Shown here piece by piece: positions 1-64,000 of a stretch of 64,000 nt of DNA. The DNA is taken from assembly GCF_014489635.1 (NCBI RefSeq), contig NZ_CP060828.1, positions 372,001 through 436,000 on the forward strand. Direction: 5' to 3'. The translations under genes were made by a program, and so were the position numbers. The stretch's first letter is position 1. Each line of letters begins with the position of its first letter. The notes beneath the pieces were generated by a model, which searched no databases, was not told the origin of the DNA, and saw only the letters and a program-made list of their open reading frames with translations. The stretch comes from Streptomyces roseirectus. GTDB lineage: Bacteria > Actinomycetota > Actinomycetes > Streptomycetales > Streptomycetaceae.

Positions 1-427
1 CGATCAGCGTCGTGCCGGCCACCCCGAGCAACACCCGGCGTACGTCGCCGATGTCCAGGCTTTTGGTCTCCGCCTGCGCGGTGAGCTGCAGCCGCAGCCG
101 CAGCTTCCCGGAGACCAGCAGGGCGAGCAGCGAGGCCATGGTCATGATCCCGAAGCCGCCGACCTGGATCAGCGCGAGGATCACGCCTTCGCCGAAGCCG
201 CTCCAGTACGTGCCCGTGTCCACCACCGCCAGACCGGTCACGCACACGGCCGAGGTGGAGGTGAACAGCGCGGTCACCACACCGGTGGCCGTACCGTCCT
301 CGGCGGCGACCGGCAACGCGAGCAGACCGGTCCCGAGCACGATGACAGCGGCGAAAGCCAGCACGACCGTACGGGCGGGGTGTGCCGCGAGCAGCGGCCG
401 GCGCACACGCGCGGAACGTCCTGCCAC
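1..427 (-). CDS. TrkH/KtrB-family potassium uptake channel subunit (partial, C-terminus outside window)
   Basis: Reading the minus strand gives about 142 residues with no stop before the window edge. The first hydrophobic segment (VVLAFAAVIVLGTGLLALP, near residues 20-38) is followed by a pore-loop stretch with TALFTSTSAVCVTGLAVVDT and then by LIQVGGFGIMTMASLLALL; these are characteristic of the first membrane-pore-membrane unit of TrkH/KtrB/KtrD proteins, which take up K+ with a cytosolic Trk/Ktr gating partner. The GTG start at 425-427 was chosen because GAGGAAGG lies about 6 bases upstream. The gating partner gene is not visible here. Family identification is firm; Ktr versus Trk assignment is not possible from this fragment. 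Confidence 0.8.
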   Translation of the reverse strand, partial: MAGRSARVRRPLLAAHPARTVVLAFAAVIVLGTGLLALPVAAEDGTATGVVTALFTSTSAVCVTGLAVVDTGTYWSGFGEGVILALIQVGGFGIMTMASLLALLVSGKLRLRLQLTAQAETKSLDIGDVRRVLLGVAGTTLI

Positions 428-573
428 CGGCTGCCTTCCTCTGTACGCCCAGTCCGTCAAGGGTTGGTATGGACTTCGTACGGAGCCCGTCAAACCCCGC
501 GCGGCCGTCACCCTACCCTGCGGTGGCGCACCCGGACCGGCCGGCCGAGGCGCGCTCTCGCCGTCGTCCGGGT

Positions 574-1890
574 TCAGCTCGTGCCCTCGGCGCCGGCGGG
601 GTCGGAGGCGGTGCGCTGGTAGATGTCGGGGATGCCGTCGGCGTCCTCGTCGCGGGTCTCCGCCTCCCACAGGCGGCGGTAGATCCCGTTGCGGCGTTTG
701 ATCAGCAGCGTCGCGACGCCTGTGGCGATCAGTGAGCCGAGCAGGACGGCGGCCTTGATGTACTCGACGTCGGCGGGGGTGGTGAAGGCGAGCTCACCGA
801 TCAGCAGGGCGACGGTGAAGCCGATGCCGGCCAGGACCGCCAGGGCGAACACGTCCGCCCAGGCCAGGTCCGGATTGAGGCGGGCCCGGGTGAAACGGGC
901 CGCCAGGTAGGTGCCGGCGAAGATCCCCACCGTCTTGCCCACGACCAGGCCCAGCACCACGCCCAGCGGCTCCGGGCGGGTGAAGACCTCGCCCAGAGCC
1001 TCGGCCGACACATTCACCCCGGCGGCGAACAGCGCGAACAGCGGCACCGCCACGCCGGCCGACACCGGCCGCAGCAGATGCTCGGTCCGCTCCCCGGGTG
1101 AGGTGTCCTCGGTCTCGTCCGGTGTGGTCCGCAGGATCAGGCCCATGGCCACACCGGCGACCGTCGCGTGCACGCCACCGTTGTACATCAGCGCCCAGAT
1201 CACCACGCCGAGCGGTACGTACCACCACCAGCCACGCACCCGGAGGCGCTGCAGCAGATAGAAGACGACCAGTCCGGCCACGGCTCCGGCGAGGGCGGCG
1301 GGGTTCAGGTCACTGGTGAAGAAGACGGCGATGACCAGGATCGCGCCGAGGTCGTCGACCACCGCCAGGGTCAGCAGGAAGGCACGCAGGGCGGACGGCA
1401 GATGGGTGGAGAGCACCGCGAGAACCGCGAGCGCGAAGGCGATGTCGGTGGCCATCGGCACCGCCCAGCCCTGACCGCCGCCCCCGCCGATCCCGGTGGT
1501 GGCCAGATAGACGCCGGCGGGAACCGCCATGCCGCACAGGGCCGCGACCACGGGCAGGGCCGCGGTGGCCGGGGTCCGCAGCTCGCCCACGACCAGCTCG
1601 CGCTTCAGCTCGATCCCGGCGACCAGGAAGAAGACGGCCAGGAGCCCGTCCGCCGTCCAGTGCTCCACCGAGAGGTCCAGGCCGAGCGCGGGTATGCCGA
1701 AGTGGAAGTCGCGGATCTCCTCGTAGGCGCCGCTCCACGGGGTGTTGGCCCACACCAGTGCCACCACGGCCGCTGCCAGGAGCACCAGGCCGCCGACCGT
1801 CTCCGTGCGCAGGGCGCGGGCCACCCGGGCCCGTTCCGGCCAGGGCAGCAGGCCGAGGAACACTGAACGCTCACGCCGGCCGTCGCGCAT
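574..1890 (-). CDS. nhaA: Na+/H+ antiporter NhaA
   Basis: A protein of about 438 residues with roughly twelve hydrophobic segments. It carries the NhaA landmarks: FFLVAGIELKRELV early, AVPMATDIAFALAVLAV, and LTLAVVDDLGAILVIAVFF with the paired aspartates that bind Na+/H+ in the family, plus a late GIGFTVALLIGELAF helix. It would exchange Na+ (or Li+) for protons across the cytoplasmic membrane and help pH and sodium homeostasis. The start at 1890 is preferred over one seven codons upstream because GGAGG lies 9 bases before it. It follows the potassium channel gene on the same strand order, so the left end is an ion-homeostasis pair. The C-terminal tail past the last helix is short and charged. 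Confidence 0.93.
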   Translation of the reverse strand: MRDGRRERSVFLGLLPWPERARVARALRTETVGGLVLLAAAVVALVWANTPWSGAYEEIRDFHFGIPALGLDLSVEHWTADGLLAVFFLVAGIELKRELVVGELRTPATAALPVVAALCGMAVPAGVYLATTGIGGGGGQGWAVPMATDIAFALAVLAVLSTHLPSALRAFLLTLAVVDDLGAILVIAVFFTSDLNPAALAGAVAGLVVFYLLQRLRVRGWWWYVPLGVVIWALMYNGGVHATVAGVAMGLILRTTPDETEDTSPGERTEHLLRPVSAGVAVPLFALFAAGVNVSAEALGEVFTRPEPLGVVLGLVVGKTVGIFAGTYLAARFTRARLNPDLAWADVFALAVLAGIGFTVALLIGELAFTTPADVEYIKAAVLLGSLIATGVATLLIKRRNGIYRRLWEAETRDEDADGIPDIYQRTASDPAGAEGTS

Positions 1891-2210
1891 TCGGGGAGAC
1901 CTCCACAGCATCGGGTTTCAGGCACACGTGTCCCTCGACGCCGACCAGACTTCCCGGCACACCCCGCGCCGCTTGACGCGTTCTTCACACCCTGTCCACG
2001 GCCCGCCGCGGATATGCGGATCAGACGCCTCCGGACCCCGCACCTCGCCGTGATCATCGTCACGGCATCGATCAGGTTTCGCCGGCCGGTCCACCAGCCC
2101 GGCCCCGATCACCGCGGTCCGGCCGCATCGCCGTCTCACGCGAGCCCGGGCGGTCGCGGGACCGCCCGGGCTTTCTCTCTCCGACGCCGACGCCGGTGTC
2201 AGCCTCAGCC
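1891..2210. other. Intergenic stretch between flotillin and nhaA
   Basis: About 320 bases with no credible gene. It holds the transcription terminator of the flotillin operon (2143-2172) and presumably the nhaA promoter, which I cannot place. No match to the recurrent GGGCCG-CGGCCC palindrome was found here. Confidence 0.6.
2143..2172 (-). terminator. Stem-loop terminator after flotillin gene
   Basis: Perfect 13-bp inverted repeat AGCCCGGGCGGTC / GACCGCCCGGGCT with a 4-base loop, starting about 40 bases beyond the flotillin stop codon. On the minus strand it has no U-tract, as is usual for Streptomyces terminators. Confidence 0.7.
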
Positions 2211-3644
2211 TCAGCCGGTGATCTCGACCTTCCCGTTGGCCTCAGCGGGCGTCGTCGGCGCGGGCTGCGCGCCGCCGGCCTGCCCGGTGATGCCCTTCAG
2301 CAGCTCGGCGAGGTCGACTCCGGTGGTGGACCCGAGCAGTTCGAGGCCCTGGGCCACGTTGTCGGCGACCGCACGGGGCAGCCGGCCGGCACCGTCGGTG
2401 GAGATCACCGTCATCTTGTCGATCGCGCTGAGCGGCTCGGACGCCTTGGCGACCACCTGCGGCAGCACCTCCACCAGCATCTGCAGCACGGCCGCGTCGC
2501 CGTACTGGGCGAACGCGTCGGCCTTCTTCCGCATCGCCTCGGCCTCGGCGGCCCCCTTCGCACCGATGGCGGCGGCCTCCGCCTCGCCCTCGATGCGTAC
2601 CGCCGCGGCGAGCGCGGCGCGCCGCGCCTTCTCGCCCTCACCCGTCAGCCTCGCCCGCTCAGCGGTTGCCTCGGCCTCCTTGACCAGCGCGACACGGCGG
2701 GCCTCCGCCTCCTGCTCGGCCTGGTAGCGGGCGGCGTCGGCGGGCTTGCGGACCTTGGTGTCCAACTCGCGGTCGGTCAGCGCCGCCTGGCGTTCGGCGA
2801 CCTTCTCCTGCTCGCTGAGCACTTCCTGCCGACGGGCGGCCTCGGCCAGCGGGCCGGCGGCGGCCGCACGGGCCGCGGCCTCGTCGGTCTCGGCCTTGAT
2901 CTCGGCCTGCTTCAGCGCGAAGGTCCGCTGGGCGACGGCGATCTCCTCCTCGGCCTTCAGCCGGGCCTGCTCGGCCGCCCGCCGGGCGACGGCCTCGGCG
3001 ATGTCGGCCTCCTGCCGGGCGCGCGCCGCCTCCGGGCGCCCCAGGTCCTCCAGGTAGGAGCCCTCGGTGGTGATGTCCTGGATCTGGAAGGCGTCCAGCA
3101 CCAGTCCCTGCCCGGACAGGCTCGCCTCCGCCTCCTCCGCGACCTGCCCGGCGAACGCGGCCCGGTCACGGATGATGTCCTCCACCGACATCCGGCCCAC
3201 GATGGCCCGCAGCGCTCCGGAAAGCACCTCCTGGGTGAAGCCGACGATGCCGTCCTGCTGCATCAGGAACCGCTGCGCGGCGGCCCGGATCGAGTCCTCG
3301 GTGCCGCCCACCTTGACGATGGCGACACCCTCCAGGTGCGCCTTGACACCGCGCAGGGTGACCGCGCCCCGGACCGCGATCGGGATGTGCCGGGAGGACA
3401 GGTCGAGGGTGAACTTCTGCTGCACGAACGGCACGACGAACACCCCGCCGCCGACCACGACCTTCTGTCCGCTGTTGTCGGTGAAGACGTGGCCGGTCTC
3501 CGGGTCGGTGGCCTTCTTGCCGCGCCGGCCGGTGACGATGAACGCCTCGCTGGGGCCCGCCACCTTGTAACGGGTGACCACGACGAGGCCGAGCAGGACA
3601 AGGAGTACGAGGACTCCTGTCACGGCGATGACCACTGCACTCAT
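2211..3644 (-). CDS. Flotillin-like SPFH/band 7 protein
   Basis: 477 residues. An N-terminal membrane anchor (VIAVTGVLVLLVLLGLVVVT, residues 5-24) is followed by an SPFH/band 7 domain (about 25-200) and by a long alanine/glutamate-rich coiled coil (about 205-390) full of AEAEA and AEQARLKAEEEIA patterns, then a glycine/proline-rich tail. This is the layout of bacterial flotillins (FloT/YuaG), which form oligomeric scaffolds in the inner membrane. GAGGGGAAAG precedes the ATG. The gene follows an NfeD-like gene by 115 bases, and such NfeD-flotillin pairs are a conserved arrangement. Confidence 0.9.
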   Translation of the reverse strand: MSAVVIAVTGVLVLLVLLGLVVVTRYKVAGPSEAFIVTGRRGKKATDPETGHVFTDNSGQKVVVGGGVFVVPFVQQKFTLDLSSRHIPIAVRGAVTLRGVKAHLEGVAIVKVGGTEDSIRAAAQRFLMQQDGIVGFTQEVLSGALRAIVGRMSVEDIIRDRAAFAGQVAEEAEASLSGQGLVLDAFQIQDITTEGSYLEDLGRPEAARARQEADIAEAVARRAAEQARLKAEEEIAVAQRTFALKQAEIKAETDEAAARAAAAGPLAEAARRQEVLSEQEKVAERQAALTDRELDTKVRKPADAARYQAEQEAEARRVALVKEAEATAERARLTGEGEKARRAALAAAVRIEGEAEAAAIGAKGAAEAEAMRKKADAFAQYGDAAVLQMLVEVLPQVVAKASEPLSAIDKMTVISTDGAGRLPRAVADNVAQGLELLGSTTGVDLAELLKGITGQAGGAQPAPTTPAEANGKVEITG

Positions 3645-3759
3645 GTTGTCTTTCCCCTCAGCCCTCCCAGGGGACGGCAGATCGATATGGGTTCGTCGGA
3701 TGCGAGAGCGCCGGTGTATCGGCTGTTGCGGCGCTCGGTGTGCGGCACGGTGTGGTGGG

Positions 3760-4251
3760 TCAGCGTTCGACCGGGCGTACGGAGACCGCCGTCTGCGACA
3801 GCGTCCGCTCCTCCCAGATCTCGGCGCCTCGCGGCACCGGGGCCGGACTCCTGGCCGCGAGCTTCACCGGTTGCCCGGCCAGGCGGACCAGCACCTCGCC
3901 GTAGCCGTCGGCCGGAATGGCCGTCACCACGCAGCCCGCGGCGCCGATCAGGTCGTCGTCGCGCGGTGCGGCACCGGCCCGGTCGTTCAGCAGCGTGCGG
4001 CTGAGGCGGTACGCGAGCCAGCCCGTGACCGCCCCGGCAGGCACGCCGACCGCCGTGGCACCGACCGCGCCGAGCCCGGTGGTGCCCATGACGATCGCGC
4101 CGCAGAAGCCGAGCATGGACACGAAGCCGGCGATGACCGGGAGCGACAGCCAGCCGTCGAAGAGGCCGTCAAGAACACCGTCGAGAACGAGGGACAAGAC
4201 CAGGAGTACGACTCCTGCCATGCCGAGACCCAGAAACCAGGTCATCCGCAT
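3760..4251 (-). CDS. NfeD-like membrane protein, flotillin partner
   Basis: 163 residues: an N-terminal hydrophobic segment (GMAGVVLLVLSLVLDGVLDGL), two further hydrophobic stretches ending near residue 85, and a soluble C-terminal part (about 95-160) that could form the OB-like fold of NfeD/YuaF proteins (GAAGCVVTAIPADGYGEVLV pattern, binding of small beta-barrel type). Such proteins are encoded next to flotillins and are thought to assist their assembly in membranes. It is upstream of, and probably cotranscribed with, the flotillin gene. Assignment rests on topology, the OB-like sequence pattern and neighbourhood. Confidence 0.75.
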   Translation of the reverse strand: MRMTWFLGLGMAGVVLLVLSLVLDGVLDGLFDGWLSLPVIAGFVSMLGFCGAIVMGTTGLGAVGATAVGVPAGAVTGWLAYRLSRTLLNDRAGAAPRDDDLIGAAGCVVTAIPADGYGEVLVRLAGQPVKLAARSPAPVPRGAEIWEERTLSQTAVSVRPVER

Positions 4252-4317
4252 TCACCGCCTCTCTCCCGTTGTCACCGTGCCGGTGACCGCATGCTCACAC
4301 AGGGGCGAGGCCAAAAC

Positions 4318-4336
4318 ATTGCCTGGTTCCGGCAAT
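4318..4336 (-). promoter_or_regulatory. ATTGCC-N7-GGCAAT palindrome upstream of the NfeD-flotillin operon
   Basis: A perfect 6-bp inverted repeat with a 7-base spacer lies 67-85 bases before the NfeD-like start, in a short AT-richer patch (CCAAAACATT to CAATCTTTACG) that stands out from the surrounding GC-rich DNA. This is a candidate operator or promoter element; the regulator is unknown. Confidence 0.35.
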
Positions 4337-4471
4337 CTTTACGCTCGCTTGATGCCGGTCTCCGCACAGCTTCCGTGAACCGCCACGGCTCGGTTGAGGA
4401 CTCGCCGTCACGCGGTGCGGACGGCCGCCCTGCGGGCGGTGTCGTCCACAGTCCCCCTCCAAGAGCCCCCG

Positions 4472-5506
4472 TCAGCAGATGCGCGGCAGTTGCTCCCCGA
4501 GCGGCATGTCGACGATGCGGCGGGCGCCGACCAGGGTGCGCAGGGTGACCCGGCCGGCGGGCCCGTCCGGCAGGACCTCGCCGACGCGGACGGCCTGTGC
4601 GCCCTCCGGGAGGGAGCGCAGGGCGGTCAGCGCGTCCTCGGCGGCGTCGGGGGCGACGAAGGCGGTGAGGCAGCCCTCGTTGGCGACGACGAGGGGGTCG
4701 AGGCCGAGGAGGTCGCAGGCGGAGGCGACCGGCCCGGGGACGGGGACGGCCCGTTCGTCGATCTCGACGGCGACCGAGGAGGCGTGGGCGATCTCGTTCA
4801 GGGCGGCGGCCAGGCCGCCCCGGGTGGGGTCGCGCAGGGTGTGGACCGCGGGTCCCAGCGGGGCCAGGGCGGCCACCAGGCGGTGCAGGGGGCGGGTGTC
4901 GGAGGCGATGTCGCTCTCGAAGCCGAGCCCTTCGCGGGTGCTGAGGACGGTCGTGCCGTGCAGTCCGACGGGCCCGGAGAGCAGGACGGCGTCGCCGGGG
5001 CGGGCCAGGGCGGCGGAGGGGTGCAGCGCGCTGTGCCGGCGGCCGACGCCGGTGGTGGTGACGAACAGCTTGTCGGCGGCGCCCCGGCCCACGACCTTGG
5101 TGTCCCCGGTGACCACGGGGACGCCCACGTCACGGGCCGCCTTCCCCAGCGACTGCATGACGGCCCGCAGGTCGGCCAGCGGCAGCCCCTCCTCGATGAC
5201 GAGGGAGACGGTCAGCGCGAGGGGCTGGGCGCCGCGCATGGCGAGGTCGTTGACGGTGCCGTGGACGGCGAGGCAGCCGATGTCCCCGCCGGGGAAGAAC
5301 AGCGGGCTGACGACGAAGCCGTCCGTGCTGATCACCAGGTCGCGGTGGTCCGGCAGGAGCGCGGCGTCCTCCAGGGGACCGTGGCCGCCGCCGGTCGCGG
5401 GCAGGATCAGCCGGTCGAGGAGTTCGGCGGTGAGGCGTCCGCCGGCGCCGTGGCCGAGGAGGACGACCTCGTCCTCGTGGCGGGGCGCCGGGCACTCGAT
5501 GGTCAT
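4472..5506 (-). CDS. hypE: Hydrogenase maturation protein HypE
   Basis: 344 residues, the usual HypE length. HypE dehydrates the carbamoyl group transferred to its C-terminal cysteine by HypF to yield the thiocyanate that supplies cyanide ligands of the [NiFe] active site. The protein starts with an AIR-synthase-like region ([19 protein letters not shown], then [24 protein letters not shown]) and ends in PRIC, the conserved terminal cysteine motif. Its ATG overlaps the hypD stop in ATGA. It is the last gene of the hydrogenase operon. Confidence 0.96.
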
Positions 5507-6600
5507 GGCTGGCTCCTGACGCGTCCGGCCGCGTGGTAGGCGGCGCAGGTGCCCTCGGACGACACCATGGGCGCGCCGAGGGGGTGGCGGGGGGTGCAGC
5601 GGGTGCCGTAGGCGGCGCAGTCCGTGGGCAGGCGGGCGCCGGTGAGGATGGCGCCCGCGATGCAGGACGGGTCCTCGGCCGGGCTCAGGTCGCGCACGGC
5701 GAAGCGGCGGGCCGCGTCGAACCGGGTGTACTCCTCGGTGAGTTCGAGCCCGCTGGCGGGCAGGGTGCCGATGCCGCGCCAGGCCCGGTCGGTGACCTGG
5801 AAGACGGTGCGGACGGCGTCCTGGGCGGCGGTGTTGCCGGTGCGGCGCACGGCGCGCGCGTACTGGTTGGCGACCTCGTGGCGGCCGGACTCCAGCTGGG
5901 TCACGGCCATCAGGACGCCTTCCAGCAGGTCCAGCGGTTCGAAGCCGGTGACGACGATCGGCACCCGGTAGCGGGCGGCGATCGGCTCGTACGCGCGCCA
6001 GCCGGTCACCGCGCACACGTGTCCGGCGGCGAGGAACGCCTGCACCTCGCAGTCGGGGTCGTCGAGCAGCGTGGTCATCGCCGGGGGCACGAGGACGTGG
6101 CTGACCAGCATCGAGAAGTTCGTGAGGCCGAGGCGGGCGGCGTGCAGGACGGCCGTCGCGTTGGCCGGGGCGGTCGTCTCGAAGCCGACGGCGAGGAACA
6201 CCACCTCGCGGTCGGGGTGGCGGGCGGCGAGGCGGACGGCGTCCATGGGGGCGTAGACGACCCGGACGTCGGCGCCGCGGGCCCGCAGGGACAGCAGGTC
6301 GGTGCCGGTGCCGGGGACGCGCAGCATGTCGCCGAAGCTGGTGAGGGTCACGCCGGGGCGGGCCGCGATCGCCATGGCCCGGTCCAGGGTCTCCAGCGGG
6401 GTGACGCAGACCGGGCAGCCGGGGCCGTGGATCATCCGCATGCCGGCGGGCAGGAGTTCGTCGATGCCCTGGCGGACCAGGGTGTGGGTCTGGCCGCCGC
6501 ACACCTCCATGATCCGCCAGGGGCGGGTGGCGGTGGCCCGCAGCTCGTCCAGCAGGTGCCGGGCGAGGGCGGGGTCGCGGTACTCGTCGAGGTACTTCAT
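5503..6600 (-). CDS. hypD: Hydrogenase maturation protein HypD
   Basis: 365 residues. HypD is the iron-sulfur scaffold on which, with HypC, the Fe(CN)2CO unit is built. Visible family motifs are [21 protein letters not shown] (residues about 31-51), [10 protein letters not shown] (about 60-70), [23 protein letters not shown], and a C-terminal cysteine cluster including [10 protein letters not shown] and [30 protein letters not shown] spacing that ligates the [4Fe-4S] cluster. ATGA overlap with hypE; the gap to the large-subunit gene is nil (they overlap by 4 bases). Confidence 0.96.
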
Positions 6601-7964
6601 CCGTGTCCCCCAAGGGGCGGGGCGCCGTCCGTCGAGGTGCGCACGATCCTCAGGTCGAGGAAGTGGGTGGAGCAGGAGATGCAGGGGTCGTGGTTGCGGA
6701 TCGCCCGCTCGCACAGGTCCGTCAGCTCCTCGTCGCCGGGGTCGTGTTCGCTGACGGCGCGCTGGGCGACGCGGCGCAGGTCGGCCTCGATCGCGCCCTG
6801 GTTCTGCGCGGTGGGCGGGATCATGCGGGCGTCGGTGACGATGCCGCGGGCGTCGAGTGCGTAGCGGTGGTAGAGGAGGCCGCGCGGGGCCTCGGTGGCG
6901 CCGTGCCCGGTGCCCGCGACGGGCGGGACCTCGGTGGCGGGGTGGGCGGGAGGCTCGTACGCGGTGATGATCCGCAGGGCCTCCTCCAGGGCGTACACGA
7001 CCTCCACGGCCCGGACCAGGATGGAGCGGTAGGGGTTGCGGCACACCGCGCCCTCCCGGGGGTCGCCGAGGCCCGCCGCGACGGCCGCCTGCCGGGCCAG
7101 GGGTGACAGGAGGTGCCCGCTGACGGCGAACCTGGCGAGGCTGCCGGTGAGGTGGGTACGTCCGTCGAGGCGGGAGTGCAGGGCGGTCGAGTGCGGCACG
7201 TGGGTCTCGCGGACGCGCTGGGTGAAGTCGCGCAGCGGGAAGGAGCCGGTGGTGCCGTCGGCGCGCAGGACGGTCGGGGTGCCGGTCTCGATGGCGTAGG
7301 TGCCGGAGGCGGCCAGGGCGAGGAGGTCGGCGTCGGTGCGGGCGTCGGGGAAGTCGAAGCCCGCCACCCAGCGGACGATGTCCAGGGCATCGTCGAGAGC
7401 GCGTTTCAGCTCGGGTTCCAGTGCGCGGAGTTCGCCGGGGGCCGGGGCGCGGTGGAAACCGCCGAGGCGGACGTTGACGGGGTGGATCGCGCGTCCGCCG
7501 AGCAGTTCCATGAGGGAGTTGCCCGCCTTCTTCACCCTGAGGCCGCGCTCGACCTCGGTCCGGTGGGTGCGGGCGAGGTCGACGGCGCCCGCCCGGCCGA
7601 GGAAGTCGGGGGCGTGCAGCAGGTGGATGTGCAGGGTCTGGCTCTCGATCCACTCGCCGCAGTACAGCAGTCTGCGCAGGGCGCTGATCCGCGGGTCGAC
7701 GCGCACCCCGCAGGCGTCCTCGACGGCCGCGCACGCGCTCATCTGGTAGGCGACCGGGCAGATCCCGCACACGCGGGCGGTGATGTCGGGAGGTTCGGTG
7801 TAGGAGCGGCCCCGCAGGAACGCCTCGAAGAAGCGGGGCGGTTCGTAGATCTCCAGGCGTGCCTCGGTGACCGTGCCGTCGTGGACGCGCAGGCTCAGCG
7901 CGCCCTCGCCCTCGACCCGGGACAGGGCGCCCACGTGCAGGACACGCGATCCTCGGTGTGTCAC
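6597..7964 (-). CDS. hyhL: Group 3b [NiFe] hydrogenase large (catalytic) subunit
   Basis: 455 residues. Both Ni-binding cysteine pairs are intact: [10 protein letters not shown] (Cys66, Cys69) and DPCISCSTH (Cys428, Cys431). A 21-residue tail follows the histidine, consistent with removal by the dedicated endopeptidase encoded upstream. The motif style ([17 protein letters not shown] N-terminal motif) and the four-gene BGSL order place it in group 3b, cytosolic NADP(H)-linked hydrogenases that can evolve H2 from NADPH or oxidise H2. The GTG start overlaps the small-subunit stop (GTGA). No signal peptide is seen on either subunit. Confidence 0.94.
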
Positions 7965-8725
7965 GGCTTCAGCTCCTTGTCGAAGGCGGCGGCGTTGAAG
8001 GTGTGCAGGAAGCGTCCGACGGCGTCCTCGTCGAGTCCGTCGCGGCGCAGCAGCGGGATCAGCGCGGGCAGGTTCACCGTCGCGGCGGGTCCGAAGCAGC
8101 CGAAGCAGCCGCGCCGGTAGGCGGGGCACAGCGCGCCGCACCCGGCGTGGGTGACGGGGCCGAGGCAGGGGGTGCCGTCGGCGACGGTGACGCAGACCGT
8201 GCCGCGCCGCTTGCACTCGAAGCAGACGCTGTGGCCGGGGATGTCGGGTTTTCGTCCGGCGAGGTACGCGGTGATCACTTCGAGGAGCTGGCGGCGGTCG
8301 ATGGGGCAGCCGCGCAGTTCGAAGTCGACGGGCACGTGGGCCGAGACGGGTGTGGAGGTGGCCAGGGTGGCGACGTACTCGGGGTGGGCGTAGACGACGC
8401 GCCGGTAGTCGTCGACGTCGGCGAAGTTCCTGAGGGCCTGGACGCCGCCGGCGGTCGCGCAGGCGCCGATGGTCACGAGCCGGCGGGAGGCGGCGCGGAT
8501 CGTGTGGATCCGTTCGGCGTCCTCGGGTGTGGTGATCGAGCCCTCGACGAGGGTCAGGTCGTAGGGGCCCGGTTCGACGGCGCTGCTCGCCTCCAGGAAG
8601 TGGGCGACCTTCACCTCTCCGGCGAGGGCGAGGAGTTCGTCCTCGCAGTTGAGGAGGGTGAGCTGGCAGCCGTCGCAGGAGGCCAGTTTGAAGACGGCGA
8701 GCGTGGGTGTGCGGCGTGTGGTCAT
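7961..8725 (-). CDS. hyhS: Group 3b [NiFe] hydrogenase small subunit
   Basis: 254 residues, short and without a Tat signal, as in group 3 enzymes. Cysteines for the proximal cluster occur in [22 protein letters not shown] and RGCPID; further cysteines in [30 protein letters not shown] and RGCFGCFGP can hold the medial and distal clusters. It relays electrons from the NiFe site to the FAD subunit. It starts two bases after the stop of the gamma-subunit gene. Confidence 0.93.
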
Positions 8726-8726
8726 G

Positions 8727-9584
8727 TCACAGCTCCCTCACCGACAGCAGGGGTTCGGCCCGGTCCCAGCCGACGACGGGGCCGTCGCGGCAGATCAGCA
8801 GGGGGCCGAGCTGGCAGTGGCCGCAGTGGCCGGTGGCGCAGCGCATGTTGCGCTCCAGGGAGACGCGTACGCGGTGCGGGGGCACGCCGAGGCGGGCGAG
8901 GTCGCGGGCGGTGGCGCGGATCATCGGTTCGGGGCCGCAGACGAACGCCCAGGTGCGCTCGGGGGCGAAGGGGGCCCGGTCCAGGAGCCGGGTGACGACG
9001 CCGACGTCGCCGTCCCAGTGCGCGTCGGGCCGGTCGACGGTCACCGCGGTGTACGCGGTCCGCCAGCGCGCCAGGTCGTCGCGGGCGATCAGGTCGCCCG
9101 GGGTGCGGGCTCCGACGAGGACGCTGATCCGGCCGTACCCGCCGGGGTCGGCGAGCGCTTCGAGGACCAGGGGGCGCAGCGGGGCGAGGCCGATGCCGCC
9201 GGCCACCACGAGGACGTCCCGGCCGCGCGCCCGTTCCAGTTCCCAGCCGGTGCCGTAGGGGCCGTGCACGCCGAGGACGTCTCCGACGCGGGCCGCGCAC
9301 AGTCCGGCGGAGACCGCCCCGACGGCGCGGACGGTGTGGGCGAGTCCGCCGGTGGACTGGACGGAGCTGACCGAGAGGGGGATCTCGCCCCGGCCGAAAG
9401 AGTGCACCATCGCGAACTGGCCCGGCGTGAACTCCGCGAGGGCCGCGCCGACGGGTTCGAGCCGGAGCGTGACCGTGTCCGCCGTCTCGACGCGCCGGTC
9501 GGTCACCAGGTGCGGCACGGGCAGGCCGCTCATGGTGTGCCCCCGGTGTTCGGCGGGCGGCGCCCCGCTCGCGTGCCCGGTCAT
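8727..9584 (-). CDS. hyhG: Hydrogenase FAD/NAD(P)-binding diaphorase subunit (gamma)
   Basis: 285 residues of the ferredoxin-NADP reductase fold. The FAD-binding region includes [21 protein letters not shown] (about residues 54-74), the pyridine-nucleotide region includes [15 protein letters not shown] and FVCGPEPM, and the C-terminus carries four cysteines [19 protein letters not shown] for a [2Fe-2S] cluster. It links the hydrogenase module to NADP(H). The ATG overlaps the beta-subunit stop (ATGA). Confidence 0.93.
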
Positions 9585-10720
9585 CGCCGTGTCTCCGTCC
9601 CGGACTCGGCGTGCAGCGCGGCGACTTCCTCGGTGAGGTCGATGCCGGCCGGGCACCAGGCGACGCACCGGCCGCAGCCGACGCAGCCGGAGCTGTCGAA
9701 CTGGTCGTGCCAGGTGGACAGTTTGTGGGTGAGCCACTGCCGGTAGCGGGCCCTCGGCGAGGCCCGGACGGGCCCCTCGTGCAGGTGGGAGAAGTCCAGG
9801 TCGAAGCAGGAGTCCCAGCGCTGCCAGCGCTCGGTGTGGTCGCCGGTGAGGTCGGTGACCTCCTCGGTGGTGACGCAGAAGCAGGTGGGGCAGACCATGG
9901 TGCAGTTGCCGCAGGTCAGACAACGGTCGGCGACGTCGTCCCAGCGGTCGGCCGCCAGGCTCCCGCCCAGTAGGGTGCGCAGGTCGACCGGGGGCAGGGC
10001 GCGGCCCATGCGGTCGCGGGCGGCGTCCACGGCGCCGCGGGCACTGGCCTCGGTGACGAAGTCGGCCCTGCGGTGCGGCAGGGCGTCCAGCAGCCGGGCG
10101 CCCTCCTCGCTGCCGGCGCGCACCAGGAAGCGGTGCCCGTCGTCGTCCACGATCTCGGTCAGCGCGAGGTCGTAGCCGGGGTCGGCGGCGGGGCCGCCGC
10201 CGGTGGAGACGCAGAAGCAGGTCGCGCCGGGCTCGGTGCACTCGGCCGCGATCAGCAGGGCCCGGCGCCTGCGCCGGCCGTACCCGGTGTCCGGGTGCCG
10301 GCCGCCGGTCAGGACCCAGTCCTGGATGGCGATGGCCCGCAGGTCGCAGGGGCGTACCCCGAGGAAGGCGTACGCCGGGGCCTCGGGTTCGGCGGCGGTG
10401 AAGGTCACGTCGCCCTCGGGGGTGCGGTCGGCGCTCCACAGGCGTTCGCGGGCCGGGTGCAGCCAGGACTTCCAGGACTGCGGTCCCGCGCTGTGCGCGA
10501 AGACGGCGCGGTCCTCGCGGCGCACGAGGCGGTAGCGGCCGGCGTCGAGGTCGACGCCCCAGCCGTAGGGGAGCGCGGCGGAGGAGGTCAGTTCGGCGAG
10601 CACGATCGCGCCGTCGCGGACGGTGGGGCCGACGACCGTGCGGCCTTGTGCGACCAGGGTCGCGACGAGCACGCCGAGACCGTCCTCGTCGATCACGGCG
10701 GGGGGCGCGGTGGCGGTCAT
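9581..10720 (-). CDS. hyhB: Hydrogenase iron-sulfur subunit (beta)
   Basis: 379 residues. The N-terminal part has GVRPCDLRAIAIQD and a cysteine-rich segment CTEPGATCFCVSTGGGP typical of anaerobic sulfite reductase A / hydrogenase beta subunits; the C-terminal part carries two [4Fe-4S] motifs, CLTCGNCTMVCPTCFC and GCVGCGRCVAWCPAGID. It passes electrons between the flavin subunit and the catalytic dimer. ATG overlaps the hypC stop (ATGA). The gene lies between hypC and hyhG, so structural and maturation genes are interleaved in a single transcript. Confidence 0.92.
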   Translation of the reverse strand: MTATAPPAVIDEDGLGVLVATLVAQGRTVVGPTVRDGAIVLAELTSSAALPYGWGVDLDAGRYRLVRREDRAVFAHSAGPQSWKSWLHPARERLWSADRTPEGDVTFTAAEPEAPAYAFLGVRPCDLRAIAIQDWVLTGGRHPDTGYGRRRRRALLIAAECTEPGATCFCVSTGGGPAADPGYDLALTEIVDDDGHRFLVRAGSEEGARLLDALPHRRADFVTEASARGAVDAARDRMGRALPPVDLRTLLGGSLAADRWDDVADRCLTCGNCTMVCPTCFCVTTEEVTDLTGDHTERWQRWDSCFDLDFSHLHEGPVRASPRARYRQWLTHKLSTWHDQFDSSGCVGCGRCVAWCPAGIDLTEEVAALHAESGTETRR

Positions 10721-11070
10721 GTCGGTCCCTTCCTTTCGTCGTCCGAGTGGTTTCCCGCGTCCCAGGCCGGTACGCGGGCGGGTGTCTTCGGGAGGGGCCG
10801 ACCGGCCCCGGCGGGCGGCAGGGGTTCCCCCAGTTCGCCCTCCACCGCCCCCGCCATGGCGCGCAGCACGTCGAGCGTGCGGTGCGCCTCGGCCTCGTCG
10901 ACGAGGGTGATCGCGAAGCCGACGTGGACGACGACGTACGCGCCGACCTCGGCGTCGGGGACGCAGCTCAGGCACGCCTCGCGGCGGACGCCGCCGAAGT
11001 CGACGGTGGCCATGCGCAGTCCGGCGTCGTCGTGGATCTCCAGGACGCGCCCCGGGATGCCCAGGCACAC
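10717..11070 (-). CDS. hypC: Hydrogenase maturation chaperone HypC
   Basis: 117 residues. It begins MCLGIPGRVLEI with the essential Cys2, and has the HypC/HupF core DFGGVRREACLSCVPDAEVGAYVVVHVGFAI. HypC partners HypD during assembly of the iron-ligand unit and delivers it to the large subunit. The C-terminal 35-40 residues (proline/glycine-rich, ending DDERKGPT) extend beyond the usual 75-90 residue HypC. Confidence 0.95.
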   Translation of the reverse strand: MCLGIPGRVLEIHDDAGLRMATVDFGGVRREACLSCVPDAEVGAYVVVHVGFAITLVDEAEAHRTLDVLRAMAGAVEGELGEPLPPAGAGRPLPKTPARVPAWDAGNHSDDERKGPT

Positions 11071-11076
11071 GGGTCC

Positions 11077-13365
11077 TCACCTCCTTCCGGTGAGCCGGGC
11101 GGCGGCGATCGCCGCCTGGCCGTAGCTGATGCCGCCGTCCCCGACCGGGACCTGGGAGCCGACCAGGACCCGCAGGCCCTGGGCGCGCAGCCGGCGCCGT
11201 ACGCCGGTCAGCAGCAGGCGGTTGACGAAGCAGCCGCCGCCCAGGCACACCGTGCGCGGTGCCCCGTCCGCGACGGCCCGCGCGACGAGGTCTACGGTGA
11301 CGGCGGCGAGGGTCAGGTGGAACGCGGCGGCCAGGCGGGGTACGGGTTCGCCGTCCAGGCGCCGGCGCAGCAGGTCGGTGAGGGTGGCGGTGGAGTCGTA
11401 CACCCACAGGCCGCCCGCGCGTACGACGCGGTGGGCGAGCGGCAGCGCGTGCTCGTCGCCGGCCGCCGTCTCCAGCAGGGCGGCGGCCTCGCCCTCGTAG
11501 CCGGCCGTGTCGGCGAGGCCGAGCAGGCAGGCGACGGTGTCGAAGAGCCGTCCGGCGCTGGAGGCGCGCGGGCAGTTGACGTCCCGGGCGACCATGGCGC
11601 GCACGCCGGCGGCCTCCCGGGGGTCGAGGCGACCGGTGAAGGCGGCGGTGAGGGGGGCGTCGGGCAGTGGTGTGCCCAGTGCCTCGGCGCCGAGCAGGTG
11701 GCCGAGCGCGGTGCGGGTGGGGTGGCGGACCGCGGCGTCGCCGCCGGGCAGGGGCGCGGTCGCGAACCGGCCGGCGCGGTGGTAGCCGGTCAGGTCGGCG
11801 ACCAGGATCTCGCCGCCCCACAGGGTGCCGTCGTCGCCCAGTCCCAGGCCGTCGTAGGCGACGCCGAGGAAGGGGCCGCGCACGTGGTGTTCGGCGGCGC
11901 AGGCGGCGATGTGGGCGTGGTGGTGCTGCACCGGGGTGCGGGGCAGCGGTTGCCGCAGCGCCCACTGGGTGGAGAGGTAGCCGGGGTGCAGGTCGTGGGC
12001 CAGGAGGCGGGGCTGGACGCCGGTGAGGCGGCGCAGGTGGTCGTACGACGTCAGGAACGCCTCGTAGGTCTCCGGGCCGCTGAGGTCGCCGGTGTGCGGG
12101 CCGAGGTGGGCGCGGCCGTCGGCGGCGAGGGTGAACGTGTGCTTGAGGTGGGCGCCGGCGCCGGCCACCGGTGGGCTCGCGGGGAGCGGCAGCGGGGCGG
12201 GGGCGAGGCCCCGGGCGCGGCGCAGGGTGATCCGGGTGCGGCCGGTGAACTGGACCACGGAGTCGTCGTGGCGGGAGCGGATGGGCCGGTCGTGGGTGAG
12301 GAAGCCGTCGGCGAGCGCGTCCAGGGTGCGGCGGGCCTCGGCGTCGTCGACGGCGATGGGGGCGTCGCCGAGGTTGCCGCTGGTGACCACGAGGGGGCGG
12401 GCCAGTTCGTCGAGGAGGAGGTGGTGCAGGCCGGTGGTGGGCAGGAACAGGCCGATCCGGTCCAGGCCGGGGTGCACCCCGGGGGCCAGGGGCGGCGGGC
12501 CGTGCGGGCGGCGCCGGGCGAGCAGGACGACGGGGCGCTCCGGGGAGGTCAGGGCCTGCCGTTCGCCGGCGCCGACGCGTGCCAGCCGGGTCGCGGCCCC
12601 CAGGTCCCCCACCAGCACCGCGAACGGTTTCGCCGGGCGGTGCTTGCGGCGGCGCAGCGCGGTCACGGACCGCTGGTCGCCCGCGTCGCACACCAGCTGG
12701 TAGCCGCCGAGTCCCTTGAGGGCGACGATCCCGCCGTCGCCGATCGTCCGCACCGCCGCGTGCAGCGCCTCCTCGCCGCGCAGCGCCTCCCAGGCCAGGC
12801 GCGGGCCGCAGGCGGGGCAGGCGACGGGTTCGGCGTGGAAGCGGCGGTCGGTGGGGTCGGCGTACTCGGCCGCGCAGTCCGGGCACATCGGAAAGCGCCG
12901 CATGGTGGTGCGGATCCGGTCGTAGGGCAGGTCCTCGATGATCGTGGCGCGGGGGCCGCAGTCGGTGCAGTTGACGAACGGGTAGCGGTGGCGGCGGTCG
13001 GCGGGGTTCCTGAGGTCGTCCAGGCAGGCGGCGCAGATCGCCGCGTCGGGCGGGATCTCGCGGGTGGTGGTGCCGGGGCGGGCGGGCGTGCTGCGGCGCA
13101 CCTCGAAGCCGGGGGCGGGCGCCGGGCGGCGGGCGCTCTCCGTCAGCAGGACCTTGCGGACCCGGGCGAGCGGCGGGGCCTCGTGGCGCAGGCGGGCGGC
13201 GAACCGCCGCACGGCGTCCGGTGGTCCGGTGACCTCGCCCTCCACGTGGCCGTCGACGTTGGCGACCCAGCCGTCGAGGCCGAGTGCGGCGGCGGTGCGG
13301 TGGACGAAGGGGCGGAAGCCCACGCCCTGGACGGTGCCCTCGACGTGGAAGCGGCGTACGGTCAT
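11077..13365 (-). CDS. hypF: Carbamoyltransferase HypF
   Basis: 762 residues. HypF makes the carbamoyl group for CN ligands from carbamoyl phosphate and ATP. Domains in order: acylphosphatase-like (VEGTVQGVGFRPFVHRTA, residues 8-25), zinc-finger pairs (CAACLDDL, CTDCGPRATI, CPDCAAEY, CPACGPRL), YrdC-like Sua5 domain (about 195-380: KGLGGYQLVCDA, RKHRPAKPFAVLV), and the Kae1-like carbamoyltransferase domain (VQHHHAHIAACAAEH, GVAYDGLGLGDDGTLWGGE, CLGGGCFVN). ATG overlaps the endopeptidase stop. Full length and motifs intact. Confidence 0.96.
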   Translation of the reverse strand: MTVRRFHVEGTVQGVGFRPFVHRTAAALGLDGWVANVDGHVEGEVTGPPDAVRRFAARLRHEAPPLARVRKVLLTESARRPAPAPGFEVRRSTPARPGTTTREIPPDAAICAACLDDLRNPADRRHRYPFVNCTDCGPRATIIEDLPYDRIRTTMRRFPMCPDCAAEYADPTDRRFHAEPVACPACGPRLAWEALRGEEALHAAVRTIGDGGIVALKGLGGYQLVCDAGDQRSVTALRRRKHRPAKPFAVLVGDLGAATRLARVGAGERQALTSPERPVVLLARRRPHGPPPLAPGVHPGLDRIGLFLPTTGLHHLLLDELARPLVVTSGNLGDAPIAVDDAEARRTLDALADGFLTHDRPIRSRHDDSVVQFTGRTRITLRRARGLAPAPLPLPASPPVAGAGAHLKHTFTLAADGRAHLGPHTGDLSGPETYEAFLTSYDHLRRLTGVQPRLLAHDLHPGYLSTQWALRQPLPRTPVQHHHAHIAACAAEHHVRGPFLGVAYDGLGLGDDGTLWGGEILVADLTGYHRAGRFATAPLPGGDAAVRHPTRTALGHLLGAEALGTPLPDAPLTAAFTGRLDPREAAGVRAMVARDVNCPRASSAGRLFDTVACLLGLADTAGYEGEAAALLETAAGDEHALPLAHRVVRAGGLWVYDSTATLTDLLRRRLDGEPVPRLAAAFHLTLAAVTVDLVARAVADGAPRTVCLGGGCFVNRLLLTGVRRRLRAQGLRVLVGSQVPVGDGGISYGQAAIAAARLTGRR

Positions 13366-13847
13366 GGCCGCCGCCTCGCGACCTCGTGCGCGATCGCCTC
13401 GACGAGGGCGGGGACGGCGGCCTCGACGGCGGGTGACAGGCCCCTGCCGAAGGAGCCGTCGGCGCCCTCCACCGCGTACACGACCAGGTGGAGCGGGAGC
13501 CGGTCCAGGATCCGGGCGAGTTCGACGGCCTCGCCGAGGCCCAGCCCGTGCGAGCTGGTGGCCGTGGGCGGGGCCAGCCGGCCGCGGTCGAGGGCGATGC
13601 GGTGCACGCGGCCGGGGGTGCCTGGGTGGGCGTGGGCGGCGTCGACGACCACGGCGAGGGCGGCGTCCTCCCACAGGCCCATCAGCCGTGCGGGGTCGCC
13701 GTCGCAGGTGGCGAGGACGGTTCCCGGGGGCAGTGGCCGCACGCCGGCCCGCTGGCGCAGCCGGGCGACGACGGCCCCGCCCACTCCGTCGTCGCGGCGG
13801 AAGTCGTTCCCCACGCCGATCACGACGGCGGGTCGGGTCTTCGTCAT
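13362..13847 (-). CDS. Hydrogenase maturation endopeptidase (HyaD/HycI family)
   Basis: 161 residues. It opens with VVIGVGNDFRRDDGVGGAVV, the family signature with the metal-binding aspartate, and has VVVDAAHAHPGTPGRVHRIA and SSHGLGLGEAVELARIL, where the histidine is the third nickel contact. It removes the C-terminal tail of the large subunit once nickel is in place. ATG at 13845-13847 matches family starts; a longer frame upstream is only compositional. It is the first gene of the hydrogenase operon and has a palindromic box about 37 bases upstream. Confidence 0.9.
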   Translation of the reverse strand: MTKTRPAVVIGVGNDFRRDDGVGGAVVARLRQRAGVRPLPPGTVLATCDGDPARLMGLWEDAALAVVVDAAHAHPGTPGRVHRIALDRGRLAPPTATSSHGLGLGEAVELARILDRLPLHLVVYAVEGADGSFGRGLSPAVEAAVPALVEAIAHEVARRRP

Positions 13848-13884
13848 GGCTCCCACGGTGGGCGCCGCCGCGTGGGCCCGGCAG

Positions 13885-13898
13885 GGGCCGAACGGCCC
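13885..13898. promoter_or_regulatory. OsdR/DosR-like palindromic box, hydrogenase operon
   Basis: GGGCCGAACGGCCC, about 37 bases before the endopeptidase ATG; a likely activator site for the hydrogenase operon. Confidence 0.6.
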
Positions 13899-13974
13899 GG
13901 GGGCGGTGGCCGGTGGTCCTGTGCGGTGCGGTGTCCGGGAAGGCGGACGTGCGCCTTCCGGCCGTCCGGGGGCC

Positions 13975-13992
13975 GAGGGCCGTACGGCCCTC
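13975..13992. promoter_or_regulatory. OsdR/DosR-like palindromic box (perfect 18-mer)
   Basis: GAGGGCCGTACGGCCCTC is a perfect palindrome, 128 bases from the hydrogenase operon start and about 211 from the ABC ATPase start. It may serve either direction. Confidence 0.6.
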
Positions 13993-14203
13993 CCGAACGC
14001 GCCGGTCGGCTCTCGCACACCGGGCGGGCCGCGCCGAGGCTGGGGACGGACCGAGGGCGCGGCGGTGTCGTCGACGCGGGCGCCCGCCGCCGGAGCAGGC
14101 CGACGATCCGCGGGCCTGTCTCCACGGGCCGCACGCCGTGCCGCGGCCGCGTTTCGCGCAGGAGGAAGAGAGCCACGTCTCGCTCGCGTCTTGAGGAGAT
14201 CTC

Positions 14204-15154
14204 ATGAACGTCCCTGTGCTCGACTGCTCCGGCCTGGTGCGGCGCTTCGGCGGACGCGCCGTCGTCGACGGTGTGAGCCTGAGCGTCGCGCCCGGTGAGA
14301 CGTACGGGCTGCTCGGGCCGAACGGCGCCGGGAAGACGACCACGATCAGAATGGTGTGCGGGCTGCTGCGTCCCGACGCGGGGACCGTGCACGTGGCGGG
14401 CCGGCCGGTGACCACGGCCGCGGGGCCCGCGAAACGGCTCATCGGCTTCGTCCCCCAGGACGTGGCCCTGTACCCGGACCTCAGTGTCCGGGAGAACCTC
14501 CGCTTCTTCGGCCGCCTGTACCGGCTGCCGCGCCGGGTCCGGGAACGGCGCGTCGACGAGGTCCTGGACCTCGTCGAACTGCGTGAGCGGGCCGGTGACC
14601 GGGTCGACTCGCTCTCCGGCGGCATGCGCAGACGGCTCAACATCGGCGCCGGGCTGGTGCACGCGCCGACGCTGCTGGTGCTGGACGAACCGACGGTCGG
14701 CGTCGATCCGCAGAGCCGGCACGCGATCATGGAGAGTGTCACCCGGTTCGGGCAGCAGGGCATGGCCGTCCTCTACACCACGCACTACATGGAGGAGGCC
14801 GAACGCCTCTGCGACCGCGTCGGCATCATCGACCGGGGCCGCCTCGTCGTGGAGGGCGCTCCACGCGAGTTGGTGTCGCTGGTGGCCGAGCGGGACCGGG
14901 TGCGGCTGACGGCCGTGGGGGACCTGGCGGCGTACACCGAGGCGTGCCGCGCGTTCGCGCGCGTCGGGGGCGTGGCCCGCACCGGTGAGCGCGGCGAGGT
15001 CGTGGAGCTGGTCGTGGAGGACGCCCGCAGTCTGCTGCCCGGCCTCATCGCGCTGGCCCACGACAACGGCGTCGACATCCGCGGTGTGGAGATCGACGAA
15101 CCCGATCTGGAGACGGTCTTCCTCCATCTGACCGGCACCGCCCTGAGGGAGTGA
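14204..15154 (+). CDS. ABC transporter ATP-binding protein (ABC-2 / DrrA type)
   Basis: 316 residues. Walker A GPNGAGKTT (about residue 40), Q-loop VPQDVALYPDLSVRENL, signature LSGGMRRRL, Walker B LLVLDEPTVGVDP, and switch histidine in TTHYMEEAERLCD. The C-terminal ~90 residues are the extra domain usual in ABC-2 exporter ATPases. It would power the two permeases encoded directly downstream (6 bases, then ATGA overlap). Substrate cannot be read from sequence; drug or lipid export is typical. Confidence 0.93.
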   Translation: MNVPVLDCSGLVRRFGGRAVVDGVSLSVAPGETYGLLGPNGAGKTTTIRMVCGLLRPDAGTVHVAGRPVTTAAGPAKRLIGFVPQDVALYPDLSVRENLRFFGRLYRLPRRVRERRVDEVLDLVELRERAGDRVDSLSGGMRRRLNIGAGLVHAPTLLVLDEPTVGVDPQSRHAIMESVTRFGQQGMAVLYTTHYMEEAERLCDRVGIIDRGRLVVEGAPRELVSLVAERDRVRLTAVGDLAAYTEACRAFARVGGVARTGERGEVVELVVEDARSLLPGLIALAHDNGVDIRGVEIDEPDLETVFLHLTGTALRE

Positions 15155-15160
15155 GCGCTC

Positions 15161-16330
15161 GTGCGTGTCGTGTTCGCCATCACGGCCAAGGACCTGCGCC
15201 AGCGGCTGCGTGACAGGTCGGCCTGGGTGATCGTGTTCCTGGCCCCGGTGCTGATCTCCGCGCTGATGGCCCTGGCCTTCCAGCACAACTCCGAGTTCCG
15301 CGCGGACCTCGGAGTTGTGGACCTGGACCGGGGTCCGGCCGCGGCCGGGCTCGCCCGAGCGCTCGGCGGTCCGCAGCTCGCCGGTACGGTCCGGGTGCGC
15401 CGGTACGACGACGCGGGCGCGGCGCGGCGGGCGGTGGACGCGGGGCGGGTGCACGCGGCGATCGTGGTGCCCGAGGGGTTCACGGCCTCGGTGCGCGGTG
15501 GCGGCGCGTCGCCCGTGACGGTGTTCGACAGCGTCGACTTCGGTCTCCAGGCGCAGCTCGCGCGCGCGGTCACCGAGTCGTATGTCGCGCAGGTCGACGC
15601 CGACCGGCTGTCCGTGGCGACGGCGGTGGCGGCGGGTGCGCCGTCCCGGGACGTCGCGCGGCTGGCCGCCGAGGCCGCCCGGCTGCGGCTGCCGGAACAG
15701 GCCCGGCCGCGGGGGCTGTCCGACGATCCGCTGAAGGTCATCAGCTACTTCGGGCCGAGCATGGGCATGTTCTTCGTGCTGTTCACGGTCGGGTTCGGGG
15801 CACGCGGCTATTTCGTCGAGCGGGATCAGGGCACGCTCGACCGGATCGCGGCGGCGCCCGTCGGGCGTGGCGTGCTGCTGGTCGGCAAGTCGCTGTCGGC
15901 CTTCGTGTACAGCCTGGCGGGCCTCGTGAGCGTGACGGTCGTGTCGTGGCTGGCCTTCGGTGCCCGCTGGGCCGACCCGTTCGGGGTGGCGGTCCTCGGT
16001 GTGGCCATGGCGGTGGCGGTGGTGTGCCTGACCGCGCTCGTGATCGCGCTCGCCCGGTCCGAGCGGCAGGCCGAGGGGCTCGCGTCGATCACGGTGTTCG
16101 CGCTCGCCCTGCTCGGCGGGAACTTCGTCTTCGCCGCGAGCAGCACGCCCGCGATACGCCGTCTCGCGCTGTTCACGCCCAACGGGTGGGCCCTGCGCGG
16201 GTTCACCGACCTGGGCACCGGGGTGCGCGGCTGGGCCGCGGTCGGGGCTCCGCTGCTCGGCATCGCCGCGTTCTGCGGGGCCGTCGTGGCCGTGACGGCC
16301 GTGCTGCTGCGTCTGAGGAGGCCGCGATGA
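15161..16330 (+). CDS. ABC-2 type permease
   Basis: 389 residues starting at GTG. One N-terminal membrane helix (WVIVFLAPVLISALMALAF, about 18-36), a large extracytoplasmic region (about 40-200), then five hydrophobic helices from about 205 (FGPSMGMFFVLFTVGFGARG) to the C-terminus, the standard ABC-2 membrane layout. Its partner permease starts inside its stop codon, suggesting a heterodimeric pore. Confidence 0.88.
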   Translation: MRVVFAITAKDLRQRLRDRSAWVIVFLAPVLISALMALAFQHNSEFRADLGVVDLDRGPAAAGLARALGGPQLAGTVRVRRYDDAGAARRAVDAGRVHAAIVVPEGFTASVRGGGASPVTVFDSVDFGLQAQLARAVTESYVAQVDADRLSVATAVAAGAPSRDVARLAAEAARLRLPEQARPRGLSDDPLKVISYFGPSMGMFFVLFTVGFGARGYFVERDQGTLDRIAAAPVGRGVLLVGKSLSAFVYSLAGLVSVTVVSWLAFGARWADPFGVAVLGVAMAVAVVCLTALVIALARSERQAEGLASITVFALALLGGNFVFAASSTPAIRRLALFTPNGWALRGFTDLGTGVRGWAAVGAPLLGIAAFCGAVVAVTAVLLRLRRPR

Positions 16331-17502
16331 CCGCGTTCGCCGTGACCTGGGCCACCGTGCTGCGGACGGTGCGCGACCGCACGGCCCTGTTCTTCATGGT
16401 GCTGCTCCCGGTGGCGATCATCGTCGTGCTCGGGGTCACGATCCGCGGGTTCGACGAGTTCCGGGTGGGGCTGGTCCCGGCCGGGCGACCGGGTCCCCTC
16501 GCCCAGGAGCTCACCTCGGACCTGGAGCGGGCGCCTGGCCTGCGGACCCGGGGGTACGCGGACGCCGCGGACGCGCGCACCGCGTTGCGACGGGCCGAAC
16601 TGGACGCGGTGGTGCTGGTGCCCGCGGCTCTGGACGAGGAGGTCCGGGCCGGCCGCGAGGTCACCGTCACCGTGCTCGTCGAGCCCTCCGGCAGCACCGG
16701 GCACGCCGCCGTCTCCTCCGTGTCGGCCGTCGTCGCCGCGCACGCCGCGCGGCTGCAGGCCGCGCGCTTCGCGACCGAACAGGCCGGCGGCACCTTCGAC
16801 GGGAATCTCGCCGTGGCCCGCCGTACCGGACACACCTCCGTCCCCGTCACCGTGCGTACCCGGACGGTCGACGGGCAGAGCGAATTCCTGCCGCTGGGCT
16901 ACAGCTACAGCACGCCCACCATGCTGGTGCTGTTCGTGTTCATCAACGCCCTGGGGGGCGGCGCGGCCATCGTCGGGACCCGGGGGACGGGCGTGTACGC
17001 CCGTGCCCTCGCGGCTCCGGTGCCCACCGGTGCCCTGGTGCTCGGCGAGACGGTCGCGCATCTGCTGCTGGCGCTGGTCCAGTCCGTGGTGATCGTGGGG
17101 GTCGGTGCGGTCGCCTTCGGCGTCGGCTGGGGCGACCCGCTCGCCGCCGCGGTCCTCGTGGCCTTGTGGGCGCTGGTCGGCACGGGGGCGGGTGTGCTGG
17201 CCGGGGCGCTGGCGCGGACTCCGGAGCAGGTGCACGCGGTCGGTCCGGCGTCGGGGATCGTGCTGGGCATGCTGGGGGGCTGTATGTGGCCCCTGGTGCT
17301 CGTCCCCGGCTGGCTGAGCACGGCCGGTCACGCGGTGCCGCACGCCTGGGCGGTGGACGCGTGGACGACGCTGCTCTCCCATGACGGGGACCTGGCGGCG
17401 ATCCTGCCCGACCTGGGTGTCCTCGCCGCCTTCGCGGCGGCGCTCCTCTCGCTCGCGGCACTGGCGCTGAGGCGCCGTCTGACCTCGGTGCCGGCGAGGT
17501 GA
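16327..17502 (+). CDS. ABC-2 type permease, second subunit
   Basis: 391 residues with the same topology as the upstream permease: first helix ALFFMVLLPVAIIVVLGVTI (about 21-40), a long external loop, and the helix bundle from about 200 (STPTMLVLFVFINALGGGAA) to residue 380. ATGA overlap with the first permease. The three genes form one exporter operon. Confidence 0.88.
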   Translation: MTAFAVTWATVLRTVRDRTALFFMVLLPVAIIVVLGVTIRGFDEFRVGLVPAGRPGPLAQELTSDLERAPGLRTRGYADAADARTALRRAELDAVVLVPAALDEEVRAGREVTVTVLVEPSGSTGHAAVSSVSAVVAAHAARLQAARFATEQAGGTFDGNLAVARRTGHTSVPVTVRTRTVDGQSEFLPLGYSYSTPTMLVLFVFINALGGGAAIVGTRGTGVYARALAAPVPTGALVLGETVAHLLLALVQSVVIVGVGAVAFGVGWGDPLAAAVLVALWALVGTGAGVLAGALARTPEQVHAVGPASGIVLGMLGGCMWPLVLVPGWLSTAGHAVPHAWAVDAWTTLLSHDGDLAAILPDLGVLAAFAAALLSLAALALRRRLTSVPAR

Positions 17503-17564
17503 CCGGCCGTATCCCGCCCGGCGTGCGCGAGGCCGCCGGGTCTTCTCGTCAGGAGGCACATGTC

Positions 17565-18386
17565 ATGCAACGCGTGGTCGTCGTCGGTGTGGACCGGTCC
17601 CTGCGTGCCCGTGACGCCGCCGGCTGGGCGGCCGGTGAGGCGGTCCGGCGCTCGCTGCCCCTGCGGGTGGTGCATGTGACGCCCCCGGGCGGGCCCGAGG
17701 GGGCGGACGGGTGGCCGCACCACCCGGAACAGGCGGTGGCTCTTGTCGCGGCCGAGCTCACCGCGCGGCATCCGGGTCTGGCGGTCGAATGCCGGTGGCC
17801 GACGGGTGTCGCCGCCCACGTCATCGGCGCGCACGCCGCGGCATCGGACCTGATCGTGCTCGGTCTGCGCGGTGAGGGCGGCCGGGCCGGGCTGGCCCTG
17901 GGGTCGACGGCGTCGGCCGTGGCCGCGACGGCCCGCTGTCCGGTGGTGCTGGTGCCGAGCCGGCCCGGCGACGCGGAGCCACCCCGTCGTCAGAGCCGGA
18001 TCACCGCCGCTGTCGATGCCCGTGATCCGGCGGAAGGGGCCCTCGGTTTCGCCTTCGACAGCGCACGGCTGCACGGAGCCTGGCTGCACACCCTGCACGC
18101 CGAGGCGGGCCCGGGCGGGAAGAGGGAGCGTGTCGCGTACGCCGACCGTTCGTCCCGCAAGGGCAGGCTCCTGGCGCACACGGTGCGCCCCTGGCAGGAG
18201 AAGTACCCGGATGTGCGGGTCTGGGAGGACGTGGCGCTGTGCGGCCCGGTGACCGCTCTGGCCGACGCCTCGCGGGGCACCGGACTGCTGGTGCTGGGGA
18301 GGCGGGCCGGCGCCCGCGGGCTGGGCCCGGTCGCGGACGCCGTCGCGCGGCGCACGAGGTGTCCGCTCGCGGTGGTGCCCGGGTGA
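17565..18386 (+). CDS. Universal stress protein, tandem UspA domains
   Basis: 273 residues. Domain 1 (about 1-140) begins RVVVVGVDRSLRARDAAGWA and ends with the ATP-loop pattern LIVLGLRGEGGRAGLALGST; domain 2 (about 145-273) ends LLVLGRRAGARGLGPVADAV then CPLAVVP. A start at 17565 is chosen because AGGAGG lies 8 bases upstream; a GTG overlapping the permease stop would add 22 unrelated residues. Tandem USPs of this kind are typical of DosR/OsdR regulons. It sits 62 bases after the exporter operon and may be read through from it. Confidence 0.92.
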   Translation: MQRVVVVGVDRSLRARDAAGWAAGEAVRRSLPLRVVHVTPPGGPEGADGWPHHPEQAVALVAAELTARHPGLAVECRWPTGVAAHVIGAHAAASDLIVLGLRGEGGRAGLALGSTASAVAATARCPVVLVPSRPGDAEPPRRQSRITAAVDARDPAEGALGFAFDSARLHGAWLHTLHAEAGPGGKRERVAYADRSSRKGRLLAHTVRPWQEKYPDVRVWEDVALCGPVTALADASRGTGLLVLGRRAGARGLGPVADAVARRTRCPLAVVPG

Positions 18387-18710
18387 CGTCCGTCGCGGGC
18401 GGGCCGGCTGTTCCCGTCGCCGTGCGGGGAGGCGGCGACGGTCGCGGCCGGACGGGAGCGGCGCCGGAGGACGGGCAGCACCGGCCGTGAGAGGGCCGTT
18501 CGCCCCGCGGAACAGTCCGATCGGCCCTGCCGGGCAACCCCGTGTCGTGGTGATGGTGGGTGGGAAGCCGCCTTCCGGCGCGTGCGGCGCCGATGTCCGA
18601 GGGGTCCCGGTCGTGCGGACCGACCGAGCCGCTGGTTCCTCACCGCTCGGGGTGCGGCGGCACGTCCGTGCGTTCGTGCACCACGACTTCTCCCGAAGGG
18701 AGCGCGCACC
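18387..18710. other. Intergenic region before the DUF4389 gene
   Basis: 324 bases without a supportable gene. It holds two palindromic boxes (18493-18506, 18514-18528) in its middle third. Confidence 0.6.
18493..18528. promoter_or_regulatory. Two adjacent OsdR/DosR-like boxes
   Basis: GGGCCGTTCGCCCC at 18493-18506 and AGTCCGATCGGCCCT at 18514-18528, about 21 bases centre to centre (two helical turns), about 185 bases before the DUF4389 start. Confidence 0.5.
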
Positions 18711-19400
18711 ATGACCGAGCACACCTCGCAGGCGTCACCGCCCCCGGTCCGACCGGTCCATCCGGTCCAGGTCAGCGCCGTGCCCGAGCCCGGGCTTTCG
18801 CGCTGGCTGTGGCTGGTCAAGTGGCTGCTGGCCCTCCCCCACTACGTCGTCCTGGTCCTGCTGTGGACGGCGTGCGTCGTCGTGGGCGTGGTGGCGTTCT
18901 TCGCCGTCCTGTTCACCGGCCGCTATCCACGTCCCCTGTTCGACTTCACCACCGGGGTGCTGCGCTGGAGCTGGCGGGTGGGCTACTACGCCTACGGCGC
19001 CCTGGGCACCGACCGCTACCCGCCCTTCACGCTCGCCGACGTCCCCGACTACCCCGCCCGGCTGGACGTGGCCTACCCGAAGCACCTCTCACGCGGCCTG
19101 GTCCTGGTGAAGTGGTGGCTCCTGGCCCTCCCCCACTACCTGGTCCTGGGCCTGCTGTGCGGAGGACCGCGCCCGGCCTGGATCCCGGGCGGCCTCCTGT
19201 CGCTCCTGGTGCTCTTCGCCGGGGCCGCCCTGCTGTTCACCGGGGTGTATCCACGCGGCATCTTCGATCTGGTCATCGGCCTCAACCGGTGGGCGGTCCG
19301 GGTCGTGGCCTATGCCGCGCTGCTCACCGACGTCTACCCGCCGTTCCGCCTGGACCAGGGTGCAGCCGAACCGCGGACCCACGCGGCATCCCCCGGGTGA
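18711..19400 (+). CDS. DUF4389 membrane protein
   Basis: 229 residues. It contains two copies of the DUF4389 unit: WLWLVKWLLALPHYVVLVLL (about 31-50) and LVLVKWWLLALPHYLVLGLL (about 127-146), each followed by a long hydrophobic helix and then by FTGRYPRPLFDFTTGVLRW or FTGVYPRGIFDLVIGLNRW. Function is unknown; the family is common in actinobacteria. GAAGGGAG 8 bases upstream supports the ATG. Its location behind paired boxes suggests hypoxia-linked control. Confidence 0.82.
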   Translation: MTEHTSQASPPPVRPVHPVQVSAVPEPGLSRWLWLVKWLLALPHYVVLVLLWTACVVVGVVAFFAVLFTGRYPRPLFDFTTGVLRWSWRVGYYAYGALGTDRYPPFTLADVPDYPARLDVAYPKHLSRGLVLVKWWLLALPHYLVLGLLCGGPRPAWIPGGLLSLLVLFAGAALLFTGVYPRGIFDLVIGLNRWAVRVVAYAALLTDVYPPFRLDQGAAEPRTHAASPG

Positions 19401-19842
19401 GCCCGCCCGGCGAGCACCGTCCGACCCGAGTGCCGGGCCCGTGCTCCGTCCGAGGGCCGACCACGACGACGGTGTCCTCGACCGGTCTCGCACGGGCCCG
19501 GCACCGGGGCGGGACCACCTGCCCGCCCCTCTTACCGGATGCCGCCGCAACGGCCTGCGCCGGTCCCTGTGCCGGCGCCGTCCCACGGAACGCTTCCCCT
19601 TCCCGCTCCGTCGCACCGACCGGCCCGGGGCGAGGAACGCGGTGGGAGGGTCCTCCCTGGTGCGGAGCCTCGTCGCCGCCCGTCTCGCGGGATCGTCCCT
19701 CACTCTCGCGCCGCGGACACCACCGCACAAAGATGCCGACCGGCTCTCTCCCCCTGGGCCGACAGGCCCCACCCGCACGGGCCTGTCGGCCCAGGCGGGA
19801 GGGCCCTCGGACGCCACAGGTGTCGCGACCAGGGGCGACGTG
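19401..19842. other. Convergent intergenic region
   Basis: 442 bases between two converging genes. No reading frame here looks like a gene. The stem-loop at 19753-19795 is the only structure I can support. Confidence 0.55.
19753..19795. terminator. Bidirectional stem-loop terminator
   Basis: Perfect 17-bp inverted repeat (left 19753-19769, right 19779-19795) with a 9-base loop, located between the converging DUF4389 and nitroreductase genes. Each arm itself contains GGGCCGACAGGCCC, resembling the regulatory box, so a dual role cannot be excluded. Confidence 0.7.
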
Positions 19843-20925
19843 TCATGCGCGGCCGGTGGCGGCCCGGACGACGGCCGTCGTCACCTCCGCCGTGCGCGGC
19901 CGCCGGGCCTGCTCGCGCGGGAACACGGCGGCCAGGGTCTCGGCGGGCCGGCGGCGTGGGGTGGGCCATGCCTGCGAGGTGTGACCGAGCCGGAGGATCA
20001 GCTGGGGGATCTGGTCCCCTGTCAGCCGCTCCTGCACCTCCGCGCGCCGGGCGGGGAATTCCAGCGGCTGGGTGTGGAAGGCGGCCATGACCCCGTGGAC
20101 CGCCGCGCACAGCAGGACCCGCTGAAGCGCCTGTCCCGCCCGCAGCCATTCCGCGCGGGTGTCGTGGACGGTGGACAGGACGACGACCGTGCCGGAGCGT
20201 TCGCTCCAGCGCCGCACCCCGTTGTCGCACTCGACCCGGCGGCCGGCGTAGTCGCGCCCGGAGAGGAGTGTGCGGTCCGGGTCGGTACGGCACGCCTCGT
20301 AGGGCACTCGTTCCCGCCACGGCCGCCGGGCGGGGCCGGCCTCCCCCGACACCTCGGCCACGTGTCCGGGGGCCGCGCGGTGCGCGGACTCCGCGTCCCG
20401 CACCGCACGGGCGAGGATCCTCAGCCTCGCCGGGTCGTCGATCGTCTGCAGCAGGGCGCCTTCCGCACGGGCCTGGTCGCGCAGTTCTTCGACGAAGGGC
20501 CACGGCAGGGGCTCGGGACCGAAGGGCCCGCGGTGTGTGTGGCGGAGGGTCATCGCCCGTTCCCACGCGGTCACCTCGCGGGTCACCGCCGCGTGTGCGC
20601 CCCAGCGCACGCGGGCCAGGAAGTCCGGGCGCGTGAGGTCCGGAAACGGGGTCACGACGGGCTGGAAGCCCAGGTGCCGTGCGGCGACCCGCACGTTGAA
20701 CAGGGCCGCTCCGCAGCTGATGACCATCTGCCGGCCTCCCGGATCGGTCAGGGGAAGCCGCCGTCCGGGATCGGCGTGCAGTTCGAAACCGTGGTCCCCG
20801 CCCTCGTCGACGAAGGACCAGGGCTGCGTGTTGTGGACCGAGGGCGCGCTGCCGGCGGCGCGGGCCAGGTGGAAGGCCGCGTGACCGGGGCTCGTGAGGG
20901 CAGGGGCTTCGTACGGCGCTGACAT
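19843..20925 (-). CDS. Acg-type nitroreductase family protein
   Basis: 360 residues. The N-terminal signature GSAPSVHNTQPWSF (about residues 25-38) and the later GQALQRVLLCAAVHGVMAAFHTQPLEFP, plus a terminal QLILRLGHTSQAWPTPRR stretch, match the Acg/Rv2032-Rv3131 family found in the mycobacterial DosR regulon: two degenerate nitroreductase halves, thought to bind or sequester flavin. ATG start is supported by GGAAGGG 9 bases upstream; a box lies 59 bases before it. Confidence 0.9.
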   Translation of the reverse strand: MSAPYEAPALTSPGHAAFHLARAAGSAPSVHNTQPWSFVDEGGDHGFELHADPGRRLPLTDPGGRQMVISCGAALFNVRVAARHLGFQPVVTPFPDLTRPDFLARVRWGAHAAVTREVTAWERAMTLRHTHRGPFGPEPLPWPFVEELRDQARAEGALLQTIDDPARLRILARAVRDAESAHRAAPGHVAEVSGEAGPARRPWRERVPYEACRTDPDRTLLSGRDYAGRRVECDNGVRRWSERSGTVVVLSTVHDTRAEWLRAGQALQRVLLCAAVHGVMAAFHTQPLEFPARRAEVQERLTGDQIPQLILRLGHTSQAWPTPRRRPAETLAAVFPREQARRPRTAEVTTAVVRAATGRA

Positions 20926-20984
20926 GACGTGCCACCCTTCCGTTGACCGTCTCCAGCGTCCCGGCCCGCCGGGTCTGCCGGGTA

Positions 20985-20998
20985 GGGCCGAGCGGCCC
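20985..20998. promoter_or_regulatory. OsdR/DosR-like box before nitroreductase
   Basis: GGGCCGAGCGGCCC, about 59 bases upstream of the nitroreductase start. Confidence 0.6.
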
Positions 20999-21176
20999 GG
21001 TGTCAGGGCCCTCGCGGTCCCGCCCGTGCGACCGGGCGGCTGTACGGCCGGGCCTTCTCTCCGGTCCGGCTTCCGAACCGCACGGCATCGCGGCGGCCCG
21101 GTCCCACCGGCGCGCGGTCCCGTCGAGCACATGGGGCGGGCGTCCTTCTCGGGGCCGTCACCTCGGCGAGGCCGGC

Positions 21177-22070
21177 TCAGGCGTGCGGGACGACGGCGAC
21201 GGGGCATCCCGCGTGGTGCAGGACCGCGTGGGTGACCGCGCCCAGGCAGGGCCCTCCGCGGCCGTCCCCGGTCCGCCGGCCGACGACGAGCAGGGCGGCG
21301 CCGGCCGCGGCGCGCACGAGTTCCGCCGCGGCGTCCGCCTCGACGACCGTCTCGGTCACGGGCACCGTCGGGAACTTCTCGCGCCACGGCCGCAGCGCCG
21401 CGGCCACGGCCCCCTCCTCACGGGCGCCCGGATCCGCGGGCGCCGGACCCGCGAGGCCGCGCGCGGTGTGCCTTCCCGCGCGCCAGTACGTGTGGACGAC
21501 CCGCAGCCCGGTCCCCCGGCGCCGGGCGGACGCGAAGGCGAACTCGACCGGTTCGCCCCCGGGGCACGGCAGGTCCAGCCCGAGCACGACGTCCCGGTAC
21601 GGCAGCCCGGGTATCTCCTCCGGCGAGACCCCGTCCGTCGCCGGGAGGTGTTCGGCGGCGAACGTCGTCCCCGCGCGGACGAGCACCACGGGAGCCGTCG
21701 ACCGGGCCAGGACCCGGTGGGAGACCGACCCGACGACGAACCCCCTCAGGCCGCTCAGCCCACGGGAGCCGAGCACCAGCAGATCCGCCTGGCGCGCTTC
21801 CGCGACCAGGGTGTCGACCGCGGCGTCCGGCACCAGCCGTTCGACGATCCGCAACCGGGGGTGCGTGGTCCGGATGCCCGAGGCGACCCGGTCGACGGTG
21901 CGGTCGGCCCGCTCACGCCCGGCGCCGGAGCCGGCCGGGTTCAGGGGGCGCGGCCACACGTGGACGACCCTCAGCCCGACGCCCCGGCGCAGGGCTTCCC
22001 TGGCCGCCCAGTGTGCGGCGGCCAGGCTCTCGGCCGATCCGTCTACTCCCACGGTCACGTGACGAGGCAT
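21177..22070 (-). CDS. Universal stress protein, tandem UspA domains
   Basis: 297 residues. Domain 1 (about 1-145): HVTVGVDGSAESLAAAHWAA, then LLVLGSRGLSGLRGFVVGSV and CAPVVLVR-like end. Domain 2 (about 150-297) ends LLVVGRRTGDGRGGPCLGAV and CPVAVVPHA. The ATG at 22068-22070 is preferred to a GTG three codons upstream because AGGAGG is exactly 8 bases before it. It stands between the two nitroreductase genes. Confidence 0.92.
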   Translation of the reverse strand: MPRHVTVGVDGSAESLAAAHWAAREALRRGVGLRVVHVWPRPLNPAGSGAGRERADRTVDRVASGIRTTHPRLRIVERLVPDAAVDTLVAEARQADLLVLGSRGLSGLRGFVVGSVSHRVLARSTAPVVLVRAGTTFAAEHLPATDGVSPEEIPGLPYRDVVLGLDLPCPGGEPVEFAFASARRRGTGLRVVHTYWRAGRHTARGLAGPAPADPGAREEGAVAAALRPWREKFPTVPVTETVVEADAAAELVRAAAGAALLVVGRRTGDGRGGPCLGAVTHAVLHHAGCPVAVVPHA

Positions 22071-22299
22071 GGCGGGCACCTCCTGGCCCGTTCTCCGGCC
22101 GTGCGCCGGGGCTCTCCGGCCGTACGCCGGGCGTGGACCCCGGCGCCCCCGGCGACTGCCGGGCTCGCGCGGCGCACTCCCGGCGGCGTCGCAGGTCCAG
22201 CGCGTCCCGCAGGACGCTCAGCGTGAAGGCGACGCCCGCGGAGGTCACCGCGAGCAGCCCGTACCGCCTGCGGCACACCGGCCACGGTGGTCCGTGCAC
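21913..22299 (-). CDS. Possible small single-pass membrane protein overlapping USP start
   Basis: A GTG at 22297-22299 is preceded by a strong AGAGGAGGAG 4 bases upstream. The first ~45 residues give VCRRRYGLLAVTSAGVAFTL and then SVLRDALDLRRRRE, a plausible single membrane helix flanked by basic residues. The rest of the frame (to 21913) is low-complexity and overlaps the USP gene by about 158 bases, so either the true product is frameshifted/shorter or the frame is chance. I recognise no family. Confidence 0.3.
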   Translation of the reverse strand: MHGPPWPVCRRRYGLLAVTSAGVAFTLSVLRDALDLRRRRECAARARQSPGAPGSTPGVRPESPGARPENGPGGARHASSRDRGSRRIGREPGRRTLGGQGSPAPGRRAEGRPRVAAPPEPGRLRRRA

Positions 22300-22483
22300 G
22301 GCGCTCCTCCTCTCGGCCGGCTCTCTCCAGACGACCACGGACCCGGGCCGCACCACAGGGGGCCGCCCGGTCCACCCCTGGTGCCGGACGGCCCCTGCCC
22401 CGCCCGGCGGGGGAACAGCACACTGGGCACAGTCCGCTTCCCAGGCCCACCGGCTCCGTGGCGCGGGGCGGGGAGGAGTACCG
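22071..22483. other. Divergent region between USP and second nitroreductase
   Basis: 413 bases. Besides the doubtful small frame (22299 downward) it contains a near-match box GGGCCGCCCGGTCC at 22360-22373 and a weaker TGCCGGACGGCCCC at 22382-22395, 22 bases apart, between divergent genes. Confidence 0.5.
22360..22395. promoter_or_regulatory. Paired OsdR/DosR-like boxes in divergent promoter
   Basis: GGGCCGCCCGGTCC and TGCCGGACGGCCCC, imperfect, 22 bases start to start, 89-124 bases before the nitroreductase start at 22484. Confidence 0.45.
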
Positions 22484-23479
22484 ATGTGGTCCGCAGCGCT
22501 CAGTGTCCCGGCGGCACAGTCCCTGGTCTCGGCGGCCGTGACGGCGCCGTCCCTGCACAACACCCAGCCCTGGCGGTTCCGGCTCTCCCCTGACGGCACG
22601 GCGTTCGATGTGCGGGCCGAGGCCCACCGCGGGCTGCGGCACATCGACCCGACGGGCCGTGCCCTGCACCTCTCCGTCGGCTGCGCGGTGCTCAACCTGC
22701 GGGTGGCCGTGGCACGCGTCGGCCGGGTGCCGGTGACCCGGCTGCTTCCCTCGCCCGGCGAACCCGATCTGCTCGCCACCGTCCGGCTCGGCGGACCGGT
22801 GCGGGGCATGGTGGCCGCGCGGCTGTACGAGGCGCTGTGGCACCGGCACAGCAGCAGGCTCCCGTTCTTCGACGTGCCGATCCCCACGGCGGTCCTGACC
22901 GAACTCGCCGAGGCCGCGCACAGCGAAGGGGCCATGCTGAGCCGTCCCGGCCCGCGCGACACGGACCGGCTGCTGCGGCTCACCTGGGACGCCGAGCGCC
23001 GCAACACCGCCGACGCCGACCGTGCCGTCGAGAGCCGCCGCTGGGTGCACGGACCGGACGGGGGGAGCCTCGGCCTGCCGCCCGGCGTGCTCGGGCCGCA
23101 GGACTTCCGGGAGCGGATTCCCCTGCGCGACTTCGGCGCCCACCGGCACCCGGCGGACCTCGCCGCCCGCCCCTTCGAGAAGTGCCCGTCGCTCGCCGTG
23201 CTGTCGACCGCCCACGACCGGCGGGCCGACTGGCTGCGGGCCGGTCAGGCCCTGGAACGCGTCCTGCTGACGGCCACCGCCCACGGGCTGCGCGCCTCTC
23301 TGCTGCACCAGGCCCTCGAATGGCCCGACCTGCGTGAACAGCTCCTTCCCGGCACGGACGGCCACAGGGCCCACGCGCAGATGGTGATCCGGCTCGGCTA
23401 CGGTCCGCAGGGCGCCGCGACTCCGCGTCGTCCGGCCGGGCGGGCCCTGGACTCCGGCGTTCTGGCGGTCGCCCGCTGA
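22484..23479 (+). CDS. Acg-type nitroreductase family protein (second)
   Basis: 331 residues. It has the same hallmarks as the other copy: TAPSLHNTQPWRFRL (about residues 20-34), HLSVGCAVLNLRVAVARVG, GQALERVLLTATAHGLRASLLHQALEWP, and a closing QMVIRLGYGPQGAATPRRPAG. GGAGGAG 5 bases before the ATG fixes the start. Homologues occur in multiple copies in DosR regulons; function is probably flavin-related but unproven. Confidence 0.9.
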   Translation: MWSAALSVPAAQSLVSAAVTAPSLHNTQPWRFRLSPDGTAFDVRAEAHRGLRHIDPTGRALHLSVGCAVLNLRVAVARVGRVPVTRLLPSPGEPDLLATVRLGGPVRGMVAARLYEALWHRHSSRLPFFDVPIPTAVLTELAEAAHSEGAMLSRPGPRDTDRLLRLTWDAERRNTADADRAVESRRWVHGPDGGSLGLPPGVLGPQDFRERIPLRDFGAHRHPADLAARPFEKCPSLAVLSTAHDRRADWLRAGQALERVLLTATAHGLRASLLHQALEWPDLREQLLPGTDGHRAHAQMVIRLGYGPQGAATPRRPAGRALDSGVLAVAR

Positions 23480-23582
23480 GCCGCCTCGTCCGGCCCGCGC
23501 CGCCCCGGATCGCCCGCCGCCGTCCGGTTCCCGGGCTCGCGCGCCGTCCGCGGGTCGCGCGTGCGTACACCGGTGGCCGCGC

Positions 23583-23915
23583 TCACGCCGGCGCCTCGAT
23601 GCCGAGGGTGGCGAGGAGGCCGCGGATCCGCCGCTCGATCTCGTCCCGGACGGGCCGGACCGCCTGGACGTCCCGCCCGGCGGGGTCGTCCAGCTTCCAG
23701 TCCAGGTAGCGCTTGCCCGGGAAGCAGGGGCAGGCGTCCCCGCAGCCCATCGTGATGACCACGGCGGGGTGCACCGCGCCGGCGGGCGCGGAGCCGGCCG
23801 AGCGGACCTCGGCCTCGTTCCCGGCGAGGTGGGTGAGGAAGGCGGCGGCCATCTGGGACCGGCCGGCGTTGTGGACGCGGACGAACAGCACGGACGGGAC
23901 GGCGGGAGTATTCAT
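23583..23915 (-). pseudogene. Decayed arsenate reductase / LMW phosphatase (arsC remnant)
   Basis: The 110-residue frame reads PSVLFVRVHNAGRSQMAAAF, HLAGNEAEVRSAGSAPAGAV and then jumps to ITMGCGDACPCFPGKRYLDWKLDDPAG. Intact family members have VLFVCVHNAGRSQ; the catalytic cysteine codon here is CGC (arginine). About 30 residues normally between SAGSAPA and VVITMGCGD, covering the middle of the fold, are missing without loss of frame. Both changes should destroy arsenate reduction, so I call it a pseudogene though the frame is open. An arsR remnant lies about 550 bases upstream. Confidence 0.8.
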
Positions 23916-24894
23916 GGGGCAACAGCGTTTTCTTCGTCGGGTCGGGCGGATTCGGCGGGCCGCTGCTCGCCGTGCGGAGTGGCGACCTCGTCCCCGGTCG
24001 CGGACGCCATGGGCCCGAAGGCGACGGCGAACAGGACCGGGCCGGTGCCGCCACCGGCGCCACGTGCGTCCGGCCGCCCGGACGGGCCCGGAGACCGGCC
24101 AGGCCGGTCCTGCGGCAGCGCCCGGTTCGCCCCCGCGGTTGTCCGGCGGAACGATCGTGCGCCGACCACCGCACAGCACTCGGACCGACACGGCGTTCGT
24201 GAGGGCAGCGCCACCGATGGCCCCCGGTGATCCGGGCGGGCATGTATGCGGCCACCTCTCGCGGGCCGGGACCGCCGGCTGCGGGGCGGCCGGGGGGCCA
24301 GGGGCGGGTGTCGCGGCAGGGTTGAGGCGCGCCCCTGGAGATGAGGCCGGGCAGGGGCGGCCGGGCACAGTGGCCGGTGAGTCGGCCGGCCGTCGCAGAC
24401 CGATGTCGCGGCTCGCTCGGTGGCCCGGGTCCCGGCGCCGGCCGCCACGCCCGTGACACCGGGATCACGCGGGTTCCCTCGTGGGCACGGCAGGGGTCCG
24501 CAGCAGGGCGCAGAGCTTGGCCAGGGTACCGGGGAGCACCCAGTGGTACACCCAGGTGCAGCACCTTCAGGTGGTGGGAGAGGGTCGGCTGGGAGACGTC
24601 CAACGGGCCGATCAGGTCGCACACGCACGCCGCCCCGAACGCCTGCTGCGGCACCACGGGGTGCTGAACTCCGGGGAACAGGCCCTCTCCCTTCGGACCC
24701 TCCCGTCACGCCGGAAAGGCGGCAGAATCCCCTGTACGCCTTCGGAATGCCGGCGTTGCCCGTGACCCCGTCCTTGCGGCCTCTCGTCAGCCGCCCGGTG
24801 GACGGGACGAACTCACCGCACATGAAAGCCGTGGGCCGCAGGCACCCGCTGCCCCCGGCCCACGGGGCCGGCGTGAGTCGCCGCCGGCCGTCGG
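23916..24894. other. Non-coding, eroded arsenic-resistance region
   Basis: About 980 bases with no intact gene. The arsR remnant (24465-24660) is recognisable. The 500 bases between it and the arsC remnant, where an arsenite transporter would be expected, show only low-information frames; I could not recognise a transporter fragment. Confidence 0.6.
24465..24660 (-). pseudogene. arsR remnant (ArsR-family repressor, frameshifted)
   Basis: One frame reads CVCDLIGPLDVSQPTLSHHL KVLH, the recognition-helix and metal-binding segment of ArsR/SmtB repressors (CVC motif and SQPTxSHHLKVL). Just after KVLH the match stops and a different frame continues with WVYHWVLPGTLAKLCALLRT, resembling the wing-to-C-terminal part of the family, ending at a stop at 24465-24467. 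The wing segment in between is missing, so a deletion with frameshift is inferred; no convincing N-terminus is present either. Confidence 0.7.
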
Positions 24895-25872
24895 TCACCG
24901 CTGGATGCGCAGCGGCACCGTGTCCTCGATCACCGGCCGTCCGTCCTTCGGGGAGTTCCAGTACGCGGTGAGCTTCCCGGCGCCGGAGCGGGTGGCCTTG
25001 TAGGGGACCGTCACGTCGAACGTGCCGCGTGTGCCGGTGCCGGAGGTGGCCGTGACCAGGACGTCGGCCGCGGTGCGCTTGGCCGCGTCGGTGAGCTTCA
25101 GCCTGAGTGTCGCCTCGAAGGTGTTGGCGCTCCCCCGGATCCGCAGCGGTGTGCGGACGGTGTCACCGATCAACGGCGACTCGACGAGGATGAGCGGCGC
25201 CAGGTCCTCGAAGTCGGCGCGGCCCACGGGGTGGTCGAGGACGATGCCCTCGCCGCCGAAGGCCGTCACCGGTTCGCCGTCCAGTTCGAAGCTGACTTTC
25301 CGGATCGTGGGGAAGCGGGTCGCGGTGAAGACGACCTGGGCGAGGCGGGCCCGCATGGAGAGCGTTCCGCCGCCGTCGTCGTAGCGGCCGGAGAGGTCGA
25401 TCGTGGCCACGTGTCCGCGCACCGCGATCGAACGGAGCCGGGTGCCCGCCGGGATGGAGGTGGTGCGTCCGTGGTCGCGTTCGTAGCGGTCGGGGCCGGC
25501 GAGGAGCGCGCGCAGGGAGCCGGCCGCGGTGGCGGGCGTGGAAACGGTGCGCGGGGCGGGTGAGACCTGTTCACCGTGCAGGAAGTACACCGAGGTGCGC
25601 ACCCGGCGCTGGGCCGCTTCGGGGGGTGCCGGCGTGGCGGGGCCGCCTGGCGTCCCGGTGGCACCGGGACATGCCGGTCCGCTCCGGCGGGGCGCGGTGC
25701 CCGCGTTCCCGGACGTTCCCCCGGTGACACCGTCCGTGCTCCCGGAGGACGTGCTCGCGGTGCTGTCGCCGCACGCCGTCGCCAGGGACGCCACCAGTAC
25801 GGTGGCCGTGGCGAGGAGCAGTGGGCGGCGTGTCCGGCGTGGCGGACACGCGGTCGGGCGCGTGACGCTCAT
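24895..25872 (-). CDS. Lipoprotein with GerMN and Gmad2 domains
   Basis: 325 residues. N-terminus: basic stretch, hydrophobic core LLLATATVLVASLATAC with the lipobox cysteine at about residue 34, then a serine/glycine/proline-rich linker. A GerMN domain follows (about 90-205: VYFLHGEQVSPAPRTV, SLRALLAGPDRYERDHG, IPAGTRLRSIAV, ATIDLSGRYDDGG, QVVFTATRFPTIRKVSFELDG) and a Gmad2 immunoglobulin-like domain (about 225-325: ILVESPLIGDTVRTPLRIRG, SANTFEATLRL, PYKATRSGAGKLTAYWNSPKDG). It is anchored outside the cytoplasmic membrane; the role is unknown outside spore germination. GGAGGAGG 5 bases upstream fixes the ATG. Confidence 0.85.
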   Translation of the reverse strand: MSVTRPTACPPRRTRRPLLLATATVLVASLATACGDSTASTSSGSTDGVTGGTSGNAGTAPRRSGPACPGATGTPGGPATPAPPEAAQRRVRTSVYFLHGEQVSPAPRTVSTPATAAGSLRALLAGPDRYERDHGRTTSIPAGTRLRSIAVRGHVATIDLSGRYDDGGGTLSMRARLAQVVFTATRFPTIRKVSFELDGEPVTAFGGEGIVLDHPVGRADFEDLAPLILVESPLIGDTVRTPLRIRGSANTFEATLRLKLTDAAKRTAADVLVTATSGTGTRGTFDVTVPYKATRSGAGKLTAYWNSPKDGRPVIEDTVPLRIQR

Positions 25873-25948
25873 GGCAGCCTCCTCCCTGCCTCTCCAGCCA
25901 ACACCGCCCGCGGGGCGTGTCCCCAGTGCCGCACGGGCAGCGGAGGCT

Positions 25949-26005
25949 GGGCCGTACGGCCTCTCTCGTGAGGACCCGTCGCAGGGCGGGAGGGCCGTAC
26001 GCCCC
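25949..26005. promoter_or_regulatory. Two OsdR/DosR-like boxes in divergent promoter
   Basis: GGGCCGTACGGCCT (25949-25962) and GGGCCGTACGCCCC (25992-26005), 43 bases start to start (four helical turns), between the lipoprotein and flavodoxin genes; the second is 89 bases before the flavodoxin ATG. Confidence 0.55.
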
Positions 26006-26094
26006 GTACCGGGTCACGGCGGTGCGGGCCCAGGATCGGCACAGCGGCACACCGCGGCTCGTTCAGCCGCGTACACAGATGTCGAGGTGAGGAC

Positions 26095-26616
26095 ATGGAC
26101 GTGCTGGTGGGATACGCGACCGCGCACGGCTCCACGCGGGAGATCGCCGAGCGGATCGCGTCCGGAATCCGCTCGGCGGGCCTGAGCTCCGAGGCCCGGC
26201 CGCTGGAGACCGTGGACGACGCGGACGCGTACCGGGCGTTCGTCCTCGGCAGCGCCGTGCACAACCAGGCGTGGCTGGTGCCCGCCCGGGATTTCACGTT
26301 CGACAATCTCGATCTGCTCACCGCCCGCCCGGTATGGCTGTTCAGCGTCGGGATGCCGGACGCGCTGCGCGGACCGTGGCGGGGGCTGGGGCCCAAGGAG
26401 ACACCGATGATTCTCGCGGCGCTGCCCGGCGATCTGTCCTGCGCGGAACACCGGCTGTTCACCGGCGTCGTGGCGCGTACCCAGTTCCCGCGCACCGGGC
26501 GGCTGCTGTTCCGGCTGATGGGCGGCCGGTTCCGGGACTACCGGGACTGGGCCGCCGTCGACGCCTGGGCTTCGGAGATCGCCCGGGAACTGGTGCGAGG
26601 ACCGGCGCGGGGATGA
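26095..26616 (+). CDS. Flavodoxin-domain protein
   Basis: 173 residues. The FMN phosphate loop GYATAHGSTREIAERIASGI (residues 6-25) and LGSAVHNQAWLVPARDF, VWLFSVGMPD define a flavodoxin_5/protoporphyrinogen oxidase HemG-like fold. Such proteins are seen in DosR/OsdR regulons. GAGGTGAGGAC precedes the ATG. A second paralogue is at 54607. Electron partners are unknown. Confidence 0.88.
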   Translation: MDVLVGYATAHGSTREIAERIASGIRSAGLSSEARPLETVDDADAYRAFVLGSAVHNQAWLVPARDFTFDNLDLLTARPVWLFSVGMPDALRGPWRGLGPKETPMILAALPGDLSCAEHRLFTGVVARTQFPRTGRLLFRLMGGRFRDYRDWAAVDAWASEIARELVRGPARG

Positions 26617-26686
26617 GGGCGGCGGGGGGCGCAGTGGACGGCCGTGTCCCCCCGGGGAGGCGGCACGCACCGTACGGGGAGGGTCC

Positions 26687-26995
26687 ATGACGGAGAACCG
26701 GCCGATCGAGCTGGCAGGCATGATCACCGCGCTGCGCCGGTCCCTGGAGGAGGCGCAGCGGGACGGGGAGCGAACCGGCGGGCCCCGCTTCCGTGTGGAG
26801 GGGATCGATCTGGAGACGACCGTGCAGGTCACCAGGGACGCCAAGGCTGTGGGCGGGGTGAGGTTCTGGGTGGCCGGCGCGGAGGCGGGCGCCGGCCGGA
26901 GCGACTGCGCGACCCAGCGGATGACGATCCGGCTGAGCATGGCGGACCCCGCCCTGATCTCCGGTCCGGACGGTGGGTTCCATGACCTCCCCTGA
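26687..26995 (+). CDS. Trypsin-co-occurring domain (TRYPCO2-like) protein
   Basis: 102 residues. IELAGMITALRRSLEEAQRDG at the N-terminus (a helix) followed by RFRVEGIDLETTVQVTRDAK and GGVRFWVAGAEAG resembles the small trypsin-co-occurring domain 2 found next to trypsin/NTPase proteins in actinobacteria, which are proposed parts of biological conflict systems. Its stop codon lies 13 bases inside the start of the trypsin-NTPase gene, so the two are translationally coupled. Assignment is from pattern and context. Confidence 0.75.
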   Translation: MTENRPIELAGMITALRRSLEEAQRDGERTGGPRFRVEGIDLETTVQVTRDAKAVGGVRFWVAGAEAGAGRSDCATQRMTIRLSMADPALISGPDGGFHDLP

Positions 26996-29900
26996 GCTGC
27001 GGCGGGTCGCGGTCGTACGGGCGGAGCAACGGCAGTCCACCGGTTACCTGGTCGCACCGGGGCTGGTGCTCACCGCCGCGCACTGTGTCGGCCGGATCGG
27101 CACCTGGGCCGAGGTACGGGTGCTGCGGCCCGGCACCCTGCCGGGCGGTCTGCAGGCGAGCGCGGCCGCGCGGTTCCGTGTCATCGCGCTCAGCGACGGC
27201 TTCCGCGGCACCGGGGTGGACGGGTTCGCCCTGCTGGGCGCCGAGAAGGAGGACCCCTTCAGGCTGGGCAGGACTCCGCCGGTCCGGTGGGGCCGGCTCA
27301 CCGGCGACGAACCGCTCACGGCACAGGCGTACGCCTTCCCGGTACTGGCCGTCGAGGATCACCGGCAGAACCTGGAACACGCGTGGGGGCGCCTGATCCC
27401 CGGCTCGGGCACGGTGACCGGGCCGAGCCGGCCCGGCTGGTACCACGTCTTCCAGGTCACCAGTGGCTCCTTCGCCGGCGAACGGTGGCACGGGGCGTCG
27501 GGAGCCGCCGTCTTCAGCGAAGGCAGGCTGCTCGGCCTGCTCGGCGCGTGCGTGCCCGAGGAGCGTGGGCGGCTCAAGGTGATCCCCGTCCAGTTGCTGA
27601 GCGGGCAGGACACGTTCCTGCGCGCGCTGGCGGAGGGTGGTGCCGAGCACGTGGTGTTCGAACCGGTCTGGAGGGGGCAGCAGGTGCTGGAGCATCCCTA
27701 TGACCCGTTGCCCGACGACCCGTCGGCAGCGGATCTTCTGCTTCCCCGCTACAGCGTGGTGGACTTCTGCGGACGCGAGGAAGAACTGCGTGAGCTGACG
27801 GAGTGGTGCACGGCCCCGGCCCCGCACGCGGTGTCGGTACGGCTCGTCACCGGTGACCGCTCGATCGGCAAGACCCGCCTGGCGCGGGAGCTGTGCGGCC
27901 GGATGACCGGCCTGGGCTGGGTCGCGGGGCTGCTGAAGCCGCTCGAGGAGCGTGTCCTTCGCCTGATGGGCCTGGACGAGGATCTGCTGGTCGTGGTCGA
28001 CGACGCCGACGCCAAGGTCGGCCAGCTCGACGCCCTGCTGCGGCACAGGGGCGGGGGCAAGCAGGTGCGGCTGTTGGCGACCGCCCGGCACGAGGGCCAC
28101 TGGTGGGCCGACTTCCGGCGCCGCTACGGCGATGTGGCGGAGGAGGAGCCGTACCGCCTCCGCTCGCCCGACGCCGGGGAACGCCAGGACATCTACGAGC
28201 GCGCGTGCCGGGCCTTCCTGCTCAGGGACGCCCGGTGGCACGAGGGCGACGGCCTGCCGCACGCGTCCGAGGACCTTTCCGCCCCGGACTTCGCCGGCTG
28301 TCTGTTCGTCCTCATCCTCGCCATGACGGACGCACGGCGTTTCCTCGACCCCTCGTGGGGCCTGGAGAGCGCGGCGCTGTCTCACGCGAAGACCCTCTAC
28401 GCGCAGGTGCTCGATCTGGAGCGGGAGGACTGGCTCAAGAACGCCGCGCGGGCAGGTCTGCCGGCGGACCCGGTCCTGCTCGAAAGGGTGGTGGCGGTGT
28501 CCAGCATGGCCTTCGCCGGCGGGACCACAGCGGGCGAGCAGGAGAGCCAGGCCGCCGAGCGCCTGCGGATGGTGCCGGATCTGCGGGACGCCTCGGAGGA
28601 GCACCGCCGCCGGTTCGTCCGCTACTTCCAGGAACGCATCGACGGATACGGCGCGCTGCGCCCGCTGCGCCCCGCGCGGCTCGCGCAGTACCTGGTGGCG
28701 AACACGGTCCGCGCCTTTCCGGATCTGCTGTCCCAGGCGCTGGACGTGGACCCGCTCCACCAGCCCGAGGTGTGGGCCAGGCAGGCGCTGGCCACCCTCC
28801 AGGTGATCAGCCCCGCGGCGTTCGCCGACGATGCGCGGGAGCCGTCGGACACCACGCTCCGTGAAGCGCTGCGCGTCGCGGTCGAGAAACACGCGCCCGC
28901 GCTGGTCGGCCTGGTCCGTGCCACCCAGGAGACCCCCGACGGCACCACCACCAGGTCGCTGGCGGCCGCCCTGGAGACGATCTTCCGGAACCTGCCCGCC
29001 GGAGAGTTCACCGCCGCCGCCGCTCAGGAGCTGGAGGAATCGTGCCCGGACGCCCTCCAGTCGCTGGCGATCGTCCTTCGGCGGAAAGCGGTCGAGTTCT
29101 ACTCGGCCCAGGAGCCGCTCAGCCATGAGACACAGTTCCGCAGGGCGACCGAGAACCGGAAGCTGTCCCGTGTCCTGGCCGACGCCGGGCGGCGGGGCGA
29201 CGCCCGCGACCGCGCTCTGCTGGCGCTCCAGCAGTTCACCGTCCTGACCCGTACCGACGACTCGTACGCGTACCAACTGGGCAAGGCCCACGCGTTGAGC
29301 AACGCCGGGGTGCGCCATCGCGAGACCGGACGGCTCACCGAGTCGCTGGAGGCCGCTCGCGAGTCCGTACGTCTCTACGAGACGCTGCTGCATACTCACC
29401 GTGACCGTTCGCACCACCGCTATCTCAGCATCGCCCAGTGCAACCTGTCGGACTCGCTGTCGGACAAGGGCCGTTGGCGTGAGGCGCTCCAGGCCGCGGC
29501 CGACGCCTGCGCCCTGGTCTCCGGCGAGCTGCCCCCCCCCCCGGGTCCGCCGAGGAGTCGTTGCGCTCCTGGGAGATACCCGAGGCCCAGGCCCTCGCCT
29601 GGCGCGTTCTCGCCGAACGCCAGGCCGACGCGGCCGACCCGCGGGAGTTCGTCAAGGCGGTCGCCTCGGCCACCTGCGCCAGGGACGTCTACCGGCGTCT
29701 GCTGGACCGGCACAGCGGCCGGTGGGAACGCGACTACGCCCGCACGGTGGCCGTCCTGGGGCGCTGCCACAACGAGCGCTGTCAGTGGGACGACGGCATC
29801 AGGGTCCTCCGCGAGGCGGTCGCGCTGTACGAGGACCTGGAGCACCAGTACCGGGAGGCCTCACGCCCGCAGTACACCGAGGCACTGCGCGATCTGGCGT

Positions 29901-30391
29901 GCGCGTATCTCGGCAAGGCCGGGGAACCCGGCCGGGACGACGCTCCGGCGCTGCTGGCAGAAGGGGCGAGGTGGGCCGAGAGAGCCCACCGTCATCACGC
30001 GGACATGGCCCCGGAGGAGAAGAACGCCCAACGCGCGCACAACGCGCGCACCATGGGTGTGCGGGCCGCGCTGGAGCTGGGCCTGTGCCATCCACGGCGA
30101 GCCCGCGACCTGGCCGGGCAGGCCCTGGACATCCTGGACCGGCATGTGCCGGACAAGACCTGGAAGCACCGCCGTGACGTGATCTGGCTCACCCGTGTGT
30201 ACGCCGGCGCCCTGAATGCCTGCGGTGACGCGGCCGCGGCGGACGAACAGTCCCGCAGGGCCGACAGCCTGCAGCAGCTCCTCAGTTACGAGGAGCCCTG
30301 CCGGCCGGCGGCCGGGCCGGTGGTTCCCCTGGCCTGCGTGCCGGGGGCGGGCCTGCGAGCCTCCCTGCCTCCGTACGGGGGCATGCCGTGA
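26982..30391 (+). pseudogene. Trypsin-like protease / P-loop NTPase / TPR protein, frameshifted at a C-run
   Basis: Read in two frames this gives about 1,136 residues. Domain 1: trypsin-like protease, with TAAHC (His34), a likely Asp80 in GVDGFALLG, and Ser173 in GASGAAVF. Domain 2: P-loop NTPase with Walker A GDRSIGKT (291-298) and Walker B LLVVVDDAD (335-343). The C-terminal third is made of TPR-like helices (SNAGVRHRETGRLTESLEAA, CNLSDSLSDKGRWREALQAA, and continuing in the new frame RDVYRRLLDRHSGRWERDYA, AVALYEDLEHQY). The frame breaks in an 11-C run at 29532-29542; 12 C would keep codons CTG-CCC x4-GGG in phase and the downstream frame is clearly coding to 30391. It could be an assembly error, a true lesion or a phase-variable switch. 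As written, the first frame continues out of phase to 30182. Confidence 0.8.
29532..29542 (+). repeat. 11-base poly-C tract causing frameshift
   Basis: Homopolymer CCCCCCCCCCC inside the TPR region of the trypsin-NTPase gene. It is one base short of keeping the reading frame. Confidence 0.9.
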
Positions 30392-30541
30392 ACGGTCCCG
30401 TTCCGCTCGCTCCTGTGCGGGCCGGTGCTCAGGATCGCGGCCGTGGCCGCAGCCGTCGTGATCTCCTCGGCCGTCTCGGGCCCGGGCCGGGTGAGGGTGC
30501 GGTGTCCCCGGCGGATTCCGTGCCGCCCGACCCCGGCGTCG

Positions 30542-30555
30542 GGGACGTTCGGCCC
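30542..30555. promoter_or_regulatory. OsdR/DosR-like box before por operon
   Basis: GGGACGTTCGGCCC, 63 bases before the porG start; a one-base variant of the box. Confidence 0.55.
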
Positions 30556-30618
30556 CTGAGACCCGGCCGGAGCGCACGGTAGGACTGAAACCACCGGCCC
30601 CGGCGGGAGGGAGTTGCC

Positions 30619-31194
30619 GTGTTCCAGGTGCGCATCCACGGCCGCGGCGGTCAAGGAGCCGTCACCGCGGCGGAGTTGTTGTCGGTGGCGGCGTTCGACG
30701 AGGGCCGGCACGCGCAGGCGTTCCCGAGTTTCGGTTCCGAGCGCACCGGTGCTCCGGTCCTGGCGTTCTGCCGGATCGACGACCGGCCGATCCGGGTGCG
30801 TGAACCGGTCACCCGCCCCGACGCCCTCGTCGTCCAGGACGCGACGCTGCTGCACCAGGTGGACGTCTTCCAGGGGCTGCGGCCCGGCGGCGCCGTCCTC
30901 GTCAACTCCCCCGGGGACGCCGACGCCCTGGGGCTGGGCCCGCTTCCCTGTCGCGTCCTCACCGTCCCCGCGACCGCACTCGCCCTTCGGCGCATCGGCC
31001 GCCCGGTGCCGAACGCCGCCCTGCTCGGCGGACTGGCCGCGCTGACCGGCTGCGTGGGCCTCGACGCGCTGACCGCGGCGATCCTCGAACGCTTCCCCGG
31101 CCGGCTGGGCCGGGCCAACGCGGACGCCGCACAGGAGGCGTACGCACTCGTCCGGAGCCTGTGTGAGGAGCACGCGCATGTGGAAGCAGACTGA
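30619..31194 (+). CDS. porG: Pyruvate/2-oxoacid:ferredoxin oxidoreductase gamma subunit
   Basis: 191 residues, GTG start. RIHGRGGQGAVTAAELLSVA (about residues 5-24), SFGSERTGAPVLAFCRIDD and PNAALLGGLAAL are the signature of the gamma subunit of 2-oxoacid:acceptor oxidoreductases. With alpha and beta it oxidises a 2-oxoacid, most likely pyruvate, with CoA to acyl-CoA, reducing ferredoxin. The GAG repeat GGCGGGAGGGAGTTGCC upstream is a good RBS. First of four coupled genes. Confidence 0.92.
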   Translation: MFQVRIHGRGGQGAVTAAELLSVAAFDEGRHAQAFPSFGSERTGAPVLAFCRIDDRPIRVREPVTRPDALVVQDATLLHQVDVFQGLRPGGAVLVNSPGDADALGLGPLPCRVLTVPATALALRRIGRPVPNAALLGGLAALTGCVGLDALTAAILERFPGRLGRANADAAQEAYALVRSLCEEHAHVEAD

Positions 31195-32419
31195 AGGCTC
31201 GCGCGCGGTCGCCGAGACCGTCGCCCACTGCCGGCCCGAGGTGATCGCCGCCTACCCGATCTCGCCGCAGACGCACATCGTCGAGGAACTGAGCCGTCTG
31301 GTGCGCTCCGGGACGCTCGACCCGTGCGAGTACGTCAACGTGGAGTCGGAGTTCGCGGCGATGTCGATGTGCATCGGCGCCTCGGCGGCCGGCGCCCGTG
31401 CCTACACCGCGACCGCCAGTCAGGGCCTGCTGTACATGGTGGAGGCCCTCTACAACGCCTCCGGGCTGGGACTGCCGGTCGTGATGACGGTCGCCAACCG
31501 GGCGATCGGGGCGCCCATCAACATCTGGAACGACCACAGCGACAGCATGTCCCAGCGGGACTCGGGCTGGATCCAGCTGTACGCCCGGGACAACCAGGAG
31601 GCCGCCGACCTGCACCCGCAGGCGTTCCGGCTGGCGGAGGAGCTGTCGCTGCCGGTGATGGTGTGCATGGACGGCTTCGTGCTCACGCACGCGTGGGAGC
31701 GGATCGACGTCCCGGACCAGGAGCGGGTGGACGCGTTCCTGCCGCCGTTCGAGCCCCGGCAGGTCCTGGATCCGGCCGAGCCGGTGTCGATCGGCGCGAT
31801 GGTGGGACCGGACGCCTTCACCGAGGTGCGCTACCTCGCCCACGCCAAGCAGACGCAGGCGCTGGAGGCGATTCCCCGCGTCTCGGCGGAGTTCGGGGAG
31901 GTCTTCGGGCGGGTGAGCGGCGGGCTGGTCCACCCGTACGCCTGCGAGGACGCCGACACGGTCGTCGTGTCGCTCGGGTCGGTGTGCGGCACGGTGTGCG
32001 ACGTCGTGGACGAGATGCGCGAGCGTGGGGTGCGGATCGGCGCCCTGGCCGTCACGTCGTTCCGGCCGTTCCCGCTGGAGGAGGTCCGGGCCGTGCTCGG
32101 CGGGGCCCGTCGGGTCGTCGTGCTGGAGCGGGCGTTCTCGGTCGGCGTCGGCGGGATCGTGTCGGCGAACGTGCGCACCGCGCTGTCGGGGATCCGTCTC
32201 GACGGCCACACGGTGGTCGCCGGGCTCGGCGGGCGCGCGATCACGAAGGCGTCGCTGCACCGGCTGTTCGACGACGCGCTCGCCGGGCGGCTGGGCGAGC
32301 TGACCTTCCTGGACCTCGACACCGGGCTCGTGGAGCGGGAGCTGGCGCGCATGGCGCGCACCCGGCGGTCGGGTCCTTCGGCGGAGAACATCCTGCGGGA
32401 CGTGGGGAGCAACCGATGA
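31178..32419 (+). CDS. porA: Pyruvate/2-oxoacid:ferredoxin oxidoreductase alpha subunit
   Basis: 413 residues. AYPISPQTHIVEELSRLV (about 26-43), VESEFAAMSMCIGASAAGAR, TATASQGLLYMVEALYNASG and NIWNDHSDSMSQRDSGWIQL match PorA. ATG at 31178 has GAGGAG 7 bases upstream and overlaps porG by 17 bases; a GTG at 31163 is less likely. Pyruvate specificity is inferred from similarity to four-gene Por systems and the metabolic setting; other 2-oxoacids are possible. Confidence 0.92.
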   Translation: MWKQTEGSRAVAETVAHCRPEVIAAYPISPQTHIVEELSRLVRSGTLDPCEYVNVESEFAAMSMCIGASAAGARAYTATASQGLLYMVEALYNASGLGLPVVMTVANRAIGAPINIWNDHSDSMSQRDSGWIQLYARDNQEAADLHPQAFRLAEELSLPVMVCMDGFVLTHAWERIDVPDQERVDAFLPPFEPRQVLDPAEPVSIGAMVGPDAFTEVRYLAHAKQTQALEAIPRVSAEFGEVFGRVSGGLVHPYACEDADTVVVSLGSVCGTVCDVVDEMRERGVRIGALAVTSFRPFPLEEVRAVLGGARRVVVLERAFSVGVGGIVSANVRTALSGIRLDGHTVVAGLGGRAITKASLHRLFDDALAGRLGELTFLDLDTGLVERELARMARTRRSGPSAENILRDVGSNR

Positions 32420-33405
32420 GCGGCGCACGGCAGGTGAAGTTCTACCAGGTCGGCAGTCTCGCCGCCGGGAACCGGCTACTGGCCCCCGCACTGCGCTCCG
32501 GCCAGGCCGACCCGGACCGGTCCAACGCGCTGACCTGCGGGCACCGGGCCTGCCAGGGGTGCGGAGAGGCGCTCGGCGCCCGGTACGTCCTGGACGCGGC
32601 GCAGCGGGCGTCCGGCGGGAAGGTGATCGCGGTCAACGCGACCGGGTGCCTGGAGGTGTTCTCCACCCCCTATCCGGAGACGTCGTGGCAACTGCCGTGG
32701 CTGCACTCGCTGTTCGGCAACGCGCCCGCTGTCGCGGCGGGGGTCGCCGCCGCGCTGCGTGCCCAGGGCCGCACGGACGTCCGGGTGATCGGGCAGGGCG
32801 GGGACGGCGGCACGGTGGACATCGGGCTGGGCTGTCTGTCGGGCATGTTCGAGCGTGACGACGATGTGCTGTACGTCTGTTACGACAACGAGGCGTACAT
32901 GAACACGGGTGTGCAGCGCTCCGGGGCCACTCCCCCGGCCGCGCGCACCGCCACCACCCAGACGGGCGCGCCTTTCGGGCAGGGCAAGAGCCTGCCGCTG
33001 ATCGCGATGGCGCACGGCATCCCGTACGTCGCCACCGCGACCGTCGCCGGGCTGCGCGACCTGGAGGCCAAGGTGCACCGGGCGATGGGGATGCGCGGCG
33101 CCCGCTATCTGCACGTGCTGGTGCCCTGTCCGCTGGGCTGGGGCACGGCGTCGCACGACACGGTGCGCGTCGCGCGGCTGGCCGAGCGGTGCGGCCTGTT
33201 CCCGGTGTTCGAGGCCGTGGACGGGGAGGTCACCGACGTGACGCCGATCCGGCGGCGGATCCCGGTCGAGGAGTATCTGCGCCCGCAGAAGCGGTACGCG
33301 CACCTCTTCGAGCCCGAGGTCCGCACGGACGTGATCGCCCGTCTCCAGCGGGCCGCCGACCGTAATGTCGCCCGCTTCGGGCTCGCCGAGGAGGAAGCGC
33401 CGTGA
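32416..33405 (+). CDS. porB: Pyruvate/2-oxoacid:ferredoxin oxidoreductase beta subunit
   Basis: 329 residues. CGHRACQGCGEALGARYVLD carries the cysteines for a [4Fe-4S] cluster, and GQGGDGGTVDIGLGCLSG with YDNEAYMNTGVQRSGATP is the thiamine-diphosphate and Mg binding region (GDG...N). Another conserved cysteine is in ATGCLEVFSTPYPETSW. ATGA overlap with porA. Confidence 0.93.
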   Translation: MSGARQVKFYQVGSLAAGNRLLAPALRSGQADPDRSNALTCGHRACQGCGEALGARYVLDAAQRASGGKVIAVNATGCLEVFSTPYPETSWQLPWLHSLFGNAPAVAAGVAAALRAQGRTDVRVIGQGGDGGTVDIGLGCLSGMFERDDDVLYVCYDNEAYMNTGVQRSGATPPAARTATTQTGAPFGQGKSLPLIAMAHGIPYVATATVAGLRDLEAKVHRAMGMRGARYLHVLVPCPLGWGTASHDTVRVARLAERCGLFPVFEAVDGEVTDVTPIRRRIPVEEYLRPQKRYAHLFEPEVRTDVIARLQRAADRNVARFGLAEEEAP

Positions 33406-35027
33406 AGGAGAAACCGTTCGCGATCACTCTCGACGTGGGGTCCAGCCTCGCCAACCACACAGGGGCCTGGCGCACCGAGCGTCCCGAGTACGTCCACCGG
33501 CTGCCGCCGTGCAACCAGGCGTGCCCCGCCGGGGAGAACATCCAGCAGTGGCTGTTCCACGCGGAGAGCGGCGACTACGAGTCGGCCTGGCGGGAGCTGA
33601 TGCGGGACAACCCGCTGCCCGCCGTGATGGGCCGGGTCTGCTATCGCCCGTGCGAGAGTGCCTGCAACCGTGTGCAGGTCGACAACGCGGTGGGCATCAA
33701 CTCCGTGGAGCGGTTCCTCGGTGACGAGGCGATCCGGCAGGGCTGGAGCGTGGCCCCGCCCGCCACCGTCTCGGGCAGGCGGGTCCTGGTCGTCGGCTCC
33801 GGTCCGGCCGGCCTGTCGGCCGCCTACCACCTGCGGCTGCTCGGCCACGAGGTGACCGTGCGCGAGGCGCAGGAGCGGCTCGGCGGGATGATGCGGTACG
33901 GCATCCCGCGCTACCGGCTGCCCCGCGAGGTGCTGGACGCGGAGATCGGCCGGATCCGCGCGCTGGGCGTCGTCTTCGAGACGGGCGCGCGGGTGCGGGA
34001 CGTGCCGGCAGCGCGGGAGGACGGCGGCTTCGACGCCGTGTTCCTCGCGGTGGGCGCGGGCATCGGCAAGCGGGCTTATCTCCCGGCAGGGGACAGCGCT
34101 CGGATCCTCGACGCGGTGGCGCTGCTCGGCAGCATGGAGGGGCAGGAGCCCCCGCTGCTGGGGCGCAGGGTCGCCGTCTACGGGGGCGGCAACACGGCGA
34201 TGGACGCGGCCCGCACCGCCCGCCGCCTCGGTGCCACCGACGCCGTGGTGGTCTACCGGCGCACCCGTGACCGGATGCCCGCGCACGACGAGGAGGTCGA
34301 GGAGGCGCTGGAGGAGGGCGTGCGGATGAAGTGGCTGTCCACCATCAAGCACGCGGACGAGGGCCGGCTGACCATCGAGCGGATGGCCCTGGACGAGACG
34401 GGGTTCCCGCGGCCCACGGGCGAGTTCGAGGAGTTGGAGGCGGACTCGGTGGTGCTGGCGCTCGGCCAGGAGTCCGACCTGTCCCTCGTCGCGAGCATGC
34501 CGGACCTGACCGTCGACCACGGCACGGTCCAGGTGGCCGACGGGCTGTTGACCGGCCACGAGGGTGTCTTCGCCGGCGGCGACATGGTGCCCGCCGAGCG
34601 GACGGTCACCGTGGCCGTGGGGCACGGCAAGAAGGCGGCCCGGCACATCGACGCCTTCCTACGGGGCACGTCCTACGTGCCCGGCCCGAAGCATCCGCCC
34701 GCGAGTGCCGACCGGCTGAACACCTGGTACTACTCCGACGCCCCGGCCTCCGTGCGGCCCCGCCTGGCGCCGGCCCGCCGCGTGTCCACCTTCGACGAGG
34801 TGGTCCAGGGCCTCGACCGGTCCACCGCGCTCTTCGAGGCACGGCGCTGCATGTCCTGCGGGAACTGCTTCGAGTGCGACAACTGCTACGGCGTCTGCCC
34901 CGACAACGCGATCACCAAGCTCGGTCCGGGCCGGGGGTTCGCGATCGACCTCGACTACTGCAAGGGCTGCGGGCTGTGTGCCGCGGAGTGCCCGTCGGGG
35001 GCGATCGACATGGTGGCGCAGGAGTGA
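33402..35027 (+). CDS. NAD(P)H-dependent oxidoreductase (GltD-like) fused to a ferredoxin domain
   Basis: 541 residues. The N-terminal Fer4_20 region (CNQACPAGENIQQWLFHAES, then CYRPCESACNR) holds two clusters. An FAD/NAD(P) module follows: VLVVGSGPAGLSAAYHLRLLG (about 128-148), YGGGNTAMDAARTARRLGA with the second dinucleotide site, EHAGGDMVP-type FAD end. The C-terminus carries two [4Fe-4S] motifs, CMSCGNCFECDNCYGVCP and CKGCGLCAAECPSGAID. GTGA overlap with porB, so it probably serves as the electron-accepting subunit: pyruvate electrons to NAD(P)+ through internal ferredoxin clusters. This replaces a separate porD. Confidence 0.88.
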   Translation: MKEKPFAITLDVGSSLANHTGAWRTERPEYVHRLPPCNQACPAGENIQQWLFHAESGDYESAWRELMRDNPLPAVMGRVCYRPCESACNRVQVDNAVGINSVERFLGDEAIRQGWSVAPPATVSGRRVLVVGSGPAGLSAAYHLRLLGHEVTVREAQERLGGMMRYGIPRYRLPREVLDAEIGRIRALGVVFETGARVRDVPAAREDGGFDAVFLAVGAGIGKRAYLPAGDSARILDAVALLGSMEGQEPPLLGRRVAVYGGGNTAMDAARTARRLGATDAVVVYRRTRDRMPAHDEEVEEALEEGVRMKWLSTIKHADEGRLTIERMALDETGFPRPTGEFEELEADSVVLALGQESDLSLVASMPDLTVDHGTVQVADGLLTGHEGVFAGGDMVPAERTVTVAVGHGKKAARHIDAFLRGTSYVPGPKHPPASADRLNTWYYSDAPASVRPRLAPARRVSTFDEVVQGLDRSTALFEARRCMSCGNCFECDNCYGVCPDNAITKLGPGRGFAIDLDYCKGCGLCAAECPSGAIDMVAQE

Positions 35028-35034
35028 TCCCGTG

Positions 35035-35069
35035 CGGCGGGCCCCGCGGTCCTCGCGCGGGGCCCGCCG
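35035..35069. terminator. Bidirectional terminator between por and pnt operons
   Basis: Perfect 14-bp stem CGGCGGGCCCCGCG / CGCGGGGCCCGCCG with a 7-base loop, midway between the converging por and pnt genes. Confidence 0.8.
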
Positions 35070-35080
35070 TGTCCGTCGCG

Positions 35081-36487
35081 TCAGCCGACGTACTCGCCGA
35101 GGGCCGTCTTCAGTTCGGTCAGTCCCTTCTTCGCGTCGGTGAAGAACATCCCGGTCCTCGGGTCGGTGTAGAGCTCGTTGTCGAGGCCGGCGTACCCGTG
35201 GCCCATGGAGCGTTTGATGACGACGACGCTGCGGGCCTTGTCGACGTCGAGGATCGGCATCCCGGAGATCGCGTTGCCGGGGCGGCGGGCGGCCGGGTTG
35301 GTGACGTCGTTGGCGCCGATCACGAGGGCCACGTCGGCCTGCGGGAACTCGGGGTTGACGTCGTCCATCTCCTTGAGCCGGGTGTAGGGCACGTTCGCCT
35401 CGGCGAGCAGGACGTTCATGTGGCCCGGCATCCGGCCCGCGACCGGGTGCACGGCGTATCCGACGTCGACGCCGTGGTCGGTGAGCAGCTGGGCCAGGGC
35501 GCCGAGTTCGTGCTGTGCCTGGGCGGCGGCGAGGCCGTACCCGGGGACGAGGATCACCTTGCGTGCGTACGCCAGTTGGATCGCGACGTCGTCGGCGGAC
35601 AGGGAGCGCACCTGGGCCGGGGCTCCCCCGGCCGCGGCGGGGGAGCTGTCGCCGGTGCCGAAGCCGCCGACGACGATGTTCGCGACGGAGCGGTTCATGG
35701 CGTCGGCCATCAGTTTGGTGAGGATGCCGCCCGAGGCGCTGACGAGCATGCCGGCGACAATCAGCGCGGTCTCGTTCAGCACGAAGCCCGCCATCGCGAC
35801 GGCGGACCCGGTGAAGGCGTTGAGGAGGGCGATGACGACGGGCATGTCGGCGCCGCCGATGGGCAGCACCATGCTCACGCCGAACAGCAGCGCGACCGCC
35901 ACGAGGCCGTAGAGGGCCGGCCGGGAGTCGGGAGCCAGCACGAGCCACACCGTGCCGGCGACGAAGGAGGCCGGCAGCAGCAGGTTCAGCAGCCGCGCCC
36001 CGGGGAGGACGACCGGCGCTCCGGAGACGACGCCCTGGAGTTTCCCGGCGGCGATCAGCGATCCGGAGAAGGTGACGGCGCCGATCACGATGTCGAGCGC
36101 GCCGGGCAGTGAGACCCGTACGCCGGTTCCCGCCGGGTCCCGGGCCTGGAGCAGGTCGTTCACGGCGATCAGCGCCGCCGCACCGCCGCCGACGGCGTTG
36201 AAGACGCTCACCAGCTGGGGCATGGCGGTCATCCGTATCTCGCGTGCCGCCCAGAGGCCGAGAGCGGCGCCGAGGAGTCCGCCCGAGGCCAGGACGAGCC
36301 AGCCGGTGCGGGTGATCGCGCCCTCGTCGGCGACGAGCCACACGGCGGCGGCGACCGCGAGGGACATGGCGGCGGCGGAGAGAGCGTTGCCGCGGCGGGC
36401 CGTGCGCGGATGGTTCATCAGATGCAGACCGAGGACGAAGCAGGCCGCCGCGGCCAGGAACACGTAGTGGACGGCGTCGGAGACCAT
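35081..36487 (-). CDS. pntB: NAD(P) transhydrogenase beta subunit
   Basis: 468 residues. About nine N-terminal hydrophobic segments (e.g. HYVFLAAAACFVLGLHLMN, LVSVFNAVGGGAAALIAV) precede a soluble NADP-binding domain III from about 290 (VILVPGYGLAAAQAQHELGA, GYAVHPVAGRMPGHMNVLLAEANVPY, VALVIGANDVTNPAARRPGN, KRSMGHGYAGLDNELYTD). It works with PntA to exchange hydride between NADH and NADP+ coupled to proton movement. Six bases separate it from the small pntA transmembrane gene upstream. Confidence 0.95.
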   Translation of the reverse strand: MVSDAVHYVFLAAAACFVLGLHLMNHPRTARRGNALSAAAMSLAVAAAVWLVADEGAITRTGWLVLASGGLLGAALGLWAAREIRMTAMPQLVSVFNAVGGGAAALIAVNDLLQARDPAGTGVRVSLPGALDIVIGAVTFSGSLIAAGKLQGVVSGAPVVLPGARLLNLLLPASFVAGTVWLVLAPDSRPALYGLVAVALLFGVSMVLPIGGADMPVVIALLNAFTGSAVAMAGFVLNETALIVAGMLVSASGGILTKLMADAMNRSVANIVVGGFGTGDSSPAAAGGAPAQVRSLSADDVAIQLAYARKVILVPGYGLAAAQAQHELGALAQLLTDHGVDVGYAVHPVAGRMPGHMNVLLAEANVPYTRLKEMDDVNPEFPQADVALVIGANDVTNPAARRPGNAISGMPILDVDKARSVVVIKRSMGHGYAGLDNELYTDPRTGMFFTDAKKGLTELKTALGEYVG

Positions 36488-36493
36488 GGCCGC

Positions 36494-36817
36494 TCACTCC
36501 CCCGCCTTCGTCCCGGCCTTCGTCCCGGCCTGCGGCCGGGCCCTGAACATCTCCAGCATCCGGTCGGTGACGACGTAGCCGCCGACGACGTTCATCGCGC
36601 CGAACACCATGGCGACGAAGGCCAGGACGTGACCGGGCCAGGTGTGGGACTCGGCGGCGATCAGCATGGCCCCGATGACGACGATGCCGTGCACCGCGTT
36701 GGAACCGGACATCAGTGGGGTGTGCAGGGTCGCGGGCACCTTGCTGATGACCTCGACGCCGACCAGCACGCTCAGGACGAACACGGTGATCGCGGTGAGC
36801 AGATCGAGGTCGTTCAT
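36494..36817 (-). CDS. pntAB: NAD(P) transhydrogenase alpha subunit, membrane part
   Basis: 107 residues. Three to four transmembrane helices: LLTAITVFVLSVLVGVEVIS, LHTPLMSGSNAVHGIVVIGAML, GHVLAFVAMVFGAMNVVGGYVVTDRML. This is the split membrane part of the alpha subunit in three-gene transhydrogenases. The ATG overlaps the upstream subunit's stop (ATGA). The tail is a TKAGTKAGE repeat. Confidence 0.93.
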   Translation of the reverse strand: MNDLDLLTAITVFVLSVLVGVEVISKVPATLHTPLMSGSNAVHGIVVIGAMLIAAESHTWPGHVLAFVAMVFGAMNVVGGYVVTDRMLEMFRARPQAGTKAGTKAGE

Positions 36818-37932
36818 GGTGTGTCGCCTCCCATCAGGGCCGCGGTGATCTCGTCGGCCGGGTCGAGGACGAGTACGCCGTCCCGCACCAGGTGGCGCAG
36901 GAGGGCGACGAGGTTGCGGGCGTAGGCCGTGGACGCGGCGGTGGCCGTCGCCGACGGCAGCCGTCCGGCGCCGATGAGAGTGACGCCGCCTTCCAGGACG
37001 TCCGTCTTGTCGGGTTCGGAGCCCTCGACGTTGCCGCCGGAGCCGCTCGCGGCGAGGTCGACGACGACCGAGCCGGGCCTCATCCGTTTCAGCGCGTCCC
37101 GGCTCACCAGGAGCGGCGGCCTGCGGCCCGGTACCTGGGCGGTGGTGATGACGATGTCGCAGCGGGCGATGTGGGCGTCGAGCGCGGCGCGCTGGGCCCG
37201 CTGTTCCCCGGCTGTCAGCTCCCTCGCGTAACCGCCTCGCTCGATGCCCGGTCCCTCTTGTGGCGGCGGGCTCGGTATGTCGAGGAACCGGGCGCCCAGT
37301 GACTCCACCTCCCCTCGGGATGCGGGGCGTACGTCGTACGCCGTGACGACGGCGCCGAGGCGGCGGGCGGTGGCGATGGCCTGCAGTCCGGCCACCCCGG
37401 CGCCGAGGACGAGGACCTGCGCCGGACGTGTGGTGCCCGCCGCGGTGGTCAGCATCGGGAGGAAGCGGTCGTACGCCTCGGCGGCGACGAGGGCGGCCTT
37501 GTAGCCGGCGACGTTCGCCTGTGAGGTGAGGGCGTCCATCGCCTGGGCCCGGCTGAGGGTGCGGGGCAGCAGGTCGAGGCTGATCGTGCGGACCCCGCGT
37601 CCGCGCAGGTCCCGCACGAGGCCGGGGTGGCGGGCCGGTTCCAGCAGGCCCACGAGGGTCTGCCCGCTCCTCAGTGCCCGGGCGCTGTCCGCGTCCGGCG
37701 GTCCCACGCACAGGACGGCGTCGGCGCGTGCGCACAGGACGTCGAAGGGTACGGTCTCGGCACCCGCCGCGGTGTAGTCGGCGTCGGTGAACCAGGCGGC
37801 GGAGCCTGCCCCGGTCTCGATCAGGACGTCGATGCCCGCCGTGCGCAGGAGGGCGACGGCCTCGGGGACGAGGGCGACGCGGCGTTCGCCGGGCGTCCGC
37901 TCGCGCGGCACGCCCACGGTGACGGTGGCCAT
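36814..37932 (-). CDS. pntAA: NAD(P) transhydrogenase alpha subunit, NAD-binding part
   Basis: 372 residues. VGVPRERTPGERRVALVPEA and SQANVAGYKAALVAAEAYDR with VLVLGAGVAGLQAIATARRLGA (dinucleotide site, about 170-191) and TTAQVPGRRPPLLVSRDALKRM identify the soluble PntA domain. First gene of the three-gene transhydrogenase operon, 66 bases downstream of the alcohol dehydrogenase gene, with a hairpin (37949-37975) between. Confidence 0.94.
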   Translation of the reverse strand: MATVTVGVPRERTPGERRVALVPEAVALLRTAGIDVLIETGAGSAAWFTDADYTAAGAETVPFDVLCARADAVLCVGPPDADSARALRSGQTLVGLLEPARHPGLVRDLRGRGVRTISLDLLPRTLSRAQAMDALTSQANVAGYKAALVAAEAYDRFLPMLTTAAGTTRPAQVLVLGAGVAGLQAIATARRLGAVVTAYDVRPASRGEVESLGARFLDIPSPPPQEGPGIERGGYARELTAGEQRAQRAALDAHIARCDIVITTAQVPGRRPPLLVSRDALKRMRPGSVVVDLAASGSGGNVEGSEPDKTDVLEGGVTLIGAGRLPSATATAASTAYARNLVALLRHLVRDGVLVLDPADEITAALMGGDTP

Positions 37933-37948
37933 GATCTGCTGCCTCTCC

Positions 37949-37975
37949 CCGGGGCCCGGTGGTGCCGGGCCCCGG
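37949..37975 (-). terminator. GC-rich hairpin between adh and pnt operon
   Basis: 11-bp stem CCGGGGCCCGG / CCGGGCCCCGG with a 5-base loop, ending 17 bases before the pntAA start. It could end alcohol dehydrogenase transcription or attenuate read-through. Confidence 0.5.
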
Positions 37976-37998
37976 ACCTCTCGAAACGGCCGGAGTGC

Positions 37999-39030
37999 TC
38001 AGAACTCGAAGACGAGCCGCGCCTCGGCCCGGCCGCCGAGGACCTCGTCGAAGGACTCGTTGACCTGTTCCAGCCGCCGGGGTTCGGCGATGATCCGGGT
38101 GCGTCCGGCCGCGTGCAGCGCGAACACCTCGGTCAGGTCCTGGCGGGTGCCGACGATGGAGCCGAGGACGGAGATGCCGCCGAGCACGGTCTCGAAGACC
38201 GGCACACTGATCGCCGCGTCGTCGGCGGGCAGTGCCACCATGACGAGCCGTCCGCCCCGGTCCAGGCACCGGTACGCCTGCTCGAAGGCCGTGGGTGAGG
38301 CCGCCAGGACGACGGCGACGTCCGCGCCGCCGGCCCGCCTGATCTCCTCGACCGGGTCGTGGGTGCGGGCGTTGACGGTCCGGTCGGCGCCGAGGCGGTG
38401 GGCGAGGCCCAGCTTGCCGGGTTCGAGGTCGACTGCGGTGACGAAGCCGCCGACCAGGCGCGCGTACTGGAGCGCGAGGTGTCCGAGGCCGCCGATACCG
38501 AAGACGGCGACCCGTTCGGCCGGGGTGACCCGGGCGACCTTGATCGCCTTGTACGTGGTGACGCCGGCGCAGGTCAGCGGGGCGGCGTCGAAGGACGACA
38601 CCGCGTCGGGCACCCGGACGACCGCCGTGGCGCTCGCGACGGCGTACTCGGCGTAGCAGCCGTCGACGGAGTAGCCCGTGTTGACCTGGGACGCGCACAG
38701 GGTCTCCCAGCCGGAGACGCAGTGTCGGCAGGTGCCGCAGGACGATCCGAGCCAGGGGACGGCGACCCGCTCGCCCGTCAGTCCGCCCGGGACTCCGGCG
38801 CCGACCGCCCGGACCGTGCCGACGCCCTCGTGGCCGGGGACGAACGGCGGGGTGGGTTTCACGGGCCAGTCGCCGTGGGCGGCGTGGATGTCGGTGTGGC
38901 AGAGCCCGGACGCCTCCATCTCCACGAGCAGTTGTCCGGGTCCGGGCTCGGGGACGGGCAGGTCCTGGATCTCCAGGGGCTTGCCGAAGTCGGTGACGAC
39001 TGCTGCCTTCATGGTGGGGCGCGGTGTCAC
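37999..39030 (-). CDS. Zinc-dependent alcohol dehydrogenase
   Basis: 343 residues. Catalytic zinc ligands in ASGLCHTDIHAAHGDWP and PGHEGVGTVRAVG; four structural zinc cysteines in CGTCRHCVSGWETLC; coenzyme site VFGIGGLGHLALQYARLVGG (about 178-197). It is a class III-like MDR alcohol dehydrogenase (AdhP-type) that probably interconverts ethanol and acetaldehyde with NAD(H). GTG start is preferred because AGGAGG lies 6 bases upstream. It is 10 bases downstream of the aldehyde dehydrogenase gene in the same transcript. Confidence 0.92.
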   Translation of the reverse strand: MTPRPTMKAAVVTDFGKPLEIQDLPVPEPGPGQLLVEMEASGLCHTDIHAAHGDWPVKPTPPFVPGHEGVGTVRAVGAGVPGGLTGERVAVPWLGSSCGTCRHCVSGWETLCASQVNTGYSVDGCYAEYAVASATAVVRVPDAVSSFDAAPLTCAGVTTYKAIKVARVTPAERVAVFGIGGLGHLALQYARLVGGFVTAVDLEPGKLGLAHRLGADRTVNARTHDPVEEIRRAGGADVAVVLAASPTAFEQAYRCLDRGGRLVMVALPADDAAISVPVFETVLGGISVLGSIVGTRQDLTEVFALHAAGRTRIIAEPRRLEQVNESFDEVLGGRAEARLVFEF

Positions 39031-39040
39031 GGGATGCCTC

Positions 39041-40561
39041 CTAGAACAGGCCGAGCGGCTTGGTGCCGTAGCTGACCAGCAGGTTCTTGGTCTGGCTGTA
39101 GTGGTCGAGCATTGTCTTGTGGGTCTCTCGGCCGATGCCGGAGATCTTGTAGCCGCCGAAGGCGGCGCCGGCCGGGTACAGGTGGTAGCAGTTGGTCCAG
39201 ACCCGTCCGGCCTTGATGGCGCGGCCGACGCGGTAGGCGCGGGCGCCGTCGCGGCTCCACACCCCGGCGCCGAGGCCGTAGAGCGTGTCGTTGGCGAGGG
39301 CCACGGCCTCGGCCTCGTCCTTGAAGGTGGTGACCGCGAGGACCGGGCCGAAGATCTCCTCCTGGAAGACCCGCATCCGGTTGTGGCCCTTGAGGACGGT
39401 CGGCTCGTAGAAGTAGCCGTCCGTGAACCGGCCGCCGAGGTCGGCCCGCTGTCCTCCGACGAGTACCTCGGCGCCTTCCTCGGCTCCGACGGCGACGTAG
39501 GAGGAGATCTTGTCGATCTGCCGCTGGGAGACCTGGGGGCCCATCATGGTGCCGGTGTCGAGCGGATCGCCCAGCCTGATGGCGCGGACACGCTCCAGGC
39601 AGCGCCCCATGAACTCCTCGTAGATGTCCTCCTGGATCAGGGCACGGGAGGGGCAGGTGCAGACCTCGCCCTTGTTGAAGGCGTAGAGCACCAGCCCTTC
39701 GACGGCCTTGTCCAGGAAGTCGTCGTCGGCGGCGGCCACGTCGCCGAAGAAGATGTTCGGCGACTTGCCGCCCAGTTCCAGGGTGACCGGGATGATGTTC
39801 TGCGACGCGTACTGCATGATCAGGCGGCCGGTGGTGGTCTCTCCGGTGAAGGCGACCTTGGCGATGCGCCTGTTGGTGGCGAGCGCCTTGCCGATCTCGG
39901 CGCCGGGGCCGTTCACGACGTTGAGGACGCCCGGCGGGAGGAGGTCACCGACGACCTCCATCAGCTTCAGGATCGACCACGGCGTCGGTGAGGCCGGCTT
40001 GATGACCGTGCAGTTGCCCGCGGCGAGCGCCGGGGCGAGCTTCCACGCGGCCATCAGCAGCGGGAAGTTGAAGGGGATGATCTGTCCGACCACGCCCAGC
40101 GGTTCGTGGAAGTGGTAGGCGATGGTCTCCTTGTCGATCTCGGTGATCTCGCTCTCCTCGGCGCGGATCGCCGCCGCGAAGTAGCGGAAGTGGTCGGCGG
40201 CCAGCGGGAGGTCGGCGGCCAGGGTCTCGCGGACGGGCTTGCCGTTCTCCCAGCTCTCGGCGACCGCGAGTTCCTCGCGGTGGGCGTCGATGGCGTCGGC
40301 GACCTTGTTCAGTGCGGCGGCTCGCTGTGCCGTGGTCGCCTCGCCCCAGGTGTCCTTGGCGGAGTGGGCGGCGTCCAGGGCGAGTTCGATGTCCTCGGGC
40401 CCGGACTTCGGGACCTCGCAGATCGGGCGGGCGGTGGCGGGGCACAGGTCCGGCGTGTACTGCCCGGTGGTCGGGGCCTGCCACTTGCCGCCGATGAAGT
40501 TCTCGTAGCGGGGTGCGACGTCGACGGGGCTGCCCGGTGCGCCCGGAGGCTCGTACTTCAT
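39041..40561 (-). CDS. NAD-dependent aldehyde dehydrogenase
   Basis: 506 residues, class AldA/AcoD type. Substrate and cofactor motifs: [56 protein letters not shown], the catalytic glutamate in [12 protein letters not shown] and the cysteine in [20 protein letters not shown] and the terminal [20 protein letters not shown] segment are characteristic of acetaldehyde/acetoin-linked ALDHs. Start at 40561 follows AAAGGGG. Paired with ADH, it suggests an ethanol-acetaldehyde-acetate route. A regulator lies 46 bases upstream. Confidence 0.93.
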
Positions 40562-40607
40562 GATCGTCCCCTTTCCGGTGACGACGGTCGGGCTGATGTG
40601 CGACACG

Positions 40608-41801
40608 CTAGGAGCGGGAACGCTGCAACCGCGCTGCATGTCCGGTGGTCCTCTCCAGATGGCCGGCGCGGGCAGCGGCGGCGGCGCGCTGCGGTGATCC
40701 GCCGGGCAGGGAGCGGGCGAGCGCGGTCCAGGCCGGGGCGTCGTCGGTGCCCCATTCCGAGACGGTCCAGCGGCGCAGCAGATCAGCGCTGCCCGCGGCC
40801 AGCACGGCACCGCGCAACTGCTGTTCCAGCGACCGCCGGTGTGCCACGACGAGCGGCGCCTCGGAGCGCGGCAGCAGCGGGCCGGGGTAGCGGGTGAGGG
40901 CCGCGGCCGGCCGGCCCTGTGCGAGGAGGCCGGCCACCTCGTCGTAGTCGGCGCGTACCGGGCCGAGCAGCGCGTAGGGCCGGGAGCCGAGGAGACCGGG
41001 GCCGAGGGCCGCGCGCAGCCGGGTCAGCTCGGCGCGCAGTGTCGAGGGGGGTATCTCGTGCTCCGAGAGGTCCACCGCGAGCCGGTCTCCGCTCACGCCC
41101 CGGCCCTCCAGGGCCAGTGTCACCACGATCTCGCTGTGCCGGGGGCTGAGGCGGCGCACGCGCCCGGCGTGCTCCAGCAGGGCGCTGTCCCGGGCGAGTG
41201 CCCGCAGCCGTACGACGTCCTCGGCGGCCGGGGTGCGCGGGAGCACCGCCTGTGCGGCCAGGGCCGCCGCGCGCACCGCGGCCAGTGCCGGGGGCGTGGC
41301 GATGCTCGGGCCGCCGGAGAGGTCGATCGCGCCGAGCAACAGCCCGGTGCGGGGGTCGCGCACGGGCGCCGCGGCACACGACCAGGTGCGGACGGCTGTG
41401 CCGTAGTGCTCGCCCTCCACGATCTGGACGGCCCGGCCCAGTTCCAGGGCGGTGCCGGGGGCGTTGGTCCCGGCCGACGGTTCGGACCACCCGGCGCCCT
41501 CGACGAACCGTATCCGCTCGGCTCGGCGCAGCGCGCTTCGGTCGCCCTCGACCCACAGCAGGGTTCCGTCGGTGTCCGCGACCGCGAAGACGTGCCCGTC
41601 GTCGGTGGCGCCCCGCCCCAGGAGGTCGCGCAGGAGAGGCAGCGCGGCGGCGAGGGAATGGCCGCGCCGGCGCTCGTCCAGTTCGGTGGCGGCTTCGGGC
41701 ACCGGGGCGAGAGCGTCGGCCCGTACACCGCGTGCGGTACAGCGCGCCCACGACTCGGCCACCAGACGGCGGGGCCCGTGGGCGGGGGGAGGAACGGGCA
41801 T
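40608..41801 (-). CDS. GAF-domain transcriptional regulator of the ald-adh operon (AcoR-like, no AAA+ domain)
   Basis: 397 residues. [20 protein letters not shown] at the N-terminus is the AcoR/GAF-type opening. A GAF domain follows (about 65-185: [60 protein letters not shown]). The second half (about 215-300: [40 protein letters not shown]) resembles the winged helix-turn-helix of AcoR-like GAF regulators in actinobacteria, with no sigma-54 ATPase module. AGGAGG 6 bases before the ATG. It likely senses an aldehyde or acetoin-like signal for the genes downstream. Confidence 0.8.
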
Positions 41802-41836
41802 GGCGCCTCCTGCGTGCGGTTCTCCGGCGTGCCGGT

Positions 41837-42658
41837 TCAGCCGGCGTCCGGCACCAGCACCACGGGGCAGTGGGAGCGGCTGAGCAGGGTGTGGGTGACG
41901 GGGCCGGAGTGCCGGTGGGTGCCGATGACGACGACGGCCGCCTCGCGGCCCGCCTCCAGGAGGGCGTGGGCGGGGTCGGTGTTCACGGCGCGGATGTCGA
42001 CGGGTACGCGCGGGTGCCGCTCCCGCAGCCTGGCGACGCCGAAGCGGGGTACGGCCCCCTCGGCGCGTTCCTCCTGTGCCCGGCGCCGCTGGCCGGGGCT
42101 CGTCGCGGGGATCGGCGAGGGCATCTCGGGCGTGGTGTGTCGGTGGGCCATGGCGTGCAGGACGCGCAGCGGCGCCTGCCGGCGTTCCGCCTCCTCGAAG
42201 GCGTAGACGGCCGCTTCCTCGTCGGCGTCGCCCCGCAGCCCGAGCACCACGGGGCGTCCGGTGCCGGCGGGTTCGCGGGGGCGGTCGTCGCGTACGACGA
42301 GCAGCGGGCCGCGGGCCCGTGCGGCCAGCCTGAGGCTGACCGAGCCGGCGAGGAGCCCGGCGAGCGGGCCCATCCCCCGGGTGCCGACGACCGTGAGGAG
42401 CGCGCCGGCGCTCGCGCGGGCCAGCACCTCCACCGGCCCGCCCTCGACGGCCTCGCCGGTGACCGGCAGCCCCGGCCGGCGCAGCCGCGTGCGGCTCACG
42501 GCCGAGGCGAGCACGGGCCCCGCCTCGTCGCGGTCGCGCACGGCGTACACGACCCGCAGGGCGGCCGCCCGGCACCCGGCCTCCTCCATGGCGCGGTCCA
42601 GCGCGCGCACGGCGCCCGGTGAACCGTCCACTCCGACGACGACATCGTGGCGAGTCAT
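41837..42658 (-). CDS. Universal stress protein, tandem UspA domains
   Basis: 273 residues. Domain 1 begins DVVVGVDGSPGAVRALDRAM and ends LLTVVGTRGMGPLAGLLAGSV; domain 2 starts GRPVVLGLRGDADEEAAVYA and ends VVVIGTHRHSGPVTHTLLSR with CPVVLVPDAG. The ATG at 42656-42658 follows GGAAGGGG by 7 bases. Paired boxes (42749-42784) lie upstream. Confidence 0.92.
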   Translation of the reverse strand: MTRHDVVVGVDGSPGAVRALDRAMEEAGCRAAALRVVYAVRDRDEAGPVLASAVSRTRLRRPGLPVTGEAVEGGPVEVLARASAGALLTVVGTRGMGPLAGLLAGSVSLRLAARARGPLLVVRDDRPREPAGTGRPVVLGLRGDADEEAAVYAFEEAERRQAPLRVLHAMAHRHTTPEMPSPIPATSPGQRRRAQEERAEGAVPRFGVARLRERHPRVPVDIRAVNTDPAHALLEAGREAAVVVIGTHRHSGPVTHTLLSRSHCPVVLVPDAG

Positions 42659-42748
42659 GGTCCGTTCCCCTTCCCTGCGGCAGGCGGCTCCAGACCGATG
42701 CTCGTCCCGGGCCGGCACCGGTGACAGGGGCCTCAGGAACCCGGGGGC

Positions 42749-42784
42749 GCGCCGGACGGCCCCTTGCGGCGGGCCGAACGGCCC
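42749..42784. promoter_or_regulatory. Paired OsdR/DosR-like boxes, USP promoter
   Basis: GCGCCGGACGGCCC (42749-42762) and GGGCCGAACGGCCC (42771-42784), 22 bases start to start, 90-126 bases before the USP start. Tandem sites two helical turns apart are typical of DevR-family regulators. Confidence 0.6.
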
Positions 42785-42879
42785 CGGCACGCACCGACGA
42801 CGCCGCCCGCGGGCGGGGCGGCGGCATCCGGCAAAGCTGTCGGCCCACGCTGCGGCGGCCGGTGGGCGCGAGGGGTTCG

Positions 42880-43198
42880 CTGCGCGGCCACGGCTCGCAC
42901 CGCCCGCCAGGCGATGTACCGCGTCGGGGCCGGTGGCCCGGCGCACCTCTCCCCGGACGACGGCGTAGTTGACGGGCACATCGAGGGGGTCCTCGACGGT
43001 GGGGACGGCGAGTTCGGTGCGGCGGGCGGTGTGTGCCTGGCCGGCGGGGCGGTCGGCGGTGGCGCCGGTGAGCGCCGACGCCGTGGTCTCCAGCGCGGCG
43101 GCGAGCCGGAACAGCGCGCCGGAGCCGGGGGCCGCCCCCTTCCGCGCCTGCGGACAGCCGAGACAGCCGGGCGCCGTGCCCGTCCGTGCGGCGATCTC
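42880..43198 (-). pseudogene. HTH-pyridoxamine oxidase-like gene remnant
   Basis: One frame reads EIAARTGTAPGCLGCPQA, GSGALFRLAAALETTASALT, then DVPVNYAVVRGEVRRATG. This matches the order of actinobacterial Xre-HTH plus PPOX proteins (recognition helix, GALLRLAAALDTTVxxLTG, and the FMN-oxidase strand VPVNYAVVDG), but the N-terminus is missing, the intervening ~60 residues of the PPOX fold are gone, and after the VNY segment the pattern disappears. There is no start or RBS. A related intact PPOX gene (57909-58346) exists in the window. Confidence 0.55.
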
Positions 43199-43214
43199 CT
43201 GGCTCCCCGCGCCG

Positions 43215-43916
43215 CTACCTCCCCCGGCGCTCCTCCGGCTCCGGTGGCTCCAGGTGGGAGGCCAGGACGGCGGCCTGGACGCGGCGTTGGACGCCGAGTT
43301 TGGCGAGGAGGCGGGAGATGTGGTTCTTGACGGTCTTCTCGGAGAGGTAGAGCTTCTTGCCGATCTCCCGGTTGGTGAGGCCGTCGCCGATGAGGGCGAG
43401 GATGTCGCGTTCGCGCGGGGAGAGGCCGGCGAGTTCGTCGGGGACGGCCGGGGTGTCGGCGGGGTCGGCGCGCAGGGAGCGCATGAGGCGGGCGGTGGTC
43501 GCGGGGTCGAGCATGGACTGGCCTGAGGCGACCGTGCGGACCGCCGAGACGAGGTCGGAGCCCTTGATCTGCTTGAGGACGTAGCCGGAGGCCCCGGCCA
43601 TGATCGCGTCGAGGAGGGCGTCCTCGTCGTCGAACGAGGTCAGCATCAGGCAGGCCAGCTCGGGCATCCGGTCGCGCAGTTCACGGCAGACGGTGATGCC
43701 GTCGCCGTCGGGGAGGCGGACGTCGAGGACGGCGACGTCGGGCCGCAGCGCCGGGCCCCGGACGAGCGCGTGCTCGACCGTCCCGGCGTCCCCGACGACC
43801 GAGATGTCGGGTTCGGCGTCGAGGAGGTCGGTCAGGCCGCGGCGTACGACCTCGTGGTCGTCGAGCAGGAACACGCGGATCGGGTCCTGCTCGGTGAAGG
43901 TGCGTGCCTGCGCCAT
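43215..43916 (-). CDS. osdR: OsdR/DevR-like NarL-family response regulator
   Basis: 233 residues. Receiver domain (about 13-130): acidic pair Asp19-Asp20 in VFLLDDHEVVRRGL, phospho-acceptor Asp65 in VLDVRLPDGDG, conserved Lys115 in GYVLKQIKGSD. LuxR-type HTH (about 160-220): LSPRERDILALIGDGLTNRE, IGKKLYLSEKTVKNHISRLL. This is the DosR/DevR architecture; in Streptomyces coelicolor the comparable regulator is OsdR, controlling oxygen-limitation genes. The cognate kinase is probably the GAF sensor at 58998, 15 kb away. A box 67 bases upstream suggests autoregulation. Confidence 0.88.
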   Translation of the reverse strand: MAQARTFTEQDPIRVFLLDDHEVVRRGLTDLLDAEPDISVVGDAGTVEHALVRGPALRPDVAVLDVRLPDGDGITVCRELRDRMPELACLMLTSFDDEDALLDAIMAGASGYVLKQIKGSDLVSAVRTVASGQSMLDPATTARLMRSLRADPADTPAVPDELAGLSPRERDILALIGDGLTNREIGKKLYLSEKTVKNHISRLLAKLGVQRRVQAAVLASHLEPPEPEERRGR

Positions 43917-43980
43917 GACGGCCTCTCGCTCGGTGGACGTGCTTGCCCACGACGATCATCACCGGCCGGGCCCGCTCGCA

Positions 43981-44691
43981 CTAGGGCCGACCGGCCCCAT
44001 CTGACATCTTCCCGCCCGGCACCAGTTCGAACGCGACGTCCACGACCCCTTCGACCGCTCGCACCAGCCGTGCGGCCACCGGCACGAGGGAGGTGTCGCG
44101 GATCCGTCCGGCGAGGGTCACCACGCCGTCGTGGACGTCGACCCGCACCAGGGAGGCGGGCTGCGGGAAGAGGTGGGCGACGATCTCGCGGCGGACCTCC
44201 TCGGCGATCGACTCGTCCTCGCGTAGGAAGACCTTGAGGAGGTCGGTGCGGCTGACGATGCCCTGCAGCCGGCCCAGTTCGTCCACGACGGGCAGGCGCT
44301 TGACCTTCGCGCGTGCCATGGTGCGGGCGGCCCGGGCGAGGGTGGTGTCGGGGCGGACGGTGAGCGCGGGGGAGGTCATCAGGTCCCGGGCTCGCAGGCC
44401 GCCGGCCTTCTCCAGGTCCTTGAGGCGACGCGGTTGGGCGATGGGGGTCCCCCCGGTCGAGCGCGGCCGAGACCGGGAGATGTCCGGGTCGCCGTCGCGG
44501 AACTCCTCCTTGCACAGCAGGTCCGCCTCGGAGACCACGCCGATCACCCGGTCCTCGGCCGCCAGCACGGGCAGACCGCTGACCCGCCACTCCCGCATCA
44601 GCCGCACGATCTCCTTGAAGCCGGCGTCCTGTCCGACGCTGACGACGGTGTGCGTCATGACGTCGCTGACGATGTGTGGTGTGCCGTGCAT
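43981..44691 (-). CDS. CBS-BON domain protein
   Basis: 236 residues. Two CBS domains (about 8-60 and 95-150: VSDVMTHTVVSVGQDAGFKE, GLPVLAAEDRVIGVVSEADL; RARDLMTSPALTVRPDTTLA, KRLPVVDELGRLQGIVSRTD) are followed by a BON domain (about 160-230: VRVDVHDGVVTLAGRIRDTS, AVEGVVDVAFELV). CBS pairs sense adenine nucleotides; BON suggests membrane or ligand contact. Such CBS-BON proteins are recurrent members of hypoxia regulons in actinobacteria. One of four in the window. Confidence 0.9.
   Translation of the reverse strand: MHGTPHIVSDVMTHTVVSVGQDAGFKEIVRLMREWRVSGLPVLAAEDRVIGVVSEADLLCKEEFRDGDPDISRSRPRSTGGTPIAQPRRLKDLEKAGGLRARDLMTSPALTVRPDTTLARAARTMARAKVKRLPVVDELGRLQGIVSRTDLLKVFLREDESIAEEVRREIVAHLFPQPASLVRVDVHDGVVTLAGRIRDTSLVPVAARLVRAVEGVVDVAFELVPGGKMSDGAGRP
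43984..43997. promoter_or_regulatory. OsdR/DosR-like box upstream of the response regulator
   Basis: GGGCCGACCGGCCC lies inside the last codons of the CBS-BON gene and 67 bases before the regulator ATG. Same position class as at other genes. Confidence 0.6.
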
Positions 44692-44715
44692 GGGTGTCCT
44701 CTCCTCGGTCAGAGG

Positions 44716-45180
44716 TCAGATGCGGGTGCCGGCGCCGTAGGGGGCGTACAGGTCGAGGAGCCGGGTGCGGGCGGAGCGCAGGCGGTGGGCCAGGATGCCG
44801 CCCACCCACAGGGCGACGGAGTTGCCGAGCGCCGGGTCGTCCTGGCACAGCGAGCGCACGGCGACGCCGTCGAACTCGTAGGCCCGCACCAGGGTCGTGG
44901 CCTCGGCGCCGAGGTGCCAGGCGTGAGGTCCCAGCAGCCAGGACCAGCCGACGAGTTCGTCGTGTCCCAGGTTCTCGATGACGGCGGCCCGGCGGCCCGG
45001 CACCTTCATGTCGAGTTCGACGCGTCCGGTGCGGATGACCCAGAACCGGTCGGCCCGCCCGCCCTCTTCGAAGATCCGGGTGCCCGGCGGGAAGGACACC
45101 TCGCTCGCGAGGCGCATCAGCCGGTGCCGGTGCTCGGCCGGGAGGGCGCGCAGCATGCTCGGGGTGGGGGCGGCGTTCAT
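44716..45180 (-). CDS. Cyclic nucleotide-binding domain protein without HTH
   Basis: 154 residues comprising only the jelly-roll: SEVSFPPGTRIFEEGGRADR, GRVELDMKVPGRRAAVIENL, LVGWSWLLGPHAWHLGAEAT, then a C-terminal helix HRLRSARTRLLDLYAPYG. Length and sequence stop before any DNA-binding HTH, so it is a CRP-like sensor domain rather than a transcription factor. 24 bases upstream of the CBS-BON gene on the same strand, so probably cotranscribed. Function unknown. Confidence 0.82.
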   Translation of the reverse strand: MNAAPTPSMLRALPAEHRHRLMRLASEVSFPPGTRIFEEGGRADRFWVIRTGRVELDMKVPGRRAAVIENLGHDELVGWSWLLGPHAWHLGAEATTLVRAYEFDGVAVRSLCQDDPALGNSVALWVGGILAHRLRSARTRLLDLYAPYGAGTRI

Positions 45181-45253
45181 GGCGTGTCCTCCCGGTGCGG
45201 GGGCGTACGACGGGCTGCTGCCAGCGTGTGCCCGCCCCGCGCGGCGCGGCCAT

Positions 45254-45328
45254 GGGCCGTTCGGTCCGCCGGCGCGCCGACCGGCACCCTCCCCGGACGG
45301 CGGCCCGGGTCAGGGCCGTTCGGCCCTG
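45254..45328. promoter_or_regulatory. OsdR/DosR-like boxes in divergent promoter
   Basis: GGGCCGTTCGGTCC (45254-45267) and the near-perfect CAGGGCCGTTCGGCCCTG (45311-45328) lie between the cNMP-binding (minus) and DoxX (plus) genes, 73 bases from one start and 100 from the other. The second is the best box in the window. Confidence 0.65.
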
Positions 45329-45428
45329 CGCGGGGCGACCTTCGGCATCCGGCGCCGGGCGCCGGCCCTGACGAGAGTGAGGTGTGTCAGGCAACGGCCT
45401 GCCCCGTCCCCGAAGGGAAACCACCGCC

Positions 45429-46043
45429 ATGTCCGTGCACGAACACCCCCACCGCAGCTCCGGGTTCCACCTGCCGTCCTTCCGTGCCCGCCTGGCCCCG
45501 GCCACGGGTGAGGCGGTGCGCGCGCACACCGCGGCGGCGTACGCGTTCGCCTCCCTGCGGCTGCTCACCGGGTTCGTCTTCCTGTGGGCGTTCCTCGACA
45601 AGACCTTCGGTTTCGGTTACGCCACCGCCTCCGGCAAGGGATGGGTCGACGGCGGTTCACCCACCCGGGGCTTCCTGTCCCGTGTCTCGGCCGGTCCGAT
45701 GGAGTCGACGTTCCACTCCTGGGCCGGGGACACCTGGGCGGACTGGCTGTTCATGCTCGGCCTGCTCGGCATCGGCCTCGCCCTCGTCGCGGGGGTCGCG
45801 CTGCGGATCGCCGCCGTCGCGGGCGCCGCGCTGATGGCGTTCATGTGGATCGCCGAGTGGCCGCCGGCCAAGCACCTCTCGGACGGCTCGGCCAGCATGT
45901 CGACCAACCCGTTCGCCGACTACCACCTGGTCTACGCGGTCGTCCTGATCGTGCTGGCCGTCGTCGCGGCGGGCGACGCGCTGGGCCTCGGACGGCTGTG
46001 GGCCCGGCTGCCCCTCGTGCGCGACCACGCCTGGCTGCGCTGA
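45429..46043 (+). CDS. DoxX-family membrane protein
   Basis: 204 residues. Four hydrophobic segments: YAFASLRLLTGFVFLWAFLD (about 37-56), DWLFMLGLLGIGLALVAGVA, ALRIAAVAGAALMAFMWIAE, and YHLVYAVVLIVLAVVAAGDA. This matches DoxX-like proteins, linked in actinobacteria to thiol/oxidant homeostasis in membranes. A box 100 bases upstream suggests hypoxic control. Start at 45429 follows GAAGGGAAA. Confidence 0.82.
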   Translation: MSVHEHPHRSSGFHLPSFRARLAPATGEAVRAHTAAAYAFASLRLLTGFVFLWAFLDKTFGFGYATASGKGWVDGGSPTRGFLSRVSAGPMESTFHSWAGDTWADWLFMLGLLGIGLALVAGVALRIAAVAGAALMAFMWIAEWPPAKHLSDGSASMSTNPFADYHLVYAVVLIVLAVVAAGDALGLGRLWARLPLVRDHAWLR

Positions 46044-46052
46044 CTCCCGGAC

Positions 46053-46085
46053 GCGCGGTGGGCCCGCTCCCTCGGTCCACCGCGC
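46053..46085 (+). terminator. Possible stem-loop after DoxX gene
   Basis: Arms GCGCGGTGG / CCACCGCGC (9 bp) with a 15-base loop, beginning 10 bases after the DoxX stop. Weaker than the other terminators. Confidence 0.4.
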
Positions 46086-46115
46086 TCCCAACCCCCTTTC
46101 CCGGAGGTGGAAGAC

Positions 46116-46958
46116 ATGCTGCGTTCGATCACCGTGGGCCTCGACGGCTCACCCGAGAGCCTGGCGGCGGCCGAGTGGGCGGCCTGCGAGGCCGTGTCGC
46201 TCGGTCTGCCGCTGACGCTCCTGCAGGTCGGGGAGCCGGTCCCCGCGCCGGTGCCGGGCCCCGAGACCTACCGGCGGTGGACCGACCACGTCCCCCGTCA
46301 GACCGCCCTCGGTCTGCGGCTGCGCCACCCCGGCGTGCGGGTGCGCGGCGAACACGTCACCGGCTCGCCCGCCGACGTCCTGTCGCACGCCTCGAAGGAC
46401 GCCGAACTCCTCGTCCTCGGCTCCCGCGGGCCGGGCGGGATCGGCGGCTTCGTGACCGGTTCCGTCGGCCTGGGCGTGCTGGCCCACGCCCAGCGTCCCG
46501 TGGTGTTCGTCAGGGCCCGCAGGCCGCACGAGGGGCGGCCGGTCGTGCTGGGCCTGGACACCGATCACCCGGACAGCGCGCTCATGGACTTCGCCTTCGA
46601 CTCCGCCGCCCGGCGCGGCACGCCCCTGCTGATCCTGCACGCCTGGAGCCCGGCGCCGTACCTCGCGTACGCGACCCTCGACGACCCGCCCCTGCGCGCC
46701 TCCCTCGCGCGGGGCGACGCCGAGGAGCTGGCCGACGTGGTGCGGCCCTGGCGGCAGAAGTTCCCCGACGTCGAGGTCGCCGAGGAGTCCCGGTACGGCA
46801 GCGCCGCCGCGCACCTCGTGGCCGCCGCGCGTGAGGCGTCGCTGGTGGTCGTGGGCCGCCGGGGGCGGCGCGGTCCTTTCGGCACCCACATCGGGCACGT
46901 CACGTACGCCGCCCTGCACCACTCCCCCGCCCCCGTCGCCGTCGTGTCCCACGGCTGA
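46116..46958 (+). CDS. Universal stress protein, tandem UspA domains
   Basis: 280 residues. Domain 1: SITVGLDGSPESLAAAEWAA, ending LLVLGSRGPGGIGGFVTGSV; domain 2: GRPVVLGLDTDHPDSALMDF, ending LVVVGRRGRRGPFGTHIGHV and APVAVVSHG. ATG 46116 chosen over an in-frame GTG three codons upstream because GGAGG is 8 bases before it. The next USP starts 24 bases downstream. Confidence 0.92.
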   Translation: MLRSITVGLDGSPESLAAAEWAACEAVSLGLPLTLLQVGEPVPAPVPGPETYRRWTDHVPRQTALGLRLRHPGVRVRGEHVTGSPADVLSHASKDAELLVLGSRGPGGIGGFVTGSVGLGVLAHAQRPVVFVRARRPHEGRPVVLGLDTDHPDSALMDFAFDSAARRGTPLLILHAWSPAPYLAYATLDDPPLRASLARGDAEELADVVRPWRQKFPDVEVAEESRYGSAAAHLVAAAREASLVVVGRRGRRGPFGTHIGHVTYAALHHSPAPVAVVSHG

Positions 46959-46982
46959 CCGCCCCCCCCAAGGAGAACCCCC

Positions 46983-47819
46983 ATGGAGACAACACCCGTC
47001 CGCCCCTGGTGCGGGGTGGTGAGGGCGGTGCGGGAGCCGGTCGTCGTCGGTGTCGACGGCTCCGAGGCGAGCCTGCGGGCCGTGGACTGGGCGGCGGACG
47101 AGGCGGCCCTGCGCGGGGCGCCGCTGCGCCTGGTGCACGCCTCGCTGTGGAACGACCACCAGGAGGACGGCTGGGGCTACGACTGCCGTCTCCTGGAATC
47201 CGCCGCCCGGCGTGCTCACCGCCGTGACCCCCGGGTGCGGATCTCCACCGAGGTCGCGGGCGAGCGGGCCGAGCGCGCGCTGCTGCGGGCCGGGGAGAGC
47301 GCCGCCGTGCTGGTGCTGGGCACCCGGGACCGCGCCGACCTCACCGGACGGCTGCTGGGCTCGCTGAGCCTGGCCGTGGCCGCCCGCGCCGACTGCCCCG
47401 TGATCGTCGTGCGGGACGGCCACCACGCCCCGGAGCACGGCAGGATCGTCGTCGGCGTCGGTGGTCCGGCGGCGGTGCGCTTCGCCCTGCGCGAGGCCGA
47501 GGTGCGTGACGCGGAGCTGGAGGCCGTCCGGACGTGGCGGTCCCCGGCGCGGCCGGGCGCCGGGCGGCCGGCGGGCGCGTCGCCCGAGCGGCGTGCCGCG
47601 CAGGCGCTGGAGCGGGCGCTGCGGCACGCGCCCGAGCGGCTGCGGATCCGGCGCCGCACCGCCGAGGGCAGCGCCCGCAACCTCCTCGTGTCCGCCTCCC
47701 GCGGGGCTGATCTCGTGGTCGTGGGCACCCGGTCCGGTGCCGGGCGGCTGGGTCAGGTGACCCGCCGGGTCCTGCGCCACTCCGCCTGTCCGGTCGCTGT
47801 CGTACCCGAGCGCCACTGA
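46983..47819 (+). CDS. Universal stress protein, tandem UspA domains
   Basis: 278 residues. About 18 extra residues (including a WCGVV stretch) precede the first UspA domain, VVVGVDGSEASLRAVDWAAD; nucleotide loop VLVLGTRDRADLTGRLLGSL. Domain 2: RIVVGVGGPAAVRFALREAE, ending LVVVGTRSGAGRLGQVTRRV, CPVAVVPERH. AAGGAG precedes the ATG. Directly followed by phosphoketolase, with which it may share a transcript. Confidence 0.92.
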   Translation: METTPVRPWCGVVRAVREPVVVGVDGSEASLRAVDWAADEAALRGAPLRLVHASLWNDHQEDGWGYDCRLLESAARRAHRRDPRVRISTEVAGERAERALLRAGESAAVLVLGTRDRADLTGRLLGSLSLAVAARADCPVIVVRDGHHAPEHGRIVVGVGGPAAVRFALREAEVRDAELEAVRTWRSPARPGAGRPAGASPERRAAQALERALRHAPERLRIRRRTAEGSARNLLVSASRGADLVVVGTRSGAGRLGQVTRRVLRHSACPVAVVPERH

Positions 47820-47837
47820 AACCCCCTGGAGCATCCG

Positions 47838-50195
47838 ATGTCCCACCTGTCCGACGACGAACTGCGTACCCTCGACGCCCACTGGCGGGCCGCCAACTAC
47901 CTCTCCGCCGGCCAGATCTACCTCCTGGCCAACCCCCTGCTGACCGAACCCCTCAGGCCCGAGCACATCAAGCCCCGGCTGCTGGGCCACTGGGGCACCT
48001 CGCCCGGCCTGACCCTCGTGTACACGCACCTCAACCGCGTCATCAAGGCGCGCGGTCTGGACGCGCTGTGCGTGTGGGGGCCGGGGCACGGGGGCCCGGC
48101 GGTGCTGGCGGGCTCCTGGCTGGAGGGCAGCTACGGCGAGACCTATCCCGACGTCTCCCGCGACGCGGCCGGCATGGAGCGCCTGTTCCGGCAGTTCTCC
48201 TTCCCGGGCGGGGTGCCGAGCCACGTCGCCCCGGAGACGCCGGGCTCGATCCACGAGGGCGGCGAGCTGGGCTACTCCCTCGCCCACGCCTACGGCGCCG
48301 CCTTCGACAACCCCGGTCTGCTGGTCGCGTGCGTGATCGGCGACGGTGAGGCGGAGACCGGTCCGCTGGCCGGGTCGTGGCACGCGAACAAGTTCCTCGA
48401 CCCGGCGCACGACGGCGCCGTCCTGCCGATCCTCCACCTCAACGGCTACAAGATCGCCAACCCGACGGTGCTGTCGCGGCTGCCCGAGTCCGAACTCGAC
48501 GACCTGCTGCGCGGCTACGGCCACCAGCCGATCCACGTCACCGGCGACGACCCGGCCGCCGTCCACCAGGCCCTGGCCGCGGCCATGGACGACGCCCTCG
48601 ACCGCATCGCGATCATGCAGGAGACGGCCCGTGAGGGCGGCGTCACCGAGCGCGTGCACTGGCCGGTGATCGTCCTGCGCACCCCCAAGGGCTGGACCGG
48701 TCCCGCCGAGGTGGACGGCGAGCCCGTCGAGGGCACCTGGCGCGCCCACCAGGTCCCGCTGGCCGGCGTCCGGGAGAACCCCGAGCACCTGCGGCAGCTG
48801 GAGGCGTGGCTGCGTTCCTACCGGCCGGACGAGCTGTTCGGTTCCGACGGCCGCCCCACCGCCGACGTTCTCGCCTGCGTCCCGGAGGGCACCCGACGAC
48901 TCGGCGCCAATCCCCACGCCAACGGCGGCCTTCTCACACGCGAACTGCCCCTGCCCGACCTGGACGAATTCGCCGTCCCCGTCGACAAACCCGGCACCAC
49001 CCTCCATGAACCCACGCGCGTGCTCGGTGACTTGCTCGCCCGCGTCATGCACGACACACGGCTGCGCCGGGACTTCCGCATCGTGGGACCCGACGAGACG
49101 GCTTCCAACCGCCTCCAGGCCGTCTTCGGCGCCAGCGGCAAGGCGTGGCAGGCCGCGCTGCTTCCGGTGGACGAGCATCTGGAGCGGCACGGGCGGGTGC
49201 TGGAGATCCTTTCCGAACACCTGTGCCAGGGCTGGCTGGAGGGGTATCTGCTGACCGGGCGGCACGGGCTGTTCTCCTGCTACGAGGCGTTCGTGCACAT
49301 CGTCGACTCGATGGTCAACCAGCACATCAAGTGGCTGAAGACGTCGCGGGAGCTGCCCTGGCGGGCGCCGATCGCCTCGTTGAACTACCTGCTGACGTCG
49401 CACGTGTGGCGCCAGGACCACAACGGCTTCTCCCACCAGGACCCGGGTTTCGTGGACCACGTCCTCAACAAGAGCCCCGAGGTCGTGCGGGTGTACCTGC
49501 CGCCGGACGCCAACACGCTGCTGTCGGTGGCCGACCACGCGCTGCGCAGCCGTGACCACGTCAACGTGATCGTGGCGGGCAAGCAGCCCTGCTTCGACTG
49601 GCTGTCGCTGGACCAGGCCCGCGCCCACTGCGCGCGCGGCGCCGGGATCTGGGACTGGGCGGGCACGGAGAGCGGGGGCGCGCCGGACGTCGTGCTCGCC
49701 TGCGCGGGCGACGTGCCGACCCAGGAGGTGCTGGCCGCCGCCCAGTTGCTGCGCCGGCACCTGCCCTCCCTGGCCGTGCGGGTGGTCAACGTGGTCGACA
49801 TGACGCGCCTGCTGCCGCGCGAGGAACACCCGCACGGGATGAGCGACTTCGAGTACGACGGCCTGTTCACCGCGGACCGGCCGGTGATCTTCGCCTACCA
49901 CGGCTACCCCTGGCTCATCCACCGCCTCGCCTACCGGCGCACCGGCCACGCCCAGCTGCATGTGCGCGGCTACAAGGAGTCGGGGACCACGACCACGCCC
50001 TTCGACATGGTCGTCCGCAACGACCTCGACCGCTTCCGCCTGGTCATGGACGTCATCGACCGCGTCCCCGGCCTCGCCGTGCGCGCGGCGGCCGTGCGCC
50101 AGCAGATGGCCGACGCCCGCACCCGCCACCACGCCTGGATCCGCGAGCACGGCACCGACCTGCCGGAGATCGCGGACTGGACCTGGACCGCCTGA
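47838..50195 (+). CDS. xfp: Phosphoketolase (xylulose-5-phosphate/fructose-6-phosphate)
   Basis: 785 residues, the usual Xfp size. It converts xylulose-5-P or fructose-6-P plus phosphate into acetyl phosphate and an aldose phosphate. Visible motifs are the N-terminal [54 protein letters not shown], the ThDP-Mg site [37 protein letters not shown] and a C-terminal half with [20 protein letters not shown] and [17 protein letters not shown]. Placement between two USPs and GAPDH in a hypoxia island suggests a fermentative shunt to acetyl phosphate and ATP or acetyl-CoA. Confidence 0.96.
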
Positions 50196-50228
50196 GCATC
50201 CACGACCCGAGTGAAGGAGTTCACCGTC

Positions 50229-51224
50229 ATGACCGTACGTGTCGGTATCAACGGCTTCGGCCGGATCGGCCGCACCTATCTGCGCGCGGCTCTGGAGCGC
50301 GGTGAGGGTGTCGAGGTCGTCGCCGTCAACGACGTCGCCCCCGCCGCCACCCTGGCCCATCTCCTGGAGTTCGACTCGACGTTCGGGCGTCTGGGGCGGG
50401 AGGTGCGGCACGACGAAGGGTCGGTCACCGTGGACGGCCGGCGCATCGCCGTCACCGCCGAACGCGATCCGGCCGCGCTGCGCTGGGGAGAGCTGGGCGT
50501 CGACGTCGTGATCGAGTCCACCGGCCGTTTCCGCGACCGTGACTCGGCCGCCCTGCACCTGAAGGCGGGGGCCCGCAGCGTGCTGCTGTCCGCGCCGGGC
50601 AAGGGCGTGGACGCGACCTTGGTGGTCGGTGTCAACCACACCGCCTTCGACCGTGCGCACGACCGGATCGTGTCGGCCGCGTCCTGCACCACCAACTGTG
50701 TCGCGCCGATGGTGAAGGTCCTCGACGACGCGTTCGGCGTCGAGCGCGGGATGCTCACCACCGTGCACGGCTACACCAACGACCAGGCGTTGATCGACGG
50801 CCCGCACAAGGACCTGCGCCGGGCCCGTTCCGCCGCCCTCAGCATCATCCCGACCGGCACGGGTGCCGCCCGCGCGGTGGGCCTGGTGCTGCCGGAGCTC
50901 GCCGGGACGCTGGACGGGATCGCGGTGCGGGTGCCGGTGGAGGACGGCTCGCTCACCGACCTGACGGTGGTCCTGAACCGTCCGGTGACGCGGGACGAGG
51001 TCAACGAGGCGTTCGAGGCGGCGGCCGAGGGCCCGCTGCGCGGCGTCCTGCGGGTCTCGCACGCCCCGATCGTCTCCCGCGACGTGATCGGCGACCCCGC
51101 CTCCTGTGTCTTCGACCCGGCGCTGACCCAGGTGGGCGGCACGCTGGCGAAGGTCTTCGGCTGGTACGACAACGAGTGGGGCTACACCAACCGGCTGCTG
51201 GACCTCACCCTCCTGATGGCCTGA
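50229..51224 (+). CDS. gap: Glyceraldehyde-3-phosphate dehydrogenase
   Basis: 331 residues. GINGFGRIGRTYLRAA dinucleotide site, VNDVAPAATLAHLLEFDSTF (Asp favouring NAD), catalytic cysteine in SAASCTTNCVAPMVKV, ESTGRF and the closing WYDNEWGYTNRLLDL. A full-length, probably second, GAPDH of the cell: it would catch triose phosphate produced by the phosphoketolase immediately upstream. AAGGAG precedes the ATG; 33 bases separate it from xfp. Confidence 0.95.
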   Translation: MTVRVGINGFGRIGRTYLRAALERGEGVEVVAVNDVAPAATLAHLLEFDSTFGRLGREVRHDEGSVTVDGRRIAVTAERDPAALRWGELGVDVVIESTGRFRDRDSAALHLKAGARSVLLSAPGKGVDATLVVGVNHTAFDRAHDRIVSAASCTTNCVAPMVKVLDDAFGVERGMLTTVHGYTNDQALIDGPHKDLRRARSAALSIIPTGTGAARAVGLVLPELAGTLDGIAVRVPVEDGSLTDLTVVLNRPVTRDEVNEAFEAAAEGPLRGVLRVSHAPIVSRDVIGDPASCVFDPALTQVGGTLAKVFGWYDNEWGYTNRLLDLTLLMA

Positions 51225-51246
51225 CCGTTCCCGAAGGAGTGCTCCG

Positions 51247-53943
51247 ATGACGGACGACCTGCTCGACCGTGCCCCCGCGCACGTGCTGCTCGCGGACGGC
51301 ACCACCGCGTGCGTGAGGCCCGTGCTCCCCGGCGACCACGACCAGGTGGAGGGGCTGTACGAGGAGATGTCGCCGGAGAACCTGCGGCTGAGGTTCTTCT
51401 CCCCGTGCCGGCGTTCGGCCGCCCTGGCCGCCGACCGGGCCTGCGCGCCGGCCCGCCCCGGCTACCGGGCCCTGCTCGCCGAGGTGCGCGGGCAGGTCCT
51501 CGGGATCGCCGAGTACGACACCGGCGGGGACGGTGACCGGGCGGAGATCTCGATCGCCGTCGCCGAGGGGATCCACGGCCGGGGTGTGGGGACCCTGCTC
51601 GTCGAGCACCTGGTGTCGGCGGCCCGCGCGGACGGGGTCACGGTCTTCACGGCGGACGCGCTCAGCGAGAACCGTGAGGTGCTGCGGCTCTTCGCCGACC
51701 TGGGCCTGCGCACCTCGCGCCGGTTCGAGGGCCCCGAGGTGCGGTGCGTGATCCGGCTGGACGAGGACGACGCCTATCTGAGGGCCGTCGAGGAGCGCGG
51801 CAGGCGCGCCGACGTGGCGAGTCTGCGTCCGCTGCTGCGCCCCCGGGCGGTCGCCGTCGTCGGTGCGGGGCGCACCCCGGGCTCGGTGGGCCGGGCGGTC
51901 CTGCACCACCTGCACACCGGCGGTTTCGCGCACCGCCTGTTCGCCGTGAACCCGAGCGTGACCTCGGTCCTCGGCGTGCCGTCGTACCCGGCGGTGAGCG
52001 TCCTGCCGCAGCCTCCCGACCTGGTGGTCGTGGCGGTGCCCGCGGCGGCGGTCGCGGCGACGGCCGAGGAGTGCGGCAAGGCCGGGGTGCGGGCGCTCGT
52101 CGTGGTCTCCTCGGGGCTGGACGCCGACCAGGCCAGGGGTCTGCTGGCGGCCTGCCGGACGTACGGGATGCGGCTGGTGGGGCCCAACTGCCTGGGTGTC
52201 GTCAACGCCGATCCCGCGCTGTGCCTCGACGCCACGTTCGCCGCCCGCCACCCGCTGCCCGGGGCCGCCGGGATCGCGGTGCAGTCCGGCGGGGTGGGCA
52301 TCGCGCTGCTCGACGGGATGTCGCGGCTGGGCATCGGGGTGTCGTCGTTCGTGTCGCTGGGCGACAAGTACGACGTCAGCGGCAACGACCTGCTCCAGTG
52401 GTGGGAGGACGACGGACGTACCGCCCTGGCCGTGCTGCACCTGGAGTCCTTCGGGAACCCGCGCGCGTTCTCCCGCACCGCCCGCCGGGTCACCCGCCGG
52501 ATCCCGGTGCTGACGGTGGACGCGGGGCGCACCGAGGCGGGCCGGCGGGCCGCCGCCTCGCACACCGCCGCCGCGGCCACGCCCACCATGACCCGGCAGG
52601 CGCTGTTCACCCAGGCCGGGATCACGGCGACCCGCTCGGTCGGCGAACTTCTGGAGACCGCGGCCCTGCTGTACTCCCAGCCGCTGCCCGAGGGGGCGCG
52701 GGTGGCGGTCGTCACCAACGCGGGCGGGGCCGGGGTGCTGGCCGCCGACGCCTGTGTGGAGGCGGGGCTCGTCCTGCCGTCCCTGTCCGGGGCCGTGCTC
52801 GAAGGGCTGCCGCGGGGCGTCGCGGCCGGGAACCCGGTCGACGCCACGGCCGCGGTGTCGGAGGCCCAGCTGGCCGAGTGCGTCGAGCGGGTCCTGGCGT
52901 CCGGGGGCGTCGACGCCGTGCTGGTCGCCCTGGTGCCGACCGCCGTGGCCGCCGCGACCGGCGACGACCTGGTCCGTGCCCTCACCTCGGGGCCGGGCCG
53001 CCGGGCCAAGCCGGTGCTCGCCGTGCGTCTGGAACAGGACGTGCCGGTCAGGCTGCTGCCCGCCGCCGGCGGCGGCACCGTCCCGTCGTACGCCGAACCG
53101 CAGGCGGCGGCCCGCGCGCTGGCCCACGCGGCCGGCCGGGCGGCCTGGCTGGCGCGGCCCGCCGGTGTCGTGCCGGAGCTGGACGACGTCGGCGCGGCGG
53201 ACACCGCGCGGGCGCACGGTGTGGTCGACGCGTGGCTGGCCGCGCATCCGGACGGGGGCTGGCTCGACCCGCGGACCTGCGCCGATCTCCTGGCTTGCTA
53301 CGGCGTGCCGCTGATCCCGTGGGCCTGGGCCGAGACGGAGGACGAGGCGGTGTGCGCGGCGGAGCGGCTGCGCGGGGCCGACGGGCGGGTGGTCCTGAAG
53401 GCGCACTGGCCGGGGCTGGTCCACAAGAGCGCGCAGGGGGCCGTCCGGCTCGACCTGCGCGGCGACCGCCAGGTGCGGGCCGCCTTCCGGGAGCTGGCGG
53501 AGCGTTTCGACGGGCAGCTGACCGGCGTGCTGGTGCAGGCGCTGGCCGGCCGGGGCACCGAGCTGTTCGCGGGCGTCGTCCAGGACGGGGTCTTCGGCCC
53601 GCTCGTCCTGTTCGGCCTCGGCGGGACGGCCACGGACGTACTCGCCGACCACGCGGCGCGGCTCGCCCCACTCACCGACCACGACGTGCACGACCTGATG
53701 ACGTCGCCGCGCTGCGCGCCGCTGCTGTTCGGCACGGACGGCGAGGGCCCGGTGGCGCTGGAGGAGCTGGAACGGCTGCTCCAGCGGCTGTCGCGGATGG
53801 CGGCCGACCTGCCGCGGCTCGTGGAGGCCGACCTGAACCCGGTCCTCGCCACGCCGGACGGCGTGACCGCTCTCGACGCCCGGATCCGGCTGCTGCCGCA
53901 CCGGGCCCACGACCCCTTCCTGCGCCGGCTGCGCGGGGACTGA
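51247..53943 (+). CDS. GNAT acetyltransferase fused to ADP-forming acyl-CoA synthetase
   Basis: 898 residues. N-terminal GNAT domain (about 18-180: VRPVLPGDHDQVEGLYEEMS, EISIAVAEGIHGRGVGTLLV) then CoA-binding domain (about 200-320: VAVVGAGRTPGSVGRAVLHH), succinyl-CoA ligase-like middle (SLGDKYDVSGNDLLQWWEDD, AGRRAAASHTAAAATPTMTR with the active-site histidine of the family) and a C-terminal ATP-grasp domain (DPRTCADLLACYGVPLIPWA, RVVLKAHWPGLVHKSAQGAV). This is the Pat-type lysine acetyltransferase / acyl-CoA synthetase fusion. Only 22 bases after gap, it fits the acetyl-CoA/acetate/ATP node and protein acetylation under stress. Confidence 0.93.
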   Translation: MTDDLLDRAPAHVLLADGTTACVRPVLPGDHDQVEGLYEEMSPENLRLRFFSPCRRSAALAADRACAPARPGYRALLAEVRGQVLGIAEYDTGGDGDRAEISIAVAEGIHGRGVGTLLVEHLVSAARADGVTVFTADALSENREVLRLFADLGLRTSRRFEGPEVRCVIRLDEDDAYLRAVEERGRRADVASLRPLLRPRAVAVVGAGRTPGSVGRAVLHHLHTGGFAHRLFAVNPSVTSVLGVPSYPAVSVLPQPPDLVVVAVPAAAVAATAEECGKAGVRALVVVSSGLDADQARGLLAACRTYGMRLVGPNCLGVVNADPALCLDATFAARHPLPGAAGIAVQSGGVGIALLDGMSRLGIGVSSFVSLGDKYDVSGNDLLQWWEDDGRTALAVLHLESFGNPRAFSRTARRVTRRIPVLTVDAGRTEAGRRAAASHTAAAATPTMTRQALFTQAGITATRSVGELLETAALLYSQPLPEGARVAVVTNAGGAGVLAADACVEAGLVLPSLSGAVLEGLPRGVAAGNPVDATAAVSEAQLAECVERVLASGGVDAVLVALVPTAVAAATGDDLVRALTSGPGRRAKPVLAVRLEQDVPVRLLPAAGGGTVPSYAEPQAAARALAHAAGRAAWLARPAGVVPELDDVGAADTARAHGVVDAWLAAHPDGGWLDPRTCADLLACYGVPLIPWAWAETEDEAVCAAERLRGADGRVVLKAHWPGLVHKSAQGAVRLDLRGDRQVRAAFRELAERFDGQLTGVLVQALAGRGTELFAGVVQDGVFGPLVLFGLGGTATDVLADHAARLAPLTDHDVHDLMTSPRCAPLLFGTDGEGPVALEELERLLQRLSRMAADLPRLVEADLNPVLATPDGVTALDARIRLLPHRAHDPFLRRLRGD

Positions 53944-53956
53944 GGAGGCATCGGAG

Positions 53957-54610
53957 ATGAACGACGGAAAAGTGGGCTCCGTGATGACGGCGGACGTCGT
54001 CCACGCCCTGCCCGGCACCCCGTTCAAGGAGGTCGCGCGGCTGCTCGCCGACCACCGGATCAGCGGGCTGCCGGTACTGGACGACGACGACAAGGTTCTC
54101 GGGGTGGTCTCCGAGACGGACCTGATGGCACGCCAGGCGGCTCCGGGGCCGGAGCGTCCGGCGCGGCGTACCCGGGCGAAGCGTCGGCAGGCCACCAAGG
54201 TGGCCGCTCGCACCGCCGGGCAGCTGATGTCCGGGCCCGCGGTCACCGTGCACGCCGACGACACCATCGCCGAGGCCGCCCGCACCATGGCGGAGCGGCA
54301 TGTCGCGCGGCTGCCCGTCGTCGACGTGGAGGAGCGGCTGGTCGGCATCGTCACCCGGGGCGACCTGCTGCGGGTGTTCCTGCTGCCCGACGCGCAGTTG
54401 CGTGCCCAGGTGATCGAGCAGGTCCTGACACGGGGTCTGTGGCTGCCGGCGGGCTGCGTCGAGGTCTTCGTGACGGAGGGGGTCGTCACGCTCAGCGGAC
54501 ACCTGGACAACCCGGGTGACCGGGAGATCGCCGTCTCCATGACCCGGCGCCTCGACGGCGTCGTCGATGTCGTGGACCGGCTCCATGTGCGCCGGGGAGG
54601 TGCGTCATGA
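53957..54610 (+). CDS. CBS-BON domain protein
   Basis: 217 residues: CBS 1 (VGSVMTADVVHALPGTPFKE, GLPVLDDDDKVLGVVSETDL), CBS 2 (QLMSGPAVTVHADDTIAEAA, ARLPVVDVEERLVGIVTRGD), and BON (VEVFVTEGVVTLSGHLDNPG, LDGVVDVVDRLHVRRGG). GAGGAGG 7 bases before the ATG; 13 bases after the acyl-CoA synthetase gene, so likely in that operon. Confidence 0.9.
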   Translation: MNDGKVGSVMTADVVHALPGTPFKEVARLLADHRISGLPVLDDDDKVLGVVSETDLMARQAAPGPERPARRTRAKRRQATKVAARTAGQLMSGPAVTVHADDTIAEAARTMAERHVARLPVVDVEERLVGIVTRGDLLRVFLLPDAQLRAQVIEQVLTRGLWLPAGCVEVFVTEGVVTLSGHLDNPGDREIAVSMTRRLDGVVDVVDRLHVRRGGAS

Positions 54611-55098
54611 CCGTGTTGATCGTCTACGGCACCACCAACGGGTCGACGGCGCGCATCGCCGAGGCGGTCGCCGCCGGCCTGCGTGAGCGCGGTCTGGCCG
54701 TCGAGACCCGCGCCGCCGGTTCCGTGACCGACGTGACGCGGTACGAGGCCGTCGTGGTCGGCGGCGCGCTGTATGCCGGGCGCTGGCACCGTGACGCGCG
54801 CCGTTTCGTGCGCCGGCACCGGTGGGCCCTCGTGCGGCGGCCCCTGTGGCTCTTCAGCAGCGGGCCGCTGGACGCCTCCGCCGGTGAGCGGGACATTCCG
54901 CCCGTGCGTGGGGTGCGGCGCGCGATGGTCTCGCTGGACGCGCGCGGGCACGTCACCTTCGGCGGCTGTCTGGAGGAGGGGGCCCGGGGCTGGGTGGCCG
55001 GGCGGATCCTGGCCGCCGGGAAGGGCGGGGACTTCCGGGACTTCGACGCGGTCGGGGCGTGGGCCGGGCGGGTCGCGGAGGAACTGGCGGCCGACTGA
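54607..55098 (+). CDS. Flavodoxin-domain protein
   Basis: 163 residues. FMN loop VYGTTNGSTARIAEAVAAGL (residues 6-25), VVVGGALYAGRWHRDARRFV, LWLFSSGPLD. Paralogous to the flavodoxin at 26095. ATGA overlap with the CBS-BON gene, so the last gene of the gap-acs-CBS-fld operon. It converges on a USP gene with only 11 bases between. Confidence 0.88.
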   Translation: MTVLIVYGTTNGSTARIAEAVAAGLRERGLAVETRAAGSVTDVTRYEAVVVGGALYAGRWHRDARRFVRRHRWALVRRPLWLFSSGPLDASAGERDIPPVRGVRRAMVSLDARGHVTFGGCLEEGARGWVAGRILAAGKGGDFRDFDAVGAWAGRVAEELAAD

Positions 55099-55109
55099 CC
55101 GCCGTGTGG

Positions 55110-55751
55110 TCAGCCGCTGTGCCGTGGCACGACCGCGACCGGGCAGCCGGCCTCCCACAGCAGGGCCCGCACGGCCTGGCCGGGCGGGCCGGCGACCACG
55201 ATCAGGGCGGCGTGGGCACGGTGGTGGAGCAGGGCATCGGCCTGGGTGAACAGGAGGACGTCCGCCAGGACGGGGACGTCCGGGTAGGCCGCGCGCCAGG
55301 GCCGCAGCGCGTCGGACAGGAGCTGCACCTCGTGGTCCTCCCAGGTCGCGCGGTCCTCCTCCGGGACGCCGAAGGGCATCCGGGCGGCCTCGGGAGGCAG
55401 GGTCCAGGCGTGGACGGCGCGCAGGCGCGTACCCCTCAGGCGGGCGCTGTCGAAGGCGAAGCGCAGGGCGGTGTCCGAGGGGGCGCGGGCGTCGACGCCG
55501 AGGACGACGTCGGTGCGGAGGGGGGTGGCTGCGGGGACGTCGGGGATCAGGACGACCGGGCCGGGTGCGGTGGCGGCGAGGGGGACGGCGTGGGGGCCGC
55601 CGACGGTCACGGCGGCGTCCGGCGCGGGCTCGTCCCGCACCCGCAGGGGCAGCCCGCGCAGGCGGGCCTCGTGTGCGGCCCACTCGGCGGCCCGGCCGGT
55701 GCCGGGAGTGCCGGGGGCACCGGGGTGTGCGAGGACGATCACGGATTCCAT
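55110..55751 (-). CDS. Universal stress protein with a shortened first domain
   Basis: 213 residues instead of about 280. The first domain starts normally (IVLAHPGAPGTPGTGRAAEW, AAHEARLRGLPLRVRDE) but about 80 residues of its core are absent before VTVGGPHAVPLAATAPGPVV, and the usual ATP-loop glycine pattern of domain 1 is missing. Domain 2 is normal (DVVLGVDARAPSDTALRFAF; end LIVVAGPPGQAVRALLWEAG, CPVAVVPRHSG) although its usual loop glycines are altered. Probably a deletion derivative of a tandem USP that is still translated. Confidence 0.8.
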   Translation of the reverse strand: MESVIVLAHPGAPGTPGTGRAAEWAAHEARLRGLPLRVRDEPAPDAAVTVGGPHAVPLAATAPGPVVLIPDVPAATPLRTDVVLGVDARAPSDTALRFAFDSARLRGTRLRAVHAWTLPPEAARMPFGVPEEDRATWEDHEVQLLSDALRPWRAAYPDVPVLADVLLFTQADALLHHRAHAALIVVAGPPGQAVRALLWEAGCPVAVVPRHSG

Positions 55752-55855
55752 CGGACTTCCTGCCTTCTGTCACACGACTGGGTGCTCCGCGGCGGCGCAC
55801 GGCGCCGTTCGGGGCGCGGCCCCCGTCCCCGTTCTTCTGTGTTCTTCTGTTCTCC

Positions 55856-56425
55856 TCACCCGGTCCGGTGTCCCCACCGCGGCCCGACAACGTCCCACTC
55901 ACGCCCCCATCCGTCGATCCGCCGCCGGTCGAGCTGCCGGCGGGCGGCGCGTCCCGCGCCGTACAGGGCCCCGGCGAGGGCGCAGGCGGCGCCGGCGCCC
56001 AGGGTCGCGGACTCGATGCCGGCCTCCAGGGCGTCCGGGGGCTCGGTCTTCAGCCGGCCTCGGGTGTCCTGCCAGACCACGACCTTCGTCCCGGCCCGCT
56101 GCCCGGCGTCGGCCAGGGTCCGGCCGGTGCGGGTGGAGCCGTCGGGCGCGGACCAGCGGACCTCGGCAGAGCGGCGGCCTCCCGCCGGCCCGCCCTTGGC
56201 GGTGCTCTCGGGCACGTCGTCGAGGAGGACGGCCTGTGCGGGACGCCGCTCGGCCCGCTGCCGTGCGAACGTCTCGTCGGCGGCGTGGGCGGTCACCGTG
56301 CCGACGGCGGTGCCGGCCACGGCGATCAGCAGCCAGACGGCCAGGACGAGCCATGCCTCGGCGATGTCGTCGGGGCGCCGCAGCGGGTTGCTCCGCCACC
56401 GCCACAGCCGTTTCCTCGCGCGCAT
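55856..56425 (-). CDS. Rv1733c-like membrane protein
   Basis: 189 residues. RRPDDIAEAWLVLAVWLLIAVAGTAVGTV (single long helix after a basic N-terminus), a central soluble part rich in ADETFARQRAERRPAQAVLL, WSAPDGSTRTGRTLADAGQR and WQDTRGRLKTEPPDALEAGI, and a second hydrophobic segment LGAGAACALAGALYGAGRAA. This is the layout of Rv1733c, a membrane protein and DosR-regulon member in Mycobacterium tuberculosis. Function is unknown. A box lies 109 bases upstream. Confidence 0.8.
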   Translation of the reverse strand: MRARKRLWRWRSNPLRRPDDIAEAWLVLAVWLLIAVAGTAVGTVTAHAADETFARQRAERRPAQAVLLDDVPESTAKGGPAGGRRSAEVRWSAPDGSTRTGRTLADAGQRAGTKVVVWQDTRGRLKTEPPDALEAGIESATLGAGAACALAGALYGAGRAARRQLDRRRIDGWGREWDVVGPRWGHRTG

Positions 56426-56534
56426 CGGTCCGCACCTCCCGGGGGTCGTGACGTCATGTCGACGGTGGCAGCCCGGGGCGGTCCCGTGCAGGGGCCGGAC
56501 AGGTGCCCCGGCGGGCCGACTCGCCCTGCCGGAA

Positions 56535-56548
56535 GGGCCGTTCAGCCC
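56535..56548. promoter_or_regulatory. OsdR/DosR-like box before Rv1733c-like gene
   Basis: GGGCCGTTCAGCCC, directly abutting the STAS gene stop, 109 bases before the Rv1733c-like start. Confidence 0.5.
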
Positions 56549-56905
56549 TCACCGGGCCGCCGTCGCGGCCGGCTGCGGGATCACCTCGAACGCGCCCGCC
56601 AGTCCGGCGTGCCGCAGCAGCCGTGTGAACCCGGCGCCGGGACCGGCCAGCCGCAGCCGCCCGCCGCCGGCCAGTACCCGGCCGCGTGCCCGGCACAGCA
56701 GGCCGAGGCCGCAGCAGTCGACGAAGGTGACGGGCCGCAGGTCCAGCACCACGTCGGGGCGCGGGCCGCAGGTCAGGTCGTCGAGGGCGGGTCCGAGGGC
56801 GATGACCGCCAGGAGGTCCAGGTCGCCGCCGAGCGTGACGACGGTCGTGCCGTCGTCGGTCCGCGCCGTGCGCAGCGTCGCGGACCTCGTGTGCTTGTCG
56901 TCCAT
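56549..56905 (-). CDS. STAS-domain anti-sigma factor antagonist
   Basis: 118 residues. TTVVTLGGDLDLLAVIALGP (about 19-38), DVVLDLRPVTFVDCCGLGLL (about 52-71) with the expected acceptor position occupied by a cysteine region (VDCCGL rather than VDSSGL), then LRLAGPGAGFTRLLRHAGL. STAS antagonists bind anti-sigma kinases and are switched by serine phosphorylation; loss of the acceptor serine would make this one constitutively active or non-switchable. GAGGGGC before the ATG. A divergent USP lies upstream. Confidence 0.85.
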   Translation of the reverse strand: MDDKHTRSATLRTARTDDGTTVVTLGGDLDLLAVIALGPALDDLTCGPRPDVVLDLRPVTFVDCCGLGLLCRARGRVLAGGGRLRLAGPGAGFTRLLRHAGLAGAFEVIPQPAATAAR

Positions 56906-56942
56906 GCCCCTCAGCCAAGCCCGCCGGGCACGCGGGCGGTAA

Positions 56943-57042
56943 GGGCCGTTCGAACCACGCGCGCCGTGTTCGAGCGGGCCCGAACGGCCCCGGCGGCACC
57001 CGCCGCCCGGTACGGCCGATCCCTGGTGGGACCGACGGTCCC
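56943..57042. promoter_or_regulatory. Three OsdR/DosR-like boxes between STAS and USP
   Basis: GGGCCGTTCGAACC (56943-56956), GGCCCGAACGGCCC (56977-56990) and GGGACCGACGGTCCC (57028-57042). Distances: 37 bases to the STAS start; 77 bases to the USP start. Confidence 0.6.
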
Positions 57043-57119
57043 CGGTGCGGGACCTGTGGCCCCTGCTGCCGGGTGCGGCGCGGGGCCAGGGTGGGGGCAT
57101 CCCGTCGAAGGAGGCCCCC

Positions 57120-57908
57120 GTGTCCCGTCCCGTCACCGTCGGTCTCGACGGTTCGTCCGAAAGCCTCGCGGCGGCCGAGTGGGGCGCCGGGGAGGCGCCG
57201 GCGTGCGGCGCGCCGCTGCGGCTCGTCCATGTGGGGGATCAACCGCCGTACGGCTTCGTGCCGTTCGCGGGCGAGGCGATCCCCGCGCCGGGGGCCGACC
57301 GGCGGGAGCCGATGCTGCGTGAGGTCGCCGCCCGGCTGGCCCACGGCCGTCCGGGGCTGCGGGTCGGGACCGGGCAGGTTCCGGGGCGGCCGGTGCCGGT
57401 GCTGGTCGGGGAGGCGGACGCGGCCGAGGTGCTGGTGCTCGGTTCGCGAGGGCTGGGCAGGGCGGCGGGGTTCCTGCTCGGTTCCGTCGCGTCGGGGGTG
57501 GCCGCCCGGTCCCGGCGGCCGGTCGTCCTGGTCCGGTCCGGGCAGCCGGGCCGGGCCGGTGAGGTGGTGGTGGGGATCGATCTCTCCGGCGTGGACGACG
57601 GCGTCCTCGGGTTCGCGTTCGCCGCGGCGGCCCGCCGCGGCGAAGGTCTGCGGGTCGTGCACGGCCGGCGGCGGGCGTCGGGCCCGGACGGGCCGGAGCA
57701 CGCGCTCGCCCCGTGGCGGACGAAGTTCCCCGGCGTCGAGGTGGCCTGCGAACCGGTGGTCGGCGAGGCCGGGTCCCATCTCGTGGACATGTCGGGCGGG
57801 GCGTGCCTGGTGGTCGTCGGGCGGCGCGGCGAGGGCGCCCTGGGGCCCGTGGCGCACGCGGTGCTGCGGCACGCCGCCGCTCCGGTCGCGGTCGTGCCGC
57901 ACGGCTGA
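57120..57908 (+). CDS. Universal stress protein, tandem UspA domains
   Basis: 262 residues, GTG start with AAGGAGG 6 bases upstream. Domain 1: RPVTVGLDGSSESLAAAEWG, ending VLVLGSRGLGRAAGFLLGSV; domain 2: EVVVGIDLSGVDDGVLGFAF, ending LVVVGRRGEGALGPVAHAVL, APVAVVPHG. It abuts the converging PPOX gene with no spacer. Confidence 0.92.
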   Translation: MSRPVTVGLDGSSESLAAAEWGAGEAPACGAPLRLVHVGDQPPYGFVPFAGEAIPAPGADRREPMLREVAARLAHGRPGLRVGTGQVPGRPVPVLVGEADAAEVLVLGSRGLGRAAGFLLGSVASGVAARSRRPVVLVRSGQPGRAGEVVVGIDLSGVDDGVLGFAFAAAARRGEGLRVVHGRRRASGPDGPEHALAPWRTKFPGVEVACEPVVGEAGSHLVDMSGGACLVVVGRRGEGALGPVAHAVLRHAAAPVAVVPHG

Positions 57909-58346
57909 TCAGGCGGCGACGAGGCGGACGCCGGTCACCAGGGTCGGGTGGATGCGGATCGCGTGTTCCATGGTCCGGTCCACCCAGGGGCGCAACAGCG
58001 CGTCGTAGCGGGCGCGTTCGCCGGGGTCGGTGACCAGGCGGGCGTAGCCGGTGACGACGACGCTCCAGCCGAGGTGGGTCACGGGGTCGATGTCGTCGGC
58101 CTCGTAGGCGACCACGACACCGTCGCCCTCGCCCTGGCCGGCGCGCAGGGTGAGGGCCGCGCGCTCGTGGGTGCGGATGACGAGGTCGCCGTCGACGAGG
58201 ACGTGGTTGACCGGGCGGACGGTCGGCAGCGCCTGCCGGGTGAAGACGACGCGCCCGAGGGACACGCTCCCGAGCAGTGCGAGTGCTTCGGCGTGACCGA
58301 GGTCCACGCTTCTGCGTGCCGGGGCGGGGGTGGCGTCGTCGGTCAT
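57909..58346 (-). CDS. Pyridoxamine 5'-phosphate oxidase-like (PPOX) flavin protein
   Basis: 145 residues. LLGSVSLGRVVFTRQALPTV, RPVNHVLVDGDLVIRTHERA, GDGVVVAYEADDIDPVTHLG, WSVVVTGYARLVTDPGERAR and ending RIHPTLVTGVRLVAA match the small FMN-binding split-barrel family (Rv2074/Rv1155 type), with the VN-V and GWSV flavin-site patterns. It may reduce or bind F420 or FMN. A box lies 83 bases before the ATG. Confidence 0.88.
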   Translation of the reverse strand: MTDDATPAPARRSVDLGHAEALALLGSVSLGRVVFTRQALPTVRPVNHVLVDGDLVIRTHERAALTLRAGQGEGDGVVVAYEADDIDPVTHLGWSVVVTGYARLVTDPGERARYDALLRPWVDRTMEHAIRIHPTLVTGVRLVAA

Positions 58347-58429
58347 CGTTGTCCGTGAGTCGGTGGAGGGAGCGGCACCAGTGTGCCCGCGGAGCGGCCC
58401 CGGCGCTGGTGCCATTGGTCCCGGCTCCG

Positions 58430-58443
58430 GGGCCGGTCGGCCC
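58430..58443. promoter_or_regulatory. OsdR/DosR-like box before PPOX gene
   Basis: GGGCCGGTCGGCCC, adjacent to the stop of the HPF-like gene, 83 bases before the PPOX start. Confidence 0.6.
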
Positions 58444-58444
58444 T

Positions 58445-58780
58445 TCATGTCCCGGCGTCCGTGCGCCACGGGGGCGGGGTGTGCGTCCTGGGGCGGGCGG
58501 CCCGTGCCGTCACCTGGTCCGCCAGCCGGGCGGCGGCCTGCCAGGCGGTGGCCGCCGTCACGTGGACGACCGTGAAGGACCCGGCGACCAGGAGTACGGC
58601 GGTCACCGACCAGGGCCGGTCGGTCCGGGAGACCTTCGCCCTGCTGACGGTCAGTGTGCCCTCGGCGGCCGGGGCGCCGGCGCGTGCGCAGGCCGCGTCG
58701 AGCTTCGCGAGGACATGGGCGACGGCTTCCTCGCCCACCTCGCCCCGGGTCCGCACCCTCAGGCCGTCACGTGTCGTCAT
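58445..58780 (-). CDS. HPF/RaiA-like ribosome hibernation factor, short
   Basis: 111 residues. VRTRGEVGEEAVAHVLAKLD, AACARAGAPAAEGTLTVSRA, PWSVTAVLLVAGSFTVVHVT and ATAWQAAARLADQVTARAAR follow the beta-alpha-beta-beta-beta-alpha pattern of the HPF/S30AE fold, with the ribosome dimerisation tail absent. In mycobacteria a DosR-controlled ribosome-associated factor (RafH/HPF-like) serves hypoxic ribosome stabilisation; the role here is an inference. Low overall sequence similarity leaves the assignment moderate. Confidence 0.65.
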   Translation of the reverse strand: MTTRDGLRVRTRGEVGEEAVAHVLAKLDAACARAGAPAAEGTLTVSRAKVSRTDRPWSVTAVLLVAGSFTVVHVTAATAWQAAARLADQVTARAARPRTHTPPPWRTDAGT

Positions 58781-58873
58781 GTTCGTCGCCCCTTCTGGTC
58801 GCCGTGGGTTTCGTGCGGTTCCAGCGTCCTGCGGCGGACGGCGGTGGCGCAGGTGCCGTCGGTCCCGGTCCCG

Positions 58874-58887
58874 AGGCCGGTCGGCCC
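58874..58887. promoter_or_regulatory. OsdR/DosR-like box between HPF-like and kinase genes
   Basis: AGGCCGGTCGGCCC, 93 bases before the HPF-like start and 110 before the kinase start. Confidence 0.5.
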
Positions 58888-58997
58888 TGCCCTCGGAGGT
58901 GGACGACTTGGCCCGTTCTCGGTGTCCTGCCAGGGCATCGCCCACTACCGTGGGCCCTGACCGGATGAGCCGGGTGCGCGGATGTCGAGGAGTGCGG

Positions 58998-60689
58998 GTG
59001 GGAAGTCCCGAGGAGGCCCGGGTACGGTTGCCTCAGCTGCGGCTGGACGAGTTGCTGGAGGAGCTGCAGGCACGGCTGGACGCCGCCCGGGGCACCCGGG
59101 ACCGGGTGCACAGCCTGTTGGAGGCGGTGCTGTCGGTCGGCCGGGAACTCGACCTGGAACAGGCCCTGTTCAGCATCGTCGAGGCGGCGGCGGCCCTGGT
59201 GGACGCCGAGTACGCGGCGCTCGGTGTGATCGGCCCCGACGGCCGGCGGCTGTCGGCGTTCCACACGATCGGGGTGAGCGCGGAGCAGATCGCGAGGATC
59301 GGCCCGTATCCGGAGGGGCACGGCATCCTGGGCGAGCTGATCCACCACCCGGAGCCGCTGCGCCTGGCGAAGATCTCCGACCACCCCGCCTCCTACGGTT
59401 TCCCGCCGCACCATCCGCCCATGAACACCTTCCTCGGTGTCCCGATCCGGGTGCGTGAGCAGGTGTTCGGGAATCTCTACCTGACCGAGAAGCGCGGCGG
59501 CGCCCAGTTCGACGAGGAGGACGTCTCCGTGACGGCGACCCTCGCGGTCGCGGCCGGGGTGGCGATCGACAACGCCCGGCTGTACGCGGAGTCCCGGCTG
59601 CGGGAGCGCTGGCTGGGGGCGAACACGGAGATCACGCACCGGCTGATGTCGGGCGGCGGGCAGAGCGAGGTGCTGGGGCTGATCGCCGAGCGGGCCCGTG
59701 ACATCACGGGGTCCGCGCTGGCCGTCGTCGCCATGCCGATGGAGGACACCGGGTCGTTCACCGTGGAGCTGGCGCTGGGGCGGGAGGCCGATGCCCTGCG
59801 CGGTCTCGTGCTGCCCGCCGAGGGGGGTCCGATCGGTGCCGCGTTCACCCGGGGAGCGGCCGTCACCAGCGCGGAGCGGCTGTCGCTGGTGCCGTCGCTC
59901 GGCCCGTCGGTGGCGGTGCCCGTCGGGACCGGCGCCGACGGGGTGCGCGGGGTGCTGCTGCTGGTCCGGGAGGCGGGCCGGGTGGCGTTCACGGACAAGG
60001 AGATCGAACCCCTCCAGGTCTTCGCCGCGCAGGCGGCCATCGCGATGGAGCTGGCCGAGCGGCGGCGCGACGCCGAGGAGATCGCCGTCCTCAAGGACCG
60101 GGACCGGATCGCCCGCGACCTGCACGACCTCGCCATCCAACGCCTCTTCGCGACGGGGATGACCCTCCAGAGCGCCGGCCGGTTCATCGAGCACTCCGAG
60201 GCGTCGGAGCGGGTGCTGCGGGCGGTGGACGACCTCGACGAGACCATCAAGCTGATCCGTTCGACGATCTTCGGCCTCCAGACCCGGGAGGGCACCACCG
60301 GCACCGGTCTGCGCGCCCGCGCGGTCCGGGTGGCCGGCGAGGCCGCTGTGGCGCTCGGGTTCGCGCCGGGTTTCCGCATGGAGGGGCTGATCGACACGGA
60401 CGTCCCGAAGGAGGTCGCGGACCATGTGGTCGCGGTGCTGTCCGAGGCCCTGACGAACGTCGCCCGGCACGCCCGCGCCACCGGCGCCGAGGTCTCCCTG
60501 GCCACCGACGGGCGCGAGCTGGTCCTCACCGTCCGCGACGACGGCGTCGGCATCCCGGCACAGGGGCGGCGCAGCGGGCTGCGGAACATGGCGGAGCGGG
60601 CGCGGGAGCTCGGCGGGCGGCTGGAGTGGGAGTGCCCGGACGGGGGCGGGACGACGCTGGTGTGGCGGGTGCCGGTGAGCGCCGCGTAG
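58998..60689 (+). CDS. osdK: OsdK/DevS-like dual-GAF histidine kinase
   Basis: 563 residues. GAF-A (about 50-200) ends in the heme-pocket sequence ASYGFPPHHPPMNTFLGVPI, where the double histidine (138/139) corresponds to the heme ligand of DosS/DosT; YLTEKRGGAQFDEEDVSVTA follows. GAF-B (about 210-350) is less conserved. HisKA_3 has DRDRIARDLHDLAIQRLFAT (phospho-His376) and a HATPase_c domain with EALTNVARHARATGAEVSLA and VRDDGVGIPAQGR. It should sense oxygen or redox state through heme and phosphorylate the OsdR-like regulator. GTG 58998 is chosen by GAGGAG 5 bases upstream; ATG 58965 would add 11 residues. Confidence 0.9.
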   Translation: MGSPEEARVRLPQLRLDELLEELQARLDAARGTRDRVHSLLEAVLSVGRELDLEQALFSIVEAAAALVDAEYAALGVIGPDGRRLSAFHTIGVSAEQIARIGPYPEGHGILGELIHHPEPLRLAKISDHPASYGFPPHHPPMNTFLGVPIRVREQVFGNLYLTEKRGGAQFDEEDVSVTATLAVAAGVAIDNARLYAESRLRERWLGANTEITHRLMSGGGQSEVLGLIAERARDITGSALAVVAMPMEDTGSFTVELALGREADALRGLVLPAEGGPIGAAFTRGAAVTSAERLSLVPSLGPSVAVPVGTGADGVRGVLLLVREAGRVAFTDKEIEPLQVFAAQAAIAMELAERRRDAEEIAVLKDRDRIARDLHDLAIQRLFATGMTLQSAGRFIEHSEASERVLRAVDDLDETIKLIRSTIFGLQTREGTTGTGLRARAVRVAGEAAVALGFAPGFRMEGLIDTDVPKEVADHVVAVLSEALTNVARHARATGAEVSLATDGRELVLTVRDDGVGIPAQGRRSGLRNMAERARELGGRLEWECPDGGGTTLVWRVPVSAA

Positions 60690-60695
60690 CGTGCC

Positions 60696-60711
60696 GGGGC
60701 CGACCGGCCCC
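60696..60711. promoter_or_regulatory. OsdR/DosR-like box before Hsp20-like gene
   Basis: GGGGCCGACCGGCCCC, immediately after the kinase stop and 82 bases before the Hsp20-like start. Confidence 0.6.
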
Positions 60712-60793
60712 CGGGGCAGGGACGGTCGGCTCACTGCCGCGCGAACCCTCTTACGTCACGCTGGAGTTGACGGACAGAGAGAGGAGGAAGCGC

Positions 60794-61096
60794 ATGAGCG
60801 GCATGATCGAGCGGTTCCCCGGCCGGCCGGTGCTGCCCGGTCTGCACGGCGTCGCGGGTCTGCACGGCATCCGTGTCGAGGAGCCGCCGGCGGACGGCGT
60901 GTACGCCCTGCGCGCCGAGCTTCCGGGCGTCGCCCCCGGCGAGGACGTCGAGATCACCGTCTCCGAGGGCGTGCTGCCCCTGGGGGCGAAGGGCGACGAG
61001 GCGACCGCGGCGTACAAGGACGGTGTCCTGACCATCACGGTTCCGGTCCCACAGGAGAAGACGGGCGCCCGGACCATCCAGGTGCGGACCGGCTGA
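60794..61096 (+). CDS. Hsp20/alpha-crystallin-like protein with deleted core
   Basis: 100 residues. It starts MSGMIERFPGRPVLPGLHGV and has the alpha-crystallin entry GVYALRAELPGVAPGEDVEI and TVSEGVLPLG, but the following strand with the aromatic AxGxFxRxxxLP segment is absent, jumping to GDEATAAYKDGVLTITVPVP and ARTIQVRTG. About 25-30 residues of the core beta sandwich are missing in frame. In other Streptomyces the matching OsdR-regulon Hsp20 is full length. GAGGAGGAAGC upstream of the ATG is strong, so it may be expressed though probably not chaperone-active. Confidence 0.72.
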   Translation: MSGMIERFPGRPVLPGLHGVAGLHGIRVEEPPADGVYALRAELPGVAPGEDVEITVSEGVLPLGAKGDEATAAYKDGVLTITVPVPQEKTGARTIQVRTG

Positions 61097-61121
61097 CCCG
61101 GGGGGGAGCCGCCTCCGCACA

Positions 61122-61154
61122 GATGCGCGGCCGGTTTCACACCGGCCGCGCATC
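61122..61154. terminator. Bidirectional stem-loop terminator
   Basis: Perfect 14-bp stem GATGCGCGGCCGGT / ACCGGCCGCGCATC with loop TTCAC, between the converging Hsp20-like and CBS-BON genes. Confidence 0.8.
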
Positions 61155-61216
61155 GCCGTGTCCGGGCCGTGGACAAGGACTCCGCGCACGTCCTCCGTGG
61201 GCGTCATCCGTGCACG

Positions 61217-61849
61217 TCAGGAGGCCGACGGCGGCAGGAGACGGCAGCAGACGTCGACGACGCCCTCGACGGCCCTCGCCCGCCGGCCGGCCGCGCTGAC
61301 CGTGGCGCTGTCGCCGAGGGTGCCGGTCAGGGTGACGATCCCGTCGGCGACCTCGACACGGATCCCGTCGTCCGCGAGCGTCCGGCGCACCTCTTCGGCG
61401 AGGTCCGCGTCGGCGCGCAGGAACACCGTCAGCAGATCGGCGCGGCTGACGACACCTTCGAGCCGTCCCTCGCCGTCGATGACGAACAGTCGCTTGACCT
61501 GGCGCCGGGCCATGATCCGCGCGGCCTCGGACAGCGTGGTGCCGGTGTGCACGGTCACGGCCGGGGCGCTCATCAGCTCCCCGGCGGTCAGCGCGCCGGC
61601 CTTCGCCAGATCGTCCAGCCGCCGCAGCTGCACGACCCGGTCCGGCACACTGTCCCGGAACTCCTCCTTCGGCAGCAGATCGGCCTCGGAGACGACCCCG
61701 ACGACCCTGCCGTCGCCCTCCAGGACGGGGGCGGCGGTGACCTGCCACCGCTCCAGCAACGTCACGACGTCCTTGAACAGGGTCTCCCGGCCGACGGCGA
61801 CGACGGTGCGCGTCATCACGTCGCCCACGGTGTGCGGGGCGGTGTCCAT
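61217..61849 (-). CDS. CBS-BON domain protein
   Basis: 210 residues: CBS 1 (VGDVMTRTVVAVGRETLFKD, AAPVLEGDGRVVGVVSEADL), CBS 2 (ELMSAPAVTVHTGTTLSEAA, VKRLFVIDGEGRLEGVVSRA) and BON (VEVADGIVTLTGTLGDSATV, AVEGVVDVCCRLLPP). GGAGGAACCC precedes the ATG. The middle region EEFRDSVPDRVVQLRRLDDL resembles the CBS-BON copy at 43981, suggesting duplication. A box lies 87 bases upstream. Confidence 0.9.
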   Translation of the reverse strand: MDTAPHTVGDVMTRTVVAVGRETLFKDVVTLLERWQVTAAPVLEGDGRVVGVVSEADLLPKEEFRDSVPDRVVQLRRLDDLAKAGALTAGELMSAPAVTVHTGTTLSEAARIMARRQVKRLFVIDGEGRLEGVVSRADLLTVFLRADADLAEEVRRTLADDGIRVEVADGIVTLTGTLGDSATVSAAGRRARAVEGVVDVCCRLLPPSAS

Positions 61850-61936
61850 GGGTTCCTCCGGGAACGCGGCCTGTCCTGTGGGTCCAGCATCGGCGCGGGC
61901 GCTCACGGGGGACACGGGTCTCGCGGCCCCGAGGGC

Positions 61937-61950
61937 GGGCCGTTCGGCCC
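61937..61950. promoter_or_regulatory. OsdR/DosR-like box within a larger inverted repeat
   Basis: GGGCCGTTCGGCCC, between divergent genes (87 and 106 bases from starts). It is embedded in CCCCGAGGG ... CCCTCGGGG arms (61927-61935, 61948-61956). Confidence 0.6.
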
Positions 61951-62056
61951 TCGGGGCCGGGGCCGTCTCGCGAGCCGTTCGCCCCATGTACCGCGCTTCG
62001 TACGGGAGTTCGCTGAGAGTGAGAGGAAAGGGCCCCGACGAGGAAGGGCGAGGACC

Positions 62057-62230
62057 GTGCACACGAGTCTCACACCGGAGTTCTGGCAGCACTTCGCGGC
62101 CCTGCTGGCCGTGGCGATCGTGGTGACGGTCGTCCTCAGCGCGGCGCTGGACGCACTCGTCGTCCGTCTGCGCCGGCACCCCGCGCGGCGGGCCCCGCAC
62201 CGCATGCCCCGGACTCCCACACACTGCTGA
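62057..62230 (+). CDS. Small single-pass membrane protein
   Basis: 57 residues from a GTG with GGGCGAGGACC just upstream. HTSLTPEFWQHFAALLAVAI and VVTVVLSAALDALVVRLRRH form one transmembrane helix followed by a basic cytoplasmic tail RRHPARRAPHRMPRTPTHC. It lies 106 bases after an OsdR-like box and ends at a strong terminator. Function unknown; tiny membrane proteins of this type recur in DosR/OsdR-like islands. Confidence 0.6.
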   Translation: MHTSLTPEFWQHFAALLAVAIVVTVVLSAALDALVVRLRRHPARRAPHRMPRTPTHC

Positions 62231-62234
62231 CGCG

Positions 62235-62285
62235 ACGACGGTCCGGGTGCCCTTGCCGCCGCGGCGGGGGCACCCGGACCGTCGT
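62235..62285. terminator. Bidirectional stem-loop terminator
   Basis: Perfect 18-bp stem ACGACGGTCCGGGTGCCC / GGGCACCCGGACCGTCGT with a 15-base GC-rich loop, between converging small membrane protein and USP genes. Confidence 0.85.
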
Positions 62286-62289
62286 ACGT

Positions 62290-62718
62290 CTACGGATGGG
62301 CGGACACCATGACCACCGGCACCCGGGCATGCCGCAGGCACTCCCGGGCGACCGGACCGCCCGCGGGCAGTTCGCCGCACCCGTGCGCGGAGCGCCCCAC
62401 GGCGAGGAGGACGGCCCCGCGGGCCCGCTCCAGCAGCGCCTGCGCGGGCGCCCCCTCCACCAGAACAGGGCGCACGGCGACGTCGACGCGTTCGCCCAGT
62501 GTCTTGACGAGGCTCTCCTCCAGGACACGCGCGGCCTCCGCCCGCTGCTGCGCGGCCGTCGGACGGTCCGCCACCGGGGCGTAGGGCGCGAGACCGGCCG
62601 GCTCCCAGGCAAGGACGGCGACCACCCGCGCGTGCAGCAGGCGGGCGTGTCCGGCCGCCCAGCGCAGGGCGGCCAGGGACGCCTCGGAGCCGTCGACGCC
62701 CACCACGATGTCGGTCAT
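62290..62718 (-). CDS. Universal stress protein, single UspA domain
   Basis: 142 residues, the only complete single-domain USP here. DIVVGVDGSEASLAALRWAA, LEESLVKTLGERVDVAVRPV, then VLLAVGRSAHGCGELPAGGP and VPVVMVSAHP. The loop replaces the usual G-x2-G-x9-G with a variant, so ATP binding is uncertain. Its ATG overlaps the stop of a 40-codon gene upstream (ATGA), making a two-gene unit. Confidence 0.88.
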   Translation of the reverse strand: MTDIVVGVDGSEASLAALRWAAGHARLLHARVVAVLAWEPAGLAPYAPVADRPTAAQQRAEAARVLEESLVKTLGERVDVAVRPVLVEGAPAQALLERARGAVLLAVGRSAHGCGELPAGGPVARECLRHARVPVVMVSAHP

Positions 62719-62837
62719 GTCCGGTGTCCGTGGTGGTTGCCGAAGTCGCCGGAGTCATCGGAGTCGTCGGAGTAGTCGGATTCGAACATCACGCACACGC
62801 CCACGAGGATCACTCCGACGAGGATCAGTGCGGCCAC
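62715..62837 (-). CDS. 40-residue membrane microprotein coupled to USP
   Basis: GTG at 62835-62837 with AAAGGGG 7 bases upstream. The first half AALILVGVILVGVCVMF is a membrane helix; the second half is acidic and serine-rich (ESDYSDDSDDSGD) and ends GNHHGHRT with a histidine cluster. Its TGA lies in the ATGA that starts the USP. The SD sequence, the helix, the biased second half and the overlap make a real gene likely although it is short. No family recognised. Confidence 0.6.
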   Translation of the reverse strand: MAALILVGVILVGVCVMFESDYSDDSDDSGDFGNHHGHRT

Positions 62838-62885
62838 GATCGTTCCCCTTTCTGTGTTCCGAGCGTCCCGCGGTCCGCGCGCGGC

Positions 62886-63593
62886 TCAGAGCTTCCGCAG
62901 CCAGTCGTCGGCCACGCCGTGCAGGGCCTGTTCGGCGGGCCGCAGGCGGGTGTCGTCCGTCCGGTAGGTGAGGTGGTCGACGACGTCCACGACACCGTCG
63001 AGCCGGCGGGTCATGCCGACCGCGATGGGGATCTCACTGCGCCGCTCCAGCCGTCCGGTGAGGAAGACGACGCCGTCGCGTACCGCGACGTCGATGGTCT
63101 GCGGGACCAGCCACAGGGTCTCCAGGAGGACCTCCTGCCGCACGGCGCGCAGGATCTCGGCGTCCGGGCGCAGGAAGACGTGGAGCAGGTCCCGGCGGGT
63201 GACGATGCCCGCGAGCCGCATCTCCTCGTCCACGACGGGCAGGCGTTCGACGCCGTGGGCGGCCATGAGCCGGGCGGCCTCGGTGACGGTGGCGTCGGCG
63301 CGTACGGTGACGGCGGGCGTCGACATGATGCCGCCGGCGCTGCGTGCCCGGCTCTTCGCCTCGGCGTGCCGGGCGCGGGCGCTGAGGTGGTGGCGCACGC
63401 CGGGCCGGCGCGTCTGGTGCGAGATGAGATCGGTCCCGGAGATCACGCCGATCACCTTGCCGTCCTCGTCGACCACCGGAAGGCCGCCGATGCGGTGCTC
63501 GTCGAGCAGGCGCACCACCTCTTTGAACGGGGTCCCGTACTCGGCGGTGACCACCCCATGGGTCATGAGGGCGCCGACCTTCATGGGCTTCAT
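62886..63593 (-). CDS. CBS-BON domain protein
   Basis: 235 residues: CBS 1 (VGALMTHGVVTAEYGTPFKE, GLPVVDEDGKVIGVISGTDL), a basic linker RRPGVRHHLSARARHAEAKS, CBS 2 (GIMSTPAVTVRADATVTEAA, ERLPVVDEEMRLAGIVTRRD), BON (IDVAVRDGVVFLTGRLERRS, RLDGVVDVVDHLTYRTDDT). AAGGAGG 7 bases before the ATG. Of the four CBS-BON proteins this is the closest in its layout to the one at 53957. Confidence 0.9.
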   Translation of the reverse strand: MKPMKVGALMTHGVVTAEYGTPFKEVVRLLDEHRIGGLPVVDEDGKVIGVISGTDLISHQTRRPGVRHHLSARARHAEAKSRARSAGGIMSTPAVTVRADATVTEAARLMAAHGVERLPVVDEEMRLAGIVTRRDLLHVFLRPDAEILRAVRQEVLLETLWLVPQTIDVAVRDGVVFLTGRLERRSEIPIAVGMTRRLDGVVDVVDHLTYRTDDTRLRPAEQALHGVADDWLRKL

Positions 63594-63679
63594 GTCCGAG
63601 CCTCCTTCGCACTCTGCCCGCGGCCCGTCCTGCCGCGGGCTCCGGTTCCAGGTTCCGTCGTGGGGGTCCGGGTCCGCAG

Positions 63680-63693
63680 AGGCCGGTCGGTCC
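63680..63693. promoter_or_regulatory. OsdR/DosR-like box between CBS and USP genes
   Basis: AGGCCGGTCGGTCC, 86 bases from the CBS-BON start and 87 from the USP start at 63781, centred between divergent genes; a further AGGCCCGGTGGGCCCT at 63700-63715 is a weak neighbour. Confidence 0.5.
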
Positions 63694-63780
63694 CCGTCGA
63701 GGCCCGGTGGGCCCTCCCCGCGCCGGTCGCACCGCAGGAGGCTGGGCAGTGGAGAACCGCCCCTGGCCGGAGGTGCCGTG

Positions 63781-64000
63781 ATGAAGGATCAGCCCGTGGT
63801 CGTCGGAGTCGACGGATCCGACGCGAGTATGGCCGCCGCGCAGTGGGCGGCCCGCGAGGCGCTGCGGCGTGACCAGCCCCTGCGTCTGGTGCACGCCTGG
63901 AACCGGTACACCCGGCAGCGGGACACCGTCCTCTCCAGCGCGGCCCAGCGGCACCTGGCCCGGCGCTCACTGCTGCGGGCCGGGGAGCGGGTGCGCGCCG
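63781..64000 (+). CDS. Universal stress protein (partial, runs off the window)
   Basis: 73 codons are visible: PVVVGVDGSDASMAAAQWAA, REALRRDQPLRLVHAWNRYT and RQRDTVLSSAAQRHLARRSL. Typical first half of a UspA domain. GGAGG 7 bases before the ATG (GTGATG). C-terminus is beyond the window. Confidence 0.9.
   Translation, partial: MKDQPVVVGVDGSDASMAAAQWAAREALRRDQPLRLVHAWNRYTRQRDTVLSSAAQRHLARRSLLRAGERVRA

Follow-up and report, generated by a model that had tools for sequence, protein, structure and literature searches.

Gene content of the locus

The window, by which we mean the whole 64-kb stretch of DNA analysed here, contains a response-regulator gene, a sensor-kinase gene, a hydrogenase operon, an operon resembling those for pyruvate:ferredoxin oxidoreductase (por) and two long co-directional gene runs, and one palindromic box recurs ahead of these and other genes (Table 1). 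The hydrogenase operon encodes large, small, Fe-S and NAD(P)-binding subunits with both the L1 and the L2 cysteine motif; its best NCBIfam models are sulfhydrogenase subunits, all scoring below cut-off, and as judged from these features the predicted enzyme is of a 3b-like [NiFe] type. The best NCBIfam models for the por operon, PorA and PorB, also score below cut-off. The genes at 35081..42658, downstream of tandem boxes, probably form a single operon, as may those at 45429..55098, a run that is headed by the 45312 box and includes the phosphoketolase gene. A 189-aa membrane protein that an earlier interpretation of this DNA (the sequence-only reading) had described as Rv1733c-like gave no match in Pfam.

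The array of boxes extends beyond the window by about 11 kb leftward and 6 kb rightward, and just outside the window lies a box-headed gene for pyruvate formate-lyase (PFL) with an adjacent activase gene. The predicted PFL scores 1126.5 bits against TIGR01255 (cut-off 994.2), with the glycyl loop RVSGYAV at 722 and the CC pair at 414, and the activase scores 301.2 against TIGR02493 (cut-off 231.75); the lyase looks canonical, and both proteins score as complete.

Table 1. Boxes and associated genes in the window
Feature	Coordinates (strand)	Score or spacing	Context or content	Basis
Hydrogenase operon	4472..13847 (-)		hycI-hypF-hypC-FeS-NAD(P)-small-large-hypD-hypE	Pfam; RVCGIC and DPCISC motifs
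Box	10794..10809	16.3	inside hypC, 80 bp before hydrogenase Fe-S subunit gene	
Box	13884..13899	16.3	44 bp before hycI, first hydrogenase operon gene	
Second hycI box	13976..13991	21.1	136 bp before hycI	
Tandem boxes	18492..18528	21 bp apart	before DUF4389 gene, start about 200 bp off	Pfam
Box	20984..20999		66 bp before nitroreductase-family gene (-)	Pfam
Box	22380..22395		96 bp before nitroreductase-family gene (+)	Pfam
Boxes 25948 and 25991	25948..26006		before flavodoxin-domain gene 26095 (+)	Pfam
Box	30541..30556	16.6	70 bp before por operon	
por-like operon	30619..35027 (+)		gamma, alpha, beta and GltD-type flavoprotein	Pfam, NCBIfam
Genes	35081..42658 (-)		PntB, PntA parts, alcohol dehydrogenase (ADH), aldehyde dehydrogenase (AldDH), unknown protein, universal stress protein (USP)	gene calls, Pfam
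Tandem boxes	42748..42785	22 bp apart	before USP-led (-) genes: USP, unknown, AldDH, ADH, PntA, PntB	
Regulator gene	43215..43916 (-)		REC and LuxR/GerE HTH, 233 aa; D65, K194, K197, N198	Pfam, PDB
Box	43983..43998	18.3	before regulator gene; overlaps CBS-BON gene 3' end	
Box	45253..45268	11.1	between cNMP-binding gene (-) and 204-aa gene (+)	
Box	45312..45327	21.7, near-perfect	109 bp before 45429 gene	
Genes, first part	45429..55098 (+)		204-aa membrane protein, USP, USP, phosphoketolase	Pfam
Genes, remainder	45429..55098 (+)		GAPDH, GNAT-acyl-CoA synthetase fusion, CBS-BON, flavodoxin	Pfam
Tandem boxes	56512..56549	22 bp apart	before 189-aa membrane protein	
Boxes 56942 and 56976	56942..56991	8.7 and 14.1	between divergent STAS (-) and USP (+)	Pfam
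Box	58429..58444		90 bp before pyridoxamine-phosphate-oxidase-like gene (-)	Pfam
Box	58612..58627	13.3	within doubtful 111-aa ORF	
Box	58873..58888	15.5	117 bp before sensor kinase gene	
Kinase gene	58998..60689 (+)		DevS/DosT-type, GAF-GAF-HisKA_3-HATPase; GAF His139	Pfam, PDB
Tandem boxes	60696..60733	22 bp apart	before Hsp20 gene (+)	Pfam
Box	61936..61951	18.3	between CBS-BON (-) and small ORF (+)	
Tandem boxes	63679..63715	21 bp apart	between CBS-BON (-) and USP (+)	Pfam

Enrichment and placement of the boxes

The box has the same sequence as the consensus reported for OsdR, AGGGCCGATCGGCCCT; EMSA has been carried out on a variant of this consensus (PMC5069765). Sites were scored with a matrix whose sole input was a set of 25 OsdR sites published for S. 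coelicolor; gene starts came from our own codon-usage gene caller, and the control was 560 kb of the same chromosome, taken as 28 spaced segments of 20 kb. At scores of at least 11 the window contains 20 intergenic sites (26.5 per 10 kb) and 6 coding sites, versus 2 intergenic (0.23 per 10 kb) and 10 coding sites in the control, which bears out the recurrence of the box described in the sequence-only reading. None of 300 permuted matrices reached 20 intergenic sites in the window, and shuffles yielded a mean of 0.58 and a maximum of 3. The exact sequence GGGCCGNNCGGCCC occurs 28 times in 9.95 Mb, 10 of these copies falling inside the window. Counting of consensus matches with up to two mismatches was set aside as too noisy: such matches are mostly expected by chance, because the 99 observed compare with 68.6 on average in shuffled sequence (sd 8.8, maximum 90), although none of 100 shuffles reached 99.

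Sites carrying the box were found at all 16 coordinates named in the sequence-only reading, with matrix scores of 9.5-21.7, and further boxes that it had missed are present, among them those at 10794, 22380, 25991, 45253, 58612 and 58873. Its description of the sites as intergenic agrees with the 20 sites above but fails for 43984, which by our gene calls overlaps the final codons and the stop codon of the CBS-BON gene upstream, and the distance of 40-110 bases before a start codon that it gave does not apply to 18493, about 200 bp from the next called start. The tandem arrangement at about 22 bases is real, a spacing of 21-23 bp being found six times in the window at scores of at least 8; 42749 and 63680 are the weaker members of their pairs.

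One of the six window tandems, 19755/19778, lies between convergent genes, and its two members are exact reverse complements; it is more likely a terminator hairpin than an operator pair and accounts for one of the 20 intergenic sites. This inverted repeat, together with a GC content of 74% and the largely chance-level number of loose matches, is what might be expected if the palindromes were structural, representing terminator hairpins, repeat elements or GC-rich background. Such an origin is very improbable for the array as a whole, as neither permuted matrices nor shuffles match the site count of the window, and the sites precede gene starts and are conserved ahead of orthologous genes; with the exception of 19755/19778, the structural explanation is largely refuted.

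The local regulator and kinase

The regulator and kinase are relatives of mycobacterial DevR and DevS/DosT, respectively. In a PDB search the best solved relative of the regulator is DevR (3c3w; 253 bits, with the runner-up at 140 bits). D65 aligns to the LDVRLPDG segment of DevR, so that the phospho-acceptor aspartate is kept, and K194, K197 and N198 are the equivalents of DevR K179, K182 and N183, all three of which are base-reading residues (PMC5999986). By sequence comparison with PDB entries, the kinase GAF, a candidate heme-binding domain, matches the DevS GAF structures and 2vzw and keeps the HPP-motif histidine; the kinase has no other full-length match in its own genome.

We surveyed 80 named loci related to the regulator, a set that does not include S. 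coelicolor. In the spacers of these loci, sites scoring at least 11 number 12.5 per 10 kb, versus 0.39 per 10 kb in coding sequence, and a box lies upstream of the regulator gene itself in 72 of them at a score of at least 8 (69 at a score of at least 11), in line with the earlier claim that the box precedes the response-regulator gene. Of 118 site pairs no more than 70 bp apart, 54 have a spacing of 20-23 bp. The kinase gene is directly downstream of the regulator on the same strand in only 1 of the 80. The osdR-osdK operon is the S. coelicolor arrangement and is not required for the binding class, and the separation of the two genes here by 15 kb is a difference from that system.

The consensus match, the kinship with DevR and the retained lysine, lysine and asparagine together favour a DevR/OsdR-type regulator, as the sequence-only reading had supposed, and make the boxes well-supported candidate operators of the local two-component system. 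It is conceivable, though improbable, that they are real operators read, alone or jointly, by a DevR-like paralogue encoded elsewhere in the genome (G000 4744641-4745288). This paralogue is 61% identical and retains the EKTxKN recognition motif with the same base-reading residues, the genome contains 127 regulator matches (fragments included), and some genomes carry two to five close copies of the regulator. However, the sites cluster at the local regulator gene, whereas no site scoring at least 9 lies in the 20 kb surrounding the paralogue, and none of the other six paralogues among those listed keeps all three residues.

Boxes ahead of orthologous genes

A box is found upstream of 5 of 223 control genes, versus 27 of 40 hydrogenase loci, 7 of 9 por loci and 26 of the 30 best PFL loci (scores of at least 8). 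The hydrogenase boxes occupy two places, upstream of hycI in 17 of 31 relatives and upstream of the Fe-S gene in 23 of 40, some of which have no adjacent hypC; 13 of the 40 loci have a box at neither place. For hycI at scores of at least 11, 1 of 60 permuted matrices equalled the observed count. Across the wider phylum, a site stands no more than 300 bp from the Fe-S gene at 8 of 30 loci for scores of at least 8 and at 5 of 30 for at least 11, our own locus included and with loci L255 and L265 offering only 88 and 29 bp of upstream sequence; these counts are too thin to claim a hydrogenase box shared throughout the phylum. In Mycobacterium smegmatis, hydrogenase 3 (group 3b) has been reported to be linked to hypoxia and DosR. 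Shared control of this type is not reproduced before the Fe-S gene, because five genomes of the same class (f3) showed no box within 300 bp upstream of it. The por loci are those of Streptomyces, our own among them; their boxes lie 68-76 bp upstream, and two of the nine have none.

PFL is present in 109 of 295 sampled Streptomyces genomes. A box stands at 24 of the 30 best matches; at scores of at least 8 the number is 26, versus a maximum of 25 and a mean of 1.8 with permuted matrices. A second PFL group (70-77% identity) is weakly boxed, with sites at 7 of 40 loci for scores of at least 11 and at 16 of 40 for at least 8. PFL occurs in 35 of 58 genomes with the hydrogenase versus 74 of the other 237, and the regulator accompanies PFL in 96 of 109 genomes versus 112 of 186 that lack PFL (Fisher tests that ignore phylogeny, on sets counted by eye). 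Physical linkage was counted over listed places only, with six short PFL fragment matches excluded: of the 61 genomes for which both genes are listed, 13 have PFL no more than 10 kb from an OsdR-type gene. Coupling between box and regulator is imperfect: two PFL genomes (G019 and G093) carry a site of at least 11, though a regulator match is absent at the cut-off used.

Discussion

We consider it probable (roughly 0.87) that the boxes are OsdR/DevR operators of the local kinase-regulator pair and that the regulon includes a hypoxic carbon and electron module. Falling oxygen, or NO or CO, would lead the GAF kinase to phosphorylate the regulator, dimers of which would bind the 16-bp palindrome, with tandem boxes often accommodating a pair of dimers on the same face of the DNA at a distance of two helical turns. 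The bound protein would activate, rather than repress, the downstream genes, its own included. These would comprise a stress part (universal stress proteins, Hsp20, CBS-BON proteins, nitroreductases and nitrate reductase) and a hypoxic module made up of PFL and its activase, pyruvate:ferredoxin oxidoreductase, phosphoketolase, alcohol and aldehyde dehydrogenases, transhydrogenase and the 3b-like hydrogenase.

The M. tuberculosis DevR/DosR-DevS/DosT system resembles this one in its related regulator, GAF kinase, core DNA-contact residues and USP and Hsp20-type targets; its dormancy regulon differs in target set, organism and lifestyle, and the mycobacterial DevR box has a different form, the box here being GC-shifted. 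The tandems also recall the paired primary and secondary boxes to which DevR binds cooperatively (PMC3029386). The OsdR (SCO0204)/OsdK system of S. coelicolor (PMC5069765) and S. lividans (PMC6302529) has in common with the present locus the 16-bp consensus, an apparently autoregulated regulator and, near the regulator, USP, nitroreductase, PPOX-like, PPDK and nitrate reductase targets. The candidate regulon of the sequence-only reading is of a published type, and the novelty lies in part of its target set.

In S. lividans, the osdR-correlated expression group in Table 2 of PMC6302529 comprises nar genes, USPs, PPOX-like, nitroreductase, CBS, PPDK, alcohol dehydrogenase and a putative PFL. The co-expressed PFL beside osdR (SCO0206) and the alcohol dehydrogenase are likenesses to the present system, and because this PFL already appears in that group, the link between PFL and osdR is not new. 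PFL is missing from the OsdR targets in Table 1 of PMC5069765, and the S. lividans activase is annotated as a fragment and putative pseudogene (PMC6302529), unlike the apparently complete pair described here. Expression of pntA and pntB was negligible in reference and producing strains of S. lividans alike (PMC6302529), and the transhydrogenase arm is therefore unsupported in that species. Hydrogenase, por and phosphoketolase are absent from the target tables of both studies (Table 1 of PMC5069765 and Table 2 of PMC6302529), relative to which these three arms are new; we found no report of a hydrogenase under OsdR in the open-access listings searched.

The sites might instead belong to OsdR while the response is mainly developmental or redox-related, with the hydrogenase and other fermentation genes minor or unresponsive members. 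The S. lividans regulon rose during production of a foreign protein, with low oxygen unconfirmed as the cause (PMC6302529). We regard this alternative as unlikely, since divergent relatives keep boxes before PFL, por and hydrogenase genes, PFL rose together with osdR in S. lividans (PMC6302529), and oxygen-labile enzymes would be of use only at low oxygen.

Under the favoured interpretation, a known dormancy-type regulator would be linked, in a supposedly aerobic genus, to fermentation and hydrogen enzymes that are oxygen-labile. The target set and the site geometry, a 16-bp box, often in tandems spaced by 20-23 bp and mostly 44-140 bp before a start, should be transferable to other Streptomyces genomes, and the isolated observation that PFL rises with osdR in S. 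lividans gains a genus-wide context.

Streptomyces are usually described as obligately aerobic. There is perhaps an even chance that much of the genus carries an OsdR-controlled anaerobic energy programme, consisting of PFL and, in a subset, also por, phosphoketolase and an NADP(H)-type hydrogenase. If so, these enzymes would be switched on jointly upon oxygen depletion, yielding formate, acetate and H2, and survival would involve fermentation, beyond dormancy or nitrate reduction alone. That hypoxic Streptomyces ferment under OsdR, producing formate or H2, is a testable claim.

Recurrence and geometry of the box

The sequence-only reading described a palindromic box recurring across the island and proposed that it marks the regulon of the local two-component system. 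To avoid circularity, sites were scored with a symmetric matrix built from the 25 S. coelicolor OsdR sites printed in Table 1 of PMC5069765 rather than from the window sites. At scores ≥11, 20 sites fall in the intergenic DNA of the window, a density of 26.5 per 10 kb of spacer, and 6 in coding sequence, compared with 2 intergenic (0.23 per 10 kb) and 10 coding sites in 28 spaced 20-kb control stretches of the 9.95-Mb chromosome. Dinucleotide-shuffled window spacers yielded a mean of 0.58 such sites (maximum 3; 100 shuffles), and none of 300 column-permuted matrices attained 20. These counts confirm the recurrence, the box being far rarer in control and in shuffled spacer. The exact form, GGGCCGNNCGGCCC, occurs 28 times genome-wide and 10 times inside the window, and the array extends beyond both ends of the window (372001-436000 of the chromosome), leftwards as far as 361 kb and rightwards as far as 442 kb. 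All 12 exact sites lying within 361-442 kb carry A or T at the central pair; among the 16 elsewhere, 6 have an A or T centre and 10 have G or C only.

Gene starts are approximate because they derive from a small codon-usage script (62 calls, 60 of them covered by the Pfam scan). Box centres mostly lie 44-140 bp from the nearest start, against the 40-110 bases of the sequence-only reading; 18492/18513 stands out at about 200 bp. The tandem spacing of about 22 bases noted there is borne out by recurrent pairs at 21-23 bp in the window and, at ≥9, by related loci: in a set of 120 (80 around the regulator and 40 around the hydrogenase, with some genomes or stretches occurring repeatedly), 54 of 118 pairs <70 bp apart show the 20-23 bp spacing of two helical turns. 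Such tandem use is expected, since M. tuberculosis DevR binds primary and neighbouring secondary sites cooperatively (PMC3029386). One pair (19755/19778), made up of two GC-rich palindromes at 19755-19793, was discounted as an operator: its members are exact reverse complements of one another, lie between converging genes and probably form a terminator. Distant from the island, tandem boxes 23 bp apart (3040760 and 3040783; L125:10760 and 10783 in the fetched stretch) directly follow a GH18 gene, ahead of a 70-aa ORF.

Coordinates of the principal features
Feature	Position	Characteristics
Hydrogenase operon	4472-13847	3b-like subunit set; RVCGIC and DPCISC motifs
Response regulator	43215-43916	DevR 3c3w match
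Sensor kinase	58998-60689	Two GAF domains
PFL with activase	L120:11554-13806 (left-flank stretch; G000:C1:363554-365806 of the chromosome), 6 kb left of window	Box 101 bp upstream

Regulator and sensor kinase

The regulator matches DevR (3c3w) at 253 bits, against 140 for the second-ranked solved protein, and a Streptomyces niveiscabiei protein is 95% identical to it. Its D65, K194, K197 and N198 align with DevR D54, K179, K182 and N183, the last three being named DNA contacts (PMC5999986). As the earlier reading held, a box precedes the regulator gene: it lies at 43983, overlapping the final codons of the upstream CBS-BON gene, and a counterpart occurs in 72/80 related loci at ≥8 and 69/80 at ≥11. 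These loci are the best 80 of 554 relatives; several genomes contribute two, one row is titled Actinobacteria only, and a few come from Kitasatospora or Actinacidiphila. Assignment of the box to the local OsdR/DevR-type regulator is well supported by these sequence comparisons, both box and regulator class being already known.

The first GAF domain of the kinase resembles DevS GAF structures and 2vzw, which we take to be DosT, and retains the HPP-motif histidine, presumably the heme ligand. No other full-length relative was found within the same genome. The two genes lie 15 kb apart; a kinase is present in the fetched DNA at 50 of the 80 regulator loci, in one of them on the same strand and directly downstream. 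A second DevS-like kinase (G000:C1:7308086-7309841) adjoins a NarL-type regulator, with an exact palindrome of CG centre nearby at 7310991.

The gene at 51247-53943 encodes a fusion of a GNAT domain with an NDP-forming acyl-CoA synthetase that carries an SHT motif; we take its domain order to resemble that of Streptomyces PatA-type protein acetyltransferases. Feedback on the regulator is conceivable, because acetylation of DosR K182 prevents DNA binding (PMC5999986).

Hydrogenase, por and phosphoketolase genes

Boxes precede the first gene of the hydrogenase operon, as claimed, and another lies in hypC, 80 bp upstream of the Fe-S subunit gene; NCBIfam models score the subunits below cut-off. 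Among 40 other Streptomyces loci, drawn from 60 further matches, the Fe-S gene box occurs in 23/40 and the hycI box in 17/31. One or the other is found in 27/40, comprising 19/19 of the closest loci versus 8/21 of the more distant. Permuted matrices equalled the Fe-S counts in 0/60 cases and the hycI count at ≥11 in 1/60. Because the Fe-S box is also kept where hypC does not adjoin, the box inside hypC is probably functional. Four distant genomes within the phylum (L248, L260, L268, L269) also carry sites ≥11 ahead of the Fe-S gene, possibly reflecting independent DevR control.

The por operon is scarce (9/295 genomes), and the box said to precede it recurs 68-76 bp upstream in 7/9 loci. A near-perfect box at 45312 heads the phosphoketolase genes. 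Beside box-bearing genes, 26687-30182 encodes two proteins, one with a Trypco2 domain and one of 1066 aa that matches AAA and TPR models weakly; as far as seen, they are unconnected to the regulon.

Pyruvate formate-lyase and the flanks

The left flank carries a USP gene, a sulfate permease gene, then canonical PFL and activase genes with a divergent flavin oxidoreductase gene. On the right lie PPDK, MFS transporter and NarG-like nitrate reductase subunit genes, which likewise occur near osdR in S. coelicolor. PFL was found in 109/295 sampled Streptomyces genomes and lies ≤10 kb from an OsdR-type gene in at least 13 of the 61 genomes with both listed, among the regulator matches listed. The 30 best PFL loci, our own included, have a site 30-180 bp upstream in 26 cases at ≥8 and 24 at ≥11, against means of 1.1 and 0.3 for shuffles and 1.8 and 0.4 for permuted matrices (best 25 and 10). 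A more distant PFL group has sites at 16/40 (≥8) and 7/40 (≥11) loci, and control genes with real spacer at 5/223 and 0/223.

In S. lividans, a putative PFL gene (the SCO0206 equivalent) adjoins osdR and rises from 0 to 74 TPM in a protein-secreting strain, alongside osdR, nar, USP, PPDK, ADH and CBS genes (PMC6302529 Table 2). The PFL-OsdR association is therefore not new, and this co-rise supports the proposed mechanism. In that study, pntAB expression was negligible and low oxygen could not be confirmed as the trigger. The S. lividans activase is annotated there as a fragment, whereas the partner here is complete; what is added for PFL is its box, its genus-wide spread and this pairing. Judging by the target tables and literature listings seen, hydrogenase, por and phosphoketolase would be new candidate targets, and the conserved box inside the hydrogenase operon's hypC likewise appears new. 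For the regulon we infer hypoxic induction and fermentative flux.
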